From a bacterium (GTDB taxonomy: Bacteria > Acidobacteriota > Terriglobia > Terriglobales > Acidobacteriaceae), in assembly GCA_026225095.1 (NCBI GenBank), contig JAMFSC010000078.1, forward strand, positions 1 to 55,054: 55,054 nucleotides of DNA. The letters are read 5' to 3'. Below the pieces are notes generated by a model. That model searched no databases. It was not told where the DNA came from and worked only from the letters and a program-made list of their open reading frames with translations. The translations under genes and the position numbers were made by a program. Shown one piece after another: positions 1 through 55,054 of this stretch. Position 1 is the first letter of the stretch. Each line of letters starts with the position of its first letter.

Positions 1-127
1 TCGTCCGCGCGGGAGGATGCGGCTCCGGGCTTCGCCCTCCGCCGCATCCTCCCGCATCACCTCAACCCGCCTCAGCTGGGGAATTTTCAAGCGGTGCAAA
101 GTGGGGATTTTTCAGTTGACGATGACA
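1..127. mobile_element. IS21-family-like element, one terminus only
   Basis: The sequence carries two close copies of a TGGGGA(A/T)TTTTCA motif, at 77-90 and 102-115, and finishes with TTGACGATGACA at 116-127. IS21-family ends typically carry such repeated short motifs and terminate in TGT...ACA. Immediately after 127 an open frame encodes the C-terminal half of a TonB-dependent receptor, so the element appears to have inserted into that gene. The istA/istB genes would lie before the window and are not seen. The family is assigned by recall of the terminal motif; the exact boundary could differ by a few bases. Confidence 0.72.
9..55. terminator. 15-bp perfect hairpin inside the IS end
   Basis: Bases 9-23 (GCGGGAGGATGCGGC) are perfectly complementary to 41-55, with a 17-nt loop. 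No T-run follows on either strand, so this may be a transcription barrier at the 3' end of the transposase operon or only a structural element. It lies just inside the repeated IS terminus. Confidence 0.45.
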
Positions 128-1046
128 CGCTGCGCCCGAAGCAGACTTGAGCCGGTATAACGGGGTGACAATCCGTTCCGTGACCCTGCTCGACCCGGGC
201 TATCCGAATGCCTATCCGGCTGGCACGGACCTCAGCTCCTTTCCCACGAATATCGTGCGGCTGGAGCCGGGCGGACGCGTTCCATACAACCTGAACTACA
301 GCTTGACGGTGGAGCGGCAGGTGGCGGGATTGCTTACGATGGCGGTCACGTACCGAGGAACGCGCGGCTTCGCGCTGCTGCGTTCGAGGAACGTAAACGC
401 ACCGCTTGCTCCGTCGTATGGCGCGCGGCCCAACCCCGCTCTTGGCATCGTTCGTCAGATCGAATCCGGCGGAACACAACTGGGGAATGCAGTGGACCTG
501 ACCTTGAATGGAAAGGCCGGCACGTGGTTCTCGGGTATGGCTCAGTACTCTTTCAGTCATACGAATAGCGACACTGGCGGCGTCACATGGTTTCCGGCGA
601 ATCAGTACTCCAATACCGGAGAATATGGCCGTTCGGACCAGGATCAGCGTCATCGCTTCAACGTGTTGGGGATCTTCAACGAAGGGCACTGGGCTAACCT
701 TGGCGTTGCGCTCAAGCTGTACTCGGGCTTGCCCTATACGGAAACACTTGGCGTCGATCTTTATAACACCGGTATGCTGAATACGAGGCCCGCAGGCGTA
801 TCCCGCAACATGCTGCAGGGCAGCCGGACCGCTTCGTTGGATCTTCGTTGGAGCAAAGAGAAGAAGCTTGGCATGAAGAATGGCGATCAGAAGTTGGCTC
901 TAGGTTTTTCGATCGATGCGTTCAACGTCACCAATACGGCGAGCTTCAATGCGTACATCGGCAATGTCATGTCGGCTCTCTTTGCCCAACCCACGGCCGC
1001 GATGCCGGCGCGTAGATTTCAGTTTGGAACACGGCTCAAGTTTTAG
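128..1046 (+). pseudogene. TonB-dependent receptor, C-terminal fragment cut by IS
   Basis: The open frame enters directly from the IS boundary; an in-frame TGA at 123-125 lies inside the IS end. It encodes about 305 residues of an outer-membrane beta-barrel. Recognisable features are the barrel strand motif around NYSLTVERQV, the DQDQRHRFN segment, the DAFNVTNTASF segment near the end (typical of Oar-like receptors) and a terminal aromatic residue (RLKF). The plug, the regulatory-like domain and the signal peptide are missing, so it cannot be a functional receptor unless rescued by another copy. A TTG at 147 could start a shorter product, but no biological reason supports that. The gene ends only 10 nt before the response regulator at 1057, suggesting they once shared a transcript and that the IS separated the regulator from its original promoter. 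Confidence 0.8.
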
Positions 1047-1056
1047 GTAAGGGCAT

Positions 1057-1734
1057 ATGAGAATTCTCATTATCGAAGACGACCCCAAGATGGGACAGAT
1101 TCTCAAGGATGCGCTCGAGAAGAAGTCCCACCGGACCTTGCTGGCGACGACTGGCAGCGAGGGGTTTGAGGTTGCTTGCAATCACGACTTTGAGCTGATC
1201 ATCCTCGATGTGATGCTGCCCGGGATGAATGGCTTTGACGTGTCGCGCCATCTGAGAAGCCGAAATATCGCAACGCCAATTCTCATGCTGACTGCACGCG
1301 ATGCTACGTCGGATGTCGTGCACGGGCTCGACAGCGGAGTGGATGACTACCTGACCAAACCCTTTGCCTTTGAGGAGTTGTTTGCTCGCCTTCGGGCTCT
1401 GTCGCGTCGTCGACAAAGCTCTCCATCGGTACACTACCAGATCGAGGATCTGAAGCTGGACCCTGTTACGCATCGTGCTACTCGTTCCGGGGTACTCATC
1501 CAACTGACGCGCACCGAGTATCTGCTGCTTGAGTTCCTCATGCTTAACCCAAACAAGGTTCTGCGCCGTGATTCCATCATCGATGCCGTGTGGGGATATG
1601 AGCGTACGGTCGAGAGTAACACGCTCGATGCCTTCATGAAGCAGCTTCGATCGAAGGTCGACGATGCTTTCGAACACAAATTGATACATACTGTTCGCGG
1701 TTTCGGCTATCGGATATCGGCGGAGCCGATATGA
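1057..1734 (+). CDS. OmpR/PhoB-family response regulator
   Basis: A 225-residue two-component DNA-binding regulator. The receiver domain (about 1-118) has the acidic pair E7/D8, phosphoacceptor D51 in LILDVMLPG, T79 and K101 in the TKPF motif. A winged-helix Trans_reg_C domain (about 128-222) has the LTRTEYLLLEFL and VRGFGYR signatures. The stop overlaps the start of the histidine kinase at 1731 in ATGA, so the pair is translationally coupled. The gene sits directly behind the truncated receptor. Regulation of receptor genes by such pairs is inferred from this context and from the second, similar pair at 6475-8540. The family assignment is firm; the target genes are unknown. Confidence 0.96.
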   Translation: MRILIIEDDPKMGQILKDALEKKSHRTLLATTGSEGFEVACNHDFELIILDVMLPGMNGFDVSRHLRSRNIATPILMLTARDATSDVVHGLDSGVDDYLTKPFAFEELFARLRALSRRRQSSPSVHYQIEDLKLDPVTHRATRSGVLIQLTRTEYLLLEFLMLNPNKVLRRDSIIDAVWGYERTVESNTLDAFMKQLRSKVDDAFEHKLIHTVRGFGYRISAEPI

Positions 1735-3146
1735 GCTCACTCACAATTCGTACCCGGCTTACCTTCTGGTATGCGGCGGTCATGGCTGTGGTCATGGCTG
1801 TACTCGGCAGCGGCATTTATCTTGCCGCATCGTTCGGGGTGCGCCGCGTCGCGGACCAGGAGTTGACTGCCGGCGCCAATGGAATTGAGGCGTTTCTTCA
1901 GCATAAGCTCGCCATTCATCAGATGGACAATCTGGGCGAGGAGCTTCGCGAGCACGCTTCACTGATCCCACGCAGCAGGATGTTTCGCGTGAACGATCGC
2001 AATGGTGCTCTTATCTACCAGCCGGCCAACATGGCCTTTGTTCCGCTCCAGGTGCCAATCCAGGATGAGACCGTGATCCTAAATCTTGTTGCGGATGGAC
2101 GCTCCATTCGTACCGCTAGCCGATACTCGCATGTCGGCTCTCACCTATTCCTGCTACAGGTTGCCGTGGACCAGACTGAGTACAAAGAGCTTCTTATGGG
2201 ACTGGCATGGCTGCTTATCCTAAGCGCTCCTTTCGCGGGATTGCTCGCAGCCGCCGCAGGCTATTGGATGAGCGGCAGAATGTTGCGTCCCGTGCAATTG
2301 ATCGCGACAACGGCGAGTTCCATCGATGCCAATCATCTAGAAAAGAGGTTGCTCATCAGCGGCACGGGCGATGAACTTGACTCTCTGTCCGCGACGATCA
2401 ACAGCATGTTGGATCGTATCGCGACGTCGTACGAACGTATCAAGCAATTCACAGCGGATGCTTCGCATGAACTCCGTAGCCCGACCGCAGTCGTTAGGGC
2501 ATCCGCGGAAGTTCTTCTTATGGGTGAGAGCAGACCCGAGGTGGTGCAACGAACGCTCTCCAACATCATCTCCGAGGCGGACTACATGACGCGCTTGATC
2601 GCAGATCTGCTCACGCTCGCCCGAAGTGCACCAGACAGGGGACCACAAGCAGAGGAGTTGTTCGAGCTGGGAGAATCGGTTCGTGCGCTGAAGCCTCGCA
2701 TCACGTGGCTTGCGGATAAGAAGAACATCCGAACCATGATCTCGTTTGATGATGACCTGCTCCTGCTCCAGGGCAATCAGAGCGTGGCTGAACGTGTCTT
2801 AATGATTCTCGTCGATAACGCGATTCGTTATACCCCCTCGGGAGGCACCATGTGGGTTCAGCTTTGGCGGGACGAAGCCAATGGAGGGTTCGAGGTGCGG
2901 GACAACGGAATCGGAATCCTTCCGCAGCATCAGGAAAAGGTGTTTGAGCGATTCTATCGGGTGGACGCCGTCAGAACTCCGGGCGATAGCGGGTCCGGAC
3001 TTGGACTCTCGATTGCAAAGAGCCTCACGGAGTTATACGGCGGGGAGATCAGCCTGCGGAGCGCTCCCGGACAGGGATCAAGCTTCATCGTCTCCTTCCC
3101 GCTAGCCATGATGCCGCCGCCAGATGGTGCCATCCTCTCAAACTAA
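1731..3146 (+). CDS. Sensor histidine kinase (HAMP/HisKA/HATPase_c)
   Basis: A 471-residue membrane kinase. It has one N-terminal transmembrane segment (about 12-36), a periplasmic sensing region of about 120 residues, a second membrane segment (about 157-181) and a HAMP linker. The HisKA domain has phosphorylatable H246 in ASHELRSP. The ATP-binding domain has the N-box at D362/N363, the G1 box DNGIGI at 391 and the G2 box GSGLGL at 421. It is the cognate partner of the preceding regulator, with a 4-nt ATGA overlap. All catalytic motifs are intact. The ligand is unknown; the periplasmic domain has no recognised fold by eye. Confidence 0.96.
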   Translation: MSSLTIRTRLTFWYAAVMAVVMAVLGSGIYLAASFGVRRVADQELTAGANGIEAFLQHKLAIHQMDNLGEELREHASLIPRSRMFRVNDRNGALIYQPANMAFVPLQVPIQDETVILNLVADGRSIRTASRYSHVGSHLFLLQVAVDQTEYKELLMGLAWLLILSAPFAGLLAAAAGYWMSGRMLRPVQLIATTASSIDANHLEKRLLISGTGDELDSLSATINSMLDRIATSYERIKQFTADASHELRSPTAVVRASAEVLLMGESRPEVVQRTLSNIISEADYMTRLIADLLTLARSAPDRGPQAEELFELGESVRALKPRITWLADKKNIRTMISFDDDLLLLQGNQSVAERVLMILVDNAIRYTPSGGTMWVQLWRDEANGGFEVRDNGIGILPQHQEKVFERFYRVDAVRTPGDSGSGLGLSIAKSLTELYGGEISLRSAPGQGSSFIVSFPLAMMPPPDGAILSN

Positions 3147-3276
3147 AGTTTGTCTGAAACTGGATTATTAGACGCTTGATCGCCCTGTAAAGCAGGCGGG
3201 CAACGAGAGTTCTTAGAATCCACCTATTCGGACGTTATCGTCTCGATATGAATGACAAAGACTCAGTGAGGAACTC

Positions 3277-3777
3277 TTGAAAAACGTATCAGGAATCATA
3301 ACCCTTGCATTATGGATCGTTCTGGCGAATGGCGCTGCCTTTGCCCAGCAGCCGGTGACACTGCCGGCGAATTTTATTCGCGTCTCCGCGCCTACTGCGC
3401 AGAAGCTTACCCTCGATACGAAGAGTCGGCATCCCGAGATCGCGAAGCTTGGCATTCACGCGACTCCTCCTTCGATGAGCGATAACGCCATCATCGGCAG
3501 CGAGACGCCCTCCAAGATCGGTAAGAAGTCTTCCGGCAAGGACATGGAGAAGGTGGCGCAGGCCAAGCCTTCCGTAGAGCGCATCGAGAAAGATGGAATC
3601 TACGATCTGCTCCTGCCGCTGCTCGATGCGAAGGGCCGGGATATAGGCCAGGGATTCGTGGTGATGGAAGTGCCTTTCAAGAACGCGAGCAATCCGGAGG
3701 AAGCCCTGAAGATTGGGGAACAGATCAGGGATGAGATACAGCGGAAGATTCCAAGCCGCGACGCCCTCTACCAATAA
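3277..3777 (+). CDS. Small secreted protein, paralogous to the C-terminus of the next gene
   Basis: A 166-residue protein with a TTG start preceded by a GAGGA motif at 3269-3273. The N-terminus is a signal peptide (hydrophobic about 7-22, cleavage likely after AFA). The mature part aligns by eye with the last ~130 residues of the propeller protein at 3806. Shared features are a VSAP start, HP(E/T)I..(L/M)G(I/L)HA.PP, a (D/F)DA(K/Q)G..IG segment, (V/I)(V/L)VMEVP-type strands and a C-terminal helix QIR(D/S)E(I/V)..KIPS..AL. No catalytic residues are evident. This is likely a stand-alone periplasmic domain working with or beside the propeller protein. Function is not recognised. Confidence 0.8.
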   Translation: MKNVSGIITLALWIVLANGAAFAQQPVTLPANFIRVSAPTAQKLTLDTKSRHPEIAKLGIHATPPSMSDNAIIGSETPSKIGKKSSGKDMEKVAQAKPSVERIEKDGIYDLLLPLLDAKGRDIGQGFVVMEVPFKNASNPEEALKIGEQIRDEIQRKIPSRDALYQ

Positions 3778-3805
3778 GAACTGAACGCAGATAAGGAATC
3801 CATCC

Positions 3806-5275
3806 ATGAATATGTTTGTCGCTCGTTTCTTCCTGGCGATCTCCTTGGTCTCTCCGATGCTCACGCAGGATACGACCAAACTCCAGAAGCCACCTCTCAA
3901 GCTGGTCAACACCTTTGAGCTCTCTTCGCTCAAAGATGGAAACTTCGATCATCTGGCCATCGACCTGAAGCGCAACCGAATCTTCGTGACGCCTGAAGAT
4001 GCAGGAGAAGTTCCGGTGCTCGATGCGTCCACGGGTACTGTGGTCCAGGAGATCACGGGGATCAAGCGGCCCCATGCAGTCTTCTATCGCGCGGATGTGG
4101 ACCGTCTCTATGTCACCGATGGCCGCGACGGCTCGGTGATTGTCCTCGACGGTGGGAGCTATCAGCGGGTGGGCCGTGTTCCATTGCAGTTGGATGCGGA
4201 TGCGATCGGATACGACATCTCCAGGAAGACGCTCTACGTCGCGAATGGTGGGAAGGATGCCCGAGAAAAAATCTCGCATCTCAGCATGGTCGATACCAAT
4301 AGCAACAAGAAGGTCGAGGACATCCTGATCGATGGAGAAACGCTCGAGGCCATGGTACTCGACAGCTATCGTCCGCGCCTCTACATCAACGATACAGCGA
4401 AGAACTCGATTGTTGTTGTGAATCGCTATACGCACGCAAAGACAGCGGAGTGGCCGCTTACGATGTGCAAGGACAACGTGGCCATGGCAGTTGACGAGCA
4501 GCGGCAGAGGCTCTTTGTGGGCTGCCGCAGCAGCCAGATTGTGGTGCTCGACAGCAACACGGGGAAGGAACTGCAGACGCTCCCGATTCACGGTGGCGTG
4601 GACGATCTGATCTACGATCAAGGCACACAGCGGATCTACGCCTCAACGAATGGCTTTGTAGATGTCTTCTCCCAGACAGACCTCAATCACTATGATTCTT
4701 TCGGTAGTATTCCCTCGGCGGAGAAGGCCCGGACGGCCCTGCTTGTGCCGGATCTCAATCGGATGTTCATTGCTGCGCCCAGGAGCGCTTCTTCACCGGC
4801 TCGTGTGCTGGTGTACGAAGTATTGAATGCTCCTCCACCGCGTCCGGCCAAAGTCGATGTGCGGGAACAGCCGGTGTCTGCGCCTTTGGCGATGAAGATC
4901 CTGCAAGAGGAGCTTACGCTGCATCCTACGATTCGGCGGATGGGCCTCCACGCCGTGCCTCCTGGCCAGCAGGCGATGGTCATCATTGCGAATGTCAATG
5001 AGACGCGGATTGGAGTTCATACTTCGCAGAGCGACTTCGCTGGCACCAAAGATGGCAAGATCACGGGACCACGCATCGCGGATGGTGAGTTCTTCAACAT
5101 GAAGATGCCCATGTTCGATGCACAGGGCAAGAAGATCGGGATCCTCGTGATGGAGATCCCATGGACCGACGCGGCTAACGAAGAAGAAGCAGCCCGCCAG
5201 GCGGATCAGATTCGCTCCGAGGTCGCAAAGAAGATACCCAGCGTTGGAGCCCTCTTCGTCGCCGATACTCATTGA
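3806..5275 (+). CDS. Secreted YVTN-type beta-propeller protein with an added C-terminal domain
   Basis: A 489-residue exported protein with a signal peptide at about 1-20. Repeated propeller blades follow to about residue 345, with phrases such as DHLAIDLKRNRIFVTPED, VFYRADVDRLYVTDG, GYDISRKTLYVANGG and LIYDQGTQRIYAST. The rest (about 355-489) is homologous to the complete mature protein encoded just upstream. Propellers of this kind usually bind ligands or partner proteins in the periplasm. The 28-nt gap to the previous gene and the shared domain suggest one transcription unit and a common complex. The exact substrate cannot be told from sequence. Confidence 0.85.
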   Translation: MNMFVARFFLAISLVSPMLTQDTTKLQKPPLKLVNTFELSSLKDGNFDHLAIDLKRNRIFVTPEDAGEVPVLDASTGTVVQEITGIKRPHAVFYRADVDRLYVTDGRDGSVIVLDGGSYQRVGRVPLQLDADAIGYDISRKTLYVANGGKDAREKISHLSMVDTNSNKKVEDILIDGETLEAMVLDSYRPRLYINDTAKNSIVVVNRYTHAKTAEWPLTMCKDNVAMAVDEQRQRLFVGCRSSQIVVLDSNTGKELQTLPIHGGVDDLIYDQGTQRIYASTNGFVDVFSQTDLNHYDSFGSIPSAEKARTALLVPDLNRMFIAAPRSASSPARVLVYEVLNAPPPRPAKVDVREQPVSAPLAMKILQEELTLHPTIRRMGLHAVPPGQQAMVIIANVNETRIGVHTSQSDFAGTKDGKITGPRIADGEFFNMKMPMFDAQGKKIGILVMEIPWTDAANEEEAARQADQIRSEVAKKIPSVGALFVADTH

Positions 5276-5460
5276 TTGATTGGCTATCTTCCGACCCCGC
5301 GATGGTTCCTCGTGGGATTCCGGCGTCGCGCTATTTGTGTTCTCTCTTAACATCGAACGGAGCATGAATTCTTCTGATGGTGGCTTCCAATATCAGCCTA
5401 ATTTCAGATTGGCTTGATAGGATCTGCCTTGTCATCGATCGAAGAGTGTGGAGTCGCACA

Positions 5461-6465
5461 GTGAGATATTCTAGGCGAGAGTTTAGCCAGTTAGCCCTTA
5501 AAGGACTTTCCATTGCGGCAGTCGATGCTTGTGCCGCGACCAGAGTTTTCGCGGCAGGCAAGCCGGACTCGAAGATTCATGGCGTACAGCTGGGACTCAT
5601 CACCGGGTTCAGCTATCACAACATGCCGAACGATGCCGAGTCGGTGTTGCAGTACATGGTGCGTGATGGAATCAACGCGACCGAGATGCAGACGCCGACG
5701 CATGAAGATTGGGCAGGTGCGCCGAAGGCTCCGCCACGTCCGTATCCAGAGCACGTTGGTGGACAACAGGTCCGTGAGGCTCCACGCCCACCGTTGACGC
5801 CGGCGCAACTGGCCGCGCGGAAGGCGTACGCCGAAGAGATGACGCGCTGGCGCACGAGCATGTCGATGAGCAAGTATGTCGAGCTTCGTCGAATGTACAA
5901 CGATGCAGGCGTTTCGTTTTATGCCTTCAAGCTTCCGCTGGAGATGCGCATGCCCGACGCGGAGTTCGACTATGCCTTCACCGCTGCCAAGACGCTTGGA
6001 TGCAGCCACTTCACCATGGAAATGCCGGACAACAATCCCGATCTAACGGCGAGGATAGGCAAGTTTGCTGAGAAGCATCAACTGCGTGTGGGCTATCATG
6101 CGCACCTCCAGGCGACACCTACAACCTGGGATGTTGCGATGTCGCAGTCACTCATGAACTGCATCAACCTTGATATTGGCCACTATGTTGCCGCGGGAAA
6201 CCGCGACACGGTAGCGTTCATCCGGAAAAATCATGCACGCATTGTGAGTCTTCATATCAAGGACCGCAAGTATCCCGAGAATGGCGGACGGAATGTGCCG
6301 TGGGGAGAAGGCGATACACCGATCAAGGAAGTGCTTCAGCTTGTGAAACGGGAGCGGTATCCGTTCCCTTGCACAATTGAACTAGAGTATGTTGCTCCTG
6401 ACGGCTCGGACAGTGAAGAGGAGATCGTGAAGTGTCTGGCGTATGCGAGAGCGGCGCTCGCTTAG
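5461..6465 (+). CDS. Tat-exported sugar phosphate isomerase/epimerase-like TIM barrel
   Basis: A 334-residue protein of the AP-endonuclease-2/xylose-isomerase-like TIM-barrel superfamily. GTG at 5461 is chosen because it places the twin-arginine motif SRREFSQLALKG at residues 4-15; the frame also stays open upstream to an ATG at 5377. Barrel features are GVQLGLITGF (first strand), EMQTPTHEDW, SHFTMEMPDNN, GYHAHLQATP, INLDIGHYVAAG and SLHIKDRK with PWGEG, the usual order of metal-ligand-bearing strands (E, H, D/H, H, E). Family members isomerise, epimerise or lyse sugars and often act in periplasmic keto-sugar pathways in Acidobacteriota and Planctomycetota. That role is inferred here. The gene ends 9 nt from the convergent kinase gene. 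Confidence 0.85.
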   Translation: MRYSRREFSQLALKGLSIAAVDACAATRVFAAGKPDSKIHGVQLGLITGFSYHNMPNDAESVLQYMVRDGINATEMQTPTHEDWAGAPKAPPRPYPEHVGGQQVREAPRPPLTPAQLAARKAYAEEMTRWRTSMSMSKYVELRRMYNDAGVSFYAFKLPLEMRMPDAEFDYAFTAAKTLGCSHFTMEMPDNNPDLTARIGKFAEKHQLRVGYHAHLQATPTTWDVAMSQSLMNCINLDIGHYVAAGNRDTVAFIRKNHARIVSLHIKDRKYPENGGRNVPWGEGDTPIKEVLQLVKRERYPFPCTIELEYVAPDGSDSEEEIVKCLAYARAALA

Positions 6466-6474
6466 CCGCATCGG

Positions 6475-7866
6475 TTACGAGACGATGGAGAAGGTGAGCT
6501 GGAAGGTGCTGCCGGTGCCTACAGCACTGTCCACCGTAATCTCGGCGCCATGAATGTCGGAGATCCACTTCGCGATGGCGAGGCCGAGGCCAGTGCCTTC
6601 CGCTGAGGTGTGTGCGTTGTCCACGCGATAGAAGCGGCGGAAGATCTCCGGCAACGCCTCCGCGGGTATCCCGATGCCGGTGTCCTTCAAGGACACATAC
6701 GCCTTGGTGCCCGAGACCCAGAGCGACATCACGATCCGTCCTTCGTCGGGTGTGTACTTGATCGCATTATCCGAAAGGATCAGGAAGAGGCGGCGCAGGC
6801 TGGAGGCATCGCCATAGACCCATACCGGGTCCTTCCTGTCAGTTTGAATCTCCATGGTCTGTTCTTTGGCGTTGGCTAGAGACTGCGACTTTAGCGCTGA
6901 CGACCAGAAAATTTCGAGGAGATCGACTTGCTCGAACGTCACCTCGACGTGTCCGGCGTCCGCTCGTGCGAGAGCCAGCATATCCTCGAGAAGGCGGGTC
7001 GCCTCTGCCGCTTCGCGGGCTATCTCGGCAAAGGAGTCGGCGCTCTCCTCATCGATCTCGGGCCGCCGCATGGCGTACTCCGACAGCGTGTAGATGTACG
7101 AGATTGGATGACGCAGCTCGTGCGAAGCGTCGGCCGTGAATCGCGTGATCTGATTGACCGCTGTCTCGAGGCGCGCCAGCATATCGTTGCAGGTCTCGGC
7201 GAGGAGTTGAAGCTCGTCGCGCGTGTTGGCGATGGGAAGACGGCGAGAGAGATTGCCGATGGTGATGGAGCGAGCAGAGGAGATCAGCCGCGTCATCGGG
7301 TTGAGAGCTCTTCGGCTGAGAAAGTAGCCGAATAGCGATGAAAGGATGAGAAGCGCCGGTGTGGCCCAGAACAATGCGGTAAGGAAGCGATCGAGGATGA
7401 CACGATTGTCCTCGAGTTGGCCGCCGACAAGGACACGGAATGCTTCGCCTCCTGACGAGATGGACTTGGAGAGGACCCGGTAGCTTCGATTGCGATAGGT
7501 AACTTTAAACGACTCGGTCCGTGCATCGATCATCCAGCGCGGCCAGGGAAAGTCCCTAGCGATCGCCTTGTCTGCGGGATAGATCTGTACACCGTTCCCA
7601 TCGAAGACGCGAATGAAGTTGCCCTCTGGCGTGGCGGCAACAAATTCATTGAACTCATGCAGGCCGTGCGGCGACGCCGGATCGTAGGTGGTGTGTAGCA
7701 GATTCTCAACACGCGCGGCACGGCCCGCCAGTGTCTTGTCACGACCCGCGCTGATGGAATAACTGAGATCGGCGAACATGACTGTGCCGAAGATCAGGAA
7801 GCCGATCAAGAACATGGCCGCAAACCAGAAGGTGAGACGAAGAGAAATCGAGAGATGGTATCTCAA
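6475..7866 (-). CDS. Sensor histidine kinase (second two-component pair)
   Basis: A 463-residue membrane kinase. The TTG start at 7866 is chosen because it overlaps the TGA of the regulator (TTGA) and puts the first transmembrane segment near residues 9-34; the frame runs on upstream without a better start. Order: membrane segment, periplasmic region of about 130 residues, second membrane segment (TALFWATPALLILSSLFG), HAMP, HisKA with H249 in ASHELRHP, and HATPase_c with SDNAIKYTPDEG, DTGIGI and GTGLGL. It is clearly paralogous to the kinase at 1731, sharing the FTADASHELR block. With the regulator it lies divergent to the receptor operon at 8630, which it probably controls. Confidence 0.95.
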   Translation of the reverse strand: MRYHLSISLRLTFWFAAMFLIGFLIFGTVMFADLSYSISAGRDKTLAGRAARVENLLHTTYDPASPHGLHEFNEFVAATPEGNFIRVFDGNGVQIYPADKAIARDFPWPRWMIDARTESFKVTYRNRSYRVLSKSISSGGEAFRVLVGGQLEDNRVILDRFLTALFWATPALLILSSLFGYFLSRRALNPMTRLISSARSITIGNLSRRLPIANTRDELQLLAETCNDMLARLETAVNQITRFTADASHELRHPISYIYTLSEYAMRRPEIDEESADSFAEIAREAAEATRLLEDMLALARADAGHVEVTFEQVDLLEIFWSSALKSQSLANAKEQTMEIQTDRKDPVWVYGDASSLRRLFLILSDNAIKYTPDEGRIVMSLWVSGTKAYVSLKDTGIGIPAEALPEIFRRFYRVDNAHTSAEGTGLGLAIAKWISDIHGAEITVDSAVGTGSTFQLTFSIVS

Positions 7867-8540
7867 TGCACTCTTGCCTTCAGGGTATAGCCTATGCCCC
7901 GCGCTGTATGGAGCAACTGTGCTTCTCCCTCCACCGCGATCTTGTGCCTCAAGGTGCGAATGAAGACATGCAGTGAATTCTCGCTGACCTCCGCGCCCAG
8001 GCCCCATCCCGCCTCGATCAGCGCATCTTTCGTCACGATCAGGCCTGCATTGCGAATCAGCTTTTCCAGCAGGGCGAACTCGGTACGAGTCAAGGGTGTG
8101 GAGCGGCCTTTTCGGAGGAGTTCATAGGTCTGCCTGTTGAGAAGCAGATCCTCAAACTCGAGCTTGTCCGTCGTCACGGTCTGGCCACGGCGTGAGACTG
8201 CCCTGATTCTGGCGAGGAGAATGTCGAGTGCAAAGGGCTTGGTGAGATAATCATCCGCGCCCAGATCAAGACCGCGAATGATGTCGCTCATCGCGTCGCG
8301 CGCGGTGACCATGATGATGGATGTCGTCAGCCGCTCTTCACGCAGCTGCCGCAATACGGTAAAGCCATCGACCACGGGCAAAGCCACATCCAGCAGGATG
8401 ACATCGAGATCCTGGGACCGGCCGAGGGTGAGGGCCTCTCCGCCATTGGATGCGATCGAGACGTAGTGTCCCTGGCTGCGCAGAGTGCGTTTCAAAAGAG
8501 CCGCCATGCGGCGGCGATCTTCCACGACTAGTATGCGCAT
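7863..8540 (-). CDS. OmpR/PhoB-family response regulator (second pair)
   Basis: A 225-residue regulator of the same length as that at 1057. The receiver has E7/D8, phosphoacceptor D51 in VILLDVALP and the lysine in TKPF. The C-terminal winged helix has LTRTEFALLEKL and TARGIGYTLK. It is the first gene of a two-gene unit, with the kinase start overlapping its stop. Its start lies 89 nt from the divergent receptor start at 8630, so the short spacer must hold both promoters and probably its binding sites. Identity is firm; the target set is inferred. Confidence 0.95.
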   Translation of the reverse strand: MRILVVEDRRRMAALLKRTLRSQGHYVSIASNGGEALTLGRSQDLDVILLDVALPVVDGFTVLRQLREERLTTSIIMVTARDAMSDIIRGLDLGADDYLTKPFALDILLARIRAVSRRGQTVTTDKLEFEDLLLNRQTYELLRKGRSTPLTRTEFALLEKLIRNAGLIVTKDALIEAGWGLGAEVSENSLHVFIRTLRHKIAVEGEAQLLHTARGIGYTLKARVH

Positions 8541-8629
8541 GATAAAGAGGCTAATGGGGCAAGGTTAAATTCGCATTACAACTGTCTTTCTTTAGTTTCA
8601 CTTCAGAGTACTCTGCTTGAATCTGTCTC
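8541..8629. promoter_or_regulatory. Divergent promoter region between regulator and receptor operon
   Basis: An 89-nt AT-richer spacer separates the ATG of the response regulator (minus) from the ATG of the receptor (plus). It must hold both promoters if both units have their own. No clear tandem repeat typical of an OmpR-type site could be fixed by eye. Confidence 0.45.
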
Positions 8630-11600
8630 ATGAAGACACTCTATGAACATCCTTTTTTGGCCGGTCGTATTGCGTTTCTTCTCCTCGTTCTGTCAGTGTT
8701 TGCGCTTCCTTGCTGGGGACAGTTTGAAAGTGCGGCTGTCCTGGGGACGATCGCGGACCCCAATGGTGCGGTGGTTCAGCGGGCTCAAGTCAGCCTCCGG
8801 AGCATCGACACCGGTGTGGTGCAAACGACGACGAGCGACTCGAAGGGAGACTACCAATTCCTTGAGGTGCATGTTGGCCTCTATCGCGTCACGGTCGATT
8901 CGCCCGGCTTCAAGACCGCGCAGAGCGGCGACTTCCGCGTCGATGCCGGAGCGCGTCAGCGTGTGAGTCTGGCGTTGCAGATTGGCGACCCTGGCCAGAT
9001 TGTCGAGGTCCGCTCCGCCGCTTCTGCATTGCAGACGGAATCGAGTGACCGTGGAGTGGTGATCGGGAATGAGAGGATTGTGGAGTTGCCGCTCAACGGT
9101 AGGTCAACGGGTTCGCTCGCGCTCCTTGCTCCTGGCGTCAGGAACGCGTATGGACTGCCCAAGCGGGAGTCGTCATTCAATGTGAACGGTCTGCGCAGCC
9201 AGTTCAACAACTTCGTCCTCGATGGGTTGGATAACAATGCGTATGGCACATCCAACCAGGGACTTTCGAACCAGGTGGTTCAGGTTGCACCCGATGCGCT
9301 CCAGGAGTTCCGCGTCATTACCGATAACTTCAGCGCGGAGTATGGCCATGCGGGGGGTGCCGTCATCAACGCGGTCATGAAGAGTGGTACGAATCAGCTT
9401 CACGGTACGGTCTGGGAGTTCCTGCGGAATACCGACCTCAACGCCACGGGATACTTCAAACCGGTTGGAGGTCAAAAGCCTGTTTACATCCAGAATCAGT
9501 TTGGCGCGGCCTTAGGCGGACCGATCAAGAAGGATAAGATCTTCCTGTTTGGCGATTATGAAGGTTGGCGCAGGCTCCAGAGATCCTTGACCTTCGGCAA
9601 TGTGCCGACGCTCGATCAGCGCAACGGTATCTTTGGCAGCGCCCTCCCGGTCAAGAATCCCTATACGGGAGCTACGTATGCGAATGGCACGATCCCTGCC
9701 TCGGCGCTGACCGCCTTCGGGAAGACCGTCTTCGCTGCACTTCCCGCCCCGAATCTCTCCGGCAATACACAAAACTTCCAGGCGCTTCTACCCGCGACGG
9801 ATAACGGCAACAAAGGCGACATCCGTTACGATCAGTATCTTTCGCGCAAGATCACTTTCTTTGAGCGGTACAGTTACAACATCTACAACCAACTCGCTGC
9901 GCCGAATAACGGTATCCCTGGCCCATCCGGTCAGGGCGGCGGAATCGTATCGTATGTCCACAACTGGCAGACCGCCACAGGCTTGACCTGGGCGATCAAT
10001 TCGGTATCGCTTCTGGATGTACGCTTTGGCGTCTCGAATACCAGCGCCGGCAAGACTCCGGCGACACTCGACGGTGGGCCGAGCATGCTGCAGCTCTACG
10101 GCATCACCGGCCTGCCCACGGATCCATCCCTCACCGGCGGTCTGAACACGCAGAATGTAACCGGATACGCCTCGTATGGCCGCGATTACACGAGCCCACA
10201 GTGGCAGGATCCGATGGTCTTCAACCCCAAGGTGAACTACTCGAGGATCATCAATCGTCACACCTTCAAGCTCGGCTATGAGTACCAGAGCATCCACACC
10301 TACATGGATGACTTCAATCCTGCCTACGGACAGGATATCTACGGTGGCCAATTCACCAATCCCACGCCGACCAAGAGCAATACGATCTATAACCTCGCCG
10401 ACTTCCTGCTAGGTACGCGATCAACCTATCAACTCACGAACTACACGACGGCCAATCTTCGGCAGTGGATGGACTTTGGCTATGTCCAGGATGACTGGAA
10501 GGTCTCTTCACGGCTAACGCTGAACCTCGGTGTTCGCTACGAGTTCGCCACGCCGCAGTACGAACGCGACAATCGCATGGCGAACTACGATCCCACAACG
10601 AACACGCTGATCTCCGCGAAGGCCGGGTCCCTGAAAGATCGCTCGTTGGTGAATCCTTCGTATAACAACTGGGCACCGCGTGTCGGTCTTGCGTATGGCA
10701 TTACTCCGAAGACGGTTGTGCGAGCGGGCTATGGCATCAGCTATGTCCTCTTCCTGCGCCAGGGCGGAGACAGCTACCTGGCTTATAACGGACCATTCGT
10801 CGTCAACTCTCAGATCACGCAAACGCCTTCATCCCCAATATGCCAAGCCTCGTCCGTGCTCACAGCATGCTTCCGCCCCACCGAGCAGGGCTATCCCACA
10901 GGGTTTACATCGCCGGCGCTGTTTTCGACGGTGACGACGAAGACGGTCCATATCCAGAAGAACATTCGCACACCTTATGTGCAGAGCTGGCATCTCGATC
11001 TCCAGAGAGAGCTTCCCTGGAACATGCTCTTCGACGTTGCGTATGTTGGCAACCGTACGGTTCATCTCTGGGTGACCGGCGACCTGAACCAGGCGCTTCC
11101 AAACCTTGCGGGGCAAAGCCTGGGCGTAAAGGCGCGGCGTCCGGATGTACAGTTCGACTACATCGATTCGAACTTCAGTGAGGGCTTCGCGAACTACAAT
11201 GGCCTCCAGGTCAAGCTTGAGAAGCGCTATTCGAACGGGCTCTCACTGTTGAACTCCTTCACATGGTCCAAGGCGATCGACGACGCGTCGGGAGCTCTGG
11301 AGATGGCGAATGGCGATCAGCAGTCGATCAACATCTTCAATCCGGCATCGTCGAAGGGCGTGTCGGGTTACGATCAGCGGCTCAATAACACGACCTCCTT
11401 TGTGTTGGATTTGCCCTTCGGCCATGGACGCCGGTTTGGGTCCAGCTCTTCCACACTTGTGAACGGCGTGCTCGGCGGCTGGACGCTCACGGGGATCAAT
11501 ACGATGGTCACCGGACAGCCGATCAATCTAACCTACGATCCGAGTGCGGCGTTCATCGCAACGGACGGAAGCAAGAACTCGGCGGTCTATCGTCCGAATG

Positions 11601-11941
11601 TGACGGGCGATGTGTTGATGCCGGCAGCGCAGCGGACGATCAAGCAGTACTTCAATCCCAATACGGTAATTGTGCCAACCGATGTGACTCATCCCTACGG
11701 GAACGCAAGCCGCAACATGGGCAGGAGCAACAGCTACTTCGATCTGGATTCGGGACTGAAGAAGGAGTTCCCGCTCTTTGGCGAAGGACGGTATCTCCAG
11801 TTCAGGACTGAAGTCTTCAATCTGCTGAACAAGACTAACTTCTCGCCCGCGAATGGAGATCGGTCCAGCTCTTCGTTCGGCTCAATCACGAGCACCTTTC
11901 CCGCACGTCAGATCCAGTTCGCACTCAAAGTCGCTTTCTAG
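8630..11941 (+). CDS. Oar-like TonB-dependent receptor
   Basis: A 1103-residue outer-membrane receptor. It has a signal peptide (about 1-30), a carboxypeptidase-regulatory-like/SdrB-type Ig domain (about 35-115, ILGTIADPNGAVV-like), a plug (about 120-245, with ELPLNGRS, FNVNGLRSQFNNFVLDGLDNN and AEYGHAGGAVIN) and then a long beta-barrel ending in KVAF with a terminal aromatic residue. DQRLNNTTSFVLDLPFG and EVFNLLNKTNF are typical of the acidobacterial Oar-like group. These receptors import large or scarce substrates or, in some cases, export protease-linked products. Context with PQQ dehydrogenase, FG-GAP and propeller proteins suggests substrate uptake tied to periplasmic oxidation. It is divergent to the two-component pair at 6475-8540. 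Confidence 0.94.
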   Translation: MKTLYEHPFLAGRIAFLLLVLSVFALPCWGQFESAAVLGTIADPNGAVVQRAQVSLRSIDTGVVQTTTSDSKGDYQFLEVHVGLYRVTVDSPGFKTAQSGDFRVDAGARQRVSLALQIGDPGQIVEVRSAASALQTESSDRGVVIGNERIVELPLNGRSTGSLALLAPGVRNAYGLPKRESSFNVNGLRSQFNNFVLDGLDNNAYGTSNQGLSNQVVQVAPDALQEFRVITDNFSAEYGHAGGAVINAVMKSGTNQLHGTVWEFLRNTDLNATGYFKPVGGQKPVYIQNQFGAALGGPIKKDKIFLFGDYEGWRRLQRSLTFGNVPTLDQRNGIFGSALPVKNPYTGATYANGTIPASALTAFGKTVFAALPAPNLSGNTQNFQALLPATDNGNKGDIRYDQYLSRKITFFERYSYNIYNQLAAPNNGIPGPSGQGGGIVSYVHNWQTATGLTWAINSVSLLDVRFGVSNTSAGKTPATLDGGPSMLQLYGITGLPTDPSLTGGLNTQNVTGYASYGRDYTSPQWQDPMVFNPKVNYSRIINRHTFKLGYEYQSIHTYMDDFNPAYGQDIYGGQFTNPTPTKSNTIYNLADFLLGTRSTYQLTNYTTANLRQWMDFGYVQDDWKVSSRLTLNLGVRYEFATPQYERDNRMANYDPTTNTLISAKAGSLKDRSLVNPSYNNWAPRVGLAYGITPKTVVRAGYGISYVLFLRQGGDSYLAYNGPFVVNSQITQTPSSPICQASSVLTACFRPTEQGYPTGFTSPALFSTVTTKTVHIQKNIRTPYVQSWHLDLQRELPWNMLFDVAYVGNRTVHLWVTGDLNQALPNLAGQSLGVKARRPDVQFDYIDSNFSEGFANYNGLQVKLEKRYSNGLSLLNSFTWSKAIDDASGALEMANGDQQSINIFNPASSKGVSGYDQRLNNTTSFVLDLPFGHGRRFGSSSSTLVNGVLGGWTLTGINTMVTGQPINLTYDPSAAFIATDGSKNSAVYRPNVTGDVLMPAAQRTIKQYFNPNTVIVPTDVTHPYGNASRNMGRSNSYFDLDSGLKKEFPLFGEGRYLQFRTEVFNLLNKTNFSPANGDRSSSSFGSITSTFPARQIQFALKVAF

Positions 11942-11961
11942 TCGTGGGGCGTGCTGTCGAT

Positions 11962-12003
11962 GCCGTTCCATCTGGCCGGGAAAGCTCGACCAGATGGAAC
12001 GGC
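11962..12003 (+). terminator. 14-bp hairpin between receptor and phosphatase-like gene
   Basis: Bases 11962-11975 (GCCGTTCCATCTGG) pair perfectly with 11990-12003, with a 14-nt loop and a T-richer run (TTGTCTCGGATTGCTTTT) afterwards. It lies between the receptor stop (11941) and the next start (12044). It may be a terminator or an intercistronic attenuator that lowers expression of the downstream genes relative to the receptor. Confidence 0.6.
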
Positions 12004-12043
12004 TTGTCTCGGATTGCTTTTGAACAACGGTGAAGGAGTATCT

Positions 12044-13159
12044 GTGAAGAAAATCTGGCAACTCGCACTCAGTCTATCGATCGTGTCGCTTCCCGCGCTT
12101 GCGCAAAACAAGAACGTCATCCTGTTCATCGGAGACGGAGCGGGCGTCTCCAGCTTGAACGCGGCCAGCATGTACGGCTATCAGCGGCCCGAAGCCTTGT
12201 ACGTCCAGAGCATGCCGAACCTTGCGCTCGCTGACACGTCCACATCGCGCGAGTGGGTCACGGATGCCGCCGCCGCTGCGACTGCGTGGGCAACGGGAGT
12301 CAAGGGGCGCAACGGAGTCGTCTCGCAATCTCCTTCCGCGGAGCAGGGCAGCAAGGACGGTGAAACGCTCAAGACGGTCCTGGAGTACGCGGAGGAGCAT
12401 GGCCTGTCGACGGGCATCATTGCCAACGACGACCGCACCGGAGTGACGATCGCCGCGGTTTCCGCGTTCTATGCGCACATCAACAACCGGCAACAGTCCG
12501 GCGAGATCTTCAGGCAACTGCTGACGCCTCGCTTCGGCAAAGGTCCTGACGTCGTGATCGGCACGGGGCGCAAGTTGATCCTCGAACAGACAGGCAAGAT
12601 GGGATACGAAATCGCCAAGGAGATTCCGGCGAAGGGATATGCCTATGTCGATTCACTGTCCGCGCTATCGAAGCTGCCTGCGGAGCAGGACCGCGTGATC
12701 GCGCTGTTCGACGACATCGACTTCAACATGAGCGAAGCGGTCGACCAGGCAGTCGCGCGGCTGTCGAAGAATCCCAGGGGATACCTGCTGATTGCGTTCT
12801 CCGACTGCCACATGCTGAAAGCGCAGAAGAACATGACGCGCATCGTGGAGCTGGACAAGGCAGTTCGCGAGACGACCGAGAAGCACAAGAAGGATACCCT
12901 CGTGATGGTCACGGCGGACCATAGCTTCGCGCTGCACATCAAGGGCGAGGCGTTGGCGGAGACAGCGAGAACCGCAACCCCGAAGCAGATTGTCTCGATC
13001 ATCACCATGGAAGATCAGCATACGGCGGAAGAGGTTCCTGTCATGGCTGCGGGTCCAGGGTCGGAGATGGTGCATGGATGGATCTCCAACACCGATATCT
13101 TCCACTACATGATGCGTGCCTTCGGTTGGGAAAGCTCCGCAGCCCAGGTGACAAAATGA
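12044..13159 (+). CDS. Alkaline-phosphatase-fold secreted protein with a degenerate active site
   Basis: A 371-residue exported protein. GTG at 12044 is chosen because AAGGAG lies 5 nt upstream and the signal peptide (1-20, ALA cleavage) then begins correctly. The alkaline phosphatase fold is shown by NVILFIGDGAG (metal Asp D31), the TD.AAAATAWATGVK.RNG helix, TADH (D292/H293) and HTAEEVPVMAAGPG (H326). The nucleophile Ser of the DSA motif is Ala (D74-A75; codon GCC at 12266). By-eye alignment also puts Ile136/Ala138 where the Mg-ligand His/Asp and Thr usually lie. Likewise Ala251, His256 and Ala260 replace the Glu, Asp and His of EGGRIDHAGH. It is probably a pseudophosphatase or has another chemistry. 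The stop overlaps the next gene. Confidence 0.85.
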   Translation: MKKIWQLALSLSIVSLPALAQNKNVILFIGDGAGVSSLNAASMYGYQRPEALYVQSMPNLALADTSTSREWVTDAAAAATAWATGVKGRNGVVSQSPSAEQGSKDGETLKTVLEYAEEHGLSTGIIANDDRTGVTIAAVSAFYAHINNRQQSGEIFRQLLTPRFGKGPDVVIGTGRKLILEQTGKMGYEIAKEIPAKGYAYVDSLSALSKLPAEQDRVIALFDDIDFNMSEAVDQAVARLSKNPRGYLLIAFSDCHMLKAQKNMTRIVELDKAVRETTEKHKKDTLVMVTADHSFALHIKGEALAETARTATPKQIVSIITMEDQHTAEEVPVMAAGPGSEMVHGWISNTDIFHYMMRAFGWESSAAQVTK

Positions 13160-14322
13160 TGCGAAGAACGAGAGCTGTTGTCGGCGCGGCCTTGCTGGCC
13201 ATAGCGTTTACTGCGCGGGCACAATCTCGTCCCGACGAGATTCCATTCAGCATCCACATGATCGATCCGGGTGCGTACGAGACCTGTGCGATTGGCGATA
13301 TCAATCGCGATGGTCACCCGGACATCGTGTCAGGCGAGTACTGGTATGAAGGTCCTCGTTGGGTGAAACATCACTTTCGCACCATCGACTACGCCCGCAA
13401 TGCGACGGACGATTTGAGCGACCTGTTGATGGATGTGAATGGCGATGGTTATCTTGACGTCGTCAGTACCTCGTCGCATGGCAACCACTTTCTCTGGCTC
13501 GAGAACCCGGGCAAGAAGGGCGGCGCATGGAAGGAGCATCGCATTGAAGAGGGGCACGGCATCGAGTTCAGCTTTCTTGTAACGCTCGATCACGCAAGCA
13601 AGGTGCCCGCTGTGTTGCCACAATGGGGCGGTCATTCCATGAAGGATCCGCTTGCATGGTTTGAAGACGTGAATGGCACCTTCGTCAAGCATGTGGTCAG
13701 CCCGCGGAGCTATGGTCATGGTATCGGCGTTGGCGATCTCAGCGGCGATGGACGCAAAGACATCATCACGCCACTCGGATGGCTCGAGGCTCCTCCCGAT
13801 CCACGTGCCCCCGATTGGAAGTTGCATGCTGAGTTCGATCTTGGCAGCGTTGGGTATATCTACGTGGTCGATATCAATGGCGACGGCCGCATGGATCTTG
13901 TCACTTCGGCGGCGCATGACTACGGCCTTTTCTGGATGGAGAATCTCGGTGATGGCAAGTGGCAGAAGCATGTGATCGATGACACCTGGTCGCAGGCTCA
14001 TGCCATGACGATGGTCGACCTGAATCATGATGGGAAGCCCGACTTCGTGACCGGCAAACGCTATATGGCGCACAACGGCTCCGATCCGGGAGAGCGTGAA
14101 GCCCTCGGTGTTTACTGGTACGAATACCGCAAGGCGAACGACGGCTCGATCGAATGGATCAAGCATGTGCTGGACTATGGTGGCCGTGTGGGTACAGGCA
14201 TGGAGATTGGGGTTGCCGATCTCGATGGAGACGGCGATCTCGACCTGGCGATGGGCGGAAAGACAGGGCTCTTCCTCTTTGAAAACCAAACCCCACGCGC
14301 AGGAAAGAAGAAGAAATTTTGA
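13156..14322 (+). CDS. Secreted FG-GAP/VCBS-repeat protein
   Basis: A 388-residue exported protein. The ATG at 13156 overlaps the preceding stop (ATGATG with TGA at 13157), so it is translationally coupled. A signal peptide (about 1-23, ending ARA) is followed by six FG-GAP/VCBS units with calcium-binding loops: DINRDGHPD, DVNGDGYLD, DLSGDGRKD, DINGDGRMD, DLNHDGKPD and DLDGDGDLD. These build an integrin-alpha-like propeller. In this operon it lies between the phosphatase-like and PQQ dehydrogenase genes, suggesting a binding or scaffold partner. No catalytic motif is seen. Confidence 0.9.
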   Translation: MMRRTRAVVGAALLAIAFTARAQSRPDEIPFSIHMIDPGAYETCAIGDINRDGHPDIVSGEYWYEGPRWVKHHFRTIDYARNATDDLSDLLMDVNGDGYLDVVSTSSHGNHFLWLENPGKKGGAWKEHRIEEGHGIEFSFLVTLDHASKVPAVLPQWGGHSMKDPLAWFEDVNGTFVKHVVSPRSYGHGIGVGDLSGDGRKDIITPLGWLEAPPDPRAPDWKLHAEFDLGSVGYIYVVDINGDGRMDLVTSAAHDYGLFWMENLGDGKWQKHVIDDTWSQAHAMTMVDLNHDGKPDFVTGKRYMAHNGSDPGEREALGVYWYEYRKANDGSIEWIKHVLDYGGRVGTGMEIGVADLDGDGDLDLAMGGKTGLFLFENQTPRAGKKKKF

Positions 14323-16340
14323 TGCGACTTCGGCTCTTGGCTCTCCTTGTCTCCCCTGTGTTCGCTGTCGTTGCGGCTGCGCAACAGGCTCCGTCAGGTT
14401 CGACGATCTTTGAGAATCGCTGTTCGCTCTGTCATGGGGCGGACGGCAGCGGAGGGGGGCGCGCGCCCTCGCTGCTTGGGTTTGCGCGCTACCATACGGA
14501 CGCTGAACTGGCGACGCTTATCCATGATGGCCGCATGCAAAAGGGCATGCCTCCCTTCGATCTTTCGAACGATGAGATGAAGAGTCTCATCGAACACCTG
14601 CGTGAACTTTCCGGATCGAGCAAGGCGATGGGTGTCGGCGGCATGACCGGTGTAGTGCCCAAGCGTGGACCGGGACGAAAGCTCACCACCGATCCCCGGC
14701 CGGGCGAGGTGCGGTTGTCGAATGGGAAGATGCTGCAGGGCATGATTACGGAGAGCGACTTCGCCGCGCAGGTGCTGGCTCAGGATCAGAAGTTTCACCT
14801 TCTCGCGCGGGAGGGGGACCTGTATCGAGAGAAGCCGATCGAGCCAAAGAGCAACTGGACAACCTATAACGGCAACGACTCCGGCAATCGCCATAGCACG
14901 TTGAATCAGATCACGAACAGCAACGTCGCCGGGCTTGGTCTGGCATGGCTCTACCCCATTCCGAGTTCGCCCCGACTGGAAACCACGCCGATCGTAGTCG
15001 ACGGAATCATGTATGTGACCGGGTGGAATGAGCTCTACGCTCTGGATGCGACGACGGGGCACCAGCTATGGATGTATCGTCAGCCGCACACCGAAGGACT
15101 GATGAGTGAGGCCGGACGCGGCACGAATCGCGGCGCTTCGATCTCGGGCAACAAGCTCTTCATGGTGACCGATGGCGCACATCTGCTCTCGTTCAACAGG
15201 ATGACGGGAGAGAAGCTCTGGGATGTCGAGATGGGTGCTGTGAAGGATGGATACAGCGCAACCTTGGCGCCCATGGTCGTTGGCGATCTCTTGGTTGTCG
15301 GTGTGTCCGGAGGTGAGGAGGGAGCGAGGGGCTTCCTCTCGGCCTATAACCTCGATACAGGCAAGCTCGTGTGGCGTTTCTACACCATCCCGAAACGTGG
15401 CGAGAAAGGATCGGAGACGTGGATCGGGAATGCCATTGAGCATGGATGCGGCGCGACTTGGTTGACGGGCTCGTATGATCCACAACTCGACCTGGGGTAT
15501 TGGACCACGGGAAACCCATGTCCGGACTATAACGGCGATGAGCGCAAGGGTGACAATCTCTACACGAGTAGCGTCCTTGCGTTTTCGGCAAAGACCGGAG
15601 AACTCAAATGGCACTTCCAATTCACGCCGCACGACACGCATGACTGGGACTCGGAAGAGCCGCTCGTTCTTATCGATCAGGTGTGGCAGGGCAAGCCGCG
15701 CAAGCTGATGCTGCACGCGGACCGCAACGGCTTCTTCTTTGTGCTCGATCGAACGACTGGAGAGTTGCTGCTGGCCAGGCCATTCGCCAAGGTCAACTGG
15801 GCCACCGGCTATGGAAACGATGGACGTCCTATCCTGACGGACACCGCCGAGGCCAGTACGGAGGGTACGCTCATCTGCCCGGCGTCGAGCGGCGCGACGA
15901 ACTGGTACTCCAGCTCCTGGAGCCCGCTTACGAAGCTATTCTATCTGCGCGCCAACGACTGGTGCTCGACGTATAAGAAACAAGAGGATCCGCTGGTCGG
16001 CAATCGCTGGTACGGAGGCGTAGCACCCAACCAGTCTCCGGCCGTCAGCTTTATCCGCGCGTTGAATATCGAGACCGGCAAGAAGGTCTGGGAGCTTCCG
16101 CTCTCAACCTATGGTCAAGGAGGCATTCTTACGACCGACGGCGGGGTGCTCTTTGCGGGTGGACCGCAGGGCGCGTTTCTCGCGTTGAATGCCGCATCCG
16201 GCAAGGAGGAGTGGCATATCAACCTGGGTCAGAACTGGCAGGCTTCACCGATGACCTACATGGTGGGAGGCCGGCAGTATGTGTCGATCGCCGGTCCGGG
16301 TGGCATTTTTGCCTTCACGCTTCAGTCCCAGTTGCATTAG
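14322..16340 (+). CDS. Cytochrome c-PQQ-dependent dehydrogenase fusion
   Basis: A 672-residue periplasmic quinoprotein. ATG at 14322 overlaps the previous stop by one base. Order: signal peptide (about 1-20), an N-terminal class-I cytochrome c domain with haem motif C34-x-x-C37-H38 and a probable Met ligand in KGMPPF, then an eight-bladed PQQ propeller. Diagnostic pieces are TTYNGNDSGNRHS, CGATWLTGSYD, GNPCPDYNGDERKGDNLYT, WHFQFTPHDTHDWD and FVLDRTTGELL. This is the quinoprotein alcohol/aldose dehydrogenase pattern. The enzyme oxidises an alcohol or sugar hydroxyl and passes electrons from PQQ to its own haem. The cytochrome sits at the N-terminus, unlike classic type-II quinohaemoprotein ADHs where it is C-terminal. 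The substrate is not evident. Confidence 0.93.
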   Translation: MRLRLLALLVSPVFAVVAAAQQAPSGSTIFENRCSLCHGADGSGGGRAPSLLGFARYHTDAELATLIHDGRMQKGMPPFDLSNDEMKSLIEHLRELSGSSKAMGVGGMTGVVPKRGPGRKLTTDPRPGEVRLSNGKMLQGMITESDFAAQVLAQDQKFHLLAREGDLYREKPIEPKSNWTTYNGNDSGNRHSTLNQITNSNVAGLGLAWLYPIPSSPRLETTPIVVDGIMYVTGWNELYALDATTGHQLWMYRQPHTEGLMSEAGRGTNRGASISGNKLFMVTDGAHLLSFNRMTGEKLWDVEMGAVKDGYSATLAPMVVGDLLVVGVSGGEEGARGFLSAYNLDTGKLVWRFYTIPKRGEKGSETWIGNAIEHGCGATWLTGSYDPQLDLGYWTTGNPCPDYNGDERKGDNLYTSSVLAFSAKTGELKWHFQFTPHDTHDWDSEEPLVLIDQVWQGKPRKLMLHADRNGFFFVLDRTTGELLLARPFAKVNWATGYGNDGRPILTDTAEASTEGTLICPASSGATNWYSSSWSPLTKLFYLRANDWCSTYKKQEDPLVGNRWYGGVAPNQSPAVSFIRALNIETGKKVWELPLSTYGQGGILTTDGGVLFAGGPQGAFLALNAASGKEEWHINLGQNWQASPMTYMVGGRQYVSIAGPGGIFAFTLQSQLH

Positions 16341-16453
16341 GAATATTCAGACAGTCTTAAGATGCGATTGGTACTTTGATCGGAAGTCCTATGGGTCATG
16401 CTTCGCATCTCTATACGAATTGGAACGATTAAATTATTTGAATCAGGAGTCTT

Positions 16454-17455
16454 ATGCGTCTTCGTTGGATCGCCCTCGCCTTGGCAGCATCATCTTCACT
16501 CTTTGCGCAGACCCACACCTATCAACAAACGCGGAACTATGTGCTTGGCGGCGATGGTGGTTGGGATTACATCGTGCCCGATCCGGTGAACCACCGGCTC
16601 TTCATTGCGCGTCAGACCCGTGTGCTTGTGGTCGATGAGAACAGCGGGAAGCTCATTGGCCAGGTAAGCGATGTACATGGCGCTCATGGAACGGCGATCG
16701 CCGAGGGCACAGGATATGGATACGCGACATCGAGCGAAGACAAGGCCGTGGTGATGTTCGACGCGAAGACGTTCAAGATCCTCAAGCGGATTCCGGCTGC
16801 GGAGGATGCCGACGCCATCATCTTTGACAAGCCGTCCGGCCGCGTCTTCAGTCTGAATGGCGACGCGAACTCATCGACGGTGATCGACGCGAAGAACGGA
16901 ACGTTCCTCAAGAACCTGCCTCTTGGTGGCAAGCCGGAGTATGGGGTGTCCGCGGGCAACGGCAAGGTGTACGCCAACCTCACCGATACCAGTGAGATCG
17001 TCGAGATTGACAGTAAGGCGCTTGCGATCACGCGCCGGTGGTCGACTGCGGCTTGCAAGCAGCCGGTATCGATGGCCATCGACACACAGCATCATCGTCT
17101 TTTCAGCGGATGCCGTAGTGGCGTGCTCGCGGTCTCCGACTACGACCAGGGCAAGATCGTTGCGACGCTTCCGATCGGCAAGGGAGCCGACGGGGCTGGA
17201 TACGATCCGGCGACCCAGAATATCTTTTCCTCGAACGCCGATGGAACTCTCACGGCGATGCATCAGGACAGCGCGGATCAGTATCATGTGGTCGAGAACC
17301 TGACGACGCCGATCGGCTCGCGCAACATGGGATTCGACCCGATGAGCCACCGCCTCTTCGTCGTCTCCGCAAAGTTCGGACCGGTGTCTCCGGGAGAACG
17401 TAAGGGACCTGTGCTTCCCGGCACATTTACGCTGATGTCGTTTGAAGCGAAGTAA
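16454..17455 (+). CDS. Secreted YVTN-type beta-propeller protein
   Basis: A 333-residue protein with a signal peptide (about 1-19, LFAQ) and repeated propeller strands, e.g. DYIVPDPVNHRLFIAR, AIAEGTGYGYATSSED, AIIFDKPSGRVFSLNGD, GVSAGNGKVYANLTD, AIDTQHHRLFSGCRSG and GYDPATQNIFSSNADG. It belongs to the same broad class as the N-terminal part of the protein at 3806 and that at 53454. It closes the putative oxidation operon 114 nt after the PQQ dehydrogenase, so it may have its own promoter. Role inferred as a periplasmic binding or accessory protein. Confidence 0.85.
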   Translation: MRLRWIALALAASSSLFAQTHTYQQTRNYVLGGDGGWDYIVPDPVNHRLFIARQTRVLVVDENSGKLIGQVSDVHGAHGTAIAEGTGYGYATSSEDKAVVMFDAKTFKILKRIPAAEDADAIIFDKPSGRVFSLNGDANSSTVIDAKNGTFLKNLPLGGKPEYGVSAGNGKVYANLTDTSEIVEIDSKALAITRRWSTAACKQPVSMAIDTQHHRLFSGCRSGVLAVSDYDQGKIVATLPIGKGADGAGYDPATQNIFSSNADGTLTAMHQDSADQYHVVENLTTPIGSRNMGFDPMSHRLFVVSAKFGPVSPGERKGPVLPGTFTLMSFEAK

Positions 17456-17870
17456 GCAATTCGATAGTCTTCGCAAAGGTGCTCGGTTAGCTTTTTCTGC
17501 TGTACTCCAATTAGCTCATTACATTGTACTTTCATTAGCTTATTTTGTCGATAGAATCATGGACACTGCAAACTTCTCGAGTATCTGTCTCCGGCTAATC
17601 TAGCCGATAGTCCAGCCTCCCCAAGGAAACCAGGGCGCATAACCGATTCCGTTGGTGATCTGCTTCTAAGCGCTCTCACGCTGACTCAAGTGGAAAACGG
17701 TTCCGATTGGCAGTGCATTAGCCGCCTTCATCATGGCGCTAGCGTTGGGTGCTGGCAGTCGACCAAGTTCCCACGACCAAGGCATCTACACCCACGGTAA
17801 GGATTCGTGTTGGATCGTCACACTCGTTCAGTGAGCGAGGGTAGACGGGGGTGGCGCTCCCCGGCGGCGA

Positions 17871-17977
17871 CGGTGTGCCACAAAGGGGCTGTATGCTGCA
17901 TCGTGAAAAGCCCAATGATTCTCGCTATTTCTGCGCCATAAATCGCGTGGGCAGAAACGACCGTTTGTGGCACACCG
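17871..17977. repeat. Inverted-repeat unit, possible short MITE-like element
   Basis: A perfect 14-bp inverted repeat, CGGTGTGCCACAAA at 17871-17884 and its complement at 17964-17977, bounds 107 bp. Inside is a smaller partial inverted repeat (TTTCTGC at about 17925 against GCAGAAA at about 17951). This could be a palindromic intergenic repeat or a miniature transposable element. No target duplication is clear. Confidence 0.45.
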
Positions 17978-18269
17978 GGCCAGCCTGCCGCTCAACGCAT
18001 TAGGCAAAGCTTCAAGACTGTACGGCATTCATAGAGGGCTTCAGGCCACGGAAGGCTATTTGTGGCTTTGGGAATTACCTGGCGTAAAACCTTGGGCGAT
18101 AGGTGGCGTAAGAAAACAATCCGGGCCGCCACTCCGCACGACCATCAAGAAAGATGGGGAAGATATCTTCATTCGATTCATGCACTTGCAGGGAGAGAGG
18201 CTGATTGCGGCAAGACTTAATCTTGTCCAGCCGAGCCCATTTACGCCAAATAGCGCTCAAAGACTTACG

Positions 18270-18479
18270 CCACATTCCAACCCAAGCTACACTCCAGTTT
18301 GGAGCATTCCAGGACCAAGCGAATGCTCAAATCAAGGTGAAGGAGTTGAAGGAAAATAGCGTAACCGCCGCCGTCGTCACCACCCAGGGCATCGGCGGCG
18401 TTGTTTGCCTCTTTCCTGTCGGTTCGGGCCCATCTTCACCAAAAGTGAGCCAGAACCCACATTCCGACCCAAGCTACAC
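18270..18479 (+). repeat. 23-nt direct repeat, two copies
   Basis: Copies at 18270-18292 and 18457-18479 match at 22 of 23 positions (core CCCAAGCTACAC). The first copy lies at the start of the SPOR-like remnant, the second after it, about 187 nt apart. It may mark a local duplication or excision event. Confidence 0.6.
18286..18432 (+). pseudogene. SPOR-like domain remnant
   Basis: The frame encodes ATLQFGAFQDQANAQIKVKE and then a run resembling the rest of a SPOR domain (VQxGAF..xxNAxxLxxxLxxxGxxAxVV pattern). SPOR domains bind denuded peptidoglycan at the septum and sit at the C-terminus of cell-division or envelope proteins. Here there is no signal peptide, no membrane segment and no sensible start in frame. 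The surrounding frame appears shuffled and is bounded by the 23-nt direct repeat. Judged a fragment, not a working gene. Confidence 0.42.
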
Positions 18480-18693
18480 CTTCAAGCATCCTTATTGCGA
18501 CAGAACCCATAGAGTCGCGACCGCGGCAGGCACAGATCACTCTCGATAAAACCGGAGTTCATCGCGAGAACTACAGGCGGGCATCCTGACGTGCAAGCTC
18601 AGAAGCCAAATATTAAGTCGCCTCTGTGCCATAACGAAGGTCACATAAACTCTGATCTCCGCATGCTGACGGGACCGACATTTTGCACGAAGC

Positions 18694-21600
18694 TCATTGG
18701 ATGGCGATCTGCAGTGTGTTCGACGTCGGGGCTCCAGGATTGGTGGCGACCAGAGACGCAGCACCTGCGTTTGCGAAATCGCTCGCGGGAACGGCAATGG
18801 TCACGTGATTGGAATCCACGATGGTCGTCGTGCGATAGCTTCCGTTCCAGGTTACGGCAACACCCGGGAGGAAGTTCGAACCCGTGAGAGTAATCGTCGT
18901 ATTGCCGCTGCCGTGGCTGATCGCGGACGCTGAACTGGAGGTCAACACCGCCGCGGCATTTGTGGAAAGCTCCTGCGGCGTGACGAATGGACCCCGAATC
19001 AGGAGTAACTGAGAGACAGCGGGACTCACACCAAAGCTGTCGCTGGACAGCAGCGCGAGACCATCCGGACCGAAACGATGCATCGTCCATACTGACTCCA
19101 CACCTGAAGCGGACGCAGGCATAGTAAGCTCAGCTTCCGGAAGGTAAGTCTTCAGGTCGTAGCGCACCAGGCCGTAAGCCCAGGTGCCGGCGGTGTTCAC
19201 CAGCATGAGGAAATCCTTTTGCAGCGAAGCATCTCCCAAAGCAGCGACCCCACCTCCGTTATCACCAGAACCGTAGAAATCGATCAGCGGAAGCGTTTGC
19301 ACCTGCGACGGGGGCGTTGTGCCGGGATTGATGATGCCCCCGCTGTCGCCGTAGATCAGGCCGCCAGCAGATTGGAATCCGCCGCTGAAACCGCCCAGAC
19401 CGTCGAGGGTTGTGCCGTCCATCAGTGAGAGACCGGAAGCGTTGACGCTGTAGCGGTAGAACTCAGCTCCAGACGTCTGACTATCGTAGGCGTAGAGCTC
19501 CGTCGGGCTTGCGAATACTGGATTGTTCCCGGCATAAATTCCCGAGATGTTTGTACGAAAGCTGCCTGTCGCGCCGTTCACATCAAAGATGCCAAACTGT
19601 TCCGCGAAGCTGGTAAAACCAATCGCAAGGCTCGTGTCGCTGCCAGGCAAGGTAGCGAGTGAGAGCGCGGGAGTGCTCGTCGACTGGTACTTGATCGGAA
19701 TGGTGGCCCCGACACTCTGGGTCAGCAGATTGAACTGAGCGATGCTGTCCGACCCGCTCAAGCCGACATAGAGGTAGTTGCCGTCAGACGTTTCAGCCAT
19801 CACAGTCGGTTGACTGCCGACAGCGACCGGCGTCCCCACCGAGGCGGTCATGGGATTGATGGCGACGACAGAGTTGCCGGTGATCGCTGTGGCGTTGCTA
19901 GGAACGGTTGCATACAACGACTGACCGTAAGGATCGTAAACCGTGGATGCGGCCGGAACATTGACCAGGCCGTAGATCGTGAGTGGCACCAAAGAGGATA
20001 CTCCGCCCCCGGGCGCAGGGTTGGAGATGGTGATCGCCGCCCATCCATAGGTTGCGATCTCCGACGCTGTAACGGCCGCTGTCAGCTGGTTTGCGTTGAC
20101 ATACGTCGTCGTCAAGGCAGTGCTTCCCAGATTGACAGTGGAGTTCGAATTGAAGCCCATCCCATTTACCGTCAACGTAAATGCCGCGGAGCCCGATTGA
20201 ACCAGGTTCGGCGAGATAGAGGCAATCGAAGGTACGGCTCCATACTCACTGCCCGTGACCGTCGTAGTGGTTGTGGCCTGGTTGTTGGATGGGGTGGGAT
20301 CGTAGCTGGAAGAAGAAGCCGACGCCATTGCCGAGAAGGTCCCCGCATTGGAGGGAGTTACGTTGATCGTAACCGTCGCGGTGGCTCCGCTGGGCAACCC
20401 GCCGAAGTCACACAAAACGGGGGCCGTGGCGGTGCAGGAGCCCTGGCTTGCCGTCACATTACCGAGGATCAGCGAGGGATCCAACGTCGCCGAAAGCGTG
20501 GCTCCTACGGCGGGATTTGGGCCCGCATTGGTTGCCTTTACCGTGTAGCCGATGGCGGTTCCTGTGGTTGTCGCAGCGGGGGCCGTGAGCGAAACGGAAA
20601 GATCGGCCGGCGTAGAAGAGACGTCCTTCACGAGCGGTGACTTGAAGATGTAGATCTGATTATTGGAGGTGAACGCACTCGGAACTGCCGCGAGCGCGAT
20701 TCCGTTCTGACCCCAGCGTACGATCTTGCGGAAACTCGTCGAATACCCCTGCGTCCCAAGATCATTGACCGGAATGCTGCCAAGGAGGCTGAAGGAGCTT
20801 TCATCGAACACATAGACAGCGGCAGTGCTCGAGAAGGAAGTTACGGCCACGAAAGCCCTGCCAAGGGTGGAATCTGAGACCACTGGACCATTGGCCTGGG
20901 TGCTGGTCCCACTGTAGAACGTGCCATTGAGTGCTCCAGTGGACGCATTCAGCACTTGGCCATTGGAGAGGTACAGTGCTCCATTGTCGTACTGCAGAGT
21001 GCTCAGGTTGCTTGAGGCCGATGCGAGTTGCATCGATTGGGTGATGCCGGTGGAACCCACTGTCAAAGCGTCGACGTACGATGAGCCAAGGTAGAGCGTC
21101 GACGCCGAAGACCCAAAGCTGAGCGGACCTTGGCCAACACTGACGGAGCTGCCAGTGCGTGCTACGCCGGAGTCGAAGATGGTAACGCCGGAACCATTGC
21201 TGTATTGCCCTGTAGCAGCCACCGCGACCGAGTTGGGCAAGCCCGGTACCGCAGTCAGGTAGGCGGCCGTATAAGGCGCGTTATAAACACCGGGACCACC
21301 GCCTAGCGAGAACTGGCTGACGATCTTTCCCTGTGCCAGGTCGACCTGTGCCACAGCCGCTGCGCCATCGATCCCAACGAAGAGTTGTGTGCCATCCGTC
21401 GAAAGAGCGAGTTTATTGGGATTGGTGCCTACCTGAATCCGCCGTGTGATGGAGCCTGTGTTCGGATCGATACCAACAACGACATTTCCAATTGCGCCTA
21501 CGGACGAGGCAGGAACAGAAGCGTAGAGCAACCCATCCGCCGCGTTGTAGACAATATCGTTATTTGCTATGGAAATGAAGGTGGTGTACTGCTGTGCTCC

Positions 21601-23088
21601 GCTTGTGCCTCCACCCGGTCCGGAGGTGGTCACGGTCACATTCTGATTTCCAGGCGTCGCCAGCGCGGATGCCGGGAAGGTCGCCGTGATCTGCGTCGAG
21701 CTCACCAGGGTAGACGCAATTGTCTGACCGTTGAGAGTCACCACTGTGTTCGCGGTAAATCCGGTGCCGTTCAGCGTCTCAGCAGAAGCTGTGTTGAGTG
21801 GTCCGCCCGTGGGATAGATGCCGGTCAAAGTCGGCGCCGGCGGATTCACGATGCTAAGGGTTACCGCATTGGAGCCGGAAGGAGTTGCGTTCGGCGTGTT
21901 GGCGGTGATGCTTGCCGTGCCCGTGACCGCGAGGTCGGACGCGGGCACGGGGGCCAGAAGTGCAAGCACGTAGCCACCGCTTGTATACACGCTGGTGTAT
22001 GACGTGGGCAGCGCGGTGCCGTTGAACTGAGCCACCGTGCCGGCGGTAAATCCGGTGCCGGTTATCTCGATGGTCGTAACGGCAGACCCGGCGACGATGC
22101 TGGTTGGAGAAATCGCCGTAATGACCGGAGTGGTCGGCGGAGTCACGATGCTAAGAGTCGCGACCGGAGAACTTCCGCCACCCGGCGCCGGATTGCTGAC
22201 AAGCACCGCGAAATTACCGGTCTTTGCCTGATCGGCGACGGTCGCCGTAAAGGTCAACGTGGTGGCATTGACGTAAGTTGTGGCGCGCGCGCTGCCGCCC
22301 AACGACACCACGGAAGCAGGAACAAAACCGGAGCCGGTCACGGTGATGGTCGCTGAAGACGTTGAACCCACGTTCAGGCTCGACGGAGAGATCTTGATCG
22401 TTCCCACGGGCGGGTTGCTGATCGCAAGCACAACTGCCGCCGAAGTACCGCCACCAGGAGTCGGATTCGATGCTGCAAGTGAGAGGCTGCCCGAAGCCAC
22501 GAAATCGCTGGAAGGTAGCGCCGCGCTGACCTGGGTTGCATTAATGTACGAGGTGGCGCGAGCAGAGCCGTTAGCCGTGATCACGGTTGAGGGCACAAAT
22601 CCGGTGCCGGCGAAAGTGATCACGGCAGAAGACGTTCCTGCAAGCGCGTTAGCGGCGGACATGGAGGTAATGACCGGCACGGGATTGTCGACTTCAAGGT
22701 TGACCGCGGAACTGCTGCTTGTCCCGTTCGCCACCACAACGGGCAGTTCCGCGCCGTTCGAGAGTTGGGCGGCCGGAACAGTAGCCGTCAGCTGCGTTGC
22801 GCTGACATAGGTGGTGGTCTCGGAGGTGTTGCCAACCTGAACCACGCTCGTGCTGCTAAAACCCGAGCCCGAAACAGTCAGTGTCAATGCTGCTGAACCC
22901 GCGGTCAGCGTCGAGGGACTCACCGAGCTGATAGTCGGAACCGGACCCGACGGTGTGCCTCCACTTCCAGCGGAGGAGGAGGTGCCGCTCGAGCATCCTG
23001 TCAAAGAAGCCAGAAGAATCAGAGTCAGTGAGACGACAGAAAGACGAAATGAAGCAGACCACAAACGCGACGGCACGGAGCAAGACAA
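18694..23088 (-). CDS. Giant surface lipoprotein with TIG repeats, two propellers and DUF11
   Basis: A 1464-residue lipoprotein. The lipobox is LLASLTGC (Cys32). Tandem IPT/TIG Ig-like repeats occupy about 49-505 (phrases ISSVSPSTLTAGSAALTLTV, GSGFSSTSVV, YVSATQLTATVP). A first YVTN-type propeller runs about 506-845 (NDIVYNAADGLLYASVPAS). A DUF11-like repeat follows at about 850-940 (LTAPAATTTGTAIGYTVKATN, GPNPAVGATL). Then come another TIG unit, a second propeller (about 1045-1370) and a final TIG unit. The start is uncertain: TTG at 23088 or GTG at 23076, with no strong ribosome-binding site. The likely role is a cell-surface binding or adhesion protein. It is monocistronic as far as the window shows. 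Confidence 0.85.
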   Translation of the reverse strand: MSCSVPSRLWSASFRLSVVSLTLILLASLTGCSSGTSSSAGSGGTPSGPVPTISSVSPSTLTAGSAALTLTVSGSGFSSTSVVQVGNTSETTTYVSATQLTATVPAAQLSNGAELPVVVANGTSSSSAVNLEVDNPVPVITSMSAANALAGTSSAVITFAGTGFVPSTVITANGSARATSYINATQVSAALPSSDFVASGSLSLAASNPTPGGGTSAAVVLAISNPPVGTIKISPSSLNVGSTSSATITVTGSGFVPASVVSLGGSARATTYVNATTLTFTATVADQAKTGNFAVLVSNPAPGGGSSPVATLSIVTPPTTPVITAISPTSIVAGSAVTTIEITGTGFTAGTVAQFNGTALPTSYTSVYTSGGYVLALLAPVPASDLAVTGTASITANTPNATPSGSNAVTLSIVNPPAPTLTGIYPTGGPLNTASAETLNGTGFTANTVVTLNGQTIASTLVSSTQITATFPASALATPGNQNVTVTTSGPGGGTSGAQQYTTFISIANNDIVYNAADGLLYASVPASSVGAIGNVVVGIDPNTGSITRRIQVGTNPNKLALSTDGTQLFVGIDGAAAVAQVDLAQGKIVSQFSLGGGPGVYNAPYTAAYLTAVPGLPNSVAVAATGQYSNGSGVTIFDSGVARTGSSVSVGQGPLSFGSSASTLYLGSSYVDALTVGSTGITQSMQLASASSNLSTLQYDNGALYLSNGQVLNASTGALNGTFYSGTSTQANGPVVSDSTLGRAFVAVTSFSSTAAVYVFDESSFSLLGSIPVNDLGTQGYSTSFRKIVRWGQNGIALAAVPSAFTSNNQIYIFKSPLVKDVSSTPADLSVSLTAPAATTTGTAIGYTVKATNAGPNPAVGATLSATLDPSLILGNVTASQGSCTATAPVLCDFGGLPSGATATVTINVTPSNAGTFSAMASASSSSYDPTPSNNQATTTTTVTGSEYGAVPSIASISPNLVQSGSAAFTLTVNGMGFNSNSTVNLGSTALTTTYVNANQLTAAVTASEIATYGWAAITISNPAPGGGVSSLVPLTIYGLVNVPAASTVYDPYGQSLYATVPSNATAITGNSVVAINPMTASVGTPVAVGSQPTVMAETSDGNYLYVGLSGSDSIAQFNLLTQSVGATIPIKYQSTSTPALSLATLPGSDTSLAIGFTSFAEQFGIFDVNGATGSFRTNISGIYAGNNPVFASPTELYAYDSQTSGAEFYRYSVNASGLSLMDGTTLDGLGGFSGGFQSAGGLIYGDSGGIINPGTTPPSQVQTLPLIDFYGSGDNGGGVAALGDASLQKDFLMLVNTAGTWAYGLVRYDLKTYLPEAELTMPASASGVESVWTMHRFGPDGLALLSSDSFGVSPAVSQLLLIRGPFVTPQELSTNAAAVLTSSSASAISHGSGNTTITLTGSNFLPGVAVTWNGSYRTTTIVDSNHVTIAVPASDFANAGAASLVATNPGAPTSNTLQIAIQ

Positions 23089-24547
23089 TGACGACCGGCT
23101 TTCTGTTCAGGACACAAGGATGAAGTCAAGGTTATAGCAGAGTAATGAGTTTGACCATCCCCCGTCGCACGGGAAACTCCTGTTATTCACATTCAATGCC
23201 GTTCGGCATGAGGATGGCCGCATAACGATCCAGCCGTTCCGGCGTCAGGTCCTCTTCATGTCCAAAATCAAATAATTCCGCCCTCCACTAGCACCGAATA
23301 CGTGCCCTCCAATCCGTCCGTCTTGTCCTCCTTCGTCGGGGCGTCGTAGATGGTCACAGACCGCGGCGTCGCCAGGATGGCGACCCGGCTCATCGAGCGC
23401 GTGTTGTGCCGGTGCTTATCGAACAGGCACAGTGCTTTCTCTCCACCTTCGAATCCATCAACGCTCCCTTCCGCCTCCGCCGCCATCTCCTCTCAGCTGC
23501 TCGCCATCGACGTCAGCTCCAACATGCAATTAGGCTCTGGCGTGCTACTGCTCTTGCGGTTGCACTGCGGTAGAACATCGAACGCGACGGGTTCTTTGGC
23601 CGCTCAAGCTTCACCTGGGACCGTTAAGTTGACGATGCCCTTCCCTGCCCTTTTCGTCTCTTTCATCTGATTCTCCCTTCCTGGCCTCTGAGAATGACCA
23701 CTTCTCAGAGGTCAGAAATACTCTAATCAAGAAGGACGATGAGGACATAAATGCGCGATCGCGCGGCTACTCCCTCCTTGTCCACGAGCTACAACTCGGC
23801 GTAATTCGCGCGGTCGAAGGAAGGCTTAGCGAAACGCTTGGCCTTCTCTGCCATCTAATTCACGGAGACCATTCGCCCTGTTGAACAGACCGCGAGGTTC
23901 GCCAATGTCCCGGCAGATGACGGAGATAGTGGCGCTCCGCTATGGTCCCGCTGCCTATCCTCACAGTGCCGCACCGTCAAGGAACTTGTAGAGGGCGGTG
24001 ATACACCCTCGCTGACGATCAGCACGTCTTCACCAGTCACCGCCAATGTTTCGCCTTGTGCTCCGAAGGCCCATCGTGAGCGGGCCCCGCGCCAGGGATT
24101 TCGTCAGGCTATTCTACAGCGGTGAAATCAAATTCAGGATACTGGCGAGTAGAAGGCCTGTAGCTCGGTTGATGGCTACATAGCCAATATGGATTTCATC
24201 GCCCGCGGACATGAGTCCATCCTCGGACCAAAGCTCCGACAATGCGTCGAGGCGCTTTGCCTAGTTTCGTTCATTCATGACGGATGACAGGTCGTATACG
24301 AGAAGTATTTCGATATTTGTCATGGATCAGGTCAACTCAGGAAATGCGAAGGTGAAGCTCGGTGATCCATACAAAGAATTCGCTCCGCTAGAGGACCACC
24401 GGCAGAAAGCCGACGGGTTTGATTGCGGCTGGAGCTTGTAAAAGGATCATCTGGTCCAGAATTACCGACCTGGCTAAATTTCAACGGATCCGTGCAAGCA
24501 CCGCGGCCAGTTCCCCTTGGGAAGGCGTCTTCAACTCTCCGGGGCCT
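23089..24547. other. 1.4-kb stretch without an intact gene, decayed coding traces
   Basis: No open frame here has convincing protein features. On the minus strand short blocks read like coding sequence broken by stops: about 24340-24280 begins MTNIEILLVYDLSSVMNERN before a TAG, vaguely like a von Willebrand A-type strand, and about 23850-23780 reads MAEKAKRFAKPSFDRANYAE before a stop. This is probably a degraded gene between the giant lipoprotein and the plasmid maintenance block. The assignment of the traces is weak. Confidence 0.35.
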
Positions 24548-24871
24548 TCACAAGGCCTCAGCTAACGTGGCGAGACGCTCGAACCCTTCTGCCACCGTAT
24601 ATTCATTGCGTTCACAAAAAGCTGAAAATTTGTTCCAATCCGCTATCCGAATTCTAAGAGTCATGGGCTGAGCCTTATCCTTGGAAGCAACGCGCCCGCT
24701 TTTCAATGCTTTACGCACAACCGGTTGATTGTTGATTGCAAAGCCTTCTTGCTCTGCCAAACGCTCTAGTTGACGCGAGGAGGGCAGTGGTTCCGAGGCT
24801 ACAATCACCTTCTTGGGGGTGAACATCTCCAAATCGCGGGCAAGATCTTTGAACGTGTTCGTGATCGTCAT
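24548..24871 (-). CDS. Small ParA partner (ParB-analogue candidate)
   Basis: A 107-residue soluble protein whose ATG overlaps the ParA stop (ATGA), so the two are co-translated. It has no recognised ParB nuclease-like domain. The C-terminal half (LRIRIADWNKFSAFCERNEYTVAEGFERLA) resembles short partition or CopG/plasmid proteins that begin with a beta strand and continue in helices. In many type-Ib/II-like par loci a small DNA-binding protein downstream of parA acts as the centromere-binding factor. That role is inferred from position only. Confidence 0.7.
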   Translation of the reverse strand: MTITNTFKDLARDLEMFTPKKVIVASEPLPSSRQLERLAEQEGFAINNQPVVRKALKSGRVASKDKAQPMTLRIRIADWNKFSAFCERNEYTVAEGFERLATLAEAL

Positions 24872-25545
24872 GCAACCGCCTCCAAATGTTTGCGAAGTAG
24901 TTGAACCATTTCTGCGGTGAGCTCAACCGCATTATGCTGAGCTGCATCTAGGCCGTTTGTGTCTTTCGCATTCAACTCGCCCAACGAGCATTTGTAGGCG
25001 AACATATGGGAGAAGGCTGTTCGTTCATTGAGGCTTGATGTGAACCGCGGCACACCCGCCGACGCGATATTAAGTCGAATCTCCTTTTCCTCTCTGGTTA
25101 CTATGATCGGGCTCGTACGTATGAAAACGATTGCATGGGGAATCTTGCGCTTGAACAGATTCTCTTGAGACCGCAACAGACTGATAGCCCGGGTGGCTAC
25201 CTCTGCATCTGCAGTTTTCGCTTGCATGGGAATAAGTACAAGATCCGCCCGAGACATCGCTGCCACCATTTCCTGGTTGGCCGTTCCTTGAACATCGATG
25301 AAGACAAACTGAAATTGCGACTGTAATCGATCAATCAGAACGGTGAGATCTTCCGTTTGCGATGGGGTGACCACTATGTCGCGGAATCTGCTCGACCCTT
25401 CTGCCCATCTCGCAAGCGTTCTTTGCGGATCGGCATCAATTACGCGAACCGATGCTCCTTGTGCTGACAAGGTGGTTCCCAAAACTATGGAAACGGTTGA
25501 CTTCCCGCTTCCTCCCTTGGGATTTGCAGCAACTATGACTGGCAT
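24868..25545 (-). CDS. parA: ParA-family partition ATPase
   Basis: A 225-residue P-loop ATPase of the MinD/ParA family. The deviant Walker A motif is NPKGGSGKST with signature lysine K10 and P-loop K15. The second acidic motif is IDADPQ, and VFIDVQG sits at Walker B. There is no N-terminal helix-turn-helix, so it is of the short plasmid type (type Ib-like). ATG at 25545 has a strong AGGAGGG site upstream. It pairs with the overlapping small gene. It segregates plasmid copies, together with the RepA-type replicon 1.4 kb away. GTAAT palindromes lie just upstream. Confidence 0.92.
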   Translation of the reverse strand: MPVIVAANPKGGSGKSTVSIVLGTTLSAQGASVRVIDADPQRTLARWAEGSSRFRDIVVTPSQTEDLTVLIDRLQSQFQFVFIDVQGTANQEMVAAMSRADLVLIPMQAKTADAEVATRAISLLRSQENLFKRKIPHAIVFIRTSPIIVTREEKEIRLNIASAGVPRFTSSLNERTAFSHMFAYKCSLGELNAKDTNGLDAAQHNAVELTAEMVQLLRKHLEAVA

Positions 25546-25647
25546 TCCCTTCCCTCCTGACGACTGACACGAAGATATTACGCAATGGAGTTCAGATGGC
25601 TTTACAAGTTCGCATACGTATCAGAATACGCAACACCTTACGATTTT

Positions 25648-25659
25648 GTAATGCATTAC
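25648..25659. promoter_or_regulatory. 12-bp perfect palindrome upstream of parA
   Basis: GTAATGCATTAC is self-complementary and lies about 103 nt upstream of the parA start. Together with the related palindrome at 25801 it is a candidate operator or centromere (parS-like) site bound by the small ParA partner. Function is inferred. Confidence 0.45.
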
Positions 25660-25800
25660 CGATTGTGTTCCGTTACTTTTCCAAGCCTGCGGCACAGCCA
25701 TCCTTATATTAGCCGTAATCGCCGGCCGATACCAATAGTCGGGCTGGCCCTTTGTGATTGAGGAAGCGCCTCGCTTTGGACTGCAATGCAACTCTTTTCC

Positions 25801-25817
25801 GTAATGTATTACATTAC
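25801..25817. promoter_or_regulatory. 17-bp palindrome GTAATGTA-T-TACATTAC
   Basis: Perfect 8-bp arms around one central base, sharing GTAATG/CATTAC with the palindrome at 25648. It lies in the AT-rich spacer between parA (minus) and vapB (plus). The repeated half-site supports one protein binding both. Confidence 0.5.
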
Positions 25818-25869
25818 ACCGTACGCCACGTTATTACGTCATACGTTCTCGTCATACAGTATTCCGAGC

Positions 25870-25902
25870 TTGACAGTATCAATTGCCTTATAGCATGATA
25901 CT
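25870..25902 (+). promoter_or_regulatory. Candidate vapBC promoter and operator
   Basis: A TTGACA box at 25870-25875 overlaps the first arm of an inverted repeat, AGTATCA (25875-25881) and TGATACT (25896-25902). The second arm lies where a -10 box would be expected. This fits autoregulation by a VapBC complex. A GGAGG ribosome-binding site follows at 25909-25913. Confidence 0.5.
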
Positions 25903-25920
25903 TAGCGTGGAGGGGAGAGT

Positions 25921-26172
25921 ATGGGCAAGACTTCAAAAGCACGCGTGTTTATGAACGGTCGGAGCCAGCATGTAACCATCCCCCTTGAATACCGTTTTTC
26001 GGCGGATGAGGTTTACATCAACCGTGACCCTCGAAGCGGCGTGATCAGCCTCTCCGAGAAACCATTGCAACCATCGATGGCAGAACTATTCAAAAAGTTC
26101 GATGAGGCTGGAGCCGCAGACTTCGTCGTCGAACACGATCTAGCATTGCCGGTCGACAGAGAACTGTCTTGA
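25921..26172 (+). CDS. vapB: VapB-type antitoxin
   Basis: An 83-residue protein with an N-terminal AbrB/SpoVT-like swapped-hairpin pattern (KARVFMNGRSQHVTIPLEYRF, SADEVYINRDPRSGVISLSE) and a C-terminal tail suited to binding the toxin. It overlaps the toxin start in TTGA, the usual antitoxin-first order. A ribosome-binding site (GGAGG) lies 7 nt upstream of the ATG. It neutralises the adjacent PIN-domain toxin and probably represses its own promoter. Beside a plasmid replicon it would act as a stabilisation system. Confidence 0.88.
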   Translation: MGKTSKARVFMNGRSQHVTIPLEYRFSADEVYINRDPRSGVISLSEKPLQPSMAELFKKFDEAGAADFVVEHDLALPVDRELS

Positions 26173-26591
26173 GCCAACCAAGTCTACATATGCTGGATAC
26201 AAACATGATTAGCTACTTGGTAAGCGGCCGGTCTAGGGCTGCGCGGCGGTCCTATCTGGATTCCGAGGGGTACACTACTATCGCACTCTCAGTGATCAGT
26301 GAGGCTGAGATCAGGTTTGGCTTAGAGACCCGACCGGAAGCCACTCGGTTACGAACGACCTTCGAGGAGTTCTTCGCATCCGTGCCCATCCTGCCTTGGA
26401 ACTCGGACGTAGCGAAGGCATACGGTAAACTACGGTCGGCGATAAACGCAACAGGGAAGCGCCTGTCTGTGATGGACTTGCTCATCGCCTCTCACGCTAT
26501 TGCCTCCGACGCCATACTGGTGAGCCATGAACAAGCATTTCAGAATCTGACACCGTTCCTGACAGTGGTGGATTGGGCCGCCGACCTCTAG
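26169..26591 (+). CDS. vapC: VapC-type PIN-domain ribonuclease toxin
   Basis: A 140-residue PIN-domain protein. The acidic residues are D10 in MLDTN, Glu in SEAEIRFG (E47) and Asp in SVMDLLIASHA. The usual last Asp of the LVTND motif is replaced in ILVSHEQAF, where a Glu is close by. TTG at 26169 overlaps the antitoxin stop, giving coupled translation. PIN toxins cut tRNA or rRNA. The length and layout are normal for VapC. Confidence 0.9.
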   Translation: MSQPSLHMLDTNMISYLVSGRSRAARRSYLDSEGYTTIALSVISEAEIRFGLETRPEATRLRTTFEEFFASVPILPWNSDVAKAYGKLRSAINATGKRLSVMDLLIASHAIASDAILVSHEQAFQNLTPFLTVVDWAADL

Positions 26592-26980
26592 GAATCACAT
26601 GATCTACCGATCCCTTACTTGGTCTGATCGAATCAACCCGACCTTATGTTTAGTATCCCTATTCCGGGCGATCCCGTTCATTGTTGCAGGACTTCTTCCG
26701 CGTCTATTGCAGCCTCCGGTCTCGCACCCCAGCAATCACCTGCTGCCGCTGGTGTTCGAGTAGCTCCGTATGCAGGAGCAAGTGAGGCCACATGCCTATT
26801 GAGTGAGAGTTCATAATCAAGCACCGCGCTGACCGCCTTTTTTCTGCGCTCTTTCCTGGCCGCTCTTCACTGCGCGGCAGTGCACTTTGTGCAAAACAAC
26901 TGCCAACGCAATTCGACGAAACAACTCCACACGACCTCTACGGTGGCTGAAAATGATAACTTTCTTCAAGGGCTATACGC
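26592..26980. other. 389-bp spacer between vapC and the replication initiator
   Basis: No gene is supported. Upstream of the initiator is a short inverted repeat (TGCAC TTT GTGCA near 26880). No iteron copy of the type found after the gene was seen here. The rep promoter should lie in this stretch. Confidence 0.4.
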
Positions 26981-27964
26981 ATGAGTGAACTTCTCACAGT
27001 TCGGAAGCCTCGGGATTACGCTAAAGAACGTAAGGCGGCTATCGAGGCAAGCGTTGATCGCGTCGTGTCGTTGCGCGATGATCGAGACACAGGAGCTCTG
27101 GGTGATGAAGTTATTAAGATGGCCCAGGCGCTCATTCTTTGCACTCTCCCGTATCGCCCAACCACTGAACGTCAGGTCGTACGCTCCGCGCGACTAAGTG
27201 ATGGATCCACCCTCCGCGTGACATTCACTGCCGGAATCAACGGCGTCGATATGGCGTTTGGCAACGATCGACACCTGATGGCCTGGCTTTTTGATAAGGC
27301 AATTAACTCGGACACTGCGTTCGTCACCATAAAGAGTGCCAGTGACTATCTTAGGGAGACCGGAAAGAGCCGGAATGGAGATAGAGTCAAGGAACTCGCT
27401 GCCCGTCTCAGTCGTCTCACCGGCCTCGTGATCGGTATTGAACGTCGCAGCGCGGGCTCTACGCAAACAGTCATGCTTCCAATGATTGCGTCGTCTAACC
27501 TGCCCAACAACCTCACGGTCCAGTTGAAAGCAGAAAACAATGGTCAGAAGTCCATTCCTGGCCTTGAGAATCCATTCGGAATACAGCTTGAGGAACGTTT
27601 CTTCCAAGATATCAAGAAGCATCACGTCGCCATCCCACGGCGACTCTGGATGCAACTACAAGGTCAAAAGGGTGGCCCGCAGCTAACGGATCTCCTCACT
27701 TTCTTCGTGTATCGATGCTATTGCGCTCAAAGTGAGACGGTTATCCCCTGGGCTGGCTTACGCGAGCAGTTCCCACAGGATGATAGCAATCCGCGGCGCT
27801 TCAAAGTCAGTGTGAAGAAGGCTATCACTCAACTCAGGGTCGTCTGGCCTGAGATCCGAATCGATGTCATCAAGGAGGGCGTCTGGTTGGACAGAGCAGT
27901 ACAGCCATTGCTTCCCGATGACCCTACCAAGAAACGAGTAAGACGGCTAAGTGCCTCACATTGA
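26981..27964 (+). CDS. repA: RepA-like plasmid replication initiator
   Basis: A 327-residue protein resembling the plasmid-encoded RepA family (Pfam RepA/RPA type). Features are YRPTTERQVVRSARLSDGST (N-terminal part), TVIKS-like strand ahead of DYLRETGKSRNGDRVKELAA, the SRLTGLVIGIERR block, NPFGIQLEERFFQDI, and a C-terminal winged-helix-like region FKVSVKKAITQLRVVWPEI. It should bind the iterons that begin 13 nt after its stop and open the origin. Its codon usage and lower GC differ from the surface-protein locus to the right, in keeping with a replicon backbone of different origin. Family naming is from pattern recall. Confidence 0.8.
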   Translation: MSELLTVRKPRDYAKERKAAIEASVDRVVSLRDDRDTGALGDEVIKMAQALILCTLPYRPTTERQVVRSARLSDGSTLRVTFTAGINGVDMAFGNDRHLMAWLFDKAINSDTAFVTIKSASDYLRETGKSRNGDRVKELAARLSRLTGLVIGIERRSAGSTQTVMLPMIASSNLPNNLTVQLKAENNGQKSIPGLENPFGIQLEERFFQDIKKHHVAIPRRLWMQLQGQKGGPQLTDLLTFFVYRCYCAQSETVIPWAGLREQFPQDDSNPRRFKVSVKKAITQLRVVWPEIRIDVIKEGVWLDRAVQPLLPDDPTKKRVRRLSASH

Positions 27965-27976
27965 GTAGTTAAGCGC

Positions 27977-28437
27977 GGACCTTCTGCGTACAACTTGATC
28001 TAATTCACCACATGCTTTCCGTTCTGGGAGTGGACCTTCCGCGTACACCTTCATCTGCACACACTCTTTGGCGCGCTTTACTCACCGATTTCTACCATTC
28101 CCGTAGATTGTTCGGACCTTCCGCGTACGCTCACCTACATCTCATGAGTATCGAGTCGGGTTTGTAAGCGCGGATCTGGCACGCGTGTTTTCGGACTCTC
28201 CGCGTACGTTTAGAAAAATCCAGCTCTAAACGGGCAACTGAGAGCGGGGTCTGAGGCGGACCTTCCGCGTACACTGGATTCAGAGCTTGAGCCAAGCTCC
28301 CTCAAAAGCCAGTCAAAACCAGCAAAACCCGAAGACCTTTCGCGTACAACTCTTCGGATTCTCCGCGTACGCACGTTGGACCTTCCGCGTACACGTGCCG
28401 GACCTTCCGCGTATTTCCACCGGACCTTCCGAGTACT
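27977..28437 (+). repeat. Iteron array, ten direct copies (replication origin)
   Basis: A 16-nt unit close to GGACCTTCCGCGTACA recurs at 27977, 28032, 28114, 28193, 28258, 28333, 28356, 28378, 28400 and 28422. Variation is concentrated in positions 5-8 and in the final bases. The last five are spaced 22-23 nt (two helical turns), the first ones 55-82 nt. All are in one orientation downstream of the initiator gene, as expected of an iteron-regulated theta origin. Copies at 28193 and 28356 carry CTCTCC or TTCTCC in place of CCTTCC. Confidence 0.88.
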
Positions 28438-29094
28438 CCTTAATAGGAAGCAAGAGGAACAAGTGATTGCAAGAGATGCATGTGAGTAGCAGGTGTTTGT
28501 TGCGCCGCAAAAGTGGACACAAACGCAAGAGACAAGCGCAACAACTTCCTGTTGAAGTGCAAGCGCGGTGAAACAGGTCAGCCGCCCCCCGGCCATAGCC
28601 GCGGAGAAGTCCTAGGAGTCCCGCAGAGCGATTCTCGGCCATTAGTTCAACCCTGACATCGTCTGTACAGTTCCGATCTCTTGCGCGTCAAAATTAGGGG
28701 CTTCCGTTCCACACCCAAACAGATGCCAAACCAGTAAGCAACTTCCACAAAACGCACGGACAGATTCTCAAGCACACGCCGGGTTCCACCTTTGAAGTGG
28801 TCGGGCGAGTTCTCGAGGGGTGTACGCGGAAGGTCCGAAGTACTGCGGGGCCGCTGTGACGCTAGCTAAAAGCCGTTCTGCTGAAGGTGTGGTTTGTCTC
28901 TTTATTAGCCAGTCACTGGTAAGACCACTTGGCTTTCATCTTCTAAAGAAGTGGTATGAAATCGCCGTTTTTTGCGAGCTTCCTGCATCCATGGTGTTCT
29001 AAAAGGGTTAGTGCGCAATGATCAAAATCTCCCAATGTTTTAACCAGAAGCTTTTTGTGCGCAGAATGTGGGCCGTTGCGCGGTAAAACTGGAC
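28438..29094. other. Gene-free stretch after the iteron array
   Basis: No convincing gene is seen. It includes an inverted iteron copy (28821-28836) and some AT-richer sequence near 28850-29000 that could serve as the unwinding region, although no DnaA box was found by eye. Confidence 0.4.
28821..28836 (-). repeat. Single inverted iteron copy
   Basis: The bases are an exact reverse complement of the consensus GGACCTTCCGCGTACA, about 385 nt after the last direct copy. An isolated opposed copy is common near iteron origins, where it can take part in looping or handcuffing by the initiator. It may define the far edge of the origin. Confidence 0.8.
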
Positions 29095-29275
29095 AGCGGG
29101 CGCTGAGTCGAAAGTCTGGTCCTGATAGCCGCCATCGCTTCATACCTTGCGCTCTTCGCCATGAAGCAAGTCCGGCAGCATGTGCTTGTCGCGACGCTTG
29201 CCGCCGTGGTCGCGACCGAATGGGGTGTGCCCTCCTTGCTGTCGACGCCGATGTGCTCCTTCAGCCCTGGACTTC
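29095..29275 (-). pseudogene. IS5-family transposase remnant
   Basis: On the minus strand one frame gives GLKEHIGVDSKEGTPHSVAT, then a frame change leads to DKHMLPDLLHGEERKV. A TGA then interrupts, followed by SDGGYQ in frame. These are the HIGVD...LPDLLHGEE...GDxGYxG blocks of IS5-family DDE transposases, broken by a frameshift and a stop. The 5' and 3' parts are missing. It marks an old insertion beside the plasmid origin. Confidence 0.7.
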
Positions 29276-29417
29276 TTTGTTTCGCCGGGAGTTAGAGCAG
29301 ATTCGCTGAAGGTGTAGGGTTCTGGGTCGGGTACCGTGGCGCTCCCGCCCACCTTAGCGACGATGAGACGTGTCGCGAAGGTGGGGCACCCAACTCTATA
29401 CCAACAGGCAATCCGAT

Positions 29418-30440
29418 CTAGTGCGTCACAGAAGGCTTCAACCTTTGTGCGAGCCATCCGGAGAAGTCATCTTTTGCCCAGGCTCTTGCCTGTAAAGCCC
29501 GGTCCGGAAAGCGAACCACTTCATCAGCGCGTGGCGCGGCCGCAGCGATCTTATCTCTTGCTGCGGGCGGTGTGACCGCATCTTCCGTGACCTGCTCAAT
29601 GCGGAGTGCCCGGTCCTTCAGTTGTGCGAGATAGTTCACCGGATCCAGGGTAGAGACCTTGCGCAAAAAGGCCGGCTTGAGATACGCATCGCGTTCCTGC
29701 TCAGGGATCTGCTTCGATTCCTTCAACCAGTCGGGCCAATCTCCCCACGGATCGATCAGGTCGAGCGCGATGATGCGCCGGTCGGCGGCCGCGGCCAGGA
29801 TGGCGATGGCACCTCCGGACCCATGTCCGACCATCCCGACATGCGTCATATCCAGATCGTCACGCTTGGCGAGATAGTTCAATACCATCTGAACGTCGTG
29901 GGTGGAGGAAGCGAGTGCCTCCTGCAACTCGCTCACGAACCACTCCTTCATGGGTCGCGGCGCATGGAAGCGTTGTCCTGCCAACGCCGAGACAAAACCT
30001 GCTGCTGCCATACCATTCTGCTGGACCCTGCTGCACCAATCGTCTCCGCGAAACCGATCCTCGTCGGCCGTGTAGTTGAAGAGATACAGAACCACAGGCG
30101 GCCTGGCCACGCCAAGAGGCCGTATGACGTAAAGATCAATCGGATCGCCGAACCTCCATTGCATCCGAAGCAACTCGCGGGTGCAACCGGGCAACTCGAC
30201 TTTGCTCAAAGGAACACCGCCGGTCGACCAAAGGGGAAGCTGGCTTTTTTCCAGTGAGATTGTAGTCCAGTCTTCGGGGCGTGGCACCTCGGTGGCCGGG
30301 GGCGAAGATGTGTCGGCCGGCGGCTCGACCCATGGTGTGGCCGGTGCCTGCACCGGGGCGGTGGCCTGGGCACCCAGGCGCATGAGCGGAAGAGTCATTT
30401 CAATCATGATGATCAGCGTGATGGCGATCTTAGCTTTCAT
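29418..30440 (-). CDS. Secreted alpha/beta-hydrolase-fold protein
   Basis: A 340-residue exported protein. ATG at 30440 is chosen because a GGAG site lies upstream and a signal peptide follows (hydrophobic about 5-24, LGAQ). The fold is suggested by VVLYLFNYTADEDRF (oxyanion-side strand), THVGMVGHGSGGAIAIL (nucleophile elbow) and DLIDPWGDWPDWL. At the elbow the sequence is H206-G207-S208 within GHGSGG. The usual G-x-S-x-G serine position is Gly and a Ser follows it. It may use S208, or be a non-hydrolytic member. No recognised subfamily; function unknown. Confidence 0.8.
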   Translation of the reverse strand: MKAKIAITLIIMIEMTLPLMRLGAQATAPVQAPATPWVEPPADTSSPPATEVPRPEDWTTISLEKSQLPLWSTGGVPLSKVELPGCTRELLRMQWRFGDPIDLYVIRPLGVARPPVVLYLFNYTADEDRFRGDDWCSRVQQNGMAAAGFVSALAGQRFHAPRPMKEWFVSELQEALASSTHDVQMVLNYLAKRDDLDMTHVGMVGHGSGGAIAILAAAADRRIIALDLIDPWGDWPDWLKESKQIPEQERDAYLKPAFLRKVSTLDPVNYLAQLKDRALRIEQVTEDAVTPPAARDKIAAAAPRADEVVRFPDRALQARAWAKDDFSGWLAQRLKPSVTH

Positions 30441-30544
30441 TGCTTCAACTCCCTGGGTGAGTGGCTGGAGGCGAGCGAGCGCTGTGGTGAACAAGCTCTG
30501 AGTTTCGATGGCCGGTTCCGATCGGCGTCTAACCGCCTTCGCAA

Positions 30545-30583
30545 CAGAAAATTGGCAGACCCGCCATATAGGCCGAGTCTGCC
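30545..30583 (-). terminator. Rho-independent terminator of the secreted-protein gene
   Basis: On the minus strand a stem GGCAGAC...GTCTGCC (arms 30577-30583 and 30554-30560, with further partial pairing inside) is followed by AATTTTCT. It lies 45 nt after the stop of the gene at 30628 and before the next minus-strand start at 30440. Confidence 0.75.
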
Positions 30584-30627
30584 CTCTTGATATTGAGGCA
30601 CGTATTCAGGAAACCAACACCTAAAGG

Positions 30628-32301
30628 CTACTTGCGCACGCCAGTGCGACCGTTGGGACCGTGGGTCGAGCACCAGGTATTGTCCGCGGTGTAGGAATAG
30701 ACGAAGCCGCCAACATCGCCGCCAGCCTCGGTCGCGGTGCAGACGCTGGTCGTGCTGGTTCCACGCCCGTTTGCAGGCACAACGCTCTGTCCAGAAGGGG
30801 TAAAGTGGGAGTGAACCGCCCCGAGGTTACTAGCTTTGACGAAGTCCGGGTGTGTGCTGGTGATCGCGACAAAGTTCTGTGCCGCATTCGCCAGCGCCGT
30901 TACCGTGGCGCTCGCCGAGGAGCCGACATTCACAAGGCGCAGCGAAGACCACATGGGATAGCTTCCGTTGGCTACGTTGTTCAAGGTAACGTTGGCGATG
31001 TCGGCGGAGGTGGTGGGGATGGTTCCGGTATAGGTGTGGCCGGTGGTGTACAGGGGATCGATTCCATCGATCGTCATGTACTTCGCGTAAGGTGCTGCGG
31101 CGCTGGTAAAGTTCTTGAAGTTGCCAACGCTCCAGAACCCATAGCCGAGGCTGCTGTTGGTGGCGGTAGCGCTGATCTGTGCAAGTTCCTGACCGGTGCC
31201 GATCGCTCGTTGACGAGCTCCGCCGCTGGTGGTCGCAAAGATGAGCGGATTCTTCAGGGGAAGGGTTCCGTTGCAGTTCACCTGGGTGGTCGGCTGATTG
31301 ACGCCCACGTCCTGGGAGGTCTTGAACGTGTATCCGGACGCGTCCGCCATCGTCCTGTTGGGAGCGTTGTACTCCATGGTGTTGTAGGTTCCGGAGAGCG
31401 GCTCGCGAACCCAGACGAATGCGGGCGATCCGGTTCCAGTGGAGGAGGCTGTCTGGTCAGTCCACGAATAGGTTCCATCGAGGAACTTCGCAAGGGTGGC
31501 GCTGGTGATCTGGGTTGTGGCCGTGCCGTCGTTGAACCCGGACGAACTGCTTGGGCTGTTGACGACGACCAGGATCGGGGTGGCACCCAGCGGGGTCACG
31601 CTGAAGCTGGCCGGGAGGGTGAAGTCGATCACATTGAAGGAGGAGGTGCTGCCGGTGACCGCAGTCTTGATGGGGGTTCCGCCGTTGGTGTAGCCAAGTC
31701 CCAGGTACTGGGAGCCGGTCACCACGGGGGCGTTGCATCCCGCCAGTGCCCGAGTCATGGCGAACTTGGCATCCTCCGGGCGGATATCCGTTCCAGCCGC
31801 GTTGACTGCGTTGCCGTTCAGGGCCGTGGCAACCGCGCTGGGCAGGGCGATCTCGCCGGAGCTCAGGATGAGGTTTGCCGGTGCCGGGTTCGTTGTCGGG
31901 TAGGCGATGGAGCAGGTCGCTGAATTGGACGCATTGAAGAGGCAGCGGTTGCCTACGACTGAGTCGGTCTGGAGATACGCATAGATGCTGTACGGTGCGA
32001 TGGGCGCTGCGCAGGTTCCGCCAGTAGCTCCCGTCGTCCAGGCCACGAAGGCATTGCCGGTGTCGGTGAGGGAGGTGGGGGTTGAGGTGTCCTTGGCGAC
32101 TGCGCCAGCACCGCTCCAGACGCAGGGTACGCCAAGACCGGCCGGGGAAGACGTTGTGGGAGTGACGGTCGCCAGGCCAAGCTCCAGGAAGATGGCGGAA
32201 GAGCCCAACGCGTTAAAAGCTGCCGTTTGAGCGCCAGCACTGGCGTTCAACGCACCGAGCGCGAGGGCAAGGACGAGTGATCCTTTGAGGATGTTGTTCA
32301 C
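30628..32301 (-). CDS. Secreted protein, possibly phosphate-binding-protein-like
   Basis: A 557-residue exported protein. GTG at 32301 is chosen because AAGGAG lies upstream and the signal peptide follows directly (NNILKGSLVLALALGALNAS, AGAQ cleavage); the frame stays open farther upstream without sense. The late segment IANVTLNNVANGSYPMWSSL is reminiscent of the PBP-like/PstS domain (a VxNGSYPLW motif found near the end of such domains). Otherwise it is rich in Ser/Thr/Asn and has few charged residues. No lipobox. Homologues may be surface or periplasmic binding proteins. The assignment is tentative. It is divergent to the big lipoprotein at 32964. Confidence 0.72.
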   Translation of the reverse strand: MNNILKGSLVLALALGALNASAGAQTAAFNALGSSAIFLELGLATVTPTTSSPAGLGVPCVWSGAGAVAKDTSTPTSLTDTGNAFVAWTTGATGGTCAAPIAPYSIYAYLQTDSVVGNRCLFNASNSATCSIAYPTTNPAPANLILSSGEIALPSAVATALNGNAVNAAGTDIRPEDAKFAMTRALAGCNAPVVTGSQYLGLGYTNGGTPIKTAVTGSTSSFNVIDFTLPASFSVTPLGATPILVVVNSPSSSSGFNDGTATTQITSATLAKFLDGTYSWTDQTASSTGTGSPAFVWVREPLSGTYNTMEYNAPNRTMADASGYTFKTSQDVGVNQPTTQVNCNGTLPLKNPLIFATTSGGARQRAIGTGQELAQISATATNSSLGYGFWSVGNFKNFTSAAAPYAKYMTIDGIDPLYTTGHTYTGTIPTTSADIANVTLNNVANGSYPMWSSLRLVNVGSSASATVTALANAAQNFVAITSTHPDFVKASNLGAVHSHFTPSGQSVVPANGRGTSTTSVCTATEAGGDVGGFVYSYTADNTWCSTHGPNGRTGVRK

Positions 32302-32963
32302 GGTATTGCTCCTTGATTGTTCTCTGGTTGGGGGGAGGTAAGCCACGTTTGCATCGGCGTCCGGGCAGCAGCCTGAGGTACAGGAACGGCCTGGCGCCGG
32401 GGCGAGGGAGACAAACATGTCGACTGCGTTCCGCGGGAGATATCAAGAGGAGAGGTGACATGCCTGAGGCGCTTTTATGTTGCTCCTGGCGCTTCTGTCT
32501 GGGTTAACGGAGCACGACGGAGGATCTCAATGGTCGCGCTCGTGGATTTACCAAAGCTCAATCGTAGATTCACAAAGGGGCAGGTTCGTTGGATCGGCGC
32601 CGGCGGGTGGGCCTCGGGAGATCAGAGCTCACCGCAACGACCGCGGCGCGCTATTTTCACGTAAGCGTAATAACAGTGGGGCTGCTGTCGTGTAGAAACG
32701 AAGCATTCCCTTTCCTCGCCCGTGTCAAGCTCTGTCGAGTTGGCTTCAGGGTTGCGTTCCCGGAAATTCAGAGAGCTTCCTCCCCTCACACAAAAAACAA
32801 ATATTTACAAAACTGCCGTTGAGAAATGACGCGCTCAAATGTCATTGCTGGTGTGGGTCGTCAAGACCCAATCACTCCTCGCCGCTGGCGCTCCCCGTTT
32901 TGCTGATAGGGAGGCTGTGCGTTCCGGGAGCAGAGGCAACTCGAGTCAGAACCTGGAGGCTTT
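32302..32963. other. Divergent intergenic region, about 660 bp
   Basis: No gene is supported. It lies between two divergently transcribed exported-protein genes and should hold both promoters. The last 150 nt are AT-richer (near 32795-32820). No clear repeat was found. Confidence 0.4.
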
Positions 32964-35900
32964 GTGCAATTTTCGTCGAAGAGGACTTTAGGCCGGTTGG
33001 TCGTGTTGGTCGTGGCGCTCGGGGGCCTGATGGCGGTCGCAGGCTGTGGTACGTCGCCCACTCCAGACACATTGACGGCGAGCCCGGCCTTCAAGCCAGG
33101 CGGCGGAACCTATAGCTCTTCGCAGACCGTGACCATCACCGACTCGACGGCCGGCGCGGTCCTCTATTGCACGACCGACGGCACGACGCCCACGACCTCA
33201 TCGCCGCAGTGCAGCCAGCCGACGACCGTCTTCAAGTCGGAGTATCTCCAGGCGATGGCCGTCGCTCCGGGCATGGCGGCCAGTGCGGTTGCATCGGCTG
33301 GTTACACCATCAACCTGGCGGCCACGGCGACTCCGACCTTTTCGATTGGCGGGGGCACCTATACGTCCGCGCAGACGGTGGCGATCAGCGATGCAACCAC
33401 CGGGGCCAACATCTTTTACACCACGGATGGAACCACTCCGACGTCTTCTTCCACCTTGTATTCGGGGCCGATCGCCGTGTCTACGAACGAGACCATCAGC
33501 GCGATCGCGGTGGCGTCGGGATACAACAACAGCGGCGTGGCTGTTGCCTCCTACGCGATCAACCTGGTGATCGCGCCCCCCACGCTCTCGCCCGTGGGTG
33601 GCACGTACACCACCGCGCAGACGGTGACGATCAGCGATGCGACGGCCGGGGTGCAGATCTACTACACCACCAATGGAAGCGCGCCGAGCGCCTCGAACGG
33701 GACCTTGTATACGACCGCGATTCCAGTAGGCGCGACCGCGACGATCCAGGCTGTTGCGGTGTTGAGCGGCCATGCCAACAGCGCGATCGCATCCGCCACC
33801 TACACGCTCAACACGACGCCGCTCGCGACGCCGACGTTCTCGCCTGCGCCAGGGAGCTACAACGCCGCGCAGACGGTGACGCTCAGCGATACCGCTGCCG
33901 GAGTGTCTCTCTTCTACACCATCGACGGAAGTACGCCATCCGCGTCCTCCACACCGTACAACGGTCCCATCAACGTAGCGGCCACGGAGGTGGTCAAGTC
34001 GATTGCGATCTTGAGCGGCTATCCGAACAGCGCGGTGGCATCCGGAACCTACGTTGTTACCACGCCGCTCACCGCCACCCTCACATTTTCTCCCGCGGCG
34101 GGCACCTACCACGCTGTGCAGACGGTGACCATCAGCAACTCGGCATCGGGAGCCTCTATTTACTACACCACCGACGGCACCACGCCGACTGCGTCCTCGA
34201 CGCTGTACAACGGCCCCATCACGGTCTCCGGGAACGAGACGATCCAGGCGGTCGCCGTGGAAAGCGGCTTCACGAATAGCGCCGTTGCCACAGCCGCCTA
34301 TGTGATCAGCCTGAACCCGGCCCCAACGCCCACCTTCTCTCCGGCTCCGGGAACCTATCTGTCCGCGCAGAGCGTGACGATCGGCGACTCCCAGAGCGGC
34401 GCGGTGATCTACTACACCACCGATGGAAGCGCACCGACCACCACCTCCCCGACCTACAGCAGCGCCATCTCCGTGACGGCTGGCGCGACCATCAAAGCCA
34501 TCGCCCTGGCCCCGGGCTTCGACAGCAGCTCGGTAGCGGTCGGAACCTACAACGTTTTCACGAACTCCGCCACACTCACGGGCACCGTTATGACCGGAAC
34601 GAATCCGGTGAGCGGCGCCACGATTCAGCTCTACGCGGCGGGACAGACCGGCTATGGATCAAAGGGCACCGCGCTGATCCCAGTCTCGACGTCCGCGACC
34701 ACCACCAGCAATGGGGGATTCGCCTTCACCTACGGCTGTCCGGCAGCACCCGGCGATCAGATGTACCTGGTCGCGACCGGTGGCGACAGCGGAGCAGGTC
34801 CCAACGCCGGGCTGGCGCTCATGACGGCGCTGGGATCGTGTCACAACTCGAATCTTCCGGCCAGCATCGTGGTGAACGAGGCGACCACGGTGGCTTCGGT
34901 TTACTCGCTGGCGCAGTTCGAGTCGCTGCCGGCTACGGGAAACGGGATTGTGATCGGCACTAGCGCGACCAATGCGATCGGCCTCGCGAACGCGATGAAG
35001 ACGGTTCCCAACCTGGTGGACCTGCCGACCGGAACTGTACTGGCGATTACGCCCTTCTATCAGCGGCTGGGAAGCGCTTCGGGTGGACTTCTCGACAGCA
35101 GCTATGTTCCGCAGGCTCGCATCGATACGCTGGCGAACATGCTGAACGGCTGCGCACACTCCAACGGTGTGGGCTCAGGCTGCAGCAGTCTCTTCAGCGC
35201 TGCGACCATTCCCTCCTCGACCGCGCCCCTCGATACGCTGCAGGCGATGCTGAACATCGCGCAGCATCCTGGAACCAACGCCGCCGGGGTGTACGCGGTG
35301 GCGTCGCCCAGTGGACCCTTTCAGCCCGCGCTGACTTCCTCTCCCAGCGATTGGACGCTCGCCCTGACCTTCCAGGGCGGAGGGCTGGGCACGGTGCCAA
35401 ACGACACTTCGGGGAATGGTGGCGCGGCTGTCCTCGGCCTGGCGATCGACGCGACGGGAAACATCTGGCTTCCCGTGCAAAACTTATGTGCGAACGCGAC
35501 TTTCAACAGCTTTGCGGACGGTGTCGTGAAGTTCGACAACCAGGGCAATGCGGTCTCGCCCGGTCTGGCTTACGACGTCAGCAACAATTGCACAGGAGGG
35601 TTCCAGCCGACCTTCAATGGAACCCCGGTACTGTCCTCAGGGTTTGCGTCTGCGGTGACCGTGGATCTTGAAGGATCCATCTGGTTGCCAGCACCATCTG
35701 CCCTGGTCAAGATGTCCCAGGACGGAACCGTGCACCAGGGTGCCTATGGAGCTCCGCTATGTAGCAGCTTCAATACTTTGGAGGTCGATGGGGCCGACGG
35801 GGTCTGGTACAGCTGTTCGGGAGGAATTGGCGCCAATCTGGCGACCGATGGCTCATTCATTGCAGACCAGTACAAAGACGGCACAACCGTAATTGACAGC

Positions 35901-36641
35901 ATCGGCGGTATGACTCTGGATCCCGTCGGCCATCTCTGGGCGGTAACGACCCCGCATGGTAGCAGCGATTCCAACATCTCCGAGTTTGGAATCCTGGGGG
36001 TTTCTTCCACCAATCCTACCAATCCTCCCGTGGTGACCAACGACATCGCCAACACCGGCCCTGGTATGTTCTCGTCAACCGATTTGCTTGCCGATGGGGC
36101 GATGAACATCTTCGCTCCTAATCCGACGCCTGGCACGATCAGTGTTCTGGACTCAACCTCCAGTCTCACTGCCCTGACGTACCCACTTCCGACCGGCGCT
36201 TACGGCGTGACGCGGCTTGCGCTCGACGGAGCCGGAAATCTCTGGGGCGCCGCCTTCTCGGGGCAGGTCGGTGTCTTCACCGGCACCACAGTCCCCTCCT
36301 ACCTGGTGGAGATGACCAGCCCAAATCCCATCACCAGCTCCCCCGGGGGGACGATCCTCTCGCCGTCGGATTCGAGTGCGAACGTCTACGGCTACACCGG
36401 GACCGGCGGGGGCGGAGAGACGCAACCGATCCTGGCAAACGTCGGCGTGTCCAATGCGTTTCAAGGCATCGCCGTGGACGGCTCCGGGAATGTCTGGGTT
36501 GCGAATTCGAACGTTGCCGATCCCTCTTTCGCGGGGGTTCCGGCGGGACAGCAGTTGGTGGAGTTTATCGGACTCGCGGCTCCCGTGGCAACGCCTACCG
36601 CGCTCGCGCTCAAGAACAACACGCTTGGAGTCCGACCGTAG
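32964..36641 (+). CDS. Large lipoprotein: chitobiase-C-like repeats, shared module, NHL-type propeller
   Basis: A 1225-residue lipoprotein with GTG start. The lipobox is MAVAGC (Cys28). Six CHB_HEX_C_1-like Ig repeats occupy about 40-530, each with GGTY.SAQTV.I.D...GA.I.YTTDG..PT and (E)TI.A.AV..G. The conserved module (about 536-790) starts LTGTVMTGTNPVSGATIQLYAAG and continues FAFTYGC, QMYLVATGGDSGAG, LMTALGSC and VVNEATTVASVYSL. The C-terminal third is an NHL/Vgb-type propeller (GLAIDATGNIWLPV, VTVDLEGSIWLP, IAVDGSGNVWVAN). The tail is VEFIGLAAPVATPTALAL...RP. It lies ahead of the sigma/anti-sigma pair; the same module recurs in the lipoproteins at 39317 and 43330. Confidence 0.86.
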   Translation: MQFSSKRTLGRLVVLVVALGGLMAVAGCGTSPTPDTLTASPAFKPGGGTYSSSQTVTITDSTAGAVLYCTTDGTTPTTSSPQCSQPTTVFKSEYLQAMAVAPGMAASAVASAGYTINLAATATPTFSIGGGTYTSAQTVAISDATTGANIFYTTDGTTPTSSSTLYSGPIAVSTNETISAIAVASGYNNSGVAVASYAINLVIAPPTLSPVGGTYTTAQTVTISDATAGVQIYYTTNGSAPSASNGTLYTTAIPVGATATIQAVAVLSGHANSAIASATYTLNTTPLATPTFSPAPGSYNAAQTVTLSDTAAGVSLFYTIDGSTPSASSTPYNGPINVAATEVVKSIAILSGYPNSAVASGTYVVTTPLTATLTFSPAAGTYHAVQTVTISNSASGASIYYTTDGTTPTASSTLYNGPITVSGNETIQAVAVESGFTNSAVATAAYVISLNPAPTPTFSPAPGTYLSAQSVTIGDSQSGAVIYYTTDGSAPTTTSPTYSSAISVTAGATIKAIALAPGFDSSSVAVGTYNVFTNSATLTGTVMTGTNPVSGATIQLYAAGQTGYGSKGTALIPVSTSATTTSNGGFAFTYGCPAAPGDQMYLVATGGDSGAGPNAGLALMTALGSCHNSNLPASIVVNEATTVASVYSLAQFESLPATGNGIVIGTSATNAIGLANAMKTVPNLVDLPTGTVLAITPFYQRLGSASGGLLDSSYVPQARIDTLANMLNGCAHSNGVGSGCSSLFSAATIPSSTAPLDTLQAMLNIAQHPGTNAAGVYAVASPSGPFQPALTSSPSDWTLALTFQGGGLGTVPNDTSGNGGAAVLGLAIDATGNIWLPVQNLCANATFNSFADGVVKFDNQGNAVSPGLAYDVSNNCTGGFQPTFNGTPVLSSGFASAVTVDLEGSIWLPAPSALVKMSQDGTVHQGAYGAPLCSSFNTLEVDGADGVWYSCSGGIGANLATDGSFIADQYKDGTTVIDSIGGMTLDPVGHLWAVTTPHGSSDSNISEFGILGVSSTNPTNPPVVTNDIANTGPGMFSSTDLLADGAMNIFAPNPTPGTISVLDSTSSLTALTYPLPTGAYGVTRLALDGAGNLWGAAFSGQVGVFTGTTVPSYLVEMTSPNPITSSPGGTILSPSDSSANVYGYTGTGGGGETQPILANVGVSNAFQGIAVDGSGNVWVANSNVADPSFAGVPAGQQLVEFIGLAAPVATPTALALKNNTLGVRP

Positions 36642-36845
36642 GCCAAGAGAAATTCATCGGAAAACACAGGAGAAATCACTTGAGCGTCGCAGTCTCTTTC
36701 CATACTTGGTGCGCAAGCCCAGATCAGCCTTTGCAGCCCGTCCATCCCCAAAGTCTTCATGGACAGGAGCCAGGAAGGCGAGACGACAGCCTTCTCCGGG
36801 CGAACGCGAGACAGCGACTGGCTTCACAGCAGAGGAGTGGCCAAG

Positions 36846-37505
36846 ATGGGTATCTCGCACAAGGTGGCGCCGGCAGTGGATGGCGAACTTCGTTTCAATC
36901 GGGCTCAACTGCCCGCGTTTGGATCGGACGATCGAAAGCTAAGCCTCATCGGACGGCTGAATGGAGCGGGAAAAGAAGGGAAGATCGATCAGCAAAGATT
37001 GAGTGTTGAGCTGGGAGAACGGATTCTCGCACTCTACGACGAATTCAGACCACGGCTCTTTCGCTACATCCGCAGCATGAATCTGAACCGGGACCAGGCA
37101 GAAGAGGTCATCCAGGAGACCTTCATGCGGCTGACCATTCGGCTCCTGAAAGATGACGACATTGACAACGTACAAGGATGGATCGTTCGAGTTGCCCACA
37201 ACTTCGCAGTCGATCTGCACAAGAAAAAACTCCGGGAGCCATCCGGAACCTCTGACCTCAGCTTCGCCGTGGAGAACCGCATCGACCCTACTCCCAATCC
37301 AGAAGAGACCTATTCAAGGAAGGAGCAGATCAGGCGCATGGAGGAGGCATTGTCGGCTCTCACTCCACAGCAGCGCCAATGCTTTCAGCTACGAGCTCAC
37401 GGATTTGGCTACAAGGAGATTGGAACGACGTTCGGGATCAGCGAGCAGCGGGCAGCTTTGATCGTAAAACAGGTCTCCGTGCGACTCGCGGCAACCTGCG
37501 GTTAG
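36846..37505 (+). CDS. ECF-type RNA polymerase sigma factor
   Basis: A 219-residue sigma-70-family protein. ATG at 36846 is preferred over ATG 36759 because a GAGGAG site sits 8 nt upstream; an N-terminal tail of about 55 residues remains. Region 2 (about 62-130) has LFRYIRSMNLNRDQAEEVIQ and ETFMRL, WIVRVAHN and AVDL; region 4 (about 165-215) has SALTPQQRQCFQLR and a helix-turn-helix GYKEIGTTFGISEQR. The following gene encodes a ZAS-type anti-sigma protein, so the pair is probably a signal-released switch for this envelope locus. The promoter recognised is not known. Confidence 0.92.
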   Translation: MGISHKVAPAVDGELRFNRAQLPAFGSDDRKLSLIGRLNGAGKEGKIDQQRLSVELGERILALYDEFRPRLFRYIRSMNLNRDQAEEVIQETFMRLTIRLLKDDDIDNVQGWIVRVAHNFAVDLHKKKLREPSGTSDLSFAVENRIDPTPNPEETYSRKEQIRRMEEALSALTPQQRQCFQLRAHGFGYKEIGTTFGISEQRAALIVKQVSVRLAATCG

Positions 37506-37539
37506 AAGATCCCCGGTTACAAGAAACAAGATTGAGACT

Positions 37540-39315
37540 ATGAATCGATTTCTGAGACATCTCGTTTCCATGCAGGACGACCACCTCTCCGACGAGCGCA
37601 TGGTGAGTCTGCTCTGCCATGAGTTGTCGTATCCGAAGAGGTGGATCGCCGAGCGTCATCTGGCCAGATGCTGGCGCTGCAGGGTTCGCAAGGAAGATCT
37701 GGAAGGATATCGCGCAGACCGGATGATCCGCCTCTATCGCGAAGCCCTGGAGAACGGAGAGCTGTCGCTCCCCGATGCTCCGCGCACGGAGTTTCTGCTG
37801 CGCCTCGATGCCCGGATTCACCAGGCTCCGACGCTCCGGCGAGGCTACCTCTCCGGGCTGCACCTCACCCGCACTCAGATTCAGCAACTCAGCCCCGTGT
37901 TCGCCACATGCCTGTTGCTTAGTGTTGCCGCTGCGCCCGTCCTCTTCTCCCGCAGCCGGATCCGCGTTCCGGAGATCGACTCCAGCACGTTACTGGTTCG
38001 AGCCGAGAGGTGGGAAGGACCCGATCCCGGCGTCCCTGGTGGAGTCATCGTTCAGGCCATCCGGATCACAGCTCCCCATCAGATCCTGGAGCGATCCATC
38101 TACCGCGACGTGCTGAGAAGACGGTCCGCGCGAGCCGTCAAGCTGGACGCCGGACAAGATCATCTGCGAACCCGGCTGGCTCATGCGGGAATCGACTGGG
38201 ATGAACCCATCTCCGCATCCGGATATAGGGGATGGCACGACCGGCAACCCATGCGTGAGGACAAGATCGTTCGCGCCGCCGGCCACCTTCTCAAACTTAC
38301 GACCTCGGTGCCTGGGGGATCTATCTCAGAACAATCTCTCACCGTGCGCGATACCGACTTCCATCCCGTGCGTCGCACCGTCGTCTTTCGGGATAGTGAA
38401 ACCGTGGAGGTTGCCGAACTCGACTTCAAGATTCTCCCCTGGAGCCAGGTCGATACAAACCTGTTCGAGAGCGCGGGAGTCTCCGAGTCCGCGGCCCCCA
38501 CGTCTCTCGCTCGCGCGCTGCCTCTACCGCACATCCCGGAGGTGCTGGGCGAGACGCAGCTTGAGGAGACAGAACTCGGCGCAAGACTCATCCTGAATCA
38601 GCTCCACGCAGATACAGGCGAGCAGATCGAGATCACCCGGCTGCCCCGTGGAGTCGAGGTGAAAGGGCTGGTCCAGACGGAGGAGCGGAAGCAGGAGCTG
38701 CAGCGCCAGTTGCACATCGTGCCTCATCTCACGGTCGCGATCAAGAGCGTCGCAGAGCTGAAGGATGACCCTCTCTCGGGCGTGGCCGCGAACGACGCAG
38801 GAGATGCGTTGCTGCCGGACCAGTCGTCTCCGCTCGAATCGTATCTGCGGGCCCACGGACGGAGCATCGTCGTCATCAATGTCCTCGCACGGCGACTTTT
38901 CAACGATGCTCTGACGATCAGCCAGGAGAGTAAGGCGATCGAAGATCTGCAGACCCGCTTCGCCTCTGGAGAACAGAGGAGTGTCGTCGCGTCGGCGACT
39001 CTGCTGGAGCTGATCTATAGCCACCGCGAACGGTTGGAAGCCGCGCTCGGCCAAGAACGCGAACACTTGGGGGAGGCACAGAGCACCGCGGGGTTCGACG
39101 ATTCTCGCCCCGATCCAACCTCGCGCCTCCACGATGCGGCGAGCAGGAATCTCGCACTTTGCAAGGAACTCACGGAGACCGATGGTTCCGCGACGCAGAG
39201 CGCGGATCAGATCCTCCGCGATATGTCACTCCAGGTGAAATACCTCGCCAGCGGCCTGCGCGACACCTACGTCAGGTCTCGTCTGAGCGACTCACCCCTG
39301 AAAGAAAAGAGATAG
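37540..39315 (+). CDS. Membrane anti-sigma factor-like protein with ZAS motif and large outer domain
   Basis: A 591-residue protein starting 35 nt after the sigma gene. The N-terminal cytoplasmic part has a ZAS-type zinc motif H40-x3-C44-x2-C47 (HLARCWRC), with H15 25 residues earlier as the likely fourth ligand. A single transmembrane segment (about 117-136) follows and then an extracytoplasmic region of about 450 residues, rich in charged residues with helical tails. No catalytic domain is recognised. The outer region is far larger than in typical short anti-sigma proteins, so it may sense envelope partners directly, such as the lipoproteins or porin encoded beside it. The next gene starts 1 nt after its stop. 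Confidence 0.85.
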   Translation: MNRFLRHLVSMQDDHLSDERMVSLLCHELSYPKRWIAERHLARCWRCRVRKEDLEGYRADRMIRLYREALENGELSLPDAPRTEFLLRLDARIHQAPTLRRGYLSGLHLTRTQIQQLSPVFATCLLLSVAAAPVLFSRSRIRVPEIDSSTLLVRAERWEGPDPGVPGGVIVQAIRITAPHQILERSIYRDVLRRRSARAVKLDAGQDHLRTRLAHAGIDWDEPISASGYRGWHDRQPMREDKIVRAAGHLLKLTTSVPGGSISEQSLTVRDTDFHPVRRTVVFRDSETVEVAELDFKILPWSQVDTNLFESAGVSESAAPTSLARALPLPHIPEVLGETQLEETELGARLILNQLHADTGEQIEITRLPRGVEVKGLVQTEERKQELQRQLHIVPHLTVAIKSVAELKDDPLSGVAANDAGDALLPDQSSPLESYLRAHGRSIVVINVLARRLFNDALTISQESKAIEDLQTRFASGEQRSVVASATLLELIYSHRERLEAALGQEREHLGEAQSTAGFDDSRPDPTSRLHDAASRNLALCKELTETDGSATQSADQILRDMSLQVKYLASGLRDTYVRSRLSDSPLKEKR

Positions 39316-39316
39316 G

Positions 39317-42300
39317 ATGCATCCGCCAATGCCAGGCTTCACTCGCAAGCTAGCCAATCACCTGGCGCGCACGGTCCGCGATTCGCGGCAAAGTCCATTG
39401 TCCGCGGAGTCGATCCTCATCACCGCCGCATCCATCGCTCTGCTGCTGATGCTCTTCGGCTGCGGCAGCGGATCCAGCCTTGTCACAACCGCAGGCCCCA
39501 TCACCATCGCGAACGGCAGCGGCGTCACCGCCAGGGTTACCTCACTCAACGTGGCTGCCACCGCGCAGCTCAGCATGATGCCCATCGGCGATACCGTCAA
39601 CGCCGGGGTCGACTGGACGGTGATGTGCGGCGGCAACCCGGTCACAGGCAGCGTCGTGAACGGAGCATGCGGCACCTTCACTCCGTCCCACACCGCCGAT
39701 GGAGCGGCAACGCTCTTCACCGCGCCGGCAATGGTCCCGATTGGAACCACCATCACCATCACGGCCTCGGTTACCAGCAATCCGTCACAGTCCACGACCA
39801 CCAGCCTCACCATCGTCTCTCTGCCGATCGCCGTAGCCTTTTACAGTCCCCCGCTAAGTTCCCTCCTGATCAACGGGGGCTCCGGATTCACTGTCGACGT
39901 AACGAATGACCCCACAACCGCGGGCGTCATCTGGTCAGCCAGCTGCGGAGCGGCCGCCTGTGGTGCCTTCACCCCGGTGACTTCGCCGGCGTCGAACCGC
40001 CTCTCATCCACGTTCTATATCGCCCCATCGGTGGTGCCTCCTGGCGGCACAGTAACCATCACCGCCACCTCTCTCACGGACACGACGAAATCCATCAGCG
40101 CAACCATCCCGATCCTCGCGCCCACGGTCCCTCCTGCTCCTCCGCCCATCGCCATCAGCCTCTCTCCGGCAACGCTGTACGCGCAGACCACTGGCGCGGC
40201 GCGCACGCTCCATTTCATCGCCAACGTGACGAACGACGCGGCGACAGCAGGCGTGAACTGGAAGGTCGGCTGTGGCGGAACAACCTGCGGACAGATCACA
40301 TCCCATACCGCCAGCGGAGCGCAGGCCACCTTTGTCGGTCCCACCACCGTTCCTCCGGGCGGAGCCGTCACCATCACCGCCACCTCGGCCACGGATCCGA
40401 CACAGTCCGCCACCGCGGTCGTAACCGTCATCACCACTGCTCCTATCGTGGTGACCCTGTCCTCGAGTTCAGCGCTCCCGGCTTCTCTGACCGCGGGATC
40501 GCAAGCCACGCTCGCCGCCACGGTAGCATCCGACCCGGGAACCCTGGGTGTGAACTGGATCGCCACCTGTGGCAGCGCGGGAGCCTGTGGGAGCTTCAAC
40601 CTCTCTCCCGCCCATACCGCCAGCGGGGGGCAGATCATCTACACTGCTCCCGCCGCGATTCCCACCGGTGGCGTCGTGACCATCACCGCATCCTCGCCGG
40701 CCACGACCCCCTCGAACCCGGCCTCGGCCAGGACTACCATCACCGCTCAACCGCCATCCGTCTCCTTCCTGCAATCCCCTCCTGCAACCCTGACCAGCAC
40801 GGCCAAGATGTCCGTAAGCGCCATCGTTGCCAATGACGTCGCACCCGGAGGAGTCACCTGGACGGTACAGTGCGCGAGCACCATCGACGGAGCATGCGGC
40901 TGGATTACACCGGCACAGACCGCCAGCGGAGCGACTGCGACCTACACCGCACCGCCCGTCACCTCCGGCGGAACGTTAGTCACTATCCTCGCGACCTCGA
41001 CAGCCGCGCCTCAGGTCAATGTGAAGTCCTCTCCTATCGCGATCAAACCATCCACAAACCTGACCGTCAGCTTTGTTCCCACGCCTCCATCGCAGGTTCA
41101 GGCAAACTCCACGGTAAGCCTTGCCGCAGCCGTCGCGAATGATACGAGTAACGCCGGGGTCGACTGGCAGGTCTGCGCCAGCGGCTGCGGATTCTTTACG
41201 ACGCAGGCTGCGATCCCCGCGATTCCCGCAACTCAAACCACGCCCTACGTCCCTCCGGTGGCGGCTATCACGTCCACTCAGGTCTCGGCGTGGCCCAACA
41301 ACCTGCCGCTCCCATACACCGCTCCCTTGCAGGCTCCCGGCTCTGGCTCTGTGGTTCTGCTGGTCGCCTCCCATGCGGATCCAACCGCGGCCAACTCCGC
41401 GACCGTCACGATCATCACGACGTCGAACGGACCGGCGCTTCACGGCACGGTGCTTGCCGGAGTCCAGCCAGTCGTAGGCGCATCGGTCGCCCTTTACGCG
41501 GCCGGGACGACCGGTTACGGTTCGCTGGCTGCGCAGGTCTACGCACCCGGGGGCACCGCGACAACCCTGACCGACAGTAGCGGAGGCTTTGTGGTTCCCG
41601 GCGGATATAACTGCCCGAGCCCCGGAAGCCAGATGTACCTGGTGGCTACAGGAGGCGGCGTCGATGCCAAAGCCCCAAACCCCAATCTCGCTCTCATGAC
41701 TGCCCTCGGAAGCTGCAGCAGCCTCAGCTCTACCACCGTCGTGCTGAATGAGATCACCACCGTGGCCAGCGCCTTCGCTACCGCGCCCTTCGCCTCCAAC
41801 GAACCCCTCACAGGCAACAGCAGCTATCTGTACCTCGGCACCAGCAGCACCAACAGCACAGGTCTGGCCAACGCCTTCGCAACCGTCAACAACCTCGTCG
41901 ATGTCACTACCGGGCAGGCTCGGTTCGCGGTTCCATCCGGCAACGCCGCAGCGCCGTACGTCAAGATCGACACGCTGGCCGATATCCTGAACGCCTGCAC
42001 AGCCACCTCGGGCGGTGTCTACGGAGACGGAAGCTCGTGCGGCACGCTCTTCACCGCCGCCGCAGTCCTGGGGAATGGCAATGGCGCGGGCTACAACGAG
42101 TTTGTACCGGCCGATACCCTGCAGGCGATCTTCAACATCGCCCAGCATCCGGTGACCGGATATGGCTATCAGTTAGACCCCGCTCCCCTCCATTTTATGG
42201 GCCTCGTCTCGTCAACCTCCCCATTTCAGCCGACCGTCAGCCAGCAGCCGAACGACTGGTCTCTCTCGCTGAACTACACCAATGGCGGTGGGCTCTCTCC

Positions 42301-43267
42301 AGCCAGCACCGTTGGCTCCTTCGCGATTGACGCCTCTGGCGATCTATGGATCACGGATTCGAAGAACGGCATCGTCATCGAATGGAGCCCTGTAGGAGCC
42401 GCCCTTTCGCCCCCGACCGGTTTTCCCGCGGGCGGCGCGCAGATCGGCATCGATTCAGTGGGAGACATCTGGATCTCTGGCAACGGCGCTCTCACGGAGT
42501 TGACCAGCCTCGGATCGCCCGTGATGGGAAGTCCCTTCGGCGGTGTTTCCGGAGGCGGAAGCGATCTCTCGATCGACGCACAGAACAACATATGGATCGC
42601 GGACGGAAACGGCGTTGCCGAATTCAACAATCTTGGTCTGGCGGTCTCACCCAGCGTTGGCTATACCAACAGTGGGGTGACGGGAATCGCCGCCGTTGCA
42701 GTCGATAGCTCGAACAACATCTGGGTGGGGATTCCGACGTTTGCCGAACTGACCAATCCGGGCGGTCAGCTCATCGTCAGCGGAGGAATCGCGTCAGGCG
42801 TTACGACCCTGCCGGAGATGGCTGCCGATGGTGCCGGGAATACATGGGAACTCAAGTCCTCCGGACAGGTCTGCAAGACCCCGGTCTACGGTGGAAAAGG
42901 AACAACGCTGGTGCAGTCCTGCAACAGCGGCGGAGGAAGCTCAGGAGGAGGCCAGCAAGGCTTGAATTACCTGAGCCCCGCTGGAATAGCCATGGATGGC
43001 GCGGGGATCGTATGGATCGCATCGAGCGGAGGAACCATCCCTCCCAACGTCGTTCCGATCAATCCCAGCCTTGTCCTCGATTACGGCATCTCGCTGGTCT
43101 CGCAAAGTCTCTCCGCCGGAACCCTTCGTGTTGCCGTCGACGGCTCTGGAAACATCTGGGTTCTGCTTGCGAACAACACCGTCACCGAATACGTCGGCGC
43201 CGCCACGCCGGTGGTCACCCCGATCGCCCTCGGCCTGAAGAACAGGAAGCTGGCGGCCAGGCCATGA
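39317..43267 (+). CDS. Large lipoprotein: six Cys-bearing Ig-like repeats, shared module, NHL-type propeller
   Basis: A 1316-residue lipoprotein with ATG right after the anti-sigma stop. The signal region is long (49 residues) with lipobox LMLFGC (Cys49). Six repeats to about residue 700 follow the pattern V.ND...AGV.W.V.C...(A)CG.FTP.HTASGA.(T)YTAP..VP.GG.VTITATS..DP(T)QSAT, each with two conserved Cys that likely form a disulfide. The shared module (about 705-815) has LHGTVLAGVQPVVGASVALYAAG, QMYLVATGGG and LMTALGSC. The C-terminal NHL-type propeller (about 980-1316) has GDLWITDS, NNIWIADG and IAMDGAGIVWIAS. The tail is YVGAATPVVTPIALGLKNRKLAARP-like (VTEYVGAATP...LKN..L..RP). It probably projects from the outer membrane on a stalk. 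Confidence 0.86.
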   Translation: MHPPMPGFTRKLANHLARTVRDSRQSPLSAESILITAASIALLLMLFGCGSGSSLVTTAGPITIANGSGVTARVTSLNVAATAQLSMMPIGDTVNAGVDWTVMCGGNPVTGSVVNGACGTFTPSHTADGAATLFTAPAMVPIGTTITITASVTSNPSQSTTTSLTIVSLPIAVAFYSPPLSSLLINGGSGFTVDVTNDPTTAGVIWSASCGAAACGAFTPVTSPASNRLSSTFYIAPSVVPPGGTVTITATSLTDTTKSISATIPILAPTVPPAPPPIAISLSPATLYAQTTGAARTLHFIANVTNDAATAGVNWKVGCGGTTCGQITSHTASGAQATFVGPTTVPPGGAVTITATSATDPTQSATAVVTVITTAPIVVTLSSSSALPASLTAGSQATLAATVASDPGTLGVNWIATCGSAGACGSFNLSPAHTASGGQIIYTAPAAIPTGGVVTITASSPATTPSNPASARTTITAQPPSVSFLQSPPATLTSTAKMSVSAIVANDVAPGGVTWTVQCASTIDGACGWITPAQTASGATATYTAPPVTSGGTLVTILATSTAAPQVNVKSSPIAIKPSTNLTVSFVPTPPSQVQANSTVSLAAAVANDTSNAGVDWQVCASGCGFFTTQAAIPAIPATQTTPYVPPVAAITSTQVSAWPNNLPLPYTAPLQAPGSGSVVLLVASHADPTAANSATVTIITTSNGPALHGTVLAGVQPVVGASVALYAAGTTGYGSLAAQVYAPGGTATTLTDSSGGFVVPGGYNCPSPGSQMYLVATGGGVDAKAPNPNLALMTALGSCSSLSSTTVVLNEITTVASAFATAPFASNEPLTGNSSYLYLGTSSTNSTGLANAFATVNNLVDVTTGQARFAVPSGNAAAPYVKIDTLADILNACTATSGGVYGDGSSCGTLFTAAAVLGNGNGAGYNEFVPADTLQAIFNIAQHPVTGYGYQLDPAPLHFMGLVSSTSPFQPTVSQQPNDWSLSLNYTNGGGLSPASTVGSFAIDASGDLWITDSKNGIVIEWSPVGAALSPPTGFPAGGAQIGIDSVGDIWISGNGALTELTSLGSPVMGSPFGGVSGGGSDLSIDAQNNIWIADGNGVAEFNNLGLAVSPSVGYTNSGVTGIAAVAVDSSNNIWVGIPTFAELTNPGGQLIVSGGIASGVTTLPEMAADGAGNTWELKSSGQVCKTPVYGGKGTTLVQSCNSGGGSSGGGQQGLNYLSPAGIAMDGAGIVWIASSGGTIPPNVVPINPSLVLDYGISLVSQSLSAGTLRVAVDGSGNIWVLLANNTVTEYVGAATPVVTPIALGLKNRKLAARP

Positions 43268-43329
43268 GACATCCAGTACAGGATCCATGCCCTGTCCGGG
43301 CCTGCCGGCGCCACGTAGCCAATCAAGCG

Positions 43330-45465
43330 ATGGAGACCCCGATCCACATGCCTATGCTGAACAAGATTCCCGACTCTCGCGCCCTTCCCGCAGCTCGAAT
43401 CGCGGGCCTGGGTCTTCTGGCGATCGGTCTCCTTGCCCTCGCGGGATGTTCCTCCAGCGTCTCCTCCTCTGCACCCCAGGTCGGAGCCATCGCCTTCACG
43501 GACGCCAACGCCACCGCGCAGAAGCCGCTCACCGCGCTGACCGTCAGCCAGGGTACCTACCTCGACGTGACGATGACCAGCGACCCCAAGCTCCTCGGCG
43601 CCAACTGGACCGCTCTCTGCGGCAGCGCTCTCCCCCCCGGAACCCCCCTGCCTCCAGGACAGACGCAGGATCAGTCCTGCGGCACCTTCACGCCGGCCCA
43701 CACCATCAGCGCCCCCCTGCCAAGTTATGCCAGCAACGCGGCAGGCTACGTGACTTTCTACACCGCGCCGACCGTTCCTCCCAAACAAGGCGTCGTCACC
43801 CTCTACGCCTCCGCCACCAGCGACCCCTCCCAGTTCACCAGCGTAACCCTCACCATCGGTGGTCTGCCGATCTCGGTCGGGTTCGCGCCCGCTCCACCAT
43901 CCAGCCTGGGCCTCAGCACAAGCACGCAGCTCAAGGCAGTCCTCAGTAATGATGCCACCGGCGCCGGGGTCAACTGGACCGTGATCTGCACCTCTAGCGC
44001 ATGCGGATCATTCAGCTCGGCACAGACCGCCAGCGGCGCCCTCACCACCTACACCACGCCCGCGAGCGTCCCCGGCGGAGGCTCCGTGCTGGTCACCGCC
44101 ACCTCGGTCGCAGACCCCACAAAATCCGCGACCGCATCCATTCAGATCGTGCCGATCAGCGTATCCGTCACACCTGCGGTCCTGTCCGTCCCCACTGCTG
44201 GAACCGCCCCTCTCACTGCAATCGTGGCCAACGATGGCCTCAACAAAGGCGTGGACTGGACAGTAAGCTGCACCAACACCACCACCCCGGGCGTCTGCGG
44301 CACCATCACCTCCCATACCGCCAATGGAGCGAAAGCAACCTACACCGCCCCCGGCCTGGCCAGCATCTCCGCAGGCAGCAACGTCCTGATCACCGCGACC
44401 TCCACCACCGATCCCACCCGTAGCGCGACCTCCACCGTGACCACGATCCAGGGCAATCTCGTGGCGGGCACGGTGCAGGCTGCGGAACGCCCGGTCGTCG
44501 GCGCCCAGGTCAGCCTCTATGCGGCCGCGAGCAGGGAAGTGGCCCTCCCCGCCGTGGCGGCCAAGGACAACATCACCGTGGTGACCACAGCGACGACCGG
44601 CCAGAACGGCGACTTCTCGATCCCCGGTGGATACACGTGTCCCAGGCCCGATCAGCAGATGTATCTGGTATCCTTCGGCGGCGACTCCGGTGCGGGCACC
44701 AATCACAACTTCTCCCTCATGGCCGCCCTGGGATCATGCTCGCAGCTCGACGCAGCCCACTTCGTCCTCAACGAAGCCACCACGGTGGCGGCCGTCTACG
44801 CACTCTCCGGACTGATCGTCGACGCCCGGCACATGGGTTCAGGCAACACGTCATCCGACGCACTAGCCGCCGCCTTCGCCACTGCGAAGGATCTGGTCGA
44901 TGTCGCGACCGGAGCGGTACGTACGCGCAGCGTCTCCGGTACAGGCATCGTGCCGCAGGGCAGGATCAACCTTCTCGCCAGCTTCATCAGCGCGTGCGCC
45001 GTCACGTCGGGTTCCGCCGAAGGGGATGGCGGAGCCTGCGACCAGCTCTTTCAGGCAACCGATCCAGATACGACCCAGGCCGCTCAGCCCGACGACACCC
45101 TGACGGCAATGCTCAACCTGGCACGCCATGCGACTCTCCCGGTCGGAGGTCGGGACTCGGCGGCCCGGCTGTACCGGCTCGCAGCAACCAACGTCTCCGC
45201 GCAACCGGTGCTTCCGGAACGGGGCGATTGGACTCTCGCCATCCGGTTCCCCGCAACACAGGACGAGGCTGTCGTCGTCCCCTCCACTCTCGCACTTCAA
45301 CCCGCCTTCGATATTAACAGCGCAGGTCCCACCGTCGATGCGGCCGGCAACGTATGGCTTCGCGGCAAGGACCAGGCGGTGCTGGAGTTCGTCGGCGCCG
45401 CATCCTGCGTCGGAGCACCCGCCGCACTGATTCCAATCGCCGCCGCGATGGCTGAAGCTCCGTAA
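43330..45465 (+). CDS. Large lipoprotein: three Ig-like repeats and shared module, propeller lost
   Basis: A 711-residue lipoprotein with lipobox LLALAGC (Cys40). ATG at 43330 is chosen for a normal signal length; an ATG at 43264 overlaps the previous stop (ATGA) and would give a coupled start 22 residues longer, while ATG 43348 is also possible. Three repeats of the same Cys-bearing Ig type as in the preceding protein reach about residue 373. The shared module (about 378-640) has VAGTVQAAERPVVGAQVSLY, QMYLVSFGGDSGAG, LMAALGSC and VLNEATTVAAVYAL. The propeller is reduced to a single blade-like piece (VDAAGNVWLRGKDQAVLEFVGA) before a tail ending IPIAAAMAEAP. It seems to have been shortened by deletion between propeller blades. 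Confidence 0.82.
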   Translation: METPIHMPMLNKIPDSRALPAARIAGLGLLAIGLLALAGCSSSVSSSAPQVGAIAFTDANATAQKPLTALTVSQGTYLDVTMTSDPKLLGANWTALCGSALPPGTPLPPGQTQDQSCGTFTPAHTISAPLPSYASNAAGYVTFYTAPTVPPKQGVVTLYASATSDPSQFTSVTLTIGGLPISVGFAPAPPSSLGLSTSTQLKAVLSNDATGAGVNWTVICTSSACGSFSSAQTASGALTTYTTPASVPGGGSVLVTATSVADPTKSATASIQIVPISVSVTPAVLSVPTAGTAPLTAIVANDGLNKGVDWTVSCTNTTTPGVCGTITSHTANGAKATYTAPGLASISAGSNVLITATSTTDPTRSATSTVTTIQGNLVAGTVQAAERPVVGAQVSLYAAASREVALPAVAAKDNITVVTTATTGQNGDFSIPGGYTCPRPDQQMYLVSFGGDSGAGTNHNFSLMAALGSCSQLDAAHFVLNEATTVAAVYALSGLIVDARHMGSGNTSSDALAAAFATAKDLVDVATGAVRTRSVSGTGIVPQGRINLLASFISACAVTSGSAEGDGGACDQLFQATDPDTTQAAQPDDTLTAMLNLARHATLPVGGRDSAARLYRLAATNVSAQPVLPERGDWTLAIRFPATQDEAVVVPSTLALQPAFDINSAGPTVDAAGNVWLRGKDQAVLEFVGAASCVGAPAALIPIAAAMAEAP

Positions 45466-45532
45466 GCGGCCCGATTTGTCTTGTGAACCACTCATGCTTG
45501 CGCTGACCAGATACGAACCGAGGAGAATACCG

Positions 45533-47440
45533 ATGCATCTGTTGAAGAAGATTTCCGCTGTGACCCTGCTGGCAACCTGCATCGCCACGCAGGCGCAGAA
45601 CCGCGCGGACCAGGCCCCTTCAAAGCCGGCCCGTCCAAGGTCCTCCAGGGTTCGATCCAAAACGCAGGAAGAGATCCTGCTCGAGCAGCTCAATGAGAAG
45701 TTCCAGAAGCTCGACGAACTGAACCGAAAGTACGACGATCTGCAGCGCAGGTTCGATTCGCTCCAGCAGCAGATCGTCTCGCGCGACACCGACCTCGAGA
45801 GCACGCGCAAGGCCGCCGCAGATGCGCAGGTCGCCGCCGCCGACGCCAAACAGAAGACCGAGGCCACCCAGCAGGCCGTCGGCCCCGATGGCTCCGCCTT
45901 CAAGGCGTTGCAGAGTGACGTGGCGGACCTCCGCACCAGCTCCACCTCCCTCTCCACCAGGGTGGAGGCGACGCAGGCTGAGACGACAAAGCTCGCCCAT
46001 CCCGAGACCATTCACTACAAAGGCGTTGAACTGATGCCGGGAGGCTTCCTCGCCGGCGAGACCGTCGACCGGCAACGCGCCATCGGTGGCGACGTCAACA
46101 CGCAGTTCTCGGGTATCCCATTCGCGGGCCAGAGCGCCGGTGTGCTTTCGGAGTTCAATGCCAGCGGCCGCCAGTCGCGTGTGTCCCTGCTGGTCGAAGG
46201 CAAGCTCCCCACCGCCGTCCTTCGCGGCTACTATGAGACCGACTTCCTCTCCGCTGGAACAACCTCGAACGACAATCAGAGCAACAGCTATACGCTGCGC
46301 CTGCGCCAGGCCTGGGCCCAGGCCGAGTTGAACAGTGGCTGGACCCTCACCGGCGGCCAGATGTGGTCGCTCGCCACCGAGTACCGCAGCGGCCTGGCAA
46401 ACCGCTCCGAGGCCATTCCCCTCACCATCGACGCCCAATACAATGTTGGATTCACCTGGGAGAGACAGTACGGATTCCGTGTGGTCAAACGGCTCGGAAG
46501 CAGGTTCTGGCTGGCCGGCTCCGTCGAAGAGCCCCAGACCCTCAACATCGGCGGCCACAACCTCCCCACCATCCTCTATCAACAGGCGGGTAACTCCGGT
46601 GGTCTCTACAGCCCCACCGCCAACTACAGCTACAACTACGCTCCCGACCTCATCGCCAAGGGAGTCTACGAGACACCCTGGGGCCACTTTGAGCTCTTCG
46701 GGATCGCCCGCTTCTTCCGCGACCGCGTCTTCCCCAACGGACCCGCCCCCACCGGCGCGACCCAGACGACCACCACCTCCGCGCTCGGCGCATTCACCTC
46801 CAAGACCAGCGGAGGCGGCGCCGGAGTCAACGCCCGCGTCTCTCTGTTTACCAAAAGGCTTGAGGTCGGAGCCCACCTGCTCGCCGGCAACGGCATCGGC
46901 CGCTACAGCTCGGCGACCCTGGCCGACGCGACCGCCCATCCCGACGGCTCCCTGCAGCTCCTGACCGGAGGATCCGCGCTCGGATCCCTCGAGTGGCACG
47001 CCACCCCGCGCTTCGACGTATACGCCTACTACGGTGGCGAGTACGCCAAGCGTGCCTACTACGCGACCGGCTACTCCGTCACCACCCCCGGCCCGACGCT
47101 GGGCCAACCCATCCTCGCCGGATACGGCGCACCCACGAATGTGGTGTACGGCTGCTACACCGAGGTCCTCCCCGTCGCCTCGGCCAACGGTGGCGGCAAC
47201 GTCCCCGGCACCGCGGCCAACTGCTCCGCCGACAACCGCAACATCCAGGAAGGAACCTTCGGCTATTGGTTCCGCCTTTACAAGGGTAACCACGGAACCC
47301 TCCAGCAGGGCATCCAGTACTCCTACGCGGAGCGCCGCACCTGGCAGGGAATCGGCAACCCCGCAGCCGGCATCACCAGCACCCCCAAGGGTATCGACAA
47401 CATGTGGTTTACCTCCTTCCGCTTCTACCTGCCGCAATAG
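45533..47440 (+). CDS. Porin-like outer-membrane protein with N-terminal coiled coil
   Basis: A 635-residue exported protein. ATG at 45533 is chosen because GAGGAGA lies just upstream and the signal peptide (about 1-22, ATQAQ) follows; the frame is open further upstream without support. A coiled-coil region (about 40-150) with heptad repeats (LNEKFQKLDELNRKYDDLQRRF) follows, as in trimeric porins that anchor to peptidoglycan. The rest is an amphipathic beta-barrel (GFLAGETVDRQRAI, RVSLLVEGKLPTAVLRGYYETDF, TLTGGQMWSLATEY), ending in a terminal WFTSFRFYLPQ strand. It is probably a channel for the substrate handled by this locus. The next gene starts 18 nt after its stop. Confidence 0.84.
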   Translation: MHLLKKISAVTLLATCIATQAQNRADQAPSKPARPRSSRVRSKTQEEILLEQLNEKFQKLDELNRKYDDLQRRFDSLQQQIVSRDTDLESTRKAAADAQVAAADAKQKTEATQQAVGPDGSAFKALQSDVADLRTSSTSLSTRVEATQAETTKLAHPETIHYKGVELMPGGFLAGETVDRQRAIGGDVNTQFSGIPFAGQSAGVLSEFNASGRQSRVSLLVEGKLPTAVLRGYYETDFLSAGTTSNDNQSNSYTLRLRQAWAQAELNSGWTLTGGQMWSLATEYRSGLANRSEAIPLTIDAQYNVGFTWERQYGFRVVKRLGSRFWLAGSVEEPQTLNIGGHNLPTILYQQAGNSGGLYSPTANYSYNYAPDLIAKGVYETPWGHFELFGIARFFRDRVFPNGPAPTGATQTTTTSALGAFTSKTSGGGAGVNARVSLFTKRLEVGAHLLAGNGIGRYSSATLADATAHPDGSLQLLTGGSALGSLEWHATPRFDVYAYYGGEYAKRAYYATGYSVTTPGPTLGQPILAGYGAPTNVVYGCYTEVLPVASANGGGNVPGTAANCSADNRNIQEGTFGYWFRLYKGNHGTLQQGIQYSYAERRTWQGIGNPAAGITSTPKGIDNMWFTSFRFYLPQ

Positions 47441-47458
47441 CAGGCAACCGCGCGAGCG

Positions 47459-50400
47459 ATGCAATCCAGGCAACAAGGAGTGATGGTGGCCATCTTTCGA
47501 AACGTATCCCGACTACTCCACACGTTGCTCCTCATCGTGTCCATGGGCAGCCTTGCGCTCGTCGCCCAGAACGCAAGCGGGCGTCTATCGGGTCTGGTCT
47601 CCGATCGGGATGGTGCCGTCATCCCCGGCGCTTCCATCCAGGTCGTCAACCAGGAGACGCTGGTCCAGCGCGAGACAAAGACAGACGGCGCGGGATCCTA
47701 CTCCGTTCCGTCTCTTCCGCCGGGACGCTACCAGATCATCGTGGAGGCCGACGGATTCAGCCGCCGATCAAGCGCAGTCATCACGCTCACAGCGGGGCAA
47801 ACCCTCGTCTTCAACGCCGTCATGTCAGCCGGAGGCGTGCAGGCGGAGATCAACGTCAACGAAGCCGGAGGCACCATCGTAGAAACCGACACGGCCTCCA
47901 TGTCCACCACGCTCGACGGAAAGGAGCTCACCGGGTATGGCCTCAACGGCCGCAACTTCTCGCAGCTCATCACCATGGCCCCGGGCGTCAGCAACCAGAC
48001 CGGGCAGGACGAGGCCAAGGTCGGCGTCGCCGGCAGCGCCAAGTTCAGCGTCAACGGGGGCCGCGTCGAGTACAACACCTTCGAGGTCGATGGCAGCGAC
48101 GTTCTCAACACCAGCATCAATGCCAGCCGCGGGCAGGGCGAACCGCTTATGGTCTATCCCAGCATCGACGCCATTCAGGACATGAAGGTCATCACCGCCA
48201 ACTACAGCGCGCTCTACGGCAAGAGTGCGTCCGGAAGCGTCCTCGTGACCACCAAGTCCGGAACCGATCAGTTCCACGGCAACGTCTACGGCTTCCTCCG
48301 CAACGAGAAGTTCAACGCGAGGAACTACTTCGATCAACCCGAGCCGATTCCTCTCGGGTACACCGGCAAGCGAACCTATCGAACCCCGCTCTATCGCAGG
48401 CTCGACTTCGGCGCGACGCTGGGCGGACCCATCTTCATCCCGCACGTCTACAACAAGAACAAATCCAAAACCTTCTTCTTCTTTTCCGAAGAGATCCGAC
48501 GCGAGAAGACCCCGGTGGACTACAACCAGGCCGTCCCCACCATGGCAGAGCGTCAAGGAAACTTCTCCGACGTCTGTCCCGCCCCTGTACCTGGCGGTTC
48601 CCCTTATTTCAATCCTGCCAACTACCCAGATTGCCCCAAAGGCTCAGCCCCCGGCAGCGGTAATACCTCCTACACCATCGGCAATCGGGTCGACATCGAC
48701 TCGATCTCATCCGCTCTCCTGAACAACGGCACCATCCCGTTGCCGAACTCTTCCACCGGCTGCAACTCGACCAACCCCAGCCCGCTTCTCCACTGCTACA
48801 CCGCCTCCGTCTCTCCCCCGACTCACTGGCGCGAAGAGCTGTTCCGCATCGACCACAACCTCACCGCGAACAATCGCCTCTCCTTCCGCTACATCCACGA
48901 CTCCTGGGACACGGTCACGCTCACTCCCCAGTGGGGTATCGTGCAGAACAGCTTCCCCACGGTCGAGAATCGCCTCAACGGCCCCGGGTTGAACATGGTC
49001 TTCAGCCTCGCGCAGACCCTTCCGCACGAGTTCGTCAACCTCATCTCCTTCAGCTACGAGGTCGAACACATCTCCCTTGTCCCTCAGCCGGGCGTCGGCG
49101 CGTCGTCCATCACTCGCCCCGGAGCGCTCGACGACCAGGGCCCTTCGACCACAGGGGGAGCCGCTATCTCGGGAGCGGCACAGTGCTCCCATCTGACCGG
49201 CAACAGCGCGAACGGCTCCACATATGCCTTCGACGAGTGCCCCGCCGGATATATCTTCGACAACGGCTTCGGAGCCAATAAGATGCCGGGCCTTGTCTTT
49301 CAGGGATCGAACGGAGCCTACGGCGGCCACGGGTTCGCCGCGGACACAGGCTATGCCCCGTGGAACCAGGCCAACCCAACCTACATCCTCCGCGACGACA
49401 TCGCAAAGACCATCGGCCGTCACACCCTGCAGTTCGGCTTTGAGGGAACCTACGTCCAGCAGAACGAGCTGAGCGCAGTCAGCGGAGCCAACTCCGGCGA
49501 TCTCCAGGGTCTCCTGACCTTCAGCAACCAGCAGTCGATCTACACCACCGGCAACGCCTTCGCCGACTTCCTCGCCGGCCAGGGTAACAGCGGAGTCCAC
49601 GGAGGCATCAAGAGCTTCACCCAGGACAGTGCCCAGTCAAAGTACTACAACCGCTACAAACTCGGCGATCTCTACCTCCAGGATGACTGGCACGCCCTCC
49701 CCGGGTTAACCATCAACGCCGGGCTGCGCGTTAGTCTCTTCGGCCCCTGGTACAACTCAAAAAACACCGCGTATAACTGGCGCCCGGAAGCATACGACGC
49801 ATCGGTGGGCAGCTCGTTTTACGTCGATTCCAACAATGGCTTCCTGGTGAGCAACGCGACCGGCGCACCGGTGAAGCTCGATCCCGGCAATCCCGGGGCC
49901 GTCATCCGAAACGGGCTGATGCAGTGCGGCGCCAACGGCGTGTCCACAAGCTGCATGACCAACTCGCTCTTCCATCCAGCTCCCCGCGTCGGAATCTCGT
50001 GGGATCCACGCAGAGACGGCAAGACCTCCATCCGCGCAGGCTACGGCCTCTTCTGGGAGCATGGGACGGGCTACGAAGCTAACTCAGGCTCGCTTATCGG
50101 AAGCGCGCCGCTCGTCCTCAGCGAGACCCAGTCCAACATCCATTCAACCGCGGGAAGCAACTACGGCACCATCGGGTTCTCCTGCCAGGACGGCACAACG
50201 CAGTGCGGCAAGTTCGTGCCTCCCCCCGGCGGCACCACCTATCCTCTCAACGTCACCTCCATCCCCACCAAAACCATCTACTCCTACGTTCAGCAGTGGA
50301 GCCTGAGCATGGAACACCAGGTCGGCAAGAACATGGTGGGACAACTCGCCTATGTCGGATCAAAGGGAACTCATCTCACCGCCGTGCGCGACCTTAATCA

Positions 50401-51592
50401 ACTCGCGCCCCTCGGCAACGGGCTGAACCCCTTCGCTCCGGGCCAGCCCATCACCTCCGATGTCTGCACCAGCGGCGCACAGTTTGGCTACTTCTCGGTT
50501 GCGGGGATCAATCCGCAGAACACCAACCTCATCGCGTCCTCCTCTGCCATCGGACCCAGGAGCCCAGGCTATCGCAACATGTTCGTAGCCTGCAGCGGCG
50601 ACTCCGGCTTTCAGAACGGCAGCGTGCAGCTGGGACTCAGCCCGGATTCCATCAGGCCCTACCCAGGCTTCAGCAACATCATCTCGGTCGATAACATCGC
50701 CGACTCAGAGTACAACGCGCTGCAGGGAACCCTGCGCCAGACCGTCGGAGCCCTCACCGTGGGGCTTGCCTACACCTACAGCCACTCCCTCGACGACTCC
50801 TCCGACCGCAGCTCCGCAAACTTCGCCAACTCGCTCGACATCCACTCCAACCACGCCAGCTCCGACTTCGATCAACGCCACATCCTCAACGTCAACTACA
50901 TCTACGATCTTCCATTGGTCAAGCTCCTCCAGGGCTTCACGCACATCGTCGGAAGCGGAGGCGATTCGGCCAGCGACTCCCCCTGGATCGCCGGTCCGAT
51001 GGTCAGGACCTGGCTCGGCGGTTGGCAGCTCAGCGGCATCACCACCTTTCAGACCGGAACGCCCTTCAGCGTCATCAACGGCGGCGGCTCCGACGGAACC
51101 GGCGCCGCCGACAACGCAGGTGTCGGCGACGGACTCGGAATCGGCTCCTACGCCGATATCGCCGGCGACGCCAAAACGGGCAAGCCCTATGTCGCGCAGG
51201 GTGGCAACAACGTCGGCCCTCTGCTGCTCAATCCCGGAGCCTTCACTGCGCCGCGTGGTCTCACCTTCGGCAACTCCGGCCGCAACTATCTCAATAACCC
51301 CTCCCGCACCAACTTCAACATGTCACTCTTCAAACACTTCAAGCCATTCACCGAGCATCTCGATATCGAGTTCCGCGCAGAGGCCTATAACGTCTTCAAC
51401 CACACCCAGTTCCGCATCACCGATCCAGCCAATCCAGGCAACACCGGAAACAACGTGATCAACTGCTACGGCACCCAGACCCAGCTCTACTCCGCCGGGG
51501 CCTCAGCCTGCCTGTCAGGAAACTCCTTCCTCCATCCGGTGGACGCCCATGATCCGCGCATCCTGCAGTTCGGACTTAAAGCTCAGTTTTGA
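47459..51592 (+). CDS. Oar-like TonB-dependent receptor
   Basis: A 1377-residue receptor. The start is not settled: ATG 47459 has a weak site, whereas AAGGAG at 47475-47480 would favour ATG 47483 or GTG 47486 (8 or 9 residues shorter). Signal peptide, then a carboxypeptidase-regulatory-like domain (about 40-125, GRLSGLVSDRDGAVIPGAS), plug (about 135-260, with LNGRNFSQLITMAPGVSNQ, FSVNGGRVEYNTFEVDGSDV, YGKSASGSVLVTTKSGT), and a long barrel ending GLKAQF. QRHILNVNYIYDLP and EFRAEAYNVFNHTQFRI are typical late motifs. It sits 18 nt after the porin-like gene, so both are probably co-transcribed and serve the same substrate. Confidence 0.94.
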   Translation: MQSRQQGVMVAIFRNVSRLLHTLLLIVSMGSLALVAQNASGRLSGLVSDRDGAVIPGASIQVVNQETLVQRETKTDGAGSYSVPSLPPGRYQIIVEADGFSRRSSAVITLTAGQTLVFNAVMSAGGVQAEINVNEAGGTIVETDTASMSTTLDGKELTGYGLNGRNFSQLITMAPGVSNQTGQDEAKVGVAGSAKFSVNGGRVEYNTFEVDGSDVLNTSINASRGQGEPLMVYPSIDAIQDMKVITANYSALYGKSASGSVLVTTKSGTDQFHGNVYGFLRNEKFNARNYFDQPEPIPLGYTGKRTYRTPLYRRLDFGATLGGPIFIPHVYNKNKSKTFFFFSEEIRREKTPVDYNQAVPTMAERQGNFSDVCPAPVPGGSPYFNPANYPDCPKGSAPGSGNTSYTIGNRVDIDSISSALLNNGTIPLPNSSTGCNSTNPSPLLHCYTASVSPPTHWREELFRIDHNLTANNRLSFRYIHDSWDTVTLTPQWGIVQNSFPTVENRLNGPGLNMVFSLAQTLPHEFVNLISFSYEVEHISLVPQPGVGASSITRPGALDDQGPSTTGGAAISGAAQCSHLTGNSANGSTYAFDECPAGYIFDNGFGANKMPGLVFQGSNGAYGGHGFAADTGYAPWNQANPTYILRDDIAKTIGRHTLQFGFEGTYVQQNELSAVSGANSGDLQGLLTFSNQQSIYTTGNAFADFLAGQGNSGVHGGIKSFTQDSAQSKYYNRYKLGDLYLQDDWHALPGLTINAGLRVSLFGPWYNSKNTAYNWRPEAYDASVGSSFYVDSNNGFLVSNATGAPVKLDPGNPGAVIRNGLMQCGANGVSTSCMTNSLFHPAPRVGISWDPRRDGKTSIRAGYGLFWEHGTGYEANSGSLIGSAPLVLSETQSNIHSTAGSNYGTIGFSCQDGTTQCGKFVPPPGGTTYPLNVTSIPTKTIYSYVQQWSLSMEHQVGKNMVGQLAYVGSKGTHLTAVRDLNQLAPLGNGLNPFAPGQPITSDVCTSGAQFGYFSVAGINPQNTNLIASSSAIGPRSPGYRNMFVACSGDSGFQNGSVQLGLSPDSIRPYPGFSNIISVDNIADSEYNALQGTLRQTVGALTVGLAYTYSHSLDDSSDRSSANFANSLDIHSNHASSDFDQRHILNVNYIYDLPLVKLLQGFTHIVGSGGDSASDSPWIAGPMVRTWLGGWQLSGITTFQTGTPFSVINGGGSDGTGAADNAGVGDGLGIGSYADIAGDAKTGKPYVAQGGNNVGPLLLNPGAFTAPRGLTFGNSGRNYLNNPSRTNFNMSLFKHFKPFTEHLDIEFRAEAYNVFNHTQFRITDPANPGNTGNNVINCYGTQTQLYSAGASACLSGNSFLHPVDAHDPRILQFGLKAQF

Positions 51593-51674
51593 GTGTGCGT
51601 GTCGCCATCTACAAACCCCAGCCCGGAGGAGTCAGGTCCGTCCGCTTCCTTTGACCATCAGGAGAGATAGCTCT

Positions 51675-53105
51675 ATGCCGTGCATCCCCAGGAGATACGT
51701 CGCACCGCCATCGCCGTTCGAGATGAAACGCTCCTTTGCCGGTCTCCTTCTGCTCGTCCTCGCCGGTGGATGCGGAGGCAGTACACCCCCGACGCTCGTC
51801 GCTACCACCCATGCAGGCCCCCAGACCTACTTCTCGCCCCTGGTGGAGGGCTCAACCGTGGCGGGGGGAGTGGCGGGGGTCAACGTCACCTACACCATCG
51901 ACGACGTCGGAGATGCATTCTCTCTCAGTACCTTCGCGCTCAACTCCAATCAAAAAGGATTTCAGGTAGCCGACGCCGGCTTCATCGCACCTGGCGCACG
52001 TGGCCTGCTCGAACTGGGCCTCTTGGCCAGCTACCAATTCAACTCTTCCGGCCAATCTGTTGCCACAACCTATACGCGTCAGCAAAACCAGCCTGGGGGC
52101 TTCGCCCTGGAGCTTGCCAACCAGGCAGGGGGGCTCGCGCAGTTTGTGGGTGAGCCGGTCACACCCCTCGTTCCCACCACCTCCGAGTGCCCATCCATCG
52201 GCACGGCGAAGACCTATCTCTTCGTTACCATTCCCGGCGCTCTGCGTAACTCAAACGCCACCGTCCTGCCCCTGACTTGGGATCCACTCAAAGAGACCGC
52301 CTATGGAAGTGTCGACATCAGCACCGACGGAAGCACGGTCAAACTTGCGAACATCAAGCACTCCCTGCTCCCCTCCTCGGGTGGGTCCCTCCAGCCCGCC
52401 AATCCCACCTCCGTCGCCGGGGCCTGCGGCCAGAGCATCTATGGCAATACCATCAGTATCCCGGGGGAGGTTAGCGTGTTGAACCCCGGCCAGGGCCAAA
52501 CCAATCCAACCCAGGCGATCGCCGGCATCAGCCCCTCAGGGCTGCTGGTCGAGGATAACGGAACCCACTTAGCCTCGACAGGCCTCTCCCTCGATTACCT
52601 GAGCGCCCTCGGCGCAGGCACTGGAGCGATCGGTCTGCCCAGGCCCTCCACCGCGCTCGATCTCACCGCCCTCACCGGCGCCCAGTACATGGGCTTCATC
52701 TACGGAGCGGGCACCAGTGGCGCCAATACCAGCACACCCACAGGCTGGTCTTCCCATCTCGCCTCCTTCGGAGGATTCTCCAGCGTGCCCTCCACGTGTC
52801 CCGCCGGCACAAGCAACCCGATCTACGGCGGAAGCTTCACCGGCGACGATCCCTCCACCTCCTCGAACGGCTTCGGCCTCTGCAACGTCACCATCGAACT
52901 CGGTGCGCAGGACCCCAGCAATCCGGGCCTCTTTCCCACCGCGAGAGTCTCGATCGGGGCCACCTACGTCGCCAATACCACCAGGGCCACCGACTCCTTC
53001 TCTGCCGTCGCCATCGCCGGTCAGCTCAACGGCAAGTTCGCAATCTTCGTACTCGGTGTCGATTCCACACAGCCCTGGGAGATCGATCTCCTCCAGTCCA
53101 ACTGA
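51675..53105 (+). CDS. Lipoprotein of unknown function
   Basis: A 476-residue lipoprotein. ATG at 51675 is chosen because AGGAGA lies 9 nt upstream; a start at 51723 (MKRSF) would give a shorter but still valid signal. The lipobox is LVLAGGC (Cys33). The mature part is beta-rich, low in charge, with segments such as VNVTYTIDDVGDAFSLSTFA, TYLFVTIPGALRNSNATVLP and AQYMGFIYGAG. It carries several Cys that could pair. I do not recognise a family. It comes 82 nt after the receptor and may be its surface partner (in the position of SusD-like proteins, though with no SusD features). Confidence 0.8.
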   Translation: MPCIPRRYVAPPSPFEMKRSFAGLLLLVLAGGCGGSTPPTLVATTHAGPQTYFSPLVEGSTVAGGVAGVNVTYTIDDVGDAFSLSTFALNSNQKGFQVADAGFIAPGARGLLELGLLASYQFNSSGQSVATTYTRQQNQPGGFALELANQAGGLAQFVGEPVTPLVPTTSECPSIGTAKTYLFVTIPGALRNSNATVLPLTWDPLKETAYGSVDISTDGSTVKLANIKHSLLPSSGGSLQPANPTSVAGACGQSIYGNTISIPGEVSVLNPGQGQTNPTQAIAGISPSGLLVEDNGTHLASTGLSLDYLSALGAGTGAIGLPRPSTALDLTALTGAQYMGFIYGAGTSGANTSTPTGWSSHLASFGGFSSVPSTCPAGTSNPIYGGSFTGDDPSTSSNGFGLCNVTIELGAQDPSNPGLFPTARVSIGATYVANTTRATDSFSAVAIAGQLNGKFAIFVLGVDSTQPWEIDLLQSN

Positions 53106-53453
53106 CTCCCAACTAACTCATGTCCGGCGCGATTTCACTCTGTGAATCCTCCGTTGAACTTCGGTAAATCCTCAGCCTCCGTGGTTGGGATTGCTGACAA
53201 CCGGCAGTTAACACAGGTAGAAGTCCAGCAAAAACACGAAGACCAGGCGGGGTCTTATCCTCCACTCCCGGTGCCTCCAAACCGGATCTGGGTAGGCCCT
53301 GCGCCGCTTGTGGTCTTCACCACGATCTTCGTCCGTTGAACGCCGCAGTTGCCTTCGGCCTTCTCGAGCCTTCCCAAGCTGCACGTCGAGCGCCCTCTCT
53401 ACCCCGACATGGCGCACGGTGTGCCAAACCAAGCAGAACCAGGAGATCTCCTC
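53106..53453. other. 348-bp spacer without a gene
   Basis: No open frame here is convincing. It separates the lipoprotein at 51675 from the propeller gene. A ribosome-binding site AGGAGA (53441-53446) near its end serves the gene at 53454. No clear terminator hairpin was found. Confidence 0.45.
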
Positions 53454-54446
53454 ATGCTGAGCCAGGTATCGAAGCTTTCCACCGTCATGGCAGCTGCTGT
53501 CATGATCTCGCTCGCCGCGAACGCCCAGACCGTCACCAAAACGATCGCTCTGCCCAACCAGAACTTCGGCGCCATCGCCGCCAACTCCGTCACCAACCGC
53601 ATCTACGCGGTCTCGCCCTCTGGCTCCACGGCGGACGATACAATCTCGGTCATCGACGGCAAGAGCGACAGCATCCTCACCAATATCTCGGTCCCCGCGG
53701 GTGCCTACTATCCCGCCGTCAACATCCTGACGAATAAGGTCTACGTCGCAAGCTGCAATACGCTCGTCGCACCCAGCCCCTGCTTCGTCACGGTTATCGA
53801 CGGCAAGACGAACAAGGTCACCGCAAGCGTTCCGGTTACGACTATCCTGAATGGGTTCTTGGCTGGCATCACGGTGAACCCCGTCACCAACAAGATCTAC
53901 GTCTCCGACAACACCGACGAGCAGATCGTGATCATCGACGGCGCCACCAACGCCGTAACCGGCACCATCAACCTCGGTGTCGCCCCCTGGGGACTGGCCA
54001 TCAATCCCATCAACAACAAGCTCTACGTCACATACGGTGCAAGCGAGATCGACATCATCGACGCCGCCAGCAAGAACATCGTACAGGCCTCGACCGGCGA
54101 AGGCACCGTCGACTACAACGTCGCCGTAGACCTGTTGACTGGCCACGTGTTTGTACCCAACACGAACTTCGGACCATCGACCACGGCGATCCTCAGCTGT
54201 GACGGCAAAATTCTCGCCCAGGTGCCGGTCGGACAGGCCGCATACGGAGTCGATGTCGATCCCATCAAGAACCTGGCCTTTGTCGCAGATATCTCCGACG
54301 GCAACACCAGCGTCATCAATGGAAAAAACGACACCCTCAAGTCGACCATCGCAGGCACCTCTGCCACCTTCATTGCGGTCAACCTGGTCACCGAAAAGGT
54401 CTATGCGATCGGCGGAAACGGTGTCGTCACCGTCTCCAAAGAGTAG
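53454..54446 (+). CDS. Secreted YVTN-type beta-propeller protein
   Basis: A 330-residue protein. ATG at 53454 is supported by AGGAGA 7 nt upstream; an upstream in-frame start would place a proline-rich leader before the signal. Signal peptide (about 1-25, AANAQ). Blade repeats read AIAANSVTNRIYAVSPSG, ISVIDGKSDSILTNI, AVNILTNKVYVAS, ITVNPVTNKIYVSDN, LAINPINNKLYVTYG, VAVDLLTGHVFVPN, VDVDPIKNLAFVAD and VNLVTEKVYAIGG. It belongs to the same class as the genes at 3806 and 16454. A strong hairpin follows, so it ends the locus. Confidence 0.88.
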   Translation: MLSQVSKLSTVMAAAVMISLAANAQTVTKTIALPNQNFGAIAANSVTNRIYAVSPSGSTADDTISVIDGKSDSILTNISVPAGAYYPAVNILTNKVYVASCNTLVAPSPCFVTVIDGKTNKVTASVPVTTILNGFLAGITVNPVTNKIYVSDNTDEQIVIIDGATNAVTGTINLGVAPWGLAINPINNKLYVTYGASEIDIIDAASKNIVQASTGEGTVDYNVAVDLLTGHVFVPNTNFGPSTTAILSCDGKILAQVPVGQAAYGVDVDPIKNLAFVADISDGNTSVINGKNDTLKSTIAGTSATFIAVNLVTEKVYAIGGNGVVTVSKE

Positions 54447-54531
54447 GAAGCCAGGCCATCGACAGCGAATCGCCGTATGACGCGCATCTCGACCAGCGGT
54501 TGGTAAGAACGAGTGCAGAACATTCTTGAGA

Positions 54532-54568
54532 AGAGAGATGCCTTCGCGAAAAGGGAAGGCATCTCTCT
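54532..54568 (+). terminator. 14-bp hairpin ending the surface-protein locus
   Basis: AGAGAGATGCCTTC (54532-54545) pairs perfectly with 54555-54568 around a 9-nt loop. It begins 86 nt after the propeller stop. The T-run afterwards is weak (TATGCTCC), so termination strength is uncertain; it may work in both directions. Confidence 0.7.
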
Positions 54569-54664
54569 ATGCTCCGGCGCACCCTGACCACGGAGCTGAG
54601 TAGCGTGGGAGGAGACTGCCACCCGTTCTACTCCGGTCCGGTCGAGGCCCTCCTCGGCTTCTGT

Positions 54665-54817
54665 CTATCGAAGCCGCTCCATGTACCACGTGGGACTCTC
54701 GATGAAATCGAAGCCAAGGTTGAGATAGAACGTCTGGACGTCGTGCGTGATAAGCGCAACCCGCTTGAGGCCCTTCAGCTCCGCGTGTTCAAGAACGCAC
54801 TGCACCAGCCATGACCC
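54665..54817 (-). pseudogene. GNAT acetyltransferase, C-terminal fragment cut by IS630
   Basis: The minus strand ends a GNAT domain: GSWLVQCVLEHAELKGLKRV (acetyl-CoA loop side), LITHDVQTFYLNLGF and TWYMERLR. The frame continues into the transposon at about 54817, so the N-terminal part is missing. The interruption falls at a CTAG with a central TA at 54818-54819, the usual target of IS630 elements. It would not be functional without the missing part. Confidence 0.75.
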
Positions 54818-55054
54818 TAGAGCATTTCTCGACCAGGTATAGCTCTTGATTCTTTCCAAACCGAGGGGGATAGTCGAGCCTATTGCTATGGCGCGCGCGT
54901 ATAGCGACGATCTGCGAGAGAAGGTGTTGGCGGCGTATGCGGCTGGCAAGGGCACGTTGAGGCAATTGGCAGAGCGGTTCGGGGTGAGCTACGGCTGGGT
55001 GGCGAAGATCCACTGGATGGAACTGCGCACCAAGAGCCGGTCGCGGCCACCGCA
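54818..55054 (+). mobile_element. IS630-family element, left part
   Basis: The element begins at or near CTAG (54817-54820), followed by a terminus region (AGAGCATTTCTCGACC) and then the transposase start at 54888. Only the first 237 bases lie in the window; the other end and the exact inverted repeat cannot be checked. Confidence 0.7.
54888..55054 (+). CDS. IS630-family transposase, N-terminal part (runs off the window)
   Basis: ATG at 54888 opens a frame that stays open to the last base. The visible 55 residues have the helix-turn-helix of this family: MARAYSDDLREKVLAAYAAG, then TLRQLAERFGVSYGWVAKI, then a linker (ELRTKSRSRPP). This matches the first domain that binds the transposon ends; the DDE catalytic domain would follow outside. 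The insertion has split the GNAT gene on the opposite strand. Confidence 0.85.
   Translation, partial: MARAYSDDLREKVLAAYAAGKGTLRQLAERFGVSYGWVAKIHWMELRTKSRSRPP

What the first reader, a model, noticed from the sequence alone, without database searches (positions are those of the whole stretch)
32964..54446. Possible undescribed sigma/anti-sigma-controlled envelope system
A continuous plus-strand run codes for a large lipoprotein, ECF sigma factor, ZAS anti-sigma with a very large outer domain, two further large lipoproteins, a coiled-coil porin, a TonB receptor, a lipoprotein and a propeller. Junctions are tight: 1 nt after the anti-sigma gene and 18 nt before the receptor. Three lipoproteins share one module but carry different stalks. 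This gene set does not match a Sus/PUL system (no SusD, no glycosidase) or a known Fec-type switch.
Basis: partly seen in the sequence, partly recalled or inferred. Interest (0 to 1): 0.85.

Follow-up and report, generated by a model that had tools for sequence, protein, structure and literature searches.

The report
Receptor-linked sigma switch in soil bacteria
A group of neighbouring genes in soil bacteria of the phylum Acidobacteriota joins an outer-membrane transport channel to a membrane-spanning gene switch with an unusual sensor; the same arrangement recurs in relatives, which makes a possible new way of controlling such channels testable.

Summary
The gene run is real: LP1, ECF sigma, anti-sigma, LP2, LP3, porin-like POR, TonB-dependent receptor (TBDT), LP4, propeller. 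It is conserved: I count 16 distinct arrays in Acidobacteriaceae/Acidobacteriales, window included, 15 with the anti-sigma gene; named hosts are Granulicella, Paracidobacterium and Silvibacterium. The anti-sigma is a zinc-motif (ZAS) domain, a transmembrane helix, a LolA/RseB-like domain, a BON-like domain and a helical bundle. The sensor adjoins a TBDT in 45 of 46 distinct ORFs scanned. In 19 of 48 family members sigma and anti-sigma are one chain. Genes near other sensor-TBDT pairs include GH20, S46, S9 and phosphodiesterase enzymes. A promoter-like element precedes LP1 in 10 of 11 arrays with LP1 next to sigma. A divergent hydrolase-like/faintly PstS-like pair travels with 13 of 16 arrays. 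Best reading: a TBDT-coupled trans-envelope sigma switch that works like Fec-type cell-surface signalling. It lacks two Fec hallmarks (STN in the window receptor, FecR in 32 anti-sigmas), so it is a new variant. Function is inferred; nothing was tested at the bench.

The parts
29418..30494 (-). DIV2: alpha/beta-hydrolase-like protein, divergent to the array
   Evidence: Profile A5 hits PDB hydrolases (best E 6.6e-5); homologues near 13 of 16 arrays
30628..32418 (-). DIV1: protein with a faint PstS-like (phosphate-binding) stretch
   Evidence: Travels with DIV2 (alignment); PstS-like PDB hit only at E 0.54; no Pfam hit in the window protein
32818..32846 (+). Promoter-like element GTTGAG-N17-GTCATT upstream of LP1
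   Evidence: At the orthologous place in 10 of 11 arrays with LP1 next to sigma; the eleventh has only a 14-bit version; sites of 18 bits or more: 17 real vs 0-4 in ten shuffles
32964..36641 (+). LP1: lipoprotein, six CHB_HEX_C_1/Fn3_assoc repeats, shared module, weak propeller signal at the C-terminus (GTG start)
36759..37505 (+). SIG: ECF sigma factor (5' end unsure)
   Evidence: Sigma70_r2 E 1.1e-9, Sigma70_r4_2 4.5e-8; TIGR02937 8.6e-22
37540..39315 (+). ANTI: ZAS motif H40 C44 C47, TM ~117-140, LolA/RseB-like 145-317, BON-like 334-412, helical bundle ~440-590
   Evidence: H/C/C invariant in 32 of 32 aligned and present in 47 of 48 members scanned; ChrR PDB hit E 0.012; AlphaFold2 pLDDT 81.9; RseB Z 10.7, LolA Z 12.4, BonA Z 7.9
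39317..43267 (+). LP2: lipoprotein, Ig-like stalk, shared module, propeller-like region (Reg_prop just over its cut-off)
   Evidence: 45-60% identical in the arrays
43264..45465 (+). LP3: lipoprotein, LP2-type stalk + shared module (start 43264 or 43348); in some arrays BLAST matches only its first ~270 residues
45533..47440 (+). POR: coiled-coil N-terminus, then a region that looks porin-like by eye
   Evidence: Only weak coiled-coil or chance hits in Pfam, NCBIfam and the PDB; BLAST identity 61-76% across arrays
47459..51592 (+). TBDT: CarboxypepD_reg + Plug + OMP_b-brl_4, no STN hit ('Oar-type' is my recalled label)
51675..53105 (+). LP4: lipoprotein following the TBDT; all-beta model
   Evidence: Cys invariant in 13 of 13; TbpB-class structures lead a weak fold search
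53454..54446 (+). PROP: YncE/YVTN-type propeller, variably placed near arrays
   Evidence: TIGR02276 7.9e-14

Best explanation
This is one cassette of a family of TBDT-coupled trans-envelope sigma switches in Acidobacteriota. The ECF sigma is held at the inner membrane by a ZAS anti-sigma. The anti-sigma's periplasmic part (LolA/RseB-like pocket, BON-like domain, helical bundle) reads the state of the neighbouring TBDT, or a ligand or lipoprotein delivered through it. Signal then leads to release of sigma, probably by regulated proteolysis, and sigma raises expression of the array: POR, TBDT and LP4 for capture and transport, the large lipoproteins as surface presentation or adhesion parts, DIV1/DIV2 as binding and hydrolytic partners. 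Shown by computation: gene order, conservation, predicted domain folds, sensor-TBDT linkage, natural sigma/anti-sigma fusions, the conserved element upstream of LP1. Inferred: direction of transport, the ligand, proteolysis, roles of the lipoproteins, and that the element is this sigma's target.
For: Sensor-TBDT linkage: of 46 distinct sensor ORFs scanned, 43 have a TBDT downstream on the same strand (38 directly, 5 across LP2-LP3-POR); in two more (L110, where it is in pieces, and L119) a TBDT lies just upstream of the sigma gene; one contig ends. The window and L036, not in that scan, also have it. The TBDT profile was trained on 23 of the first loci; in the 16 later-fetched loci 13 of 17 sensor ORFs show one downstream (one of the other four is a cut duplicate). 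By contrast the window's genome has 69 OMP_b-brl_4 matches, some split over one gene, and one sensor. Fusion: 19 of 48 members are single sigma-ZAS-TM-sensor chains, a natural sign of partnership; a fused CSS sigma/anti-sigma (IutY) is known (passages of PMC8999054). Nearby enzymes at other sensor-TBDT pairs: GH20, S46, S9, phosphodiesterase. Structure. Array conservation. Promoter-like element.
Against: No experiment. Sensor-TBDT co-divergence within genomes was not significant (r 0.53; 1014 of 5000 permutations as high). The promoter-like pattern is at control level in the whole own genome (14 vs 13), and no shared dyad stood out upstream of the fused or other split genes. One array (G131) lacks the anti-sigma gene but keeps sigma and the rest, so the switch is not strictly needed. 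The sensor is patchy: 21 of 200 family genomes and 16 of 396 phylum genomes, the window's own included (lower bounds, as at most six candidates per genome were scored). Of ten neighbouring proteins put to Pfam, one gave nothing, one POR homologue gave nothing, and one is a TPR/redoxin protein that does not point to uptake. The model's pTM is 0.47, so the domain arrangement is unsure.
Confidence: 0.6

Rival explanations
1. Lipoprotein/OMP-traffic checkpoint: the LolA/RseB-like domain of ANTI binds lipoproteins of the array (or LPS) that pile up in the periplasm; this frees sigma and raises the outer-membrane machinery, with the TBDT serving export as Oar does for PopC.
For: LolA, RseB and MucB are the closest folds of the sensor; four lipoproteins lie in the array; five fused-type loci carry a 1395-2072-aa ORF after LP4, the one tested being Ig-like/NHL; the TBDT Oar is required for secretion of protease PopC (start of abstract and passages of PMC6434023).
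Against: Several sensor-TBDT loci have enzymes, not large surface proteins, after the TBDT; no ligand data.
Confidence: 0.2
2. Ordinary envelope-stress sigma/anti-sigma pair that merely lies beside surface genes.
For: RseB-like sensor fold; sigma hits are generic ECF models.
Against: Sensor and TBDT are neighbours in 45 of 46 distinct scanned ORFs, the last ending at a contig edge; the array order is kept across genera.
Confidence: 0.1
3. Classical Fec-type cell-surface signalling whose STN and FecR domains have diverged beyond recognition.
For: Same logic: ECF sigma, membrane anti-sigma, TBDT; a BON-like domain could play the part of the STN-like domain of FecR-type proteins (inference).
Against: No STN in the window TBDT at E <= 0.1; no FecR among 32 relatives at E <= 0.05; the sensor fold is LolA/RseB-like, whereas FoxR/PupR are described as a beta-solenoid-like subdomain plus STN-like domain (passages of PMC11637429).
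Confidence: 0.07

Closest known systems
Fec/Fox-type cell-surface signalling (FecI-FecR-FecA; FoxI-FoxR-FoxA)
   Same: ECF sigma + membrane anti-sigma + TonB-dependent receptor encoded together; transport control is likely
   Different: Window TBDT has CarboxypepD_reg instead of STN; anti-sigma is ZAS + LolA/RseB-like + BON-like instead of FecR + STN
IutY of Pseudomonas putida (ECF243, fused sigma/anti-sigma)
   Same: Single-chain sigma/anti-sigma in 19 of 48 family members, next to a TBDT
   Different: The window pair is split; no FecR match; fused and split states interchange in this family
RseA-RseB / MucA-MucB sigma-E control
   Same: LolA-like sensor domain associated with an anti-sigma
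   Different: Here the domain is part of the anti-sigma polypeptide, with a BON-like domain and helical bundle, and linked to TBDTs
SusCD / PUL loci
   Same: TBDT with a carboxypeptidase-like N-terminal domain, followed by a lipoprotein
   Different: No SusD hit; the partner lipoprotein LP4 is modelled as all-beta
TbpA-TbpB and Slam-dependent surface lipoproteins
   Same: TBDT gene followed by an all-beta lipoprotein; TbpB chains lead the LP4 Foldseek list
   Different: Best TbpB Z 7.3, below the guide of 8, with an arabinanase ranked first; after rank 5 Foldseek lists mainly unrelated chains and lipocalins; Slam not found, though that search's control was silent

Membership tests
Fec-type cell-surface signalling | ECF sigma and membrane anti-sigma encoded with a TonB-dependent receptor | tested here: met
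Fec-type cell-surface signalling | STN signalling domain on the receptor | tested here: not met
   Window TBDT only: CarboxypepD_reg + Plug + OMP_b-brl_4, no STN at E <= 0.1; other TBDTs were not run against Pfam
Fec-type cell-surface signalling | FecR-family anti-sigma | tested here: not met
   0 of 32 members match FecR at E <= 0.05
Fec-type cell-surface signalling | Signal-dependent proteolysis releasing sigma | not testable with these tools
   -
ZAS anti-sigma factors | H-x3-C-x2-C motif in an N-terminal cytoplasmic domain | tested here: met
   Invariant in 32 of 32; motif in 47 of 48 members, missing in L108; zf-HC2 in 13 of 32; ChrR PDB E 0.012
RseB/MucB-type sensors | LolA-like periplasmic fold | tested here: met
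   RseB 2p4b Z 10.7 over 146 residues, rmsd 4.2; LolA-like 4mxt Z 12.4 over 148, rmsd 4.9
RseB/MucB-type sensors | Separate periplasmic protein | tested here: not met
   The domain is fused in the anti-sigma chain
BON-domain proteins | BON fold | tested here: inconclusive
   BonA 6v4v Z 7.9 over 74 residues; Pfam BON only E 0.058 and 0.08 in two of six members scanned, none of 32 at E <= 0.05
SusCD/PUL | SusD partner next to the TBDT | tested here: not met
   No SusD hit in the nine array proteins (E <= 0.1, E <= 0.01)
TbpA-TbpB-type co-receptor | TbpB-like fold of the partner lipoprotein | tested here: inconclusive
   Foldseek E 7.5e-4, best TbpB Z 7.3; model pLDDT 70.6
Fused sigma/anti-sigma (IutY-like) | Sigma and anti-sigma in one chain | tested here: not met
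   Split in the window; fused in 19 of 48 members

The most novel reading that the evidence does not exclude
Acidobacteriota use a separate, STN-free class of receptor-to-sigma signalling: a cis-fused LolA/RseB-like + BON sensor on a ZAS anti-sigma (repeatedly fused to or split from its sigma) reads lipid or lipoprotein cargo passing a CarboxypepD_reg-type TBDT, so that surface assembly or import itself switches on the locus. The TBDT is partnered by a TbpB-like lipoprotein instead of SusD.
Probability: 0.25. Interest if true: 0.85.

Novelty: new variant of a known kind. Interest (0 to 1): 0.62.

Why it matters
This genome alone gives 69 matches to the barrel family OMP_b-brl_4, and I found no description of how such receptors are regulated in Acidobacteriota. 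If the reading holds, it defines a signalling route from an outer-membrane receptor to transcription without STN or FecR, shows sigma and anti-sigma fusing and splitting within one family, and gives named strains (Granulicella mallensis X5P3, Paracidobacterium acidisoli 4G-K13, Silvibacterium bohemicum S15) in which receptor-sigma coupling can be tested. My ten paper searches, of which I read listings and, for five papers, passages, showed nothing describing this system; the library holds only openly licensed PMC papers, and the 2021 ECF re-classification paper, recalled, was not held.

Tried and rejected
Intragenomic co-divergence of sensor and TBDT: r 0.53, 1014 of 5000 permutations as high; not evidence. 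The all-pairs correlation (0.57) and nearest-neighbour agreement (22 of 42) are confounded by species history and not used.

Shared promoter for fused or other split loci: no dyad clearly above shuffles; only the LP1-upstream set stood out (5 of 8 loci vs 3-4 in shuffles), and it was then confirmed by alignment. The strict pattern is at control level genome-wide. At 13 bits the matrix gives 49 real sites against 18-30 in three shuffles, so the 14-bit sites are not evidence by themselves.

Module lipoproteins as the system's signature: rejected, since the module is common outside arrays.

Tree labels: one search mislabelled five fused proteins as split; corrected, which alone is used. L054's 873-aa 'fusion' was judged by eye a chance in-frame joining of a sigma reading frame to a split gene and counted as split.

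Solved relatives of the TBDT by sequence: none at E <= 0.01; of POR: only coiled-coil or chance hits. POR has distant homologues on six plasmid records, the five shown being proteobacterial; not pursued. Slam in the own genome: no match, but the control also gave none, so nothing is concluded. DIV1 as PstS: only E 0.54 and no Pfam match of that kind in 9 members; kept as a hint.

Sigma-70 promoter and terminator scans of 36000-55054: not above shuffles.
Full report
WHAT IS THERE. The window is a whole 55,054-base contig (G000:C168) of a 5.1-Mb draft genome. Pfam identifies the sigma (regions 2 and 4), the receptor (CarboxypepD_reg, Plug, OMP_b-brl_4) and LP1's repeats. It gives nothing for ANTI and LP4 at E <= 0.1. 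LP2 has one propeller hit just over its cut-off; LP3, POR and PROP have only sub-threshold hits; PROP matches YVTN repeats in NCBIfam. 'Oar-type' for the receptor is my recalled label for this architecture.

CONSERVATION. A search with ANTI found relatives in 21 of 200 genomes of the family, the window's own included. I fetched 31 stretches around them. Six loci in five genomes carry SIG-ANTI-LP2-LP3-POR-TBDT-LP4 in the same order, four of them with LP1 directly upstream of SIG. A scan of named genome contigs gave 15 loci. Twelve carry SIG-ANTI-LP2-LP3-POR and, except L074 whose contig ends within POR, the TBDT; LP4 lies beyond the stretch held in these. L077 ends after ANTI. L079 and L080 match only from the sensor on (residues 117 and 109) and have a TBDT next, as in the fused type; the ORF is 1016 aa in L080 and 844 aa with a frame break in L079. 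G131 (L144/L145) has sigma, LP2, POR, TBDT, LP4, an LP1-like protein, DIV1 and DIV2, but no ANTI gene: LP2 starts 55 nt after sigma, and the sensor profile finds nothing there even at E 10. LP1 lies directly upstream of SIG in 11 of the 16; in three others an LP1-like gene lies after LP4 (L124, L125, L145).

DIVERGENT PAIR. Left of LP1, on the other strand, lie DIV1 (30628-32418) and DIV2 (29418-30494). Homologues accompany 13 of 16 arrays, in most divergent to LP1 and in L124, L125 and L145 downstream of LP4; also one fused-type locus, L051. In the other three (L035/L068, L074, L075) none was seen in the stretches held, and for L074 and L075 those stop before LP4. DIV2 is alpha/beta-hydrolase-like (best PDB E 6.6e-5); DIV1 has only a faint PstS-like stretch (E 0.54).

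THE SENSOR. In a 32-member alignment H40, C44 and C47 are invariant; over 48 members the motif is present in 47. A profile of seven close members meets the anti-sigma ChrR in the PDB at E 0.012; zf-HC2 matches 13 of 32 and FecR none. AlphaFold2 on that alignment gives pLDDT 81.9 (pTM 0.47, so domain arrangement is uncertain). Residues 145-317 match LolA and RseB/MucB (Foldseek best E 1.1e-5; Z 12.4 for 4mxt, 10.7 for RseB 2p4b). Residues 334-412 match BonA (Z 7.9 over 74 residues; two of six further members hit Pfam BON at E 0.058 and 0.08). Residues ~440-590 form a helical bundle whose matches are not informative. In E. coli and Pseudomonas the RseB/MucB sensor is a separate protein (established knowledge); here it is in the anti-sigma chain.

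LINK TO RECEPTORS. A profile of the sensor domain found 16 of 396 genomes across the phylum, the window's own included, in five families besides the window's (a lower bound, since at most six candidates per genome were scored). In 46 distinct sensor ORFs examined with a TBDT profile, 43 have a TBDT downstream on the same strand: 38 within 225 nt and 5 in arrays across LP2-LP3-POR. In two more a TBDT stands just upstream of the sigma gene (L119 intact; L110 in pieces), and one lies at a contig end (L120). One further ORF in the scan was a cut copy of a counted one and was dropped. The TBDT profile was trained on 23 of the first loci; among the 17 sensor ORFs in the 16 later-fetched loci, 13 have a TBDT downstream. 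The window genome has 69 OMP_b-brl_4 matches (some split over one gene) but a single sensor, so the link is not a by-product of receptors being everywhere.

FUSIONS. Nineteen of 48 members (window included) are single chains of 929-1031 aa with the H-x3-C-x2-C motif, a hydrophobic stretch and the same sensor (19 of 19). Sigma-70 region 2 matches 13 of the 32 first members at E <= 0.05, a count that fits the 12 fused ones plus L054; in the six chains scanned singly E ranges from 0.013 to 6.8e-8, with region 4 weaker or absent. On a tree of the sensor domain the fused and split states need six changes, at least three of them forced by well-supported branches (0 of 500 shuffles as low); the array-type proteins form one group of 7 (99/99) inside a group of 18 (100/99) of which 10 are fused (midpoint root, several long branches). 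Fused sigma/anti-sigma proteins are known: IutY, and predicted ZAS-type fusions in ECF48/52/53 (passages of PMC8999054). What looks new is the sensor and the recurrent switching.

CARGO. Near other sensor-TBDT pairs lie genes for GH20 (L048), peptidase S46 (L058), an S9-type hydrolase (L045; L050 below cut-off), a phosphodiesterase (L052), a DLH/S15-like hydrolase that is the DIV2 homologue (L051), and a giant Ig-like/NHL protein (L041) (ten proteins chosen by eye, of which L053's and the POR homologue of L041 gave no family at E <= 0.001 and L056's is TPR/redoxin). In the closest group an LP4 homologue follows the TBDT in six of ten fused loci; three have none and one is cut. LP4's cysteine is invariant in 13 of 13 aligned. 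Its model (pLDDT 70.6, pTM 0.77) is all-beta. Foldseek's first five hits are TbpB chains (best E 7.5e-4), followed mainly by unrelated chains and lipocalins. In the VIA list 39 of 50 rows are TbpB, LbpB, HpuA, hemophilin/HphA, fHbp or PmSLP, many being repeat entries of the same proteins, with Z of at most 7.3, below the guide of 8, and an arabinanase at rank 1 (Z 7.6). I treat a TbpA-TbpB-like pairing as a lead.

PROMOTER-LIKE ELEMENT. GTTGAG-N16/17-GTCA[CT]T lies upstream of LP1 in 10 of 11 arrays with LP1 next to SIG (one with ATTGAG), and as a 14.1-bit version in Paracidobacterium scaffold3. Eight of these sites trained the matrix; those of G194 and G158 did not. Sites of 18 bits or more in 345 kb: 17 real (8 training sites, one duplicate locus, 8 others) against 0-4 in ten shuffles. 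Of the 8 others two are LP1 sites (G194, G158), four face DIV2 or DIV1 (L066, L067 twice, L122 about 400 nt away), and two (window 14409, L123) have no evident role. Weaker 14-bit sites face DIV1 in G194 and PROP in G158, but at that level shuffles give many (49 real vs 18-30). Genome-wide the strict pattern equals its control (14 vs 13). It may be the cognate sigma's promoter, but this is untested.

MECHANISM. I commit to a TBDT-coupled sigma switch (0.6). The main rival is a lipoprotein-traffic checkpoint with the TBDT as exporter (0.2): the sensor's nearest folds handle lipoproteins, and the TBDT Oar is needed for protein secretion (start of abstract and passages of PMC6434023). Against my reading: no significant intragenomic co-divergence, patchy distribution, the G131 array without ANTI, and no visible wider regulon.

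PLACE AMONG KNOWN SYSTEMS. It works like cell-surface signalling, but two defining domains were tested and not found: STN on the receptor (window TBDT only) and FecR in the anti-sigma (32 members). It is therefore not filed as a member. Current CSS models have the STN domain of the receptor touching the STN-like end of the anti-sigma (passages of PMC11637429); whether the BON-like domain and CarboxypepD_reg take over this contact is an open, testable question.

Noticed in passing
24868-27964: A ParA/MinD-type ATPase (minus) and a sub-threshold RPA-type replication-initiator match (plus; E 0.0054) lie in a stretch of lower GC (0.505-0.532); a plasmid-like or integrated element may abut the array.
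   Followed up: no
L144/L145 (G131): An array with sigma but no anti-sigma gene: a natural knock-out.
   Followed up: partly
36680-37009: A Shine-Dalgarno-like stretch and a TTG start lie just after LP1 but in another frame than sigma; the DNA there is similar in relatives, so the true 5' end of the sigma gene is unsure (possible indel or leader ORF).
   Followed up: partly
29418-30494: DIV2's likely nucleophile elbow reads G-x-G-S-G-G (G-E-N-S-G-A in L125) rather than G-x-S-x-G, so catalysis is uncertain.
   Followed up: no
8630-16340: A second OMP_b-brl_4 receptor followed by an FG-GAP protein (13078-14322) and a PQQ/cytochrome-c protein (14319-16340): another surface locus without the sensor.
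   Followed up: no
18694-23088: 1464-aa minus-strand protein with six TIG stretches and DUF11.
   Followed up: no
54480-55054: The last bases read by eye like the start of a helix-turn-helix transposase, so the contig may break at an insertion sequence.
   Followed up: no
L042 1-7901: In Paracidobacterium acidisoli (G035) the array's TBDT and LP4 are followed directly by a second, fused sigma/anti-sigma gene and the start of its TBDT.
   Followed up: partly
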